A stretch of DNA of 34,424 bases. It comes from an uncultured Bacteroidota bacterium (GTDB lineage Bacteria > Bacteroidota > Bacteroidia > Bacteroidales > WCHB1-69). The position numbers and the translations under genes were made by a program. The stretch is from positions 1-34,424 of the forward strand of contig CADADB010000022.1 in NCBI GenBank assembly GCA_902786595.1. The letters run 5' to 3'. The first letter of the stretch is position 1. Each line of letters starts with the position of its first letter. Shown one piece after another: positions 1 through 34,424 of this stretch. The notes under the pieces are model-generated. The model did not search any database. It was not told the DNA's origin and saw only the letters and a program-made list of their open reading frames with translations.

Positions 1-1
1 C

Positions 2-502
2 CAGGACAACAATAATTCGCAAAATTCGCAAAATTCGCCGATGATAAATTGGTATTCGCTGACAGAATCGCAGATCGCGCAGTTGCAGACGATTGCGGAG
101 CGGAAAACGGGTCGCGCCTCGGTGATGGCGAAAGGGGTATTGTGTTTCTTCTACGGGATATGTTACGAGGACGATTTGTTGGGGGACGACAACGCGGACA
201 ACCAGGACAACAATATGGAGACCCGCAGTGCCAAGGTGCCGCAACAGGAAGGGGAAACGAATCTGACCGTTTATCCCAACCCCGCCGATGATGTCTTGTT
301 CATCGAATTGCGCGGCGGTGCGGGCATCGCGAACATTGGATTATACGATTTGCAGGGGCGTGCCGTAGGGACGCGATTCATCGCGTCCGCAACAGGCACG
401 TCCGCAACGGTGAACATGCGGGACATCCCCGCAGGCGTGTATGTGCTGCGCGTGACGGATACGAACGGGAAAGAATACCACCAAAAAATTGTCAGGAAAT
501 AA
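2..502 (+). CDS. T9SS type A cargo protein, C-terminal part (5' end outside window)
   Basis: The open frame runs in from the left edge and ends at TAA; 166 residues are visible. The first visible residues are a low-complexity Asn/Ser/Gln linker (NSQNSQNS) encoded by a 9-base tandem repeat. Next comes a segment containing MAKGVLCFFYGICYE, a pattern I associate with the region just before the sorting domain of many Bacteroidota T9SS cargo proteins. The last ~75 residues are a type A sorting domain: YPNPADD, then LYDLQGR, then VYVLRV and a basic end (KIVRK). Such domains are recognised by the T9SS translocon and are usually removed as the protein is attached to the cell surface. The passenger domain lies outside the window, so its function cannot be stated. 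The internal ATG at 41 is not the start, because the frame continues upstream without a stop. Confidence 0.85.
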   Translation, partial: QDNNNSQNSQNSPMINWYSLTESQIAQLQTIAERKTGRASVMAKGVLCFFYGICYEDDLLGDDNADNQDNNMETRSAKVPQQEGETNLTVYPNPADDVLFIELRGGAGIANIGLYDLQGRAVGTRFIASATGTSATVNMRDIPAGVYVLRVTDTNGKEYHQKIVRK

Positions 503-512
503 CGGCTTCCCC

Positions 513-547
513 CAACCGCAAATCGTAAACCGTAAATCGCAAACCGA
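513..547. repeat. Heptanucleotide array, AAAYCGN x5
   Basis: Five consecutive 7-base units (CAACCGC, AAATCGT, AAACCGT, AAATCGC, AAACCGA) begin 10 bases after the stop of the preceding gene. Read on the minus strand the unit is ACGRTTT. This is the same family as the array after yggS at 1425-1459, in the opposite orientation. Confidence 0.75.
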
Positions 548-651
548 AAAAACGTATTTTTGCCAACAGGAAATTCATAACCCAAAAATTCACAATGAAA
601 ACGAACATTTCCTAAAATTACAATTCGTCCGTCGCTAATCGAAAAAAAGTG

Positions 652-659
652 TACTTTTG
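652..659 (+). promoter_or_regulatory. -7 box TACTTTTG for the tRNA-Arg/yggS unit
   Basis: The box matches the Bacteroidota -7 consensus TAnnTTTG and lies 12 bases upstream of the mature tRNA. No clear -33 TTTG is visible. No other full match occurs before yggS. Confidence 0.6.
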
Positions 660-671
660 CGCTTTCAATCC

Positions 672-745
672 GGCCCCGTAGTTCAGCTGAATAGAACGTC
701 AGATTCCGGTTCTGAAAGTCGTGGGTTTGAATCCCGCCGGGGTCA
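672..745 (+). tRNA. tRNA-Arg (anticodon CCG)
   Basis: A complete cloverleaf can be folded by eye. The acceptor stem is GGCCCCG (672-678) with CGGGGTC (738-744), including one G-U pair. The D arm is GTTC/GAAC, the anticodon stem TCAGA/TCTGA with loop TTCCGGT (704-710), and the T arm GTGGG/CCCGC with a TTTGAAT loop. Positions 34-36 of the loop read CCG, which decodes CGG arginine codons. The discriminator base is A745. CCA is not encoded, so it must be added after transcription. Confidence 0.95.
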
Positions 746-759
746 CTAAATCAGTCCGT

Positions 760-1431
760 ATGAACATCGAAAAATACGACGAAATCCGGGCTTCCCTGCC
801 CGCCGGTGTGCGCCTGGTCGCCGTCTCCAAATTTAAACCGGCGGAGGACATTGCCACGCTGTACCAACACGGACAGCGTGTTTTCGGCGAAAACCATGCC
901 CAGGAGATGAAGGCCAAGCACGAAATCCTTCCCCAAGACATCGAATGGCACTTCATCGGACACCTGCAGACCAATAAAATCAAATATATCGCTCCGTATG
1001 TGTCGTTGATTCACAGTATTGATAGCTTCGATTTGCTTAAGGAGGTCAACAAACATGCGGTAAAAAACAACCGCGTGATTCCCTGTCTGCTGCAGTTCCA
1101 CATTGCGGATGAGGAGACAAAGTTCGGCTTCACCCAGGAAGAGTGCATGGCGATGCTGGATAACCCCTCTTTTGGCGAGTTGCAAAACATCAAAATCCAC
1201 GGGGTCATGGGAATGGCTACCTTCACGGACGACAAGGTTCAGGTGCGCCGCGAATTTCATCACCTTCATCAGATTTTCGAAGATTTGAAAACTCATTATT
1301 TTCCGCAAAACCCTGATTTCAAGGAAATTTCAATGGGCATGACCGAGGATTACCCCATTGCCATTGAAGAGGGCAGCACGTTGATTCGCATCGGCAGTGC
1401 TATTTTCGGACCACGGGATTATACGATTTAG
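760..1431 (+). CDS. yggS: YggS/PLPBP-family pyridoxal phosphate homeostasis protein
   Basis: This 223-residue protein has the normal length and fold signature of the PLP-binding YggS/PROSC family. These are single-domain alanine-racemase-like barrels that bind PLP and buffer vitamin B6 and amino-acid pools; they have no proven catalytic activity. The PLP lysine is K24 in AVSKFKP. Other family motifs are VFGENHAQE, WHFIGHLQTNKIKY, SIDSF, and the C-terminal SMGMTEDYPIAIEEGSTLIR followed by IGSAIFGPRDY. The start is ATG 760; a longer frame opening with GTG at 721 would lie inside the tRNA. The gene begins 14 bases after the tRNA with no promoter of its own visible, so the two are probably co-transcribed. 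Its final codons and TAG stop are already part of a 7-base repeat array. Confidence 0.93.
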   Translation: MNIEKYDEIRASLPAGVRLVAVSKFKPAEDIATLYQHGQRVFGENHAQEMKAKHEILPQDIEWHFIGHLQTNKIKYIAPYVSLIHSIDSFDLLKEVNKHAVKNNRVIPCLLQFHIADEETKFGFTQEECMAMLDNPSFGELQNIKIHGVMGMATFTDDKVQVRREFHHLHQIFEDLKTHYFPQNPDFKEISMGMTEDYPIAIEEGSTLIRIGSAIFGPRDYTI

Positions 1432-1459
1432 GATTTGCGATTTACGATTTACGAATAAC
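1425..1459. repeat. Heptanucleotide array, GATTTAC x5, overlapping the yggS stop
   Basis: Five in-register units: GATTTAG, GATTTGC, GATTTAC, GATTTAC and GAATAAC. The yggS stop codon TAG is the last three bases of unit 1. The unit equals the reverse complement of the 513-547 unit, so the two arrays face each other across the tRNA and yggS. Confidence 0.8.
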
Positions 1460-1473
1460 TAAATATACAAAAG

Positions 1474-2892
1474 ATGAAGAAGTTAATACCCTGTTTTTTT
1501 GCTATAATATTGATGATCAGTGGATTGTCAACCTATGCTAACGGTGGCGACGAGGGTGTCACCCGTGACCGGAAACCCAAAAAAGAGAAAAGCGAAGTGC
1601 GCACCGGCTGGACCTTCGGCATTTTGCCGAGTGTGGCATACGATGCGGACAAAGGTTTCCAATACGGTGTGTTGGCCAACGTTTACGATTTCGGCGACGG
1701 TTCCGCGTATCCTGACTATTTCCACTCACTCTATTTTGAGGCGGCCTACACCACCAAACGTTCGGGTTTGTTTCGTTTCGCTTACGACTCCAAATACTTG
1801 ATTCCCAATCACCATCTGAAGATTGATGTTTCCTATCTTCCTGATGCACTGTGCGATTTCTATGGCTATAACGGCTATCAGACCGTTTATAATGGCGGTT
1901 GGGCGAAGAAGAAAAGCGAGGATTACGTCTCCCGTGCCTTCTACAAGTCGCAGCGTGACCTGTTGCGCGTCGCCGCCGACATTGAAGGCAGTATCGGAGG
2001 CGGTTGGTTCTGGAATGCGGGTTTGGGTTTGCTGTGGTACAACATTGCGCCGGTGAACATTGCCATGATCAACAAGGGTAAAAAAGAGGAGAATATGCTG
2101 CCGGAAGTGGATGGTTTGTACGACAAATACGTGAAATGGAACATTTTGTCAGCGGCGGAAGCCAATGGCGGCTGGCACCCCTATCTGCGTGGCGGTATCT
2201 CTTTCGACAACCGTGACCGTCAGCAGAACACCAAAAAAGGGATGAATGCGGATTTCTTCCTGACCTATTATGCTGGTTTTGGCGAAGACAAAGAGGCCAA
2301 CAGCTTGATTTTCAATGCTAATTTCCGGCATTTCGTTCCTGTCTATAAGGACAAGATCACGTTTGCCTACCGTTTGGCCGCGCAATTGGATGTGGCTGGC
2401 GACGCCCCGTTCTATCTCAACAATTATTACAACAATTTGTTCATTCAAAGGGTGTTGTACGAAGGTCTTGGCGGCGGAAACACCTGCCGTGGCATCCTGC
2501 GTCACCGCATCTCCGCCAGAAGCTATGCTTTCGCCAATGTGGAATTCCGCTTCCAAATCTGCAAATTCGACATCGGGAAGGAACATTTCTTCATCGGACT
2601 GAACCCGTTTGTTGATATGGGATTGATTTTGCAACCCTACCGCCTCGACAAGAATACCATTTTGGACAATATCGCGAATAACGATCCGGATTTTGACCTC
2701 AACAATTTGCCGGACTACATCGTTTTCGATGAAAGCAAGAATGTTTTCCGTCCGCACTTCTCCGGCGGATTGGGTCTGAAGTTGATGATGAATGACAACT
2801 TTGTGCTTTCCGTGGATTGGGCGGTGCCGTTCGACAAACGCGATAATGACGGAATGGCCAATATTTATGTCAAAATGGGATATATGTTCTAA
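1474..2892 (+). CDS. BamA/TamA-like outer membrane beta-barrel protein without POTRA domains
   Basis: This 472-residue protein has a signal peptide (MKKLIPCFFAIILMISGLSTYA) and a short basic linker. Amphipathic strands rich in aromatic residues and glycine then run to the C-terminus, which ends with the aromatic residues of a final beta strand (YVKMGYMF). Around residues 335-345 the stretch GGGNTCRGILRHR resembles the conserved (V/T)RG loop-6 motif of the Omp85/BamA surface-antigen barrel. No room is left for POTRA repeats, so it is a barrel-only member, as is common in Bacteroidota. The role is unknown; transport or assembly of outer-membrane material is the family expectation. It sits three bases upstream of murB and is probably co-transcribed with it. 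The start follows the repeat array after yggS by 14 bases. Confidence 0.75.
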   Translation: MKKLIPCFFAIILMISGLSTYANGGDEGVTRDRKPKKEKSEVRTGWTFGILPSVAYDADKGFQYGVLANVYDFGDGSAYPDYFHSLYFEAAYTTKRSGLFRFAYDSKYLIPNHHLKIDVSYLPDALCDFYGYNGYQTVYNGGWAKKKSEDYVSRAFYKSQRDLLRVAADIEGSIGGGWFWNAGLGLLWYNIAPVNIAMINKGKKEENMLPEVDGLYDKYVKWNILSAAEANGGWHPYLRGGISFDNRDRQQNTKKGMNADFFLTYYAGFGEDKEANSLIFNANFRHFVPVYKDKITFAYRLAAQLDVAGDAPFYLNNYYNNLFIQRVLYEGLGGGNTCRGILRHRISARSYAFANVEFRFQICKFDIGKEHFFIGLNPFVDMGLILQPYRLDKNTILDNIANNDPDFDLNNLPDYIVFDESKNVFRPHFSGGLGLKLMMNDNFVLSVDWAVPFDKRDNDGMANIYVKMGYMF

Positions 2893-2895
2893 AAC

Positions 2896-3906
2896 ATGAA
2901 ACTGTTTGAGAATCATAACCTTAAACCATATAATACCTTCGGAATGGAGGTATATGCAGGGCAGTTTCTGCAACTCGAAAAGCCCGATGAGGTTTCTGTT
3001 GCCATAGAGGAATATTTGCGTCAGCAGCCGTACTATATTCTCGGTGGAGGCAGTAATACCTTGTTTACCAGGGATTTTGATGGCGTAATTGCCCATCCGG
3101 TTTTCGAAGGAATTGAAAAAGAGGAAGAAACAGCCGACAGGATAGTGCTCCGTGTGGCTGCCGGCGAACCGTGGGAGAATCTGATTCAGTATTGCATTAA
3201 ACACGAACTCTATGGCATAGAGAATCTTACAGCCATTCCAGGGTTAGTGGGAAGTGCGCCGGTGCAGAACATTGGCGCCTACGGTGTGGAAGTGAAAGAC
3301 ACAGTGTTGAAAGTGGAAGGTTTCGCCATCGCCAGCGGAAAGCCGTTTGTTTTGTCCAATGCGGAATGCCAATTCGGTTACCGCAATTCTGTTTTCAAAC
3401 AACAGTTGAAAAACGACTGTATTATCACATACGTTTGGTTTCAACTATCTAAAAGAAAGCAGTTTACGCTCTCCTATCAAGGGTTGACAAAAGCGTTGCA
3501 AGAGCGGGAGTTGCCGTTGTCGCTGCGGAATGTTTCCGACTGTGTGCGGAAAATACGAGACAGCAAACTGCCTGACCCGAAAATAGTCGGCAATGGCGGC
3601 AGCTTCTTTAAAAACCCTGTCGTTCCGATTGAACAATATCAAGAATTGTTAGTCCAATATCCTGATTTGGTGGCTTATGATGCCATAGACGGCGGCAAAA
3701 AGCTTTCCGCCGGTCAGCTGATTGAGAAGGCGGGTTGGAAAGGCAAGCGGTTGGGCAACGCCGGTACGTGGAAAAATCAGGCATTGGTGCTGGTCAACTA
3801 CGGCGGGGCGACACCAAAGGAGGTGCTGGAAGTGGCCAAAAATATTATACAAGATGTCAATAAGATGTTTGATATAACGTTAGAAATGGAAATTAACAGG
3901 ATATAA
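2896..3906 (+). CDS. murB: UDP-N-acetylenolpyruvoylglucosamine reductase MurB
   Basis: The 336-residue protein catalyses the NADPH-dependent reduction of enolpyruvyl-UDP-GlcNAc to UDP-MurNAc in cytoplasmic peptidoglycan precursor synthesis, using FAD. The FAD-binding domain shows YNTFG near the N-terminus, LGGGSNTLF, and the signature IPGLVGSAPVQNIGAYGVEV. The substrate domain has FGYRNSVFK and GNGGSFFKNPVV, whose serine is the proton donor in this family, and SAGQLIEKAGWKG. The YRNSVFK loop and overall length fit the type I (E. coli-like) enzyme. The gene starts three bases after the barrel gene stop, so an operon is likely. A perfect palindrome begins right after its TAA stop. Confidence 0.96.
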   Translation: MKLFENHNLKPYNTFGMEVYAGQFLQLEKPDEVSVAIEEYLRQQPYYILGGGSNTLFTRDFDGVIAHPVFEGIEKEEETADRIVLRVAAGEPWENLIQYCIKHELYGIENLTAIPGLVGSAPVQNIGAYGVEVKDTVLKVEGFAIASGKPFVLSNAECQFGYRNSVFKQQLKNDCIITYVWFQLSKRKQFTLSYQGLTKALQERELPLSLRNVSDCVRKIRDSKLPDPKIVGNGGSFFKNPVVPIEQYQELLVQYPDLVAYDAIDGGKKLSAGQLIEKAGWKGKRLGNAGTWKNQALVLVNYGGATPKEVLEVAKNIIQDVNKMFDITLEMEINRI

Positions 3907-3936
3907 TGTAGAGACGTTTCCCGAAACGTCTCTACA
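3907..3936. repeat. Perfect palindrome directly after murB
   Basis: Arms GTAGAGACGTTTC and GAAACGTCTCTAC surround a CC centre. One further T-A pair extends the stem to 14 bp. It begins at the base after the murB stop. No T tract follows, so it is not a standard intrinsic terminator. I recall similar GTAGAGACG...CGTCTCTAC palindromes as dispersed repeats in Bacteroidota and cyanobacteria. Confidence 0.8.
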
Positions 3937-3957
3937 GACATGGAATAATTGGATAAA

Positions 3958-4356
3958 ATGAAACAAACAAACCATATTCTCCAAAAAATCAGAAATAGTC
4001 TGCATTTCGGGCTGTTTTTCTGCTGTGTCGCACTGCTGCTTGCGGGTTGCGATCTTTTTCCGCGCAAGGAGAAGTTCGACAAAACGCTGCTGAGCGGATA
4101 TTGGGTAAGCGGCACGATACACGAATTCTACAGGGCCGAGGGCACGGGCTACACATGGGACACGGCAGATGACGTTACGGAAGAGGAGGCGCAACCGTTT
4201 ACGTGGACATTGGAAAAGAGTACCCTGACGCAGATCCACCAGATGGAAATGGGAGGCAATGTGCCGAAAACCTATACCGTCACGAAATTGAACACCACAA
4301 CGCTGGAATACCATGACGATTACGGGAAATATTACACTTTCACCAAAGAGCAATGA
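3958..4356 (+). CDS. Small lipoprotein, lipocalin-like size, unknown function
   Basis: The 132-residue protein begins MKQTNHILQK and has a hydrophobic signal segment ending in the lipobox LLLAGC (Cys31). It is therefore predicted to be lipidated and membrane-anchored. The mature part of about 100 residues is rich in Trp, Tyr and Thr with alternating patterns (GYWVSG, FTWTLEKSTLTQIH, YTVTKLNTTTLEYHD). This suggests a small beta barrel like the lipocalin-like lipoproteins of Bacteroidota, but I recognise no specific family. I prefer ATG 3958 over TTG 3949. The stop overlaps the start of the AsmA-like gene as ATGA, indicating translational coupling and a possible shared role at the envelope. Confidence 0.72.
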   Translation: MKQTNHILQKIRNSLHFGLFFCCVALLLAGCDLFPRKEKFDKTLLSGYWVSGTIHEFYRAEGTGYTWDTADDVTEEEAQPFTWTLEKSTLTQIHQMEMGGNVPKTYTVTKLNTTTLEYHDDYGKYYTFTKEQ

Positions 4357-7300
4357 AGAAACCGATTAAAATTGGCCTTATCTCACTGGCATCCTTGCTG
4401 TTGCTGATTGCCATTGCTGTTTCCGTAGTGGCTTTTAGCATTTTTTCACCTTCTAAATTGGCGAAAATTGTCAACAAGCAAGCCGACCGATTTATTACCT
4501 GCGATTTCCAAATTGACAAGGTGGGGCTCACTTTTTTCAAAACTTTCCCTAAAGTAGGGCTTGATTTGGAGAATGTGGTGCTGAAAAATCCTCAAGGCGA
4601 GAAGGTTTCAGACACCTTGCTATATGTCAAGGATTGTGTGGCAGCGCTCAACATCAGGGAATTGATAAAAAACAAACATATTGAAATTAACGATTTTTCA
4701 CTGAATGGCGGGCTCATAAACCTTTACGTTGATGAAAACGGCAATGGCAACTACAATGTCTTCAAATCAGATCCTGAAGACACCACTTCCTTTGATTACA
4801 CGATTGATTTACAAAAGGTTAAAACCAAAAATGTAGATGTTTGCTACCAAAATGAGCAATCCAAGTTAAAGGCGGATTTGCAACAGGTGGATTTGACGGT
4901 GAAAGGCGCCTTTGAAAAACAAAACATTGACGGGAAGCTGGAGGCAAATGCCAAATCGCTGCTCTTCGTCATGGACGACAGCACCAAGATTAACCTTTCC
5001 GGACAGAATTTGGAGGCCTCCTACGATGGATCTTTCACAGATTTTAACCTGATAAATGGTGAAGTGGACGTGCAGTTGCAAAAAGCTCAGCTTTTTATTG
5101 ATACAGCTCTGTATGTCAACGAATTAGATCTTTCCTTCTATTCAAAGCTGCGCACCGACTTTGACGCTCAGCGGTATGACTTGAACGAAACGGTCTTAAA
5201 AGTCGATGGACATTCCCTTTTGGTGAACGGACTGGTGCAACAAGACACCACCCGTCATGGGCTATACACCGACCTGCACTATGAAACCGATGAATGGAAC
5301 CTTCAGGACATTATCCCTATCATTCCGGAAGCGGTTATCGGTAACGCATTGGATAACATTAAGATAGAGGGTGATATGCAAATTCAGGGAACGGTGAAAG
5401 GAACTTATTACCCTAACCATTTGCCATTCATCACTTCCGATGTTTCTTGGAAAAACGGAACTTTTTCAATGAAAGATTTACCATTGGACTTTGAAAAGGT
5501 GAATGGTCGTTTCGGACTTGATTTGGATCTCAACAAACAGAGCGATTTAACCATCAAATCACTGTCTGCCACTACACGGAAACGCAATTTGCTTACGGTT
5601 TCAGGAACCGTTAAAAACCTGTTTGGCAAGATGTTGTGCGACATTGTCGCCAACGGAAATCTGCACATTAAAGACTTCAAAGATTTCCTGCCGGAAATTT
5701 TTACTCAATACGAAGGAAAGGCGGATGTCAAAGTAACAACGCAACTCGCATACGACCCCGAAACCGAATTTTCAGTTGACAATATCTCCAAAGCTGTCAT
5801 CAACGGACAGTTTAAGGACTTGAAAGTGCTGTACGATGATACCATGTCCGTCTATTCGCCTGACATGCAGGTGGATTTGACATTCCCTATCACAGAGAAA
5901 CCGTATAAAATAGACGAATGGCTTAATGCTAAGGTGAAAACGAGCGATCTATTGATCCGAAACATACACTCTCATGCGCGGAAGGAAATCAGTGGCTCTT
6001 CCATTCAGCTGGATGCCTATACAAACAACTTGTTAGACAGCACGGTGGAACTTAAATTCGCCACCACTTACCAGCTTGAGCAGCTGAATATGTGGGCAGA
6101 CACAGTTTCTGCGCAATTCTCTCATCCACAGGGCGTTTTTGTGTTGAAAAACATGAATCAAATGCGTTTGGATTATGGCGGAAATGCTATCAAGGTGAAT
6201 ATTGCCAATTCTGGACATGCTGCAGGATCCAAGAAGGGAGACCTTTATGACATCTCTACGGATAAAATCAATTTGCAAGCAGAGATTGACTATAAGGAGA
6301 ACGAAGAGCATCCGTTGCTGCAGTGGTCGCCGGTGGTGAAGCTGCAGACCACGAATGCCAAAGCGGATATTCAGGATGTTGCCCACACGATTACGTTCCC
6401 CACTTTGAATGTCGATTTCAACCCGAAGAGATGCGTGTTAAAAAAAGCTAATTTACGCTTCGGACAGTCGGATGTTTCGCTTACAGGCAACATCACGGGA
6501 ATTGAGTCTTTTCTCCATCATCAGGGATTACTGAAAGGAAATCTTGATTTTGTTGCCAACTATTTGAATTTGAATGAATTAATGGATATTGTGGACGGAT
6601 TGGGCGCTCCGGATTCCTTGACAGAGCAGGCAGCGGATATGGCACAAAAGAAAGAGGATGCCCCGTTCATTGTCCCATTTGGTGTGGATATCAATATGAA
6701 TACCACCATCAAGAAAGCGTTATACGAAGATGCAGAGTTCCGCAACATCGCCGGGCAGGTCTATGTGAAAGACGGCGTGCTGGTTTTGGAAGAGATGGGT
6801 CTCACCAACGATGCCGCACGGATGCAGCTCACGGCCATGTACCGCACGCCGCGCCTCAACCATCTGTTTTTGGGATTTGACTTCCATCTTCTTGATATAA
6901 AGATAGATAAGCTTATCGCGATGATTCCGGAAGTCGATACGATTCTCCCGATGCTGAAGTCTTTCAGCGGTAATGCGGAATTTCATTTCGCCGCCGAAAC
7001 CTATCTCAAATCCAATTACGATATCAAGTATTCCACCTTGCGCGGTGCCGCAGCCATCAATGGGCACGATTTGGTGGTGCTTGACAATGAAACCTATAAG
7101 AATATCGCTAAGAAGCTGATGTTCAGTAAGAAAACGGAGAACAAGATTGACAGTTTATCTACCGAGATCACCATTTTCAAAAATGAGATTGACGTTTATC
7201 CGTTTCTGCTTTCCCTTGACAAATACAGTGCCATTATTTACGGCCGGCATAATCTGGACATGACCTACGACTATAACATCTCGCTCCTGAAACCCTTGCG

Positions 7301-7484
7301 TATCGGGCTCGAAATAGACGGAATGGGTGACAGGTTGAAATTCAAAGTCGGAAAGCCAAAATACGCCACCTTGTTCAAACCCGAAAAGCAGAAAGTGGTG
7401 GAATCCAATGTGATGGAACTGAAAACGCTTATCAACAAGACGTTGCAGGAAAATGTGAAAAAAGATGACGCCATACGGCCATAA
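4353..7484 (+). CDS. AsmA-family envelope protein (bridge-like, 1043 residues)
   Basis: An N-terminal transmembrane anchor (about residues 6-30, ISLASLLLLIAIAVSVVAF) is followed by the typical AsmA start: a segment with ADRFITCDFQIDKV, then FPKVGLDLENVVLKNP. The rest is a long series of beta-strand repeats with no catalytic motif, ending in an AsmA-like C-terminal region (DYNISLLKPLRIGLEIDG). Large AsmA-like proteins such as TamB and YhdP are thought to form hydrophobic grooves spanning the periplasm that carry phospholipid to the outer membrane. That role is inferred here from family and size. The start overlaps the upstream lipoprotein stop by four bases. No terminator is evident before the sufE promoter. 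Confidence 0.87.
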   Translation: MKKPIKIGLISLASLLLLIAIAVSVVAFSIFSPSKLAKIVNKQADRFITCDFQIDKVGLTFFKTFPKVGLDLENVVLKNPQGEKVSDTLLYVKDCVAALNIRELIKNKHIEINDFSLNGGLINLYVDENGNGNYNVFKSDPEDTTSFDYTIDLQKVKTKNVDVCYQNEQSKLKADLQQVDLTVKGAFEKQNIDGKLEANAKSLLFVMDDSTKINLSGQNLEASYDGSFTDFNLINGEVDVQLQKAQLFIDTALYVNELDLSFYSKLRTDFDAQRYDLNETVLKVDGHSLLVNGLVQQDTTRHGLYTDLHYETDEWNLQDIIPIIPEAVIGNALDNIKIEGDMQIQGTVKGTYYPNHLPFITSDVSWKNGTFSMKDLPLDFEKVNGRFGLDLDLNKQSDLTIKSLSATTRKRNLLTVSGTVKNLFGKMLCDIVANGNLHIKDFKDFLPEIFTQYEGKADVKVTTQLAYDPETEFSVDNISKAVINGQFKDLKVLYDDTMSVYSPDMQVDLTFPITEKPYKIDEWLNAKVKTSDLLIRNIHSHARKEISGSSIQLDAYTNNLLDSTVELKFATTYQLEQLNMWADTVSAQFSHPQGVFVLKNMNQMRLDYGGNAIKVNIANSGHAAGSKKGDLYDISTDKINLQAEIDYKENEEHPLLQWSPVVKLQTTNAKADIQDVAHTITFPTLNVDFNPKRCVLKKANLRFGQSDVSLTGNITGIESFLHHQGLLKGNLDFVANYLNLNELMDIVDGLGAPDSLTEQAADMAQKKEDAPFIVPFGVDINMNTTIKKALYEDAEFRNIAGQVYVKDGVLVLEEMGLTNDAARMQLTAMYRTPRLNHLFLGFDFHLLDIKIDKLIAMIPEVDTILPMLKSFSGNAEFHFAAETYLKSNYDIKYSTLRGAAAINGHDLVVLDNETYKNIAKKLMFSKKTENKIDSLSTEITIFKNEIDVYPFLLSLDKYSAIIYGRHNLDMTYDYNISLLKPLRIGLEIDGMGDRLKFKVGKPKYATLFKPEKQKVVESNVMELKTLINKTLQENVKKDDAIRP

Positions 7485-7529
7485 TCCGAAGATGTGACGA
7501 GATGGTGAAACATGTATTGGATTTTTGTG

Positions 7530-7537
7530 TACTTTTG
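7530..7537 (+). promoter_or_regulatory. -7 box TACTTTTG upstream of sufE
   Basis: The box matches TAnnTTTG and lies 43 bases before the sufE start. No convincing -33 TTTG is present at the usual distance. Confidence 0.55.
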
Positions 7538-7580
7538 CAACGTTTTTTGATAAATGTAAAATACTGATAGAAAGATTATT

Positions 7581-8003
7581 ATGAGTACGATGAAAGAAAA
7601 GGAAGAGGAACTCATTCAGGAGTTTGAGATGTTCGATGATTGGATGGACAAATACAACTATATCATTGAATTGGGGAAAGAATTGCCGATCATAGATCCA
7701 CAATATAAGACAGAGGAATTTCTCATCAGCGGTTGCCAGTCACAGGTTTGGCTGCATCCTGAAATGCAGGACGGCTTGCTTTATTTTACCGCCGACAGCG
7801 ATGCCATTATCACCAAAGGGATTGTCTATCTGTTAATTAAAGTTTTGTCCGGACATACTCCGCAAGAAATTCTCGACAATGATTTGTCCTATATTGACGC
7901 TATCGGGCTCAAGAACCATCTTTCCCCGACCCGTTCCAATGGTCTGGCATCTATGATCAAGCAAATCAAATTATATGCGTTGGCTTATTCAGCAAAACAA
8001 TAA
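7581..8003 (+). CDS. sufE: SufE-family cysteine desulfuration protein
   Basis: SufE accepts persulfide sulfur from the desulfurase SufS and passes it to the SufBCD scaffold for Fe-S cluster assembly. The 140-residue length is typical. The acceptor cysteine is C52 in LISGCQSQVW, the most conserved family motif. Other family features are the N-terminal WMDKYNYIIELGKELP, the central ADSDAIITKGIVYLLIKVLSG, and the C-terminal LSPTRSNGLASMIKQIK. The sufS and sufBCD genes are not in the window. A -7 box lies upstream, and a small lipoprotein gene follows after 12 bases. Confidence 0.95.
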   Translation: MSTMKEKEEELIQEFEMFDDWMDKYNYIIELGKELPIIDPQYKTEEFLISGCQSQVWLHPEMQDGLLYFTADSDAIITKGIVYLLIKVLSGHTPQEILDNDLSYIDAIGLKNHLSPTRSNGLASMIKQIKLYALAYSAKQ

Positions 8004-8015
8004 AAACCTATACAG

Positions 8016-8267
8016 ATGAAAAAATTAGTTTGTGTTTTAGGATTTGCCCTGGCCGCATTGTTCTTGAACAGTTGCGGTATGAAGGAATGCAAATGTGTTG
8101 ATACGAATGTGACATTACAAAACGACAGTATATTAGTACATTACAGCAGAGTGGATACTGTGTATAATTATACTCGTTCGGATTGTGGAGAGTTTAACAA
8201 AGACGAAATGTTGGAATTGGATTCCCTTATGAAGTTACATCATACGATTGTTTGCGAGGAAAATTAA
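8016..8267 (+). CDS. Small Cys-rich lipoprotein, unknown
   Basis: This 83-residue protein has a signal peptide (MKKLVCVLGFALAALF) ending in lipobox FLNSC (Cys20). The mature part is about 63 residues and has four further cysteines (KECKC, SDCG and IVCEEN). They could form disulfides outside the cytoplasm. No family is recognised. It follows sufE by 12 bases and is followed by the dehydrogenase gene after 11 bases, so it may share their transcript. Confidence 0.7.
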   Translation: MKKLVCVLGFALAALFLNSCGMKECKCVDTNVTLQNDSILVHYSRVDTVYNYTRSDCGEFNKDEMLELDSLMKLHHTIVCEEN

Positions 8268-8278
8268 AGCGGGTGGAG

Positions 8279-9136
8279 ATGGCGAGTAGAGGAGTGGCGT
8301 TAGTAACCGGTGCGGACGGCGGCATGGGGCGCATCCATGTGAGGGAGCTGGCCAAAGCCGGTTATGAGGTGATTATGGCCGTAATTGACGAGAATGCGGC
8401 GCGCCCGGTGATGGAGGAAATTCAACGGGAAACCAACGGCACATTGCATTTGATGCCGGTGAATCTTGGCGATTTAGCCGATATCGTGCGCTTTGCCGAT
8501 GAGGTGAAGGCCCGTTTTCCATCTTTGCAGGTTCTGCTGAACAATGCCGGCGTGCTGCCCAGCAAACCCAAGAAGAGTGTCAACAACATAGAATTAACGA
8601 TGGCTGTCAACTATTTGGGACACTATACGTTAACCAATCTGTTGCACCCTATTATGGGCGAAGGCACGCGTATTGTGAGCATGATCTCCCTGTCGTATTT
8701 TCTTGGAAAGATAACACCGGAGCTGTTCAAGCCCAAGACAGAACGCGAATACAACCGGTTCAACGCCTACGGTAGCTCCAAGCTGGCGCTTTACTATTTT
8801 ATGCTCGACGCGTCTGAGGCCTGGAAAAATGAAGGTATATGCTTTAATGTTTCCGATCCTTTTATTGTGAGTACCAACATTATCCGGATGGATAACATAG
8901 TGGTGGACAAGCTTTGCGATTGGTTTTTCCGCCCGTTTATCAACACACCCGAGCAAGGTTCCGCCACCATGATGGCAGCGGCAATTGATCCCAAATACCA
9001 AGGGGTGACGGGTATGATTTTCAAGAACCGCAAAGTGGCGAAGCATAAAAAGAGATTCTATAACAACGTGGAGCAGCGTCAGTTATTAAGGACATTGACG
9101 GCGCAGCTACTCGAAGAAAACCATATTCGCTTATGA
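8279..9136 (+). CDS. Short-chain dehydrogenase/reductase (SDR), substrate unknown
   Basis: The 285-residue protein has a classical SDR Rossmann fold. The cofactor loop is TGADGGMGR (residues 10-18), NNAG is at 88-91, a serine lies in VSMISLSY (~133-140), and the catalytic pair is Y164/K168 in YGSSK. The long C-terminal part resembles WW-oxidoreductase/retinol-dehydrogenase-like SDRs, but the substrate cannot be read. I chose ATG 8279, which begins MASRGVALVTG, over TTG 8252. The longer form would add nine unusual residues and overlap the lipoprotein gene. The stop overlaps the next start as ATGA, so it is the first gene of a tightly coupled trio. Confidence 0.85.
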   Translation: MASRGVALVTGADGGMGRIHVRELAKAGYEVIMAVIDENAARPVMEEIQRETNGTLHLMPVNLGDLADIVRFADEVKARFPSLQVLLNNAGVLPSKPKKSVNNIELTMAVNYLGHYTLTNLLHPIMGEGTRIVSMISLSYFLGKITPELFKPKTEREYNRFNAYGSSKLALYYFMLDASEAWKNEGICFNVSDPFIVSTNIIRMDNIVVDKLCDWFFRPFINTPEQGSATMMAAAIDPKYQGVTGMIFKNRKVAKHKKRFYNNVEQRQLLRTLTAQLLEENHIRL

Positions 9137-10047
9137 TAATTCCGCCTTTTTTGACCATTGGTGACACCATCGCGCTGGCCGCGCCCGCCCGGAAAATCTC
9201 CAAAGAGGAAATTTTTCCGGCCGAGCAATGGTTGAAAAGTGTCGGTTTTAACGTTTTTTATGATGACAGACTTTTTGCCGAAGATCACCAGTTTGCGGGT
9301 AACGATGCCTTGCGGGCTGGTTATTTCCAAGATCTTTTGGACAGTGAAAGAGTAAACGCAATTTGGTGTGTAAGAGGCGGTTACGGATCTGCCCGCATCA
9401 TCGACCGCTTGGATTTCACCCGATTCCGCAAACACCCGAAATGGATCTGCGGATACAGCGACATTACCGTTTTCCATAACCACTTGCAGCATAAGCTCCA
9501 GACCGCTACATTGCATACCACTATGCCCATTAATGTTACGGAGAATAATACGCAAACAGCTGTTTGTCTGTCTTTTCTGGATGCCTTGACAGGCAAAACG
9601 CTGACGTATGAAATCGCCCCCCATTCGTTGTCGAGAACGAAACCGTTTTCAGGAATTTTAACAGGAGGGAACTTGTCGATGCTGTATTCTCTTATTGGTT
9701 CTCCGTCCGACATAGATACCACCGATAAGGTGCTGTTTATCGAGGATTTGGACGAATACCTATATCACATTGACCGAATGATGCTCAATTTGGAGCGAAG
9801 CGGCAAGCTTTCGCACGTTAAAGCATTGTTAGTCGGGCATTTGAGCGATATGCACGACAATACGGTGCCGTTTGGTAAAACGGCCGAAGAGATTGTAGCT
9901 GACCATTGTCAGAAATACGATTTTCCATTGGTTTTCAATGTGCCTGCCGGGCATCTTCCCGACAACCGCGCTTTCCGCATGGGTTGTCAAATAGAGGGTT
10001 TTATTAAAGACAATAAATTTATAATCAATAGTTTGAATCATGCTTAG
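9133..10047 (+). CDS. LD-carboxypeptidase, peptidase family S66
   Basis: S66 enzymes (LdcA, MccF) are cytoplasmic serine peptidases with a Ser-Glu-His triad. LdcA removes the terminal D-Ala from muropeptide tetrapeptides during peptidoglycan recycling. The triad can be placed: S109 in ICGYSDIT, E204 in LFIEDLDEY, and H274 in VPAGHLPDN. Other motifs are the N-terminal GDTIALAAPA, AIWCVRGGYGSARI and GGNLSMLYSLIG. The 304-residue length is normal. Recycling is the likely role; an MccF-like detoxifying role cannot be excluded by sequence reading. It overlaps the SDR stop by four bases and the acyltransferase start by eight. Confidence 0.92.
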   Translation: MIIPPFLTIGDTIALAAPARKISKEEIFPAEQWLKSVGFNVFYDDRLFAEDHQFAGNDALRAGYFQDLLDSERVNAIWCVRGGYGSARIIDRLDFTRFRKHPKWICGYSDITVFHNHLQHKLQTATLHTTMPINVTENNTQTAVCLSFLDALTGKTLTYEIAPHSLSRTKPFSGILTGGNLSMLYSLIGSPSDIDTTDKVLFIEDLDEYLYHIDRMMLNLERSGKLSHVKALLVGHLSDMHDNTVPFGKTAEEIVADHCQKYDFPLVFNVPAGHLPDNRAFRMGCQIEGFIKDNKFIINSLNHA

Positions 10048-10624
10048 CACTTTTCTGTTCAAATATATTTATCGAGTAAAACCGATTCCGTATCCGAATC
10101 CCGAAGGCACCATTCCCAAGAGCGTGCTGATGATGGCGCCGCACACCTCCATCATGGACTTCGTCATCGGTTTGGCGGCCATGCAGTATTATGATTTGCA
10201 CGCCAACACCATCATCAAAAAGGAGTTTTTCTTCTTCCCTTTGAATCTGTTACTGAAGAAGTTAGGGGGTATTCCGGTAGATCGGAAACATGCACGGAAT
10301 TTTGTGGAGTATGCCGCCAATGTCATTAAGGAAAGGGAACGTATCACACTGATTATCTGTCCGGAAGGCACACGCAAAAGAGTGGAGAGATGGAAACGGG
10401 GATTCTATCAAATCGCGATGGAGGCGGGCGTGCCCATCAGTTTGGGGTACATCGACTATAAAACCAGAACATGCGGCATCATGTCCATTTTCTATCCCAC
10501 GGGTGATTATGAAAAGGACATGCAGGAAATTTTAGCGCAATACTACGGCCTTGAGGGCTACCGCAAGGGAAGATTCAACTTGGAAGACAAGCCGCACGCC
10601 CATCCGGAATGGTACAAATTATAA
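10040..10624 (+). CDS. PlsC-like 1-acylglycerol-3-phosphate acyltransferase family protein
   Basis: Acyltransferases of this family transfer an acyl chain to lysophosphatidate or related acceptors at the cytoplasmic membrane. The 194-residue protein shows block I HTSIMD (H35-x4-D40), the block II-like GGIPVDRK, and block III CPEGTRKR with E109. The C-terminal part is short, as in small Bacteroidota PlsC relatives. The acceptor could be lysophosphatidate or another lipid such as an ornithine or glycine lipid. Eight bases overlap the peptidase gene upstream. Its end overlaps the end of the convergent aminotransferase gene by six bases, leaving no room for a terminator between them. Confidence 0.87.
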   Translation: MLSTFLFKYIYRVKPIPYPNPEGTIPKSVLMMAPHTSIMDFVIGLAAMQYYDLHANTIIKKEFFFFPLNLLLKKLGGIPVDRKHARNFVEYAANVIKERERITLIICPEGTRKRVERWKRGFYQIAMEAGVPISLGYIDYKTRTCGIMSIFYPTGDYEKDMQEILAQYYGLEGYRKGRFNLEDKPHAHPEWYKL

Positions 10625-11836
10625 CCCTGAATTTTCAGGAACAGATTCCTTCACAACACGGATGACCTCATTTACTTGTTCGTCCGTCAGGTCAAAATAG
10701 ACAGGCAAACTGATTTCACAAGCGTAATTCTTATAGGTGTTAGGATAATCTTCAATGCGATAACCTAATGTCTTATAAGCTGTTAGAAGAGGCAATGGGA
10801 TAAAATGCACATTGGTGGCCACTTCTTTGGATGCTATTTTCATGATGATGTCATTGCGTTGTTGTTCCGTGACATTATTCAAAAACAGGGTGAAAACGTG
10901 ATAGGACGATCTTTTTTCTGCCGTTTCAAACACAGGCATGCGGAATCTTTTGTCGTCTTTAAATGCTTGGTAGTAAGCGTCAAAAATCTTTTTTCTGCGG
11001 GGTAGGATAAGCTGGTCGTAGCGGGCGAGCTCCACCAGACCCATAGCAGCGGCGATGTCGGTCATGTTGCATTTGTGGCCGATGGAGCAGACATCATAGC
11101 GCCAGCTTCCTGCTTGTGTTTTGGTGAAGGCGTCTTTGGTTTGGCCGTGCAAAGAGTAAATGCAAAAGTCATGATAGAGTTCGTCGGGATTGAAGGGGGC
11201 GGGGAGATTGAAGCAGATGGCGCCGCCTTCTGCCGTGGTCAGGTTTTTGACAGCATGGAAGGAGAAAACGGTAATATCGGTCAACGCGCCGGTCTTTTTC
11301 CCTTTATATTGCGCACCGAGAGAGTGGGCGGCGTCAGAGAGAATCAAGATACGGCCCAGTTTCTCTTGGATGGGATTGCTCGGTTGGAATTTCTGTTTTA
11401 TGGAAGGTTGTTGGATAAAATCCAGGAGATGATCATAATTGCAGGGGAGACCGACGATATCCACAGGAATGATGGCTTTAGTGCGGGGGGTGATGGCATC
11501 GCGAAGATGTTTCACATCCATGAGCAGTTCGTCATTCACATCGACCATGACGGGTTTTGCGCCGCAGTGCAGAACCACTGCGGCCGTGGCGGTGTAGGTG
11601 TAGGCGGGTATAATCACCTCGTCGCCTTGGCCTATACCGAACCAATGCAGAACCAGTTCCAGACCGGCGGAAGCGGAATTGACGCACACCACGCGTTGAA
11701 TACCACAATATTCCGCAAGTTTCTGCTCAAAGAGCTTTGTCCTTGGACCTGTGGTGATCCATCCGGAGCGCAGCGTTGCGACAACCTCATCGATAATCGC
11801 GTCGTCAATATGAGGGGGAGAAAATGGTATTTTCAT
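10619..11836 (-). CDS. DegT/DnrJ/EryC1/StrS-family sugar aminotransferase
   Basis: These are PLP-dependent fold-type I aminotransferases that aminate nucleotide-linked keto sugars for surface polysaccharides. Motifs include SGWITTGPRT near residue 24, VNSASAGLEL, DEVIIPAYTYTAT, SDAAHSLGA (D168, H171), and the Schiff-base lysine K197 in FSFHAVKNLT followed by AEGGAI. A ~20-residue insertion at about 142-162 precedes the SDAAH motif. It starts one base after the porQ stop on the same strand, so it is the second gene of a porQ operon. The T9SS factor PorR and WbpE of Porphyromonas gingivalis belong to this family and help build the A-LPS that anchors T9SS cargo; assigning that role here is inference. 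Confidence 0.88.
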   Translation of the reverse strand: MKIPFSPPHIDDAIIDEVVATLRSGWITTGPRTKLFEQKLAEYCGIQRVVCVNSASAGLELVLHWFGIGQGDEVIIPAYTYTATAAVVLHCGAKPVMVDVNDELLMDVKHLRDAITPRTKAIIPVDIVGLPCNYDHLLDFIQQPSIKQKFQPSNPIQEKLGRILILSDAAHSLGAQYKGKKTGALTDITVFSFHAVKNLTTAEGGAICFNLPAPFNPDELYHDFCIYSLHGQTKDAFTKTQAGSWRYDVCSIGHKCNMTDIAAAMGLVELARYDQLILPRRKKIFDAYYQAFKDDKRFRMPVFETAEKRSSYHVFTLFLNNVTEQQRNDIIMKIASKEVATNVHFIPLPLLTAYKTLGYRIEDYPNTYKNYACEISLPVYFDLTDEQVNEVIRVVKESVPENSGL

Positions 11837-11837
11837 T

Positions 11838-12932
11838 TTAAGGGGTAATTCGTTCTAACTTTCTGGCTTTTCTTTCTTTATGGGTTTGGGCTAATTCTCC
11901 GAAATCAAAAGCGAGGTCAAAGCAGTTCGGCGTTGCCCTCACCGCGTAATGCTGTCTGGAGAATCCTACACGTATTCCTTTGATATTCAATTGAATGCCG
12001 TATGAAAATCCCGCCATGGATTTTCGGGACAGCACTTTCATTTCCTGATGTACATTGTGATTGTATGCCAATTGCAGCGAAAAATATTTGGAGGGTTCAA
12101 TCTCCAGTCCGAACACAAAATGCCGGAAAAAATTATCGGCAAACTGGGCCGCTTTAGAGGGATATTGGGGTTCGCCGGTGAACGCGTCAGTTTGGATGAA
12201 GGGGTTGTCCAGCCCGTAATAGCTCATATTCCAGCGGTACAGGGAGTGAAGGGTGATGTGGTAGCGTATGGGGACGTGCTGGAGCCGTTGGGAGAAGGCG
12301 AGCTGCAGATCGAAAGGAAGCATTTCCCGGTCACCGGGCGAATAGGGTTTCAGTTGCACGCCGATGTTTTTGGCCAATAAGGTAAGAGAAAGTTTCTTTT
12401 TCTCGTTGAAATAGCTGCCGGCCACATCCACTGCGATGCCGGCGGAGAAATAGGATTCATAGAAGCTGAAAATCGTTTTGAAGTTGGCGCCGATAGAGAA
12501 GTTGGGGGAGAGTTCCCGGCCCCAGCCGACAACCAGTGCATAGTCTCCGGCGGAGAAGTTTCCGGTTTCGTTTCCGTTTTCGTCGGCCCCGCGGAAAGAG
12601 CCGTAGTTGAGCCCGTAGATGCCGAAGGCGAAGCTGCCCGCTTTAGGGAATGTGTAGGAATATGTGGCGGCGATGGCGGTACTCTTCGTGAAATAGTCCG
12701 TAAAGTTAAGAGCGAGATTATTATGGTGGCGTTCGCTGATATAGGAAGGGTTGACTAAGATCAGTGCAGGATCATCATCGTGAACGGAAACCAAATTGCT
12801 ACCCAAGGCCATAATACGGGAGGAATAGTTGAATTTCAAGAAGTTATATACAAACCTCCCTCCTGTTTGCGCCTTGAGCTGCGACACCGTGGCCAACAGC
12901 AGACATACCCAAATTAGCAGTCGCTTTTTCAT
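11838..12932 (-). CDS. porQ: Type IX secretion system protein PorQ
   Basis: The 364-residue protein is an outer-membrane barrel of the FadL/PorV-like type. It has a signal peptide (LLIWVCLLLATVSQLKAQ) followed by the PorQ opening TGGRFVYNFLKFNYSSRIMA and then ALGSNLVSVHDDDPALILVN, a Met/Ala-Leu-Gly turn followed by an acidic loop and an NP motif. Repeated Gly/Tyr/Phe-rich strands follow (YSYTFPKAGSFAFGIYGLNY). PorQ works in the T9SS attachment step with the sortase-like PorU and PorZ at the cell surface. This fits the T9SS cargo genes at both ends of the window. A -7 box lies 14 bases upstream of the ATG. The aminotransferase gene follows after a single base. Confidence 0.85.
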   Translation of the reverse strand: MKKRLLIWVCLLLATVSQLKAQTGGRFVYNFLKFNYSSRIMALGSNLVSVHDDDPALILVNPSYISERHHNNLALNFTDYFTKSTAIAATYSYTFPKAGSFAFGIYGLNYGSFRGADENGNETGNFSAGDYALVVGWGRELSPNFSIGANFKTIFSFYESYFSAGIAVDVAGSYFNEKKKLSLTLLAKNIGVQLKPYSPGDREMLPFDLQLAFSQRLQHVPIRYHITLHSLYRWNMSYYGLDNPFIQTDAFTGEPQYPSKAAQFADNFFRHFVFGLEIEPSKYFSLQLAYNHNVHQEMKVLSRKSMAGFSYGIQLNIKGIRVGFSRQHYAVRATPNCFDLAFDFGELAQTHKERKARKLERITP

Positions 12933-12946
12933 ACGATTACAAACTG

Positions 12947-12954
12947 CAAAAATA
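12947..12954 (-). promoter_or_regulatory. -7 box TATTTTTG for porQ
   Basis: On the minus strand the box TATTTTTG lies 14 bases upstream of the porQ ATG, implying a very short leader. No -33 TTTG is evident. Confidence 0.6.
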
Positions 12955-13016
12955 ACAATTCTTCGGATTGTTTACGGCGGCTTTGCAGTTTTAAGAATTT
13001 TTAGGACAGGTTGTTA

Positions 13017-13595
13017 TTATTTCTTTTTTTCCACCGAGAACCCAAACTTGCCGAGAATTTCACCCAATGTGTAGTAATGCCCGTGGGAGTAGGTCACCAA
13101 GTCGGCGCGGCGAAGGTCTATGGCATCCGTTTTCGGTGAGAACAGCTTCTCGTTGACGTGGACGGCCACCACTTCGGCGAGGAACAGGTCGTGGCTGCCG
13201 AGCGGGATGATCTGTGTCACCTTGCATTCCAGATTTACCGGTGATTCCTCAATCATGGGAGCATCCACTTTTGTGGCGCGCACGGGAGTGAGTCCGGTTT
13301 CCACGAATTTGTTGTATTTTTTGCCTGAACGCACGCCGCACCAATCCGCATAAGGGGTCAATTGCTTGTTAACCAAGTTGATGACAAAAGCGCCTTCCTT
13401 TTTGATGATGTCGTAGGAGTGGCGTTCGGGGCGCACGGAAATAGAACACATGGGCGGGTCGGAGCACACCGTTCCCGCCCATGCGATGGTGATGATATTG
13501 TATTCGTCAAGGGTGCTGCCGCAGGAGACCATGACCACCGGAGTGGGGTTGAGCATGTTGCCCCCGCGCAACGTCCTTTTGCGGATTTTCCCCAT
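13017..13595 (-). CDS. Flavin reductase-like FMN-binding protein
   Basis: The 192-residue protein matches the flavin reductase-like (split-barrel) domain that binds FMN or FAD. The N-terminal NPTPVVMVSCG, the following NIITIAWAGTVCSDPPMCSI, SVRPERHSYD and GAFVINLV are family-typical, as is the later LGSHDLFLAEVVAVHVN. Members include NAD(P)H:flavin oxidoreductases and proteins of unknown substrate, so the electron acceptor is open. The C-terminus is lysine-rich. Its ATG shares one base with the TAA stop of the universal stress protein gene (TAATG), implying translational coupling within the guaB operon. Confidence 0.87.
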   Translation of the reverse strand: MGKIRKRTLRGGNMLNPTPVVMVSCGSTLDEYNIITIAWAGTVCSDPPMCSISVRPERHSYDIIKKEGAFVINLVNKQLTPYADWCGVRSGKKYNKFVETGLTPVRATKVDAPMIEESPVNLECKVTQIIPLGSHDLFLAEVVAVHVNEKLFSPKTDAIDLRRADLVTYSHGHYYTLGEILGKFGFSVEKKK

Positions 13596-14440
13596 TATCT
13601 GCCGAGACCTGCGGACTGAATGTTCGGGATAATCAGCAGCGGCATCTTGGAGGTGCTGAGGATTTCCGTCATGTTCGAGCTGGAGGTGAAGTCCGTTTCG
13701 CTCTCCTCACGCATGATGACGATCAAGTTGGAATCCAGTTCGTGAGCGTGATTCAGCAACGTCTGCACATAGTCTTTCTGCACCGTCAGCGGAATCATCT
13801 CGTGACGCACGTTGGCATCCTCGCACATGTCGGAAGCATGGCGCATCTGCACATTGATAATGTGGCGCGTGTCAGCGTTGTTCGGATAATAGACTCCGGC
13901 GATAGTGACCTTGGCGGCGAAACGTTTGGCCAGATAGGTGGCATAACGCATTTTCTGCAACGTCTCGAAGCTCAAATCGATAGGAGCATAGATGTTGTGC
14001 AGGTCGCGTTTGATTTCGATGTTCTCGCGCATGATCAGAATCGGAACTTTTGTGGCCTTGATCAGACGGTTGGCGTTATTGCCGATATAACCTTCCTCAA
14101 AACCGGAAGTACCATGCGTACCCATCACAATCATGGGATTGGACAGATTCGCGGCATATTTGGCAAGTTCCACATGCACTTTACCTTCCAGAATGACCGT
14201 GTTTACCTCTGTATTGGGCGACTCCATTCTACACATCTCTCTCCAATCCTCTAAGGAATGTTGAAGTTTCTGTATGTAATTGTCATCCTCATTTTCAGAG
14301 TTTTTGGTGACACCAGGGGTTTTCACCCACACCAGGTGCATGTCGGCGCCCGTTTTCAGGGCCAATGAGATTGCGTGGCGCAATGCGTTGAGGGAGCTGT
14401 TGGAAAAGTCAACGCCAACGACGATATTCTTGTTGTTCAT
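13595..14440 (-). CDS. Universal stress protein, two UspA domains
   Basis: The 281-residue protein is a tandem Usp. Domain 1 (about 1-145) starts IVVGVDFSNSSLNALRHAI and keeps the nucleotide-binding pattern GTHGTSGFEEGYIGNNANR, so it may bind ATP. Domain 2 (about 150-281) begins IYAPIDLSFETLQKMRYA. It ends with MREESETDFTSSSNMTEIL, in which the glycines of the binding motif are missing, so it is probably a non-binding partner domain. Usp proteins are cytoplasmic and induced by starvation or energy stress; the exact role is unknown. It follows guaB by 27 bases with no promoter visible and overlaps the flavin reductase gene by one base. Confidence 0.92.
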   Translation of the reverse strand: MNNKNIVVGVDFSNSSLNALRHAISLALKTGADMHLVWVKTPGVTKNSENEDDNYIQKLQHSLEDWREMCRMESPNTEVNTVILEGKVHVELAKYAANLSNPMIVMGTHGTSGFEEGYIGNNANRLIKATKVPILIMRENIEIKRDLHNIYAPIDLSFETLQKMRYATYLAKRFAAKVTIAGVYYPNNADTRHIINVQMRHASDMCEDANVRHEMIPLTVQKDYVQTLLNHAHELDSNLIVIMREESETDFTSSSNMTEILSTSKMPLLIIPNIQSAGLGR

Positions 14441-14467
14441 AACTTGTATTATTTGGTGATTACTAAT

Positions 14468-15958
<1,491 letters not shown>

Positions 15959-15969
15959 TTATTTTCGCG

Positions 15970-15977
15970 CAAAAATA
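15970..15977 (-). promoter_or_regulatory. -7 box TATTTTTG for guaB
   Basis: The minus-strand match to TAnnTTTG ends 23 bases upstream of the guaB ATG. No clear -33 element was found. Confidence 0.6.
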
Positions 15978-16063
15978 CGAAATTTTCAATATCGCCCGAT
16001 GTTAAATTTTTTTTCCGAAGAAAGAGTATGTATGACTATAACAATAACTATGACTATGACTGG

Positions 16064-16179
16064 CTGTTAGCTATTAGCTATTAGCTGGTCTGTTTTGTAT
16101 TCAAAAGCTAAAAGCTAATAGCCAATAGCCAATAGCCAATAGCTAATAGCCAATAGCCAAAAGCCAAAAGCTAATAGCC
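16064..16179. repeat. Inverted heptanucleotide array between the helicase end and guaB
   Basis: The right block, 16103-16179, is eleven unbroken 7-base units of consensus AAWAGCY. The left block, 16064-16084, is three units (CTGTTAG, CTATTAG, CTATTAG) in the opposite orientation. The 18-base spacer contains TGTTTTGTATT. The two blocks could fold into an imperfect hairpin. The helicase stop TAG (minus strand) lies inside the right block. Left of this, 16031-16062 shows a looser 6-base pattern (GACTAT/AACAAT). Confidence 0.88.
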
Positions 16180-19100
16180 GATATACAGGATTTCCGTTCG
16201 CACGTCCTGATACCCCATTTCCTGCATACACTCCTGATATTCTTTTAGTTGCGCTTCGTATTGAATACGATGTTCCTGACCGGTTTTATAGTCGATGATC
16301 ATCACGTGGTCGGGTTTGATGACCACACGGTCAGGCCGCCTCTCCTGGCCGTTTTTCGTGAGGATGGTGACCTCGTTTAACACCTGGTCGCCATCGTTGA
16401 GGTAGAAATACGGACGTAAACGGGAATCCTGTTCCGTACGTTCGAATAATCGGTGCAGCCGCGAGCGAATTTCTTCCGGCAGACCGTTTGTCATTTCATT
16501 GCGTTCCTCTTCTGTAGCAGGAAAGAGTGTTAATTTTTGCAAAAAATCGTGTATTTGCGTTCCAATGTCTTGTGATTCGGTGTTTGTTGCTGATAGATTG
16601 ATGTTGATGGAATCATTGTCGCAGAAGGTCAGCTTTGAGCAACACACTTGGAGATTTGAATTATTCGGTTGATTATCAGACGTTTTGGTTGGTTTTTGCC
16701 ATTGAAAATCACCGTAATAGTAGATGTTGTTTTGATTGTCGCAAATAGAGTTTTCAGAACTTTTTACAAATTTCTGTAACGCGTTTTTGATGTTCGTTTT
16801 TTCTTCTCCTTTCTTTTTGTTGTCTTTATTGTCGGGAAACTCGGCCAAAAGGTAGAGCATATCGCGGGCGCGGGTGAAATCAACATACCAAAGGTTGAGG
16901 TTGTCAAGATTTCTCTTATCCTCCTCGGTCTCATAATCATCCTGAAAATCAGAATATTTCATATTTTTTTCATGTTTCACATAGCAGCTTTCCTGGCTTC
17001 GCGCATCATTCACCCAGTAATAGGATTCACGGGAATTGGATGCGCTGCAATGGGTGATCACCACGGGAAATTCCATCCCTTTGGAAGCGTGGATGGTCAT
17101 CAGTTGCACGGCGTCAGACTTTCCGGACAGAGAGAGCCGCGGTATGGTTTCGCTGTAACGGTTTCGGTCGTCCCACCATGTTAAAAAAGCTGAAACGGAG
17201 GCCGTCTGAGATTGTTCGTATTCGTGTACCAGATCCAAAAAATCGGCAATGAAAGGATCTTCGCTGTTGTCAAACTGGTAGTATCGAATCATCTCCTTCA
17301 CGGCGAGAACGAACGGGTTCTTTGCCCAATCCGCCAGATGATGTGAAAAGTCCTGATTTGGAAACAGTTCATCCATAACAGAAAGAAATTCACCTTCTGT
17401 ATTTTTATGCAATGCGGTATGGAAATCCTGATGTTGTTTGGTGCAAAGATAATGTAAAATGGTGGTCTGCACCAATTTGTCTTTCGGATTAATCATCAAT
17501 CGCAATGTGCTGATTAACAAGTTAATACTTAGATTATCACAGAGTTGTAATGATTCGGTGGTGATAACAGGGACATCCGCCTGCAACAAACATTGCGCAA
17601 ACGCTTTGCATTTCGCCCTTCCGCTGAGCAGCACCGCCATATCACCGTAGGCATACCCGCGCTGTTTCGCATCCTTGACGGCATACAGCAGTTCCGCCTC
17701 TTCCGGTTTCAACTTCTTATATATATTCTCAATAAAATCCTCAGAGCATTCCGGCCAAACTTGATGTATGTCTTTGTAATCCTGCTTGTTATAACCAAAA
17801 ACTTGCACCAATCCGCCAGTTTTCAAGGGATTGACGAACTGCTCCACATCTCTGTAATAGTCGGTTTTGTCCAACGTTTCCGCGTAAAATTGGAAGAATC
17901 GGTTGTTGAACTCTATCACCGACGATTGTGAGCGGTAGTTGGTTTTCAAAGGGATAGAGCGGTAATCCGACTCGCCTTTCAACAGGGTGAAAATATCCTT
18001 TTCCGCAGGAGTGTTCTTCAAACGTTCATAATCCGACAGTCGGTAAAAAAGATCAACATCGCCGTTGCGGAAACGGTAGATGGACTGTTTCACATCGCCA
18101 AAAAGGATGACATTCCCATTTTCACTTAACGCTTCCACAATCAGTGGTTTTAAATCCTGCCACTGCATCAGGGAGGTGTCCTGAAACTCATCAATAAAGA
18201 AATGCCGGAAGAAGCTCAGCTTTTCAAAAAGCAGATCCCCGCCGGAATCGGAAATGGCATCGTTCAGCAGCGGGTTGCTTTCCGACAGAAAGAAGGAATC
18301 GGTTTGTTCCTTGATGGTTTCGATATGCTGCTGCAAGGCGGTCAACACCAAAAGGCGGTTGGCGTTTTTGGCCAGAACATAGTTGGTGAAGAAATTCTTC
18401 GCATATCCTATCACAATTTTTTGGATTTGCGAGAAAATATCTTTCACTCGTTCGGAATAATCTGCCCTCAAACTCTCTTTTCTCTCTTTCTCGTCCTTTC
18501 CACCCTTTTTCGGTGCGGAAAAGACCTTTTTTTCGTCCATTTCCTGCAAACACTTGCTCTCTGAAAATCCTTTTTCCAAGTTGAACGGATCATCCGCGAT
18601 GCGCGCAATATGCTTGTCCCAATTATACGTCCCGTTGGGCATCAAATCCTCTTTTTCGGCTTCTTTAAAAATGGCAAGAGCTTGTTTTACAAGATCTTCC
18701 AACTCTTTTTTGCATTGTTCCTGAATGAGCCGGCAATTCTTCTTCCATTGATCCACAACCTTTTCCAACTCCTCCATTTCAGGAATGTTTTTGATGTGGG
18801 GATGGCTTTTCTCCGTATCGTAGTAAAGGACGCCGAGTCCCTGCATCAGGAAACGGTTGATATTGGCGCTTCCCTTGTCCTCCAGCTCTTGCTCCAGCTC
18901 CTTCACCACCACACTGAGTTGTTGGTTATTGTTGGTTAAATCGCAGATATACTGTTCGATAGCCATGCGGAAGAAATCCGTCAGGTGGATTTGCACGGCA
19001 TAGTTCATACTGAGGTTGAGGTAGAGGGCGGAGGAACGGATCACGCGCTGGATGAAGCTGTCGATAGTGGTGATGCTGAAGCAGGCGTAATCGTATAAAA

Positions 19101-19467
19101 TATTGTAGAGCAGAGCTTTAGAAGTCTTTTGGACAAACGTGAAACACTCTTCCGGGGAAAGCATGTTGTCTTCACCGAAAATCTTTTGGCAAAGGTTGTT
19201 GAAGTCATTGGCGTTCAGGTCTGACACGCTTTGGGCGAAAGCGAGCCGGTTCAGCTGCCTCACCACGCGCTCTTTCATTTCGGAGCCGGCATTGTTGGTG
19301 AACGTTATCGCCAAAATCTGCTTGTAACCCGTGCAGGACCGACAAGAATAGTTCTGCTTGTCGCGCAGGAATGCGGGCACGTGATTTTTGAGACAGGTGG
19401 CGATATAGTCGAACACCAGGTTGTAGGTTTTCCCGGAGCCGGCGGAGGCGGAATAGACCGTGAGCAT
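16171..19467 (-). CDS. AddA/RecB-like UvrD-family helicase-nuclease
   Basis: The 1098-residue protein combines a superfamily 1 helicase and a RecB-type nuclease, as in AddA subunits that process double-strand breaks. Walker A is SASAGSGKT (residues 6-14), and ITFTNNAGSEMKERV is motif Ia-like. Walker B is FFIDEFQDTSLMQW at about 420-430, and LFGDVKQSIYRFRNGD is motif III. A later motif is MTIHASKGMEFPVVI. The C-terminal nuclease carries RRPDRVVI and IIDYKTGQEH (about 1042-1063), the D...DYK pattern of PD-(D/E)XK enzymes. An AddB partner is not in the window. The final Gly-Tyr-stop is formed by the 7-base array. purE lies upstream on the same strand, separated by two repeat clusters. Confidence 0.92.
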   Translation of the reverse strand: MLTVYSASAGSGKTYNLVFDYIATCLKNHVPAFLRDKQNYSCRSCTGYKQILAITFTNNAGSEMKERVVRQLNRLAFAQSVSDLNANDFNNLCQKIFGEDNMLSPEECFTFVQKTSKALLYNILYDYACFSITTIDSFIQRVIRSSALYLNLSMNYAVQIHLTDFFRMAIEQYICDLTNNNQQLSVVVKELEQELEDKGSANINRFLMQGLGVLYYDTEKSHPHIKNIPEMEELEKVVDQWKKNCRLIQEQCKKELEDLVKQALAIFKEAEKEDLMPNGTYNWDKHIARIADDPFNLEKGFSESKCLQEMDEKKVFSAPKKGGKDEKERKESLRADYSERVKDIFSQIQKIVIGYAKNFFTNYVLAKNANRLLVLTALQQHIETIKEQTDSFFLSESNPLLNDAISDSGGDLLFEKLSFFRHFFIDEFQDTSLMQWQDLKPLIVEALSENGNVILFGDVKQSIYRFRNGDVDLFYRLSDYERLKNTPAEKDIFTLLKGESDYRSIPLKTNYRSQSSVIEFNNRFFQFYAETLDKTDYYRDVEQFVNPLKTGGLVQVFGYNKQDYKDIHQVWPECSEDFIENIYKKLKPEEAELLYAVKDAKQRGYAYGDMAVLLSGRAKCKAFAQCLLQADVPVITTESLQLCDNLSINLLISTLRLMINPKDKLVQTTILHYLCTKQHQDFHTALHKNTEGEFLSVMDELFPNQDFSHHLADWAKNPFVLAVKEMIRYYQFDNSEDPFIADFLDLVHEYEQSQTASVSAFLTWWDDRNRYSETIPRLSLSGKSDAVQLMTIHASKGMEFPVVITHCSASNSRESYYWVNDARSQESCYVKHEKNMKYSDFQDDYETEEDKRNLDNLNLWYVDFTRARDMLYLLAEFPDNKDNKKKGEEKTNIKNALQKFVKSSENSICDNQNNIYYYGDFQWQKPTKTSDNQPNNSNLQVCCSKLTFCDNDSININLSATNTESQDIGTQIHDFLQKLTLFPATEEERNEMTNGLPEEIRSRLHRLFERTEQDSRLRPYFYLNDGDQVLNEVTILTKNGQERRPDRVVIKPDHVMIIDYKTGQEHRIQYEAQLKEYQECMQEMGYQDVRTEILYIGY

Positions 19468-19503
19468 GGTTAGGTTAAAGGTTGGAAGGTTAAAAGGTTA
19501 AGG
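19468..19503. repeat. Degenerate GGTTAAA tandem repeat at the helicase start
   Basis: Units GGTTA, GGTTAAA, GGTTGGAA, GGTTAAAA and GGTTAAGG run directly from the helicase ATG (minus strand, 19467). The period varies between 5 and 8 bases, so this array is more decayed than its neighbours. Its unit resembles the array at 20088-20158. Confidence 0.6.
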
Positions 19504-19506
19504 AGT

Positions 19507-19541
19507 TATAGCCAAAAGCCAAAAGCCAAAAGCTAATAGCT
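19507..19541. repeat. Heptanucleotide array AAWAGCY x5, overlapping the purE stop
   Basis: Units are TATAGCC, AAAAGCC, AAAAGCC, AAAAGCT and AATAGCT. This is the same family and orientation as 16103-16179. The purE stop TAG (minus strand, 19540-19542) begins inside the array. Confidence 0.8.
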
Positions 19542-20046
19542 AATTTGTTTTGAATTTGTAGGAGATTTCGGACAGGTCGGCGTTCGCCTTTACGATTTTC
19601 TGCTTAAGGTTCTGTTTGAATGCCAGCACTTTATCCAGCATTTCGGGATTGTTGACGCTGAGCATCTGCAGGGCGAGGATGGCGGCGTTTTGTGCGCCGT
19701 TGATGGCCACGGTGGCCACAGGGATTCCCGGAGGCATCTGCAGCATGGCAAGGGCGGCGTCCATACCCTCGAGCGACGACTTGATGGGTACGCCGATGAC
19801 GGGCAGCGGGGTCATGGCGGCAATCACACCCGGCAGATGGGCGGCCATGCCCGCGCCGGCGATAATCACCTTGATGCCGCGCTGATGGGCGTTTTTGGCG
19901 TATTCGGCGACCTCATCGGGCGTGCGGTGCGCCGACAAAGCCAACATTTCAAACGGAATTTCCTGACTGTCAAAAAATTTGCAGGCGGCCTCCATCACCG
20001 GAAGGTCGGAGGTGCTGCCCATGATGATACTGACTAATGGTTGCAT
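19540..20046 (-). CDS. purE: N5-carboxyaminoimidazole ribonucleotide mutase
   Basis: Class I PurE converts N5-CAIR to CAIR in de novo purine synthesis. The 168-residue length is normal. The opening [17 protein letters not shown] holds the phosphate and active-site Ser-Asp. The catalytic histidine is in LSAHRTPDE. The loop [16 protein letters not shown] and then [19 protein letters not shown] are family signatures. The partner PurK is not visible nearby. The gene has its own -7 box. The helicase gene follows after 72 bases that are nearly all repeat. Confidence 0.97.
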
Positions 20047-20069
20047 GTTTTTTGTTTTAAATTCGGTGG

Positions 20070-20077
20070 CAAAAGTA
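20070..20077 (-). promoter_or_regulatory. -7 box TACTTTTG for purE
   Basis: The minus-strand match to TAnnTTTG ends 23 bases upstream of the purE ATG. The left arm of the 20088-20158 repeat occupies the place where a -33 element would be expected. Confidence 0.55.
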
Positions 20078-20087
20078 ATAAAAATAA

Positions 20088-20158
20088 GTTTAGAGTTTAA
20101 GGTTTATGGTTTAAGGATAACGACATTGACAACCAATCCTTTAACCCTTAACCCTTAA
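20088..20158. repeat. Inverted heptanucleotide arrays between purE and the M16 gene
   Basis: The left arm, 20088-20122, is GTTTAGA, GTTTAAG, GTTTATG, GTTTAAG and GATAACG. The right arm, 20138-20158, is CCTTTAA, CCCTTAA and CCCTTAA. The right arm is the reverse complement of the left pattern, and GTTTAAGG pairs perfectly with CCTTAAAC at the outer ends. The arrays lie between two divergent promoters rather than at a gene end. Confidence 0.8.
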
Positions 20159-20170
20159 ACAAAAAAATAG

Positions 20171-20178
20171 TATCTTTG
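20171..20178 (+). promoter_or_regulatory. -7 box TATCTTTG for the M16 protease gene
   Basis: Exact TAnnTTTG match 97 bases upstream of the ATG, giving an unusually long leader of about 90 bases. The right arm of the repeat lies where the -33 element would be. Confidence 0.6.
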
Positions 20179-20275
20179 CCGCCGATTTAAAAATTTTGTA
20201 GTTATTCTGCAATTTTTGCGTCTAAAAGGAAAATCGTCAAAGGATAAACTATAATTATTTATAAAACAAACATTT

Positions 20276-23110
20276 ATGAAAAAAGTATTTTTGTTTTTGA
20301 TGGCCTTGGCGTGTGCGTTGACCGTTTTCGCGCAGCAGCAGAAAGGCGACCTGAATCTGAACGATCCCATCAAAGCGGATCCTAATGTGACCATTGGCAA
20401 GTTGGACAACGGCTTGACCTACTACATTCGTAAAAACTCTTATCCGAAGGACCGCGTGGAGTTCCGTCTCGCCGTGAACGCCGGCTCCAACCAGGAGAAC
20501 GACAACCAACAAGGTTTGGCGCACTTCACCGAGCACATGGCCTTCAACGGTATTGAAGGTTTCCCGAGCAACAGCGTGGTTGACCACCTGCGCAGCAAGG
20601 GTGTGGTGTTCGGCGCCGACCTCAACGCCTACACTAGCTTCGACGAGACAGTCTATATGATCCCCATGCCGCTCGACGATCCCAACAACATCGACCTCGG
20701 CCTCAAGATCCTCCGTGGCTGGGCCGCCGGTCTGCTTTATGACAACAAGGAGATTGATGAAGAGCGCGGTGTCATCATCGAGGAATACCGCCTCGGTCTC
20801 GGTGCCGACGACCGTATGCGCAAGGAGTACTGGCCTATCCTCATGAAGGACTCCCGTTATGCCGATCGTATGCCCATCGGTAAACTTGACATTCTGCAAA
20901 CTTTTGATTACCAAGTGATCAAGGATTTCTATCACGATTGGTACCGTCCTGATTTGCAGGCCGTTATCGTGGTTGGTGACATTGATGTGAATACGGTGGA
21001 GCAGAAAATCAAGACGATGTTCGGCAACATCCCCGCCAAACAGAACCCTCGCAAGAAAGAGATTTACGGCATTGGTGCCAATAAGGAGCCGCTTGTGGCT
21101 GTTTGTACCGATAAGGAAGCAACGGGTAGCCAAGTGGAGCTCATCCGCAAGCATAAACACGCTCCGATGAAGACCATCGGTGATTTCCGCCAACAGCTCT
21201 GCATTGATCTCTACAACGCTATGTTTGACGCCCGTCTCGAGGAGATGACCCAAGATCCGAAATGTCCTTTCATCGGTGCCGGTGCCGGATATGGTGACTT
21301 CATTGGCAACACGGATGCGTACGCTTCCATGGCCATGGCCAAGGAGAATCGCATTCCTGAAGCACTGCAAGTGCTCATGCAAGAAGACTACCGCGTGTTG
21401 AAATACGGTTTCCTGCAGACTGAACTCGACCGCGCCAAAGAGGAATTGTTGGAAAGATACGACAAGGCAGCCAAGGAGGTCGATAAGACTGAATCCGCTC
21501 GTTTCGCCAGCCAATACATCAACAATTTCCTGCGTCAAGACCCCATCCCGGGTGCAAAACGTGAGAACACCTACGCCAAGAAGCTGATCGAAGGCATCAC
21601 TTTGGATGAAGTCAACGCCCTTGCAAAGAATTGGGTTACGGAAGACAATATGGTGGCCATCGTCACCGCTCCCGAAAAAGACGGTGTGAAAGTTCCGTCC
21701 AAGGAGGAAATTCTTTCCATCCTGAAAGACAAATCGTTAGCAAACGTTAAACCATACGTTGACACTTACAAGGATCAGGAAATTTTGGAAAAGGGATCCC
21801 TGAAGCCCGGCAAAATCACCTCGGTGGAAAAAATCGAGGCCGTGGATGCCGAAAAGTGGACACTCTCCAACGGTATCACTGTCTATCTGAAGAAAACCGA
21901 CTATAAGAACGATGAAATCCTCTTCAGTGCCAGCAGTAAGGGCGGTAAATCGCTTTATGGTGTAAAGGATCTTGCTTCCGCCGACTTCGCCGCCGAAATC
22001 ATCGACCGTGGCGGTATCGCTGATATTGACTACAATTCTTTGATGAAAAAGATGAAAGGTAAAAACGTGGGTGTTTCTCCTAACATCAATCTCTTAAGCG
22101 AAGGTTTTTCTGGCTCATCTTCTCCGAAAGACTTGGAGTTCTTCTTCCAGTATCTCAATGCTTTCTTCACCAACCCGCGTATCGACCCGAACGCTTTCGA
22201 ATTGGTGATGCAGGAGACGAAAGAGCAACTCAAGATGATCACCGCACAGCCGATGTACAAGTATTTAGGCAAATTCCTGGAAGCAGCCTATAATTACGAT
22301 CCTTACATGAAACAGATGTTCTCCTACGATGACGAATATCTGAGCCAAGCGAATTTCGACCGCGCCGTTGAAATTTACAAAGAGCGTTTCTCCAATCCCG
22401 CCGATTTCAACTTCTTCTTCGTGGGCAACTACGACGAAAAGGAAATGAAAGAATTCGTTGAACTCTATCTCGGTTCTATGAAGACCGATGTGAAGAAGAA
22501 AGAGAACTACAACCTCAGCGTCTTGAAACCGCGTCCTGACAAGGCCACCACGCAAACCGTTTATGCCGGTACTGAGGAACAAGGTTGGATGGGCATGTAT
22601 ATCACCAACCCGATTGACTGGAATTACCGCAACTCCATCATCGCCGACATGATCGGTGAGGCTTTGGACATCCAATTTGTGCGCATCGTGCGTGAAAAGA
22701 TGGGCGATGTCTATTCCCCGATGGTGCAGATGGGCGCCAGCAAACTCCCTCATCCTGAGATGACCTTGATGATTCTCCTGGGTTGCGATCCTGTGAAAAC
22801 CGACAAGCTCGCCGATGCCAGCTTGAAGATTCTCAACGACTTCAAAGCCAAAGGCCCGGATAAGAAAACGATGGAACTGGTGAAGAAGCAGATGCTCAGC
22901 ACCCGCGCCAAGAACATCCAAACCAACCGCTTCTGGCTCAGCTTCATCAGCGGAAAGGTCACCCAAGACGATCCTATTGTCAATCCTTCCGAATACGATA
23001 ATATTGTCAATTCGGTCACTAAGAAAGAAATGGTCGAGTTCATGAAGAAATACTTCAAACCCGAAATCTACACCCGCGCTGACATGCATCCGACCACGAT
23101 GCAACATTAG
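20276..23110 (+). CDS. Secreted M16-family zinc metallopeptidase (pitrilysin-like)
   Basis: The 944-residue protein has a signal peptide ([20 protein letters not shown]) and so acts in the periplasm or at the cell surface. The inverted zinc motif HxxEH is HFTEH at H83, E86 and H87. The third ligand is expected in [14 protein letters not shown], about 75 residues later. The length fits two M16 halves, each with an active-like and a structural domain. The second half starts at about residue 520 ([17 protein letters not shown]) and lacks an HxxEH motif, as usual. Bacteroidota encode several such peptidases; substrates are unknown. GC content and regular codon use suggest a well-expressed native gene. 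An intrinsic terminator follows. Confidence 0.93.
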
Positions 23111-23132
23111 GATTCAAATTGAACAGAAAATT

Positions 23133-23165
23133 AGGCGGTGCTTACAAATTGCACCGCCTTTTTTT
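23133..23165 (+). terminator. Intrinsic terminator after the M16 gene
   Basis: A perfect 9-bp stem (AGGCGGTGC / GCACCGCCT) with a 9-base loop is followed by a run of T. Confidence 0.9.
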
Positions 23166-23166
23166 G

Positions 23167-23174
23167 TATTTTTG
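23167..23174 (+). promoter_or_regulatory. -7 box TATTTTTG for guaA
   Basis: Exact TAnnTTTG match 25 bases before the guaA ATG. It lies immediately after the terminator of the previous gene, so the -33 region overlaps the terminator hairpin. Confidence 0.65.
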
Positions 23175-23199
23175 CACCTCATTTTTGGAAAATATAACG

Positions 23200-24720
23200 A
23201 TGGAGAAAATCATTATTTTAGACTTCGGTTCCCAGTACACGCAGCTCATCGCGCGTCGCATCCGCGAGCTGAACACCTATTGCGAAATCCTGCCTTACAA
23301 CAAGTTCCCGTTCGGAGATCCTGACATCAAGGGCGTTATCCTTTCAGGAAGTCCGTTCTCGGTGAACGACGCCAACGCCTTCAAACCGGACCTCTCGGAA
23401 ATCAGAGGCCACTATCCGCTGCTCGGCATCTGCTACGGTGCCCAGTATTTGGCGCAAGTTGGCGGCGGCACGGTAGGGGCAAGCTCCACCCGCGAGTACG
23501 GCCGCGCCCACCTCGCCTTCGTGGAGGCCGACGATGTGCTGCTGAAAGGCGTTCCGCAAGAGAGCCAAGTTTGGATGTCGCACGGCGATACCATCCTTCA
23601 ACTTCCTGACAACTACCACATTATCGCCAGTAGCAAGGAGGTAAAGGTGGCCGCTTACCACATTCTGGAGGAACCCACGTGGGCGGTGCAGTTCCACCCT
23701 GAAGTCTATCACTCCACCGACGGCACGACCATCCTGCGCAACTTTGTGCAGACTATCTGCGGTTGCAAACAGGACTGGACCCCCGAATCGTTCATCGAAA
23801 GCACCGTGCGCGAACTTCGCGAGGAGGTCGGCAGCGACAACGTGGTGCTCGGACTTTCCGGCGGTGTCGATTCCACCGTGGCGGCCGTATTGCTCAACAA
23901 GGCCATCGGCAAGCAGCTCAACTGCATCTTCGTGGATAACGGCTTGTTGCGCAAAGACGAGTTCTCCTCCGTGCTGGAACAGTACAAAACCTTAGGACTC
24001 AACATCAAAGGCGTAAACGCTTCCCAGCGTTTCTACGACGCTCTTCGCGGCGTGACCGATCCCGAAAAGAAGCGCAAGATCATCGGGGCGGGTTTCATCG
24101 AAGTGTTCGAGGAAGAGGCCCGTAAGTTGGATAATATCAAATGGTTGGCGCAGGGTACTATCTATCCCGACCGCATCGAATCACTCTCCATCACCGGCAT
24201 GGTCATCAAGTCGCACCACAACGTGGGCGGTCTGCCGGAGAAGATGAACATGAAGATTATCGAGCCGTTGAAGCTGCTCTTCAAGGATGAAGTTCGCCGT
24301 ATTGGCACAGCCCTGGGCATTCCCGAGCGGCTCATCAAGCGTCATCCGTTCCCGGGGCCCGGTTTGGGTGTGCGCATCTTGGGCGACATCACCCCGGAGA
24401 AGGTCCGGATCCTGCAAGAAGCCGATGCCATCTTTATCAACGGATTGTGGGACAACGACTTGTACGACAAAGTTTGGCAGGCGGGCACCATCCTGCTACC
24501 GATCCAATCGGTGGGCGTGATGGGTGACGAGCGCACCTACGAGAACGCCGTGGCCCTGCGTGCCGTGCTCTCGACCGACGGCATGACCGCCGACTGGGCG
24601 CACTTGCCTTACGAATTCCTCGCGAAGGTCTCCAACGACATCATCAACAAAGTCCGCGGTGTCAACCGTGTGGTCTATGACATCAGCTCGAAACCGCCCG
24701 CAACGATTGAGTGGGAGTAA
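23200..24720 (+). CDS. guaA: GMP synthase (glutamine-hydrolysing)
   Basis: GuaA converts XMP to GMP using ATP and ammonia from glutamine. The 506-residue protein has a class I glutamine amidotransferase domain with C78 in GICYGAQ and H166/E168 in FHPEV. The ATP pyrophosphatase loop is LSGGVDS (219-225). The C-terminal dimerisation domain contains [13 protein letters not shown] and ends with KPPATIEWE, the invariant GuaA tail. ATG 23200 is chosen because [15 protein letters not shown] is the normal start; the frame open from 23119 crosses the terminator and promoter. It completes the pathway begun by guaB on the other strand. Terminators bracket it, so it is probably a single-gene unit. Confidence 0.98.
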
Positions 24721-24749
24721 AAACGAGGAAAGTTGATACTTTGCCACAG

Positions 24750-24784
24750 AGACCCCTTCGGAGAAATTCGTCGGGGTCTTTTTT
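24750..24784 (+). terminator. Intrinsic terminator after guaA
   Basis: The stem AGACCCC / GGGGTCT, with a 16-base loop that can form a few more pairs, is followed by six T. Confidence 0.85.
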
Positions 24785-24820
24785 GTGGTGATGAATAATG
24801 TAATCTCACGAAATTTTTTG

Positions 24821-24828
24821 TATTTTTG
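24821..24828 (+). promoter_or_regulatory. -7 box TATTTTTG for the truncated AAA-ATPase gene
   Basis: Exact TAnnTTTG match 73 bases upstream of the ATG at 24902, so the gene remnant keeps its promoter. Confidence 0.55.
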
Positions 24829-24901
24829 CAACGGATTTGTGGCAATATTACCATAAATTCGGAATAAAAATAGAAAATTTATATTTAACTAATTGATTGA
24901 T

Positions 24902-25099
24902 ATGAAAATAGAAAGACCTACTTATATACAGCAACTTATCAATTCGAAAGACAACGGGCTGATAAAGATTGTTACAGGTTTGATGTGGCCGAACAACCCC
25001 GTGGTGATGCCCGCTTTCCAATACCCCGGAATGTTGTCGGCAGACATGCCGGAAAAGGTGTTCCCGAAGAAAAGTCCGCCGCCGAAATTCGATTTTTGA
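24902..25099 (+). pseudogene. 5' remnant of an AAA-family ATPase gene (DUF4143 type)
   Basis: The first ~26 residues (MKIERPTYIQQLINSKDNGL, then IKIVTG) match my recollection of the start of the AAA/DUF4143 ATPases that are multi-copy in Bacteroidales. There the next residues are IRRCGKS, the Walker A loop. Here the match stops at VTG. The frame then runs on for 39 residues (from LMWPNNPVVM) that are simply the antisense of the truncated porin gene, to a TGA. The Walker A motif and everything after it are lost, so no ATPase is made. ATG 24902 is preferred to TTG 24893. The breakpoint is near 24976-24984. Confidence 0.65.
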
Positions 25100-25158
25100 G
25101 AAAAACCGAGCAACACATTCAGACTCAAAACAATAACCAGAAACACTCTCTTGACCAT
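24976..25158 (-). pseudogene. 5' remnant of a porin-like outer-membrane barrel gene
   Basis: On the minus strand ATG 25158 starts a clear signal peptide (MVKRVFLVIVLSLNVLLGFS, then Q). It is followed by NFGGGLFFGNTFSGMSADN and IPGYWKAGITTGLF. This is the usual opening of PorT-like/outer-membrane beta-barrel proteins of Bacteroidota (GxxxGxNxSxxxGD, then GYxKxGxxxG). After about 60 residues the frame enters the antisense of the ATPase remnant, so the barrel is lost. The -7 box lies only 7 bases before the ATG, which would give a nearly leaderless message. The left boundary is the estimated junction. Confidence 0.6.
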
Positions 25159-25165
25159 AGCGCGG

Positions 25166-25173
25166 CAAAAATA
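25166..25173 (-). promoter_or_regulatory. -7 box TATTTTTG for the porin remnant
   Basis: Minus-strand TAnnTTTG match ending 7 bases before the ATG at 25158. Confidence 0.5.
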
Positions 25174-25340
25174 CAAAAACCAAAAGGACTGGGAGAGTTG
25201 ACGAACAAAAAAATCAACTTTTGCGCGAATTCTTGCCAAAATTGCCCATTCAAACTGGGTCATTATAATGATTCAGCACAAACGAACAATGTTTTGTTGC
25301 AGCTTCTTGTGTTTACAATATACTGATTATCAATTCGTTA

Positions 25341-25353
25341 CCCCCCCCCCCCC
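25341..25353. repeat. Run of 13 C
   Basis: An uninterrupted 13-base C homopolymer lies 47 bases upstream of the -7 box of the next gene. Such tracts are prone to slippage and are also a common sequencing weak point. The rest of 25174-25400 shows no gene I can support. Confidence 0.9.
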
Positions 25354-25400
25354 GAAAAAGAAAAAAATTGCGAAATCAACTGATTTATAAAAAGAATATG

Positions 25401-25408
25401 TATTTTTG
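25401..25408 (+). promoter_or_regulatory. -7 box TATTTTTG for the FGE-like gene
   Basis: Exact TAnnTTTG match 68 bases before the ATG at 25477; no clear -33 TTTG. The poly-C tract lies further upstream. Confidence 0.6.
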
Positions 25409-25476
25409 CAACACGCAAGGAGTTGTGAGAATTCCTATGCGCAAGTATCATAAGTCGTTTAAAAAATGAGAAAGAC

Positions 25477-26034
25477 ATGAAAAAAACATTGTTTACCCTG
25501 TTGATAGCCACACTATGTTGCGTGGCAACAGTTTCGGCGCAGAAGAACGTTCCGAATAATTACCAGAAAAAATATACAAAGCACTTGCTGCCCTGGATTG
25601 AAAGCCAATATATTGACCAAACGCAGATTAGCAATTTAGATTGGATGGAATACCAGTACTGGTTAGAGCATGTTTTTGGGGTGGATTCCAAAGAATACAA
25701 GGCCTCCGTGCCAGACATGAAGGTTCTTCGACAGCAATTGCCAAAACAAATCGCCGAAGTGTATGCCAACAGTCCTTACTACAAGAATGACCCCGTTTTG
25801 GGTATATCCAGAGAGCAGGCCATTGCGTACTGCAAGTGGCGAACCGACCGTGTGGCAGAACAGATGCTTGTGGATATGAAATTCATCCAATACAGCCCGA
25901 ACCAGACAAGGAACGATTATTTCACGTTGGACAACTACAAGGCGGTCGAAGGGCTCCAGTTCCTTCGTTTCAGCCTGCCGACAGACCAACACGAAACGCG
26001 CTACGGTTTCCGTTGTACGGCAGTGTGGCGGTGA
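25477..26034 (+). CDS. Secreted, shortened FGE/SUMF1-like domain protein
   Basis: The 185-residue protein has a signal peptide (MKKTLFTLLIATLCCVATVSAQ). The mature part resembles the formylglycine-generating-enzyme/sulfatase-modifying (SUMF1) fold used in Bacteroidota by GldK/GldJ-like proteins. Matches are ISNLDWMEYQYWL near the N-terminus, SPYYKNDPVLGISREQAIAY followed by CKWRTDRVAE, and the C-terminal RYGFRCTAVWR. The usual ~100-residue middle, with the catalytic cysteine and GNVWEW regions, is absent. It is therefore a minimal, probably non-catalytic version. GldK is part of the T9SS ring, so a surface or gliding-related role is possible but unproven. It is followed by a structured intergenic element and a T9SS cargo gene. 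Confidence 0.65.
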   Translation: MKKTLFTLLIATLCCVATVSAQKNVPNNYQKKYTKHLLPWIESQYIDQTQISNLDWMEYQYWLEHVFGVDSKEYKASVPDMKVLRQQLPKQIAEVYANSPYYKNDPVLGISREQAIAYCKWRTDRVAEQMLVDMKFIQYSPNQTRNDYFTLDNYKAVEGLQFLRFSLPTDQHETRYGFRCTAVWR

Positions 26035-26054
26035 TTGTTAATTCACAATTCATA
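26034..26054. repeat. Three heptamers after the FGE-like gene (ATTGTTA, ATTCACA, ATTCATA)
   Basis: The array begins at the last base of the TGA stop. A looser version of the same motif (ATTCATA ... ATTCACA) occurs at about 573-594. Confidence 0.55.
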
Positions 26055-26063
26055 ATGACAATG

Positions 26064-26124
26064 GTACACTGGCGAGGAGGAGAATCCCTCTCGTCTTCAT
26101 GCACGCACCATCCCGCCAGTGCAC
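26064..26124 (-). other. Stem-loop element in the 26035-26274 gap
   Basis: Arms GTACACTGGCGAG and CCGCCAGTGCAC can form a stem of about 13 bp. A smaller GAGA/TCTC hairpin sits in the loop. Two positions that mismatch (A-C) on the plus strand become G-U pairs on the minus strand, hinting at a minus-strand RNA. The rest of the gap to 26274 is AT-rich with no gene I can support; no TAnnTTTG box was found before 26275. Confidence 0.45.
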
Positions 26125-26274
26125 GACGTAGAACGTTCCGAAAATCAACCACTTACGAAAAAAAATCAAAAAAAATTTCATTTTCGATGTAACGAAATCG
26201 CCCTTTCGTGCGACTAAGCGAATATAAGGGAATAATATCATCTGATTGTTAATATCAAATCAAATTATAACAAT

Positions 26275-28314
26275 ATGAAAAACAGCTTTTTGTCCATTCG
26301 AAAGAATATATTTAAACACCTGGTCCCCGTTGTTTTCATCCTTCTGGCCACCCTCTCCGCCTCCGCTCAGGGCGAGTGGAAGTGGGCGAACTATTGGACA
26401 GGGGGCGAGGAACTTGGCAGCCACGAAACGAATCGTGTTGTGCGGACTGCATTTGATGATAACGGAAACATATACGTTTTTGGTAGTTTCGGCGGAAGTG
26501 CGACTCTTTATGCCCAAAATGGCACCTCGCACTTTTCCGATAATACGGCGATTGTGGCAAATGGCAGTCCGGGAACCGTATTGGCTAAATTTGATTCCCT
26601 TGGAAATCTGCTTTGGCATAGATTTATCAAAAGTTTAAACAGCAGTTGTATGCCATACGATATGTTTGTGCGTGACAACAGAATCACAATTGCTGGAGAA
26701 TATGCTTTCCAATTAAACAGTGTAACGCAGTTGTGGTTTATTGACACTTTGATAGACTCACAATGTGCACTCTCCTACCCGTCGGGAACGATTCATCCCC
26801 CATATACGTTTGGCAACTACAGCTATTTTGTCACCTTTGATTTGGATGGTAACAAACTGGATAATCATTTTGTACACACTATAGCTCGTGAACGTATAGG
26901 GGGAGAATATTTGTTGGATATGCCACTAAGCAGACGAATATTAGGAGCACATCCTGTATGCGTGGATAGCCAAGGCAATACATTTATTGCATTAAGCACT
27001 TATTACGCGGGACCCGATACCCTTCCTTACACTATCGTAATTGATGGGGATTCAACAAAAACCTATCAGATTTTTTTACCAGGGAATTGCACTGATGATA
27101 GTCAACAAATATATAATATGATGATTTGCAAATTTACGCCCAATTGGGAACTGGCTTGGATGAAATTGATAGTGGATCATACGGAAGGGCTTTCTCCCAA
27201 TTTACCATATGACTCGTTACATCCTTATTTCGTTCCTTATATGGGTGGAATGAGCATTGATGAAGAAGACAATTTATATGTTTCGGGTTATTTATCGCAA
27301 ATGGATATGATGGATGCGTACAATCAATATCCAATGCGAATATACTGGGACAACACGCATTTTGCAGAAGTCGCAGATCAAAGCTTAGCAAAACTATTAC
27401 CATTCCTTATAAAATACTCTGCGGACGGGTCAATAGTTTGGTCAAATCAGGCATTTGTAAAGAATGGGCCAAGCGCAAATTTTTACGAAACGATTGATTG
27501 GTCTGATAATTATGTTGACAATCAAGGGGTTTATTTGTTGGGAAGAGCTGAAAATATTAGCGGTAGTAATCCTATATTCTATTTTGACAATGAAAATAAT
27601 TCTCTACAAATACTATCAGGTAATCATAGCAGCTTTTATGTCAAATTCGATAAATATAATGGTACTTTCATGAAGCTTGGACAACCGACAGGCTCACATA
27701 CTTCTGCGCTACTTGGAGCGACTCCCACTGTCATTAACAACCACCTATTGGGACAATTTGCTTACGATTTCAACTCGGATTCTTTTCTTGCCTATTTCAA
27801 TATAGATGGTTCTTTTGTGTCGGCGGATACCGTATCAACTATACACGATCCGTATTCACTGCCACAGAAAACAATAGCCAATAATCATGGGGGGATTTTA
27901 TGCGACAGAATTGCTTCTCAAAATCTTTCTTTCGGTCATAATCTTTCAGTTAACTTTACCAACCACAATAACAGCCATGCTGTATTCGCGTACAAGTACG
28001 ACCCGTCCATCTTGGAGCCCTTCGTCCCCGACGATTCGGTGGGCATCGAGGACTACCTCGGCAGGCGTGAGAGTGACATCTACCTCTACCCCAACCCCAC
28101 GTCGGGCGAGGCCGTGGTGTGCGGCTATATGTACGGCTACCGCAGCATCGAGCTGCTCGACCTCCAGGGCCGCAAACTGGCCACCCTCCTGGATTCGCCC
28201 CATGGCACGTCCCTGCCCGAAATCGACCTCTCGCCCTATCCCTCCGGCACGTACCTCGTGAAGATCAACTTCGAGCGAGGGGTGAGCGTGGTGAGGAAGG
28301 CGGTGAGGAGGTAG
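26275..28314 (+). CDS. T9SS type A cargo protein with beta-propeller-like repeats
   Basis: The 679-residue protein has a signal peptide (VPVVFILLATLSASAQ), then GEWKWANYWTGGEELGSH. A passenger follows with phrases typical of SBBP/propeller-like repeats (TAFDDNGNIYVFGSFGG, LAKFDSLGNLLWHRFIKS, CVDSQGNTFIALS, SIDEEDNLYVSGYL, IKYSADGSIVW). The last ~75 residues are a type A sorting domain (YLYPNPTSGEAVV, SIELLDLQGRKLATLL, YPSGTYLVKINFERG). It is therefore exported by the T9SS and displayed on or released from the surface; the ligand is unknown. Composition is mosaic: two sampled 60-base lines near the ends are 63% and 68% GC, while one in the middle (27541-27600) is 28%. Confidence 0.88.
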   Translation: MKNSFLSIRKNIFKHLVPVVFILLATLSASAQGEWKWANYWTGGEELGSHETNRVVRTAFDDNGNIYVFGSFGGSATLYAQNGTSHFSDNTAIVANGSPGTVLAKFDSLGNLLWHRFIKSLNSSCMPYDMFVRDNRITIAGEYAFQLNSVTQLWFIDTLIDSQCALSYPSGTIHPPYTFGNYSYFVTFDLDGNKLDNHFVHTIARERIGGEYLLDMPLSRRILGAHPVCVDSQGNTFIALSTYYAGPDTLPYTIVIDGDSTKTYQIFLPGNCTDDSQQIYNMMICKFTPNWELAWMKLIVDHTEGLSPNLPYDSLHPYFVPYMGGMSIDEEDNLYVSGYLSQMDMMDAYNQYPMRIYWDNTHFAEVADQSLAKLLPFLIKYSADGSIVWSNQAFVKNGPSANFYETIDWSDNYVDNQGVYLLGRAENISGSNPIFYFDNENNSLQILSGNHSSFYVKFDKYNGTFMKLGQPTGSHTSALLGATPTVINNHLLGQFAYDFNSDSFLAYFNIDGSFVSADTVSTIHDPYSLPQKTIANNHGGILCDRIASQNLSFGHNLSVNFTNHNNSHAVFAYKYDPSILEPFVPDDSVGIEDYLGRRESDIYLYPNPTSGEAVVCGYMYGYRSIELLDLQGRKLATLLDSPHGTSLPEIDLSPYPSGTYLVKINFERGVSVVRKAVRR

Positions 28315-28346
28315 CAGTTAGTAGTTATCAGTTAGTAGTTATCAGT
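28312..28346. repeat. Heptanucleotide array TAGTAGT/TATCAGT x5, starting at a stop codon
   Basis: Units TAGCAGT, TAGTAGT, TATCAGT, TAGTAGT and TATCAGT start exactly at the TAG stop of the T9SS cargo gene. Confidence 0.82.
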
Positions 28347-28380
28347 TGGGTGCTGGCGGGTCAGATGCTCCCGTTTGTTG

Positions 28381-29427
28381 CTAATCCTGCTCTTTCCTCT
28401 TTTGTTTAGCCAACTTTTTTACTGTGTCAACCTCTTTGACAAGCTGTTCCGTAGTAGGAAGATATAATCTGTATTCACTGGCGAGAATGGTTTTGTTATC
28501 TTCAGGCAACGTCATTCTCACCAGCGTGTCATTCTTTTGGGTGCAGAGCAAAATGCCTATGGTGGGATTCTCATCGGGCAGTTTCTCAATGCGGTCATAG
28601 TAATTGACATACATCTGCAATTGTCCCAGGTCCTGATGGGTCAGTTTACCTGTTTTCGTCTCAATTATGACAAAACATCTCAATAGACGATTGTAAAATA
28701 CGAGGTCGACGAAGAATTCATCATCTTCAAGCATTATCCGTTTCTGGCGATCTACAAAAGTGAACCCTTTGCCAAGTTCGAGCATAAATTCTGTGAGATG
28801 AAACCGTATGGCGTCCTCCAAATCTTTCTCGTAGTAGCTCGATTTTGGATGCAGACCTAAGAATTCCAGCATCATGGGTTCTTTTATCACCTCTGCGGGT
28901 TCTTCCGGGATTCTCTGTTTGCGGGCAACAGCCAGTACACTCTCCTTATCATTGCTCATAAGCAGACGCTCATAAAGCATGGAATTGATTTGCCGCTCCG
29001 TTTCACGTGCCGTCCATGCATTGTTGACCGATTCTAACTCATAGTACTCCCGCTTGTCGGGATCCTCAATCTGAATCAGCCTACGATATTGACTCCAATT
29101 CAATTGCGAACGCACTGTGTTCGCAATTGGGTAAGTTCTGTAAAACTGACGGCTTTGTTCTAATTGGCGCACACTGAACCCACTTCCATAGTCAGGTTTC
29201 AAACGTTTGGAAAGGTTCTTAATAAGGTACGTGCCATAGTCCGCGCGCTCTTTCCCTTGTTGTTCTTCTTCAAAGATACGCCTCCCCAAATTCCAATACA
29301 TCTGCACACGGCAGAAATCAACGCTTCGCACGGCATTACTGCGAGCATTTTCGATTATCCGACAGGCATCTTGATAAAGCGTGTCAATAGATTCAATTTT
29401 CACAAGTTCAGTCTCGTTCTTTTTCAT
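28381..29427 (-). CDS. DUF1016 (YhcG-like) PD-(D/E)XK nuclease-fold protein
   Basis: The 348-residue protein has the DUF1016 N-terminal region (VQMYWNLGRRIFEEEQQGKE, then SGFSVRQLEQSRQFYRTYP, LNWSQYRRLIQI) and the C-terminal PDDEXK part. The catalytic pattern is readable: D241 in DEFFVDLVFYN, and E256 and K258 in FVIIETKTGK, followed by QMYVNYYDR. These proteins are widespread, patchily distributed and often found with mobile or defence genes. YhcG is linked to DNA repair or restriction-associated roles, but no substrate is established. AT-rich composition against the GC-rich cinA-xerD next door suggests acquisition. It stands alone with its own promoter, convergent with the T9SS cargo gene. 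Confidence 0.92.
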   Translation of the reverse strand: MKKNETELVKIESIDTLYQDACRIIENARSNAVRSVDFCRVQMYWNLGRRIFEEEQQGKERADYGTYLIKNLSKRLKPDYGSGFSVRQLEQSRQFYRTYPIANTVRSQLNWSQYRRLIQIEDPDKREYYELESVNNAWTARETERQINSMLYERLLMSNDKESVLAVARKQRIPEEPAEVIKEPMMLEFLGLHPKSSYYEKDLEDAIRFHLTEFMLELGKGFTFVDRQKRIMLEDDEFFVDLVFYNRLLRCFVIIETKTGKLTHQDLGQLQMYVNYYDRIEKLPDENPTIGILLCTQKNDTLVRMTLPEDNKTILASEYRLYLPTTEQLVKEVDTVKKLAKQKRKEQD

Positions 29428-29452
29428 CTCTAAATTTTTAAGTTGTTGCCTG

Positions 29453-29460
29453 CAAAGTTA
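29453..29460 (-). promoter_or_regulatory. -7 box TAACTTTG for the DUF1016 gene
   Basis: Minus-strand TAnnTTTG match 25 bases upstream of the ATG. A possible -33 TTG lies 20 bases further upstream (plus-strand CAA at 29481). Confidence 0.6.
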
Positions 29461-29532
29461 CAAAATAAGAGCAAACAAATCAAGCGCAAATGATATTTAA
29501 TTCATTAAGAATCAAAATGATAAAAGTTGCAT

Positions 29533-29546
29533 TTTTCAATTGAAAA
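29533..29546. promoter_or_regulatory. 14-base perfect palindrome, possible operator
   Basis: TTTTCAA/TTGAAAA lies between two direct copies of AAAAGTTGC (29522-29530 and 29543-29551). It is upstream of the DUF1016 gene in the 414-base gap 29428-29841. No gene is supported in that gap. Confidence 0.4.
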
Positions 29547-29568
29547 GTTGCTGTTTTCGGAAAAGAAA

Positions 29569-29581
29569 TTGCACAGTGCAA
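29569..29581. promoter_or_regulatory. 13-base palindrome with CACAGTG core
   Basis: TTGCAC-A-GTGCAA. The core CACAGTG recurs in the palindrome at 29782-29794 near the cinA promoter. Confidence 0.35.
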
Positions 29582-29781
29582 GAAATGCACAAAGCATCAC
29601 TTGGCGATATCTCATATTGACCGTCTGGAATTTTGGAAGATTTTGTTCGTTAGGGTGCAATTTCCGTTTACACCTCAACCACGCGAAAATCAGTACCAGA
29701 GCGGGCAACACCGAAAGGAAGTTTGTGGTGAAGCGGTGAAAATGCAGAAGTATCGCTCCGCTATGGGATGGATTGAAAAAA

Positions 29782-29794
29782 CGTCACAGTGACG
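29782..29794. promoter_or_regulatory. 13-base palindrome at the cinA promoter -33 position
   Basis: CGTCAC-A-GTGACG lies 10 bases before the cinA -7 box, where a -33 element would be expected. It could be a protein binding site. Confidence 0.4.
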
Positions 29795-29804
29795 GAAAAA
29801 GTTG

Positions 29805-29812
29805 TATCTTTG
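29805..29812 (+). promoter_or_regulatory. -7 box TATCTTTG for cinA-xerD
   Basis: Exact TAnnTTTG match 29 bases upstream of the cinA ATG. Confidence 0.65.
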
Positions 29813-29841
29813 CAGAAAATAATAATCAGAAAAAATAACCA

Positions 29842-31095
29842 ATGATACTCATCAACATCGGAGACGAACTCCTCTTAGGACAAGTCATCAACACCAACGC
29901 CGCCTTCATCGGGCAGCAGATGGCCCTGGCGGGCATCGAAATGACCGAATGCGTCACCATCGGCGACGACGAGAGCGCCATCCGCAGCGCCATCGAGAAC
30001 GGATTTGCGAAAACCAACCTGATTGTGGTCACCGGCGGACTCGGACCCACCCGCGACGACATCACCAAAAAGGTCATCTGCGACTACTTCCACCGCGAAC
30101 TGGTGGTGGACGAGCCGACCTTGGAATGGGTGCGCGAGATTTTCGCCGCCCGCGGGATGGAACTCACGGAGACCAACAGCCACCAGGCCGACGTACCCAC
30201 AGGCTGCACCGTCCTGAAAAACACCTTGGGTACCGCCCCCGGACTCTGGATAGAACAGGACGGCAAGATTCTCGTCGCCCTTCCCGGCGTGCCGTTCGAG
30301 ATGGAAAAGCTTATCTGTGAAGAGGTTCTGCCGAGATTACAGGAGATTTTCCACCACGAGCACGCGGTGCTCTACAAGGTACTGCAATGTACAGGCATCA
30401 GCGAGAGCAACCTCTCCGACCAGCTCACCGACTTCGAGGCGCAGCTACCGGAGAACATCAAATTGGCCTACCTTCCGAAACCGGGCATCATCCGTTTGCG
30501 GCTGACCGCTTCGGGTGCCAACAACGAAGAGCTGCAAACTTCTCTGAACCAGCAGTTTGAGAAGCTCAAAGCCGAGGTGGGCTCGTTGGCCTTCGCCGAC
30601 GAGGACATCCCGATGGAAGCCGTCATCGGCAAACTACTGCGCGGGAGCGGTCGGCGCGTGGCCACCGCCGAAAGCTGCACCGGCGGATTCATCGCGCACC
30701 TGATTACCTCTGTGCCAGGCAGTTCCGAATATTTCCAAGGGAGCGTGGTCTCCTACAGCAATCAGGTGAAGCGCGACATCCTCAACGTGCGGGAGGACAA
30801 CCTCAAGAAACGCGGCGCTGTGAGCGAGCCGGTGGTCAGCGACATGGCCCTCAACGCGATGGATCTCCTGGATGTCGATTACGCCGTGGCCACCTCCGGC
30901 ATCGCGGGTCCCGACGGCGGCACGGCCGAGAAGCCCGTGGGTACCGTCTGGATGGCTGTGGCCACCCCTACCCGACTGACGACCAAAGAGTTCCATTTCG
31001 GCAAGCACACTGGTCGGAAGCAGATTATCGAGCGGGCCGCCCATGCTGCCCTCAACATGCTGCGTATCGAAATCGAGAAAGACCTCCGCCGATGA
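29842..31095 (+). CDS. cinA: CinA-family protein (nicotinamide mononucleotide deamidase)
   Basis: The 417-residue protein has the two CinA domains. The N-terminal MoCF-like domain reads LINIGDELLLGQVINTN, LIVVTGGLGPTRDDITKK, and later TLGTAPGLWIEQDGK followed by VALPGVPFEMEKL. The C-terminal PncC domain begins near residue 270 with VATAESCTGGFIAH, then GSVVSYSNQVKRDIL and SGIAGPDGGTAEKPVGTVW. PncC hydrolyses NMN to nicotinate mononucleotide in NAD recycling; the N-terminal domain may act as a COG1058-type pyrophosphatase. The start lacks the few extra residues seen in some homologues, but no better upstream start is present. The stop overlaps the xerD start as ATGA. Confidence 0.96.
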   Translation: MILINIGDELLLGQVINTNAAFIGQQMALAGIEMTECVTIGDDESAIRSAIENGFAKTNLIVVTGGLGPTRDDITKKVICDYFHRELVVDEPTLEWVREIFAARGMELTETNSHQADVPTGCTVLKNTLGTAPGLWIEQDGKILVALPGVPFEMEKLICEEVLPRLQEIFHHEHAVLYKVLQCTGISESNLSDQLTDFEAQLPENIKLAYLPKPGIIRLRLTASGANNEELQTSLNQQFEKLKAEVGSLAFADEDIPMEAVIGKLLRGSGRRVATAESCTGGFIAHLITSVPGSSEYFQGSVVSYSNQVKRDILNVREDNLKKRGAVSEPVVSDMALNAMDLLDVDYAVATSGIAGPDGGTAEKPVGTVWMAVATPTRLTTKEFHFGKHTGRKQIIERAAHAALNMLRIEIEKDLRR

Positions 31096-31973
31096 ACGCG
31101 CAAATCGCCCGATTCCGGCAATACTTAGTCTATGAAAAAGGCCTCTCGCCCAAGAGTGTGGAGGCCTACTTGCACGATGTGCAGCTGTTGGCGGACTTTT
31201 TGGGCGAGGACAAGATAGCCGACGCCACTTTCGAGGAATTGCAGAAGTTCCTGAAACACCTTTACGAATCGGACTTCAACGCGCGATCGCAGGCGCGGAT
31301 AGTCTCCGGAATGCGGGCCTTCTACCGCTACCTCATCTACGCCAACGTGCGTGAGGACGACCCCACGGAGCTGTTGGATGCGCCCAAAATCGGGATGCAT
31401 CTCCCTGACGTGTTGACTGTTGAGGAAATCCAAAGCATCATGGACGTGATAGACTTGAGCACGCCGGAAGGTCACCGAAACCGCGCCATGGTAGAGGTAA
31501 TGTACGGTTGTGGGCTGCGGGTCAGCGAGTTAGTGACCTTGCGGCTCTCCAACCTCTTCTTCGACGACGGTTTCATCAAGGTGGTCGGCAAGGGCAACAA
31601 AGAACGGCTGATTCCCATCGGAAAAACGGCCATCAAAGCTGTGAACGACTACGTTGAAGGCAAACGTAAACTACTGAAAATCAAGAAGGGCGAGGAAGAT
31701 TATGTCTTCCTAAACCGCAGAGGGGCGCACCTCACCCGCGAGATGGTCTTCATGCTCGTGAAGAAGTGGGTAGCAGCGGCGGGCATCGACAAGACAGTGA
31801 GTCCGCACACGTTCCGGCACTCCTTTGCCACGCACCTCATCGAGGGCGGTGCCGACCTCCGCGCCGTGCAGGAGATGCTCGGCCATGAAAGCATCACAAC
31901 TACAGAAATTTACACGCACCTCGATCAGGACTACCTGCGGACGAACATCGCGTTGTTCCATCCGAGGTATTGA
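31092..31973 (+). CDS. xerD: Tyrosine recombinase XerD/XerC type
   Basis: The 293-residue length and uninterrupted catalytic set are those of chromosomal Xer recombinases, which resolve chromosome dimers at dif. The residues are R143 (CGLRVSEL), K167 (VGKGNKERLIP), H239 and R242 (HTFRHSFATHL), H265 (LGHESITTTE) and the nucleophile Y274 (IYTHL). The N-terminal SAM-like domain includes the segment FRQYLVYEKGLSPKSVEAYL. XerD rather than XerC is the likelier name from overall look, but this cannot be settled without alignment. It is translationally coupled to cinA. The convergent RhuM-like gene ends 8 bases after it. Confidence 0.92.
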   Translation: MNAQIARFRQYLVYEKGLSPKSVEAYLHDVQLLADFLGEDKIADATFEELQKFLKHLYESDFNARSQARIVSGMRAFYRYLIYANVREDDPTELLDAPKIGMHLPDVLTVEEIQSIMDVIDLSTPEGHRNRAMVEVMYGCGLRVSELVTLRLSNLFFDDGFIKVVGKGNKERLIPIGKTAIKAVNDYVEGKRKLLKIKKGEEDYVFLNRRGAHLTREMVFMLVKKWVAAAGIDKTVSPHTFRHSFATHLIEGGADLRAVQEMLGHESITTTEIYTHLDQDYLRTNIALFHPRY

Positions 31974-31981
31974 TATAGAAC

Positions 31982-32923
31982 CTATTTAGTTTCTATGTCG
32001 TCAGCAATACGCATAATCTTCTCTGCAGGAATACTCATTTTACAGAACGCAAACAACTTTTTACCCAAATCTTTCAAGGAAGCCCCTATATGATAAACAG
32101 TGTCGTCGAGAATAAGAAAACGGTCATGGAAACGTTCTGATATGCGAATTTCCACAGGTGCATATTGGTTGTTGTATCGTTGCAAGTCCACAGCCAATGT
32201 TTCCGATATGTTGCGAGTTATAATGTCGGCTTTAACTCCATCACCACGTTTTGTGAGCATTTTTAACACCGAATCATCCACATAGTTGTCGATTAGGACA
32301 ATATGATAATTTGCTGAACGAATAAGATCGGCTGCGAAGTTGTATGCATCAAAAATTTGACCATCGTAGAAAACACCCTCAACAGGCGGTAGCGCTGTAC
32401 GAACAAATAAATCGATTTTTTTATCATGTTCCGCAACTTTTTTTTCCAGTCTTTCAATTCTTTGGCTCACAACAAAGCCCCGCAAAAGGTATTCCTTTAA
32501 AACAGAGTTTGCCCAAATCCTAAACAGGGTACCCCTCTTGCTCTTTACGCGGTATCCAACGGAGATAATCACGTCGAGATTGTAGTATTTGGTGTGATAT
32601 TTTTTACCGTCTGATGCAGTTGTCAAGAAATCCTTGACAACTGATATTTTTTCTAATTCACCTTCTTTGAAGATGTTGTTAATGTGCAAACTAACATTCT
32701 GTTTTGTGGTTTGAAAAAGCATTGTCATTTGCGATTGCGTCAACCATACAGTTTCCGCTTCCACTAGAACCTCTAATCGAGTGCTTCCATCGGGTTGATA
32801 CAAGACGAATTCTCCATTTTCCATTCGGGCTAACCCATAATTATTATTCATGAGCTCGTTTGATTGGGCATCAAACCTGATGATTTGTTTTCGCTTCTGC
32901 GCCGTAGCTTTTTGTTTTTTCAT
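31982..32923 (-). CDS. RhuM-family protein with C-terminal PLD-like domain
   Basis: The 313-residue protein begins MKKQKATAQKRKQIIRFDAQ. The segment at about 40-155 is a RhuM domain: VWLTQSQMTMLFQTTKQNVS, LHINNIFKEGEL, YYNLDVIISVGYRVKSKRGT and FRIWANSVLKEYL. A charged helical linker (RIERLEKKVAEHDKKIDLF) follows. The last ~120 residues look phospholipase-D-like: YHIVLIDNYVDDSVL, then VEIRISERFHDRFLILDDT and VYHIGASLKDLGKK. This gives one HxR...D half-motif instead of HxKx4D. RhuM was named from a Salmonella pathogenicity island; its function is unclear. I chose ATG 32923; a longer frame opening at TTG 32968 crosses the -7 box. AT-rich, probably acquired. Confidence 0.82.
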   Translation of the reverse strand: MKKQKATAQKRKQIIRFDAQSNELMNNNYGLARMENGEFVLYQPDGSTRLEVLVEAETVWLTQSQMTMLFQTTKQNVSLHINNIFKEGELEKISVVKDFLTTASDGKKYHTKYYNLDVIISVGYRVKSKRGTLFRIWANSVLKEYLLRGFVVSQRIERLEKKVAEHDKKIDLFVRTALPPVEGVFYDGQIFDAYNFAADLIRSANYHIVLIDNYVDDSVLKMLTKRGDGVKADIITRNISETLAVDLQRYNNQYAPVEIRISERFHDRFLILDDTVYHIGASLKDLGKKLFAFCKMSIPAEKIMRIADDIETK

Positions 32924-32954
32924 AATCACAGTTTTTTCATTTAATACATCGTGG

Positions 32955-32962
32955 CAAATATA
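32955..32962 (-). promoter_or_regulatory. -7 box TATATTTG for the RhuM-like gene
   Basis: Minus-strand TAnnTTTG match 31 bases upstream of ATG 32923. It supports that start over the TTG at 32968. Confidence 0.55.
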
Positions 32963-33081
32963 TAACAAAATCCATTCTTTTTAATGGTTTTTGCAAAATT
33001 CTTCCAAGTTTGATTTTCAATGTTTTAGAAAAATTTATTAACAATTCCAATCTGAATAGTTAAGTTTTTAATGAATATTTT

Positions 33082-33138
33082 GCGGGATTTTTTTGTTTTC
33101 TTGAAATTGTTTAACTTTCAAACAGGCGAAAATCCCGC
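33082..33138. repeat. 10-bp inverted repeat in the 32924-33271 gap
   Basis: GCGGGATTTT (33082-33091) and AAAATCCCGC (33129-33138) are perfect inverted copies 37 bases apart. The rest of the 348-base gap is AT-rich and holds two promoters but no gene I can support. Confidence 0.6.
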
Positions 33139-33215
33139 TACAACTACATCCACAACCTCGCTTCGACACCTATATCGCACACGTGGATATAAAGACGGGT
33201 GTTATTAATGTGAAG

Positions 33216-33245
33216 TTTGTGTTGTTGCGGGAATTCGTATCTTTG
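33216..33245 (+). promoter_or_regulatory. Complete -33/-7 promoter for the lipoprotein pair
   Basis: TTTG (33216-33219), 18 bases, then TATCTTTG (33238-33245). This is the only place in the window where I see both Bacteroidota promoter elements at good spacing. It lies 26 bases before the ATG. Confidence 0.75.
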
Positions 33246-33271
33246 CTGCGTCAAAATAACATTGTAAAGTT

Positions 33272-33868
33272 ATGAATAACAAAAACCATATTATCACCTT
33301 GTGTTTTGCCGTCGCAATACTGCTGGCAGGCTGTGGGGTACTGTACGATTTCAAACCCATAAAGCAGTTTGATCAGAAAGAATATGACAAGATGATTACT
33401 TTCGTCATAGACCGGGATTTCAAAATCAACCCTATAGTCAGTGAGTACGAGCAGTTTGACGCTTATCGGACGTGCATCCAGGACAGTTTATGGCAACATC
33501 AGACTGCTGTCCAGCCGGTTCAAATCCTCTATTTCAAAAAAGATTCGCTTCTCTCCTATCACATTAATTGCACGGCAAAGGGCGGACTCTCCAACCTGAA
33601 CTGGAATACGGATCAACGGTTTGAAACATTCCCGCCGGCGACGGCTGTCCCCATCACTCCGCAAATGCAGAATCTATCGAAAATCAGAGACATTTACGGG
33701 ATCAACGATGACTCCGAGTACCTGATTGTAGTGTTTTGGACCAATATGCTTCCGAAAATCTCAAAATCGGCCATTGAAACAGTCAAGACCAATTTGCGCG
33801 AAAACGGGGCCGTCAACAAAGCGGGCCTCGTGTTGGTCAACACGGACAAATTTTACGTGACACCGTAA
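33272..33868 (+). CDS. Lipoprotein, unknown function
   Basis: The 198-residue protein has a lipoprotein signal ending in LLAGC (Cys21). The mature part is soluble with no recognised domain. Notable segments are FKPIKQFDQKEYDKMITFV, the following DRDFKIN, QTAVQPVQILYFKKDSLLSY, HINCTAKGG, and NDDSEYLIVVFWTNMLPKIS. The alternating hydrophobic segments suggest an alpha/beta domain. A full -33/-7 promoter lies just upstream. The TAA stop shares one base with the ATG of a tiny second lipoprotein, so both are made from one message. The adjacent ECF sigma gene runs in the same direction and may belong to the same unit. Confidence 0.8.
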   Translation: MNNKNHIITLCFAVAILLAGCGVLYDFKPIKQFDQKEYDKMITFVIDRDFKINPIVSEYEQFDAYRTCIQDSLWQHQTAVQPVQILYFKKDSLLSYHINCTAKGGLSNLNWNTDQRFETFPPATAVPITPQMQNLSKIRDIYGINDDSEYLIVVFWTNMLPKISKSAIETVKTNLRENGAVNKAGLVLVNTDKFYVTP

Positions 33869-33993
33869 TGAACCCCGTCACAAAACTTTTCGCCCTATTC
33901 TGCGCACTGGCGCTCCTGCTCCCCGCGTGCGTCACCGTGCGTGACATCGACGGGAACCGCTACCGCACGCTGAAAATCAACGGGATGCGATAA
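33868..33993 (+). CDS. Tiny lipoprotein of 41 residues
   Basis: The frame reads MNPVTKLFALFCALALLLPA and then C21, followed by VTVRDIDGNRYRTLKINGMR. The hydrophobic stretch and LLPAC lipobox are a convincing lipoprotein signal, leaving a mature peptide of only 21 residues. It starts at TAATG with the previous lipoprotein, so translation is probably coupled. Because it is so short it is likely to be missed by gene callers. Function is unknown; it could be a truncated lipoprotein. Confidence 0.65.
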   Translation: MNPVTKLFALFCALALLLPACVTVRDIDGNRYRTLKINGMR

Positions 33994-34064
33994 TATACGG
34001 AAATTCAATTTTTTTGAGGTTAGGGTGTAGTTTTTCTCCCCCCTTCGTAGTCAAAAGGAAAACA

Positions 34065-34079
34065 ATGTCTGACAGATGA
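34065..34079 (+). other. Four-codon upstream ORF coupled to the sigma factor start
   Basis: ATG TCT GAC AGA TGA encodes MSDR and overlaps the sigma factor ATG as ATGA. AGGA (34056-34059) lies five bases before this ATG, whereas the sigma ATG itself has no close Shine-Dalgarno sequence. Confidence 0.35.
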
Positions 34080-34424
34080 AGCAGAAAAAAGACAAAGAAC
34101 AGAAAGAACGCGACTTCGAGCGGTTAGTGCAGGAGCAGCGGCAGACCATCTACTCGGTGTGCTACCTCTTCGCCAACGACCGCCAGGAAGCGGACGACCT
34201 CGCCCAAGAGGTGCTGATACGCCTCTGGCAGGGCATCGACAGTTTCGAAGGGCGCAGCTCAGCCAAAACGTGGGTCTATCGCGTGGCCCTGAACACCTGC
34301 GTGACCTTCGACAAACGCAACCGCCGCCGTCCCGACTGCATGCCCTTGGAAATGGATATCGACCTTTTCGCCGCCGAGGAGGCCTGTCCGGCGGCAAGCC
34401 GACTGCACAAGCGCATCGCACGGC
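34076..34424 (+). CDS. ECF-type RNA polymerase sigma factor, N-terminal part
   Basis: The frame is open to the right edge; 116 residues are visible. After a lysine-rich start (MKQKKDKEQKERDFERLVQE) comes sigma-70 region 2: IYSVCYLFANDRQEADDLAQ, EVLIRLWQGIDSFEGRSSAK and TWVYRVALNTC. DDLAQEVLIRLW and TWVYRVALN are the classical core-binding and -10-recognition segments of ECF sigmas. Region 4 lies beyond the window. Bacteroidota commonly pair such sigmas with an anti-sigma gene just downstream, which cannot be checked here. It follows the small lipoproteins after 82 bases without an evident TAnnTTTG box. Confidence 0.9.
   Translation, partial: MKQKKDKEQKERDFERLVQEQRQTIYSVCYLFANDRQEADDLAQEVLIRLWQGIDSFEGRSSAKTWVYRVALNTCVTFDKRNRRRPDCMPLEMDIDLFAAEEACPAASRLHKRIAR

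Follow-up and report, generated by a model that had tools for sequence, protein, structure and literature searches.

The window, as we call the whole stretch of 34,424 nucleotides analysed here, carries short tandem arrays with seven-base units between its genes, which raises the question of how such arrays arise. STRR heptanucleotide repeats of cyanobacteria and long simple sequence repeats (SSRs) of bacteria are intergenic, have a unit of seven and make heptamers the commonest class. Long SSRs of bacteria were reportedly described by Mrazek in 2007, and the arrays studied here share the unit and the location with both groups; tests of polarity and family structure were not seen in the part of that literature available to us. 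To our knowledge, bacterial heptamer repeats have long been noted and have no agreed origin or role.

Period 7 dominates the intergenic repeats

The genome is a rumen-type Bacteroidales MAG, of which 1,224,769 of 2,840,241 bases (43%) were scanned, window included. A simple rule, the longest ORF, defined the genes, and arrays were counted from a period-scan score of at least 14. Period 7 accounted for 187 intergenic and 21 'coding' arrays, whereas the periods 4, 5, 6, 8, 9, 10 and 11 gave 0, 0, 8, 20, 1, 1 and 0 intergenic arrays in the same bases; periods 14 and 21 are harmonics. Dinucleotide-shuffled gaps contained 0.0 to 0.1 period-7 arrays. This bears out the excess over shuffled intergenic sequence, and the case in which period 7 would be no commoner than periods 5, 6, 8 and 9 is clearly not the one found.

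Multiples of 7 made up 16 of 71 indels against a sister species within arrays and 16 of 255 elsewhere in the gaps, indicating that change in 7-base steps occurs. Both the intergenic excess of unit length 7 and the variation of copy number between relatives in unit steps place the arrays with bacterial heptanucleotide repeats of the SSR/STRR kind. Substitutions amounted to 0.106 in arrays versus 0.088 in the remaining gap, so that there is no sign of constraint on the arrays. In some orthologous gaps the families had been swapped, at C2:154812 in both arms together; a clean before/after pair of array birth was not found.

Arrays and promoter-like boxes in the window

Sites in the window were located with Tandem Repeats Finder (TRF, score at least 30) and our own period scan (score at least 8). 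'Reported' refers to an earlier note on this DNA, and '><' marks a pair whose left arm lies on the + and whose right arm lies on the - strand.

514..550, - strand: GRTTTRC-family array (AAAYCGN on +), TRF and scan; weak, scan score 9; reported as 513-547
555..562, + strand: TATTTTTG, look-alike of a Bacteroidota-type -7 box, from sequence only
1417..1454, + strand: GRTTTRC-family array (GATTTAC), outward, overlapping the end of ORF 721-1431; reported as 1425-1459
16031..16061, no strand given: 6-mer TATGAC array (TRF), beside the arrays of reported site 16064-16179
16063..16086, + strand: RGCTNTT-family array (TRF and scan) that forms the left arm in a '><' pair
16102..16183, - strand: RGCTNTT-family array (CAATAGC/CAAAAGC on +), right arm of this pair, TRF and scan
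19472..19501, + strand: decayed AGGTTAAA array (TRF period 8, 3.9 copies), which its G-strand makes the left arm in a '><' pair; reported as 19468-19503
19510..19544, - strand: RGCTNTT-family array that runs over the purE stop (purE: 19540-20046, -) and forms the right arm; reported as 19507-19541
20070..20077, - strand: TACTTTTG, resembling a -7 box and located between purE and the array
20087..20116, + strand: GGKTTAR-family array (GTTTAAG) on the far side of purE's upstream box, forming the left arm in a '><' pair
20141..20158, - strand: GGKTTAR-family array (TTAACCC on +), right arm, TRF and scan
20171..20178, + strand: TATCTTTG, resembling a -7 box, for the M16 peptidase gene at 20276
26034..26054, - strand: reported ATTCAYA stretch, indistinct from chance
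28312..28347, + strand: GYAGTTA/TCAGTTA-family array (reverse complement of the TAACTGA type), outward, starting inside the stop codon of ORF 26275-28314

Arrays are present at seven of the eight reported sites; at the eighth, 26034-26054, neither TRF nor our scan gave a match at these thresholds. At each of the reported sites 16064-16179 and 20088-20158 there are two oppositely oriented arrays (16063-16086 with 16102-16183; 20087-20116 with 20141-20158). The last codons and the stop of the helicase gene 16171-19467 (-) come from the array at 16102-16183. Seen from the stop at 502, the array at 514-550 faces inward; it directly precedes the TANNTTTG box at 555-562, which was recognised by what we take to be the Bacteroidota -7 box consensus.

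A limited set of recurrent unit families

The 208 arrays fell into 65 exact unit classes, the two commonest with 20 and 15 arrays, and these were merged by eye into about 14 patterns. AAAYCGN and GATTTAC are one family read on opposite strands, as are GTTTAAG and CCYTTAA, and reverse-complementing TAGTAGT/TATCAGT gives units of the TAACTAC/TAACTGA type. The intergenic repeats are therefore a limited set of seven-base words in recurrent families, and not the freely drifting unit sequence that had been supposed. Arrays of the NGGTTAT family mostly have four units and keep conserved ends, (T)AATGGTTAT...GGTTATTGAAGC; this four-unit pattern had 82 matches in the genome (reversed control: 0) and was patchy in the genus (21 of 40 members). 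No other family showed such fixed ends or length.

Most arrays point away from the nearest gene

Read 5' to 3', the G-richer strand usually leads away from whichever gene is nearest, whether the border is a stop or a start. Left halves of gaps held 92 '>' versus 34 '<' arrays and right halves 96 '<' versus 30 '>', and the order '<>' occurred in 0 of 48 multi-array gaps. Since G-rich arrays swallowed into ORFs by the caller could have caused such a bias, neighbouring arrays within 200 bp were also counted without reference to genes in five sequence sets, with 51 '><', 0 '<>', 9 '>>' and 9 '<<' pairs; an ORF-caller artefact was rejected on this count. The polarity was replicated in two congeners (G009 and G010), and 9 of 10 arrays in genome G043 were outward. 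It was kept in 15 of 17 cases beyond a promoter-like box and also applied to families whose unit has a single G (outward to inward: GACKTRR 46:13, GAATTAA 14:1). At the stop side, 88 of 163 outward arrays start before the ORF ends, and all three stop codons, TAA, TAG and TGA, run into the repeat.

Exceptions were seen as well. Among border-nearest arrays 78 of 353 pointed inward, the nine purE loci nearest to the window's species had 10 outward and 7 inward arrays (not significant), and both arrays at the RAYT loci of congeners were inward. In the GTTYMAR and 8-mer families, orientation is tied more closely to the sense strand than to the border. Cyanobacterial plasmids agree with the polarity only thinly: 16 of 19 arrays were outward, and 13 of these 16 came from Anabaena cylindrica PCC 7122. 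The Nostoc UHCC 0926 and Dolichospermum plasmid stretches contained no arrays, none was counted in the Aulosira stretch, and a blastn search of plasmids with a heptamer query had no match. Nostoc 7120 offered few array pairs, and the TAACTGA-bearing genomes G080, G307, G178 and G129 too few arrays for polarity to be judged.

Copying in 7-base steps, as the earlier note proposed, is supported by the dominant period in the scanned 43% of the genome and by the indels against a sister species; by itself it leaves polarity and '><' pairing unexplained.

Relation to known repeats

REP/BIME palindromes with RAYT transposases are dispersed short intergenic repeats that are often paired in opposite orientation. 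The arrays are likewise dispersed and oppositely paired, but the REP-like palindrome beside a RAYT gene of this genome is a different sequence. Eukaryotic telomere repeats are short, and their G-richer strand runs 5' to 3' away from gene-bearing DNA. The arrays share this G-strand direction, and '><' resembles fused ends; unlike telomeres, they are internal and have many unit sequences, and no telomerase-like enzyme was identified.

A named equivalent in Bacteroidota, which had been thought to be lacking, does exist: the part of PMC4679880 available to us describes TAACTGA direct repeats in Beggiatoaceae, Cyanobacteria and five Bacteroidetes. These are intergenic heptamer arrays as here, and the array at 28312-28347 has related, mixed TAACTGA/TAACTAC units; three-unit TAACTGA arrays (at most 1 mismatch) occurred in 17 of 296 Bacteroidota genomes (reversed control: 5) and had 0 matches in the genome under study. 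The same source reports that 147 of 170 sets in BOGUAY point toward the start codon, which equals our outward rule viewed from the start side, that 7-nt indels separate Cyanothece strains, and that Microcystis is mixed (6 forward and 8 reverse of 24 sets). As far as this text goes, the Bacteroidetes repeats are few and mostly of one family, and a two-sided polarity is not stated. In the available part of PMC4692102, G-rich intergenic heptamers are given for Xanthomonas (GGGAATC) and Nostoc PCC 7120 (GGGGA(C/T)T), with four units in the majority of Xanthomonas repeats, 70 (Xcc) and 75 (Xac) convergent pairs, and a position nearer to the 5' neighbouring ORF (on average 28 versus 160 nt). The polarity is the same as here, but each organism has a single G-quadruplex-forming family, whereas the present genome, from a different phylum, has many, several with one G per unit. 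Among the texts found in our literature search, so far as they were available, this source alone states a polarity, for one family per organism; the polarity over many families of one genome is new here.

Folding and candidate enzymes

Two of the three '><' pairs in the window folded better as RNA than shuffled sequence, 16063-16086/16102-16183 with z -7.9 and another with z about -3, whereas the pair between purE and the helicase gene did not fold (z -0.6). Of 45 '><' pairs, 10 had near-identical units in both arms, against 3.4 expected and at most 9 in any of 200 shuffles, a hint of selection for hairpins or of foldback; as a general cause, hairpin selection was rejected, given only 10 of 45 such pairs and the unfolded purE-helicase pair. 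No terminator-like site, marked by self-complementary arms followed by a T run, was called within the window's arrays at 15.9-20.4 kb. By sequence, G-tracts of at least 2 in four units, as in quadruplex-forming heptamers, occur only in GG-bearing families such as NGGTTAT; GACKTRR, GRTTTRC and GAATTAA lack them and have the same polarity. Quadruplexes are therefore not the general cause, since families with one G per unit obey the polarity.

Ku was found in 0 of 20 genus members (Bacillus subtilis control positive) and RVT_1, patchily, in 9 of 40, so that neither Ku-dependent end joining nor an RVT_1 enzyme, as in repeats made by telomerase or reverse transcriptase, is needed. Two genomes with a match to the array query, G005 and G012 (95% and 94% complete), had no RVT_1 hit, although divergent reverse transcriptases could be missed. 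The genome's one RVT_1 hit matches PADLOC retron and related reverse transcriptase models and lies beside a WYL gene, and this candidate was rejected. XisH, a candidate from MacGregor's comparison, had no hit, and since the 14 control genomes had none either, this negative carries no weight. A Y1 (RAYT-type) transposase is present in 19 of 20 genus members, with three RAYT genes in the genome. The one copy inspected, C1:270036-270509, is flanked by its own CTACCGAGCT... palindromes and has no period-7 array within about 2.5 kb; RAYT was rejected on this basis. No single mobile element that would explain all arrays was found.

Origin of the arrays

The arrays look like the trace of DNA-end copying, and not only of polymerase slippage or of one regulatory site. 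Our tentative reading, which is quite possible though short of probable, is that they are scars of DNA synthesis from 3' ends at gene borders, with 7-nt slippage in addition. A break or stalled fork in an intergenic gap would be the trigger; the 3' ends on both sides, lying close to a stop codon, a start codon or a promoter, would each anneal over a few bases to an array at another place in the genome and copy it outward, and the two extended ends would then be joined. Copying would carry the donor's polarity, so that on either side of a gap the families would point away from the gene, one gap could bring different families together and a recipient stop codon could stand in repeat register. 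Once present, arrays would lengthen and shorten in 7-base steps by slippage. We infer the breaks, the microhomology priming and the copying in trans, as well as why 7 is preferred. The polarity with its replicates, also beyond promoter-like boxes, the stop codons that run into the repeat, the helicase C-terminus rewritten by array sequence, the families swapped at orthologous gaps and the 7-base indels, all of them observed, count for end copying. Against it count the missing before/after pair, the inward border-nearest arrays, the non-significant polarity at the nine purE loci, the two inward arrays at RAYT loci, the sense-strand families, the mixed Microcystis sets, the few Nostoc 7120 pairs, the same-unit arms, and the four-unit NGGTTAT pattern, which with its two conserved ends looks more like an element or a site than a random copy.

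Local replication slippage alone, with arrays born independently in each gap by 7-nt polymerase slips and cleaned from coding DNA by selection, fits the period, the length changes and the unconstrained substitutions, and Mrazek is said to have suggested that the slip perhaps reflects the polymerase footprint. We regard it as distinctly unlikely, for it predicts neither gene-border polarity nor the '><' excess, and the same families at many loci, the conserved NGGTTAT ends and the swapping at orthologous gaps speak against it. Selection on function, in which UTR (5' or 3'), hairpin, quadruplex or protein-binding elements set the orientation, is a less remote but still unlikely cause. The two folding pairs, the excess of same-unit arms, the preferred length and ends of NGGTTAT and the two families that follow the sense strand argue for it; polarity beyond promoter-like boxes and in one-G-per-unit families argues against it, as do an array divergence not below the rest of the gap, arms that usually differ, the third pair and the missing terminators.

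We hold it similarly improbable that MITE- or REP-like mobile elements with a heptamer-array body inserted beside stops and upstream of starts. The conserved ends and patchy distribution of NGGTTAT and the widespread Y1 transposase would suit such elements, but the inspected RAYT keeps its own palindromes, the other families lack fixed ends or length, target duplications were not noticed in an unsystematic look, and the many families per genome would need many enzymes. More speculative, and quite doubtful, is a telomere-style healing variant of end copying, in which broken gene-border ends would be extended outward in 7-base steps on a family-specific strand and fused, the chromosome becoming a series of gene blocks with a cap at either end (<gene>); a dedicated polymerase activity common to Bacteroidota, Cyanobacteria and Gammaproteobacteria would do this.

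Polarity across many unrelated units and at either kind of border is a strong and testable constraint. It weighs against a general explanation by quadruplexes or by any one binding motif and favours processes at DNA ends, and the count of '><' versus '<>' neighbours is a simple statistic applicable to any genome.

Period-7 arrays in the window and its source genome

The source genome, a MAG, comprises 2,840,241 bases in 40 contigs; the window is contig C22 with 34,424 bases. The array scan covered 1,224,769 bases (43%), including 95 kb of intergenic DNA as defined by predicting genes with a simple ORF rule. At a score of at least 14, we identified 187 period-7 arrays in intergenic and 21 in 'coding' sequence, compared to 0, 8, 20 and 1 intergenic arrays at periods 5, 6, 8 and 9 and to 0.0-0.1 period-7 arrays in shuffled sequence. 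Within this 43% of the genome, the preference for period 7 proposed in the earlier note is thus confirmed both against neighbouring periods and against shuffled intergenic sequence. With a score cut-off of 11, period-7 arrays cover 7,758 of 92,750 gap bases. Most arrays of the rival periods are of one type each: 20 of 21 period-8 arrays are CGATGA-type and 6 of 8 period-6 arrays TATRAC-type. Period 7 also ranked top in 864 kb from 80 purE loci of other Bacteroidales and relatives, with 42 arrays, followed by period 8 with 17, and periods 4-6 and 9-11 with 0-7.

Of eight intergenic sites that the note had listed in the window, seven carry tandem arrays, while 26034-26054 does not stand out. Three of them contain inverted pairs:

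16063-16086 with 16102-16183, inverted pair
19472-19501 with 19510-19544, inverted pair
20087-20116 with 20141-20158, inverted pair

The genes adjoining arrays in the window are ordinary, encoding an Omp85-superfamily protein, an AsmA-family protein, a UvrD-type helicase with a PD-(D/E)XK domain, PurE, an M16 peptidase and GMP synthase. The closest named relatives of the window's purE are Bacteroidales MAGs, several from rumen studies, with 90-93% protein identity. A tRNA-Arg is located at 672-746, and a run of about 13 C at 25300-25320, in the gap preceding 25477.

Most arrays point away from genes

Array orientation was set by the G-richer strand ('>' or '<'). In the source genome, left gap halves contained 92 '>' and 34 '<' arrays and right halves 96 '<' and 30 '>' (Fisher p 4e-15), a trend that was alike in tandem, convergent and divergent gaps. 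The 48 gaps with at least two arrays were ordered '><' (35), '><<' (3), '>><' (1), '>>' (6) and '<<' (3), and '<>' was absent from all 48. Neighbours less than 200 bp apart, analyzed without gene calling, gave 35 '><', 6 '>>', 6 '<<' and no '<>'; together with the congeners G009 and G010, the purE loci and Anabaena plasmids the counts were 51, 9, 9 and 0. At 200-400 bp, '<>' was found once. At 400-1500 bp, where pairs mostly span genes, the source genome had 20 '<>', 8 '><', 14 '>>' and 13 '<<'. A gene thus tends to appear as <gene> and a gap as > <.

Using the array nearest each gene border in three genomes, with outward meaning that the G-richer strand runs 5' to 3' away from the gene, we counted 163 outward and 46 inward arrays on the stop side and 97 and 30 on the start side. 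Start-side arrays separated from the gene by a promoter-like TANNTTTG box were outward in 15 cases and inward in 2. An outward majority was observed for 13 of 14 heptamer patterns, with p < 0.05 in seven.

Outward:inward arrays of the heptamer patterns with p < 0.05
NGGTTAT 59:10
GGCTNTT 99:32
GRTTTRC 20:6
GACKTRR 46:13
GAATGNT 13:1
GAATTAA 14:1
GGCAAWA 9:1

In the 6-mer family, the C-richer strand is the outward one (17:1). GTTYMAR (stop 7:12, start 16:2) and the 8-mer family (stop 20:2, start 2:8) track the sense strand rather than the border rule; the CGATGA-type 8-mers run with the sense strand of the gene next to them.

The polarity was replicated significantly in G010 and G009, and 9 of 10 arrays were outward in a further genome, G043. 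Cyanobacterial plasmids (748 kb, seven strains) gave 16 outward, 3 inward and 1 neutral array, a small sample in which Anabaena cylindrica accounts for 13 of the 16. The nine nearest purE loci showed no significant polarity (10 outward, 7 inward), and the two arrays at RAYT loci of congeners both point inward, contrary to the outward rule.

Unit families and the NGGTTAT element

The 208 arrays of the source genome fall into 65 exact unit classes and, sorted by eye, 14 heptamer patterns (e.g. NGGTTAT, RGCTNTT, GRTTTRC, GACKTRR), with some arrays fitting none. Free drift of the unit sequence, as the note had assumed, does not describe these families. Of 30 relatives searched with a query containing the 16.1-kb arrays, 18 gave matches, namely all 18 members of the genus (source genome included) and none of the 12 outside it. 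The query also contains 47 coding bases and sequence upstream of the gene, and several of its best matches stem from these parts.

One family, NGGTTAT, forms a defined element. Among 53 copies with at least three units from three genomes, A occupies the two preceding positions in 94 and 92%, and TGAAG follows (94, 100, 96, 74 and 89% per base). Exactly four units are present in 40 of 70 copies having at least two; 38 of these 40 start with T, the remaining N positions being variable. The four-unit pattern (at most 2 mismatches) matched 82 times in the source genome, compared to 0 for the reversed control, and at least once in 21 of the 40 genus members, counting the source genome. For this family, being a mobile element or serving as a binding site is a serious alternative to the origin by copying proposed below. 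For arrays as a whole, substitutions between the source genome and G010 (0.106 within arrays that align between the two species versus 0.088 elsewhere in the gaps) argue against strong purifying selection.

Stop codons and change between species

Among the 163 outward stop-side arrays, 88 start before the ORF end and 34 in the following 3 bases, and TAA, TAG and TGA alike continue into the repeat. The helicase ends in ...LYIGY* in the window and locus L151 and in ...LYIGS* in L150, the final codons and stop being array sequence; the ends are ...LYVE* in L152, with another array family, and ...LYID* in the congener locus L154, which has no array there. The gap downstream of purE differs among the window and four relatives: it carries a GGCTTTT array together with an AACCTTT array, or a pair of TTAAGG arrays, or is 11 bases long and lacks an array, or, in two, carries CCTAA-type arrays.

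In 117 orthologous gaps of the source genome and G010, arrays were present in both for 25, only in the former for 11, only in G010 for 2 and in neither for 79. Some gaps retained the layout and exchanged the family, and some arrays were identical; at C2:154812, TTTAAGG-type sequence forms both arms in one species, and GGCTTTT-type sequence does so in the other. Indels with a multiple-of-7 length made up 16 of 71 in arrays versus 16 of 255 outside.

Comparison with known heptamer repeats

Citing papers trace to Mrazek 2007 both the finding that heptamers rank first among long-unit repeats and the idea of a polymerase footprint. PMC4679880 reports TAACTGA repeats from Beggiatoaceae, cyanobacteria and five Bacteroidetes, with 147 of 170 sets directed toward a start codon in BOGUAY and mixed orientation in a Microcystis sample (24 sets). 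The source genome shares its polarity rule with the G-rich heptamers of Xanthomonas and Nostoc (PMC4692102); in contrast to the one family per organism described there, the polarity extends here over many families of one genome, several of which have a single G in each unit. In the open-licence literature searched, we found no published account of such many-family polarity including one-G units.

Candidate agents and proposed origin

No agent was detected: reverse transcriptase (RVT_1) is present in 9 of 40 genus members and Ku in 0 of 20, and the one RAYT gene inspected, of three in the source genome, is flanked by its own palindromes.

C1:270036-270509, minus strand, RAYT-type Y1 transposase gene (in L112 ~9500-11100, i.e. 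C1 269500-271100)

Its flanks contain many CTACCGAGCT...CCCCTA..GGGG palindromes, which are also scattered through genome gaps, resembling a REPtron with its REP; Y1_Tnp matches occur in 19 of 20 genus members. Another inverted repeat, GTAGAGACG...CGTCTCTAC, is likewise scattered over many gaps of the source genome (e.g. C1:105051, C2:156998, C3:55209). A retron/defence-type reverse transcriptase, patchy in the genus, adjoins a WYL-domain gene on contig C3 (L201 1321-2724).

We infer that breaks, priming and copying underlie the origin of the arrays. At a break in a gap, the two gene-side 3' ends would each be extended into the gap, pairing by few bases with existing arrays and copying them in trans, and slippage would afterwards alter the copy number in steps of 7. 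The excess of '><' pairs with near-identical arms (10 of 45 versus 3.4 expected) suggests that foldback or joint copying of pairs is also at work. Polarity at both gap ends, irrespective of flanking gene orientation and even past promoter-like boxes, is the trace expected if the two gene-side 3' ends are extended. Copying in trans after few-base pairing would explain why families recur across loci, why the recipient's stop codon continues into the repeat, and why the sides of a gap are usually unlike and gaps exchange families.
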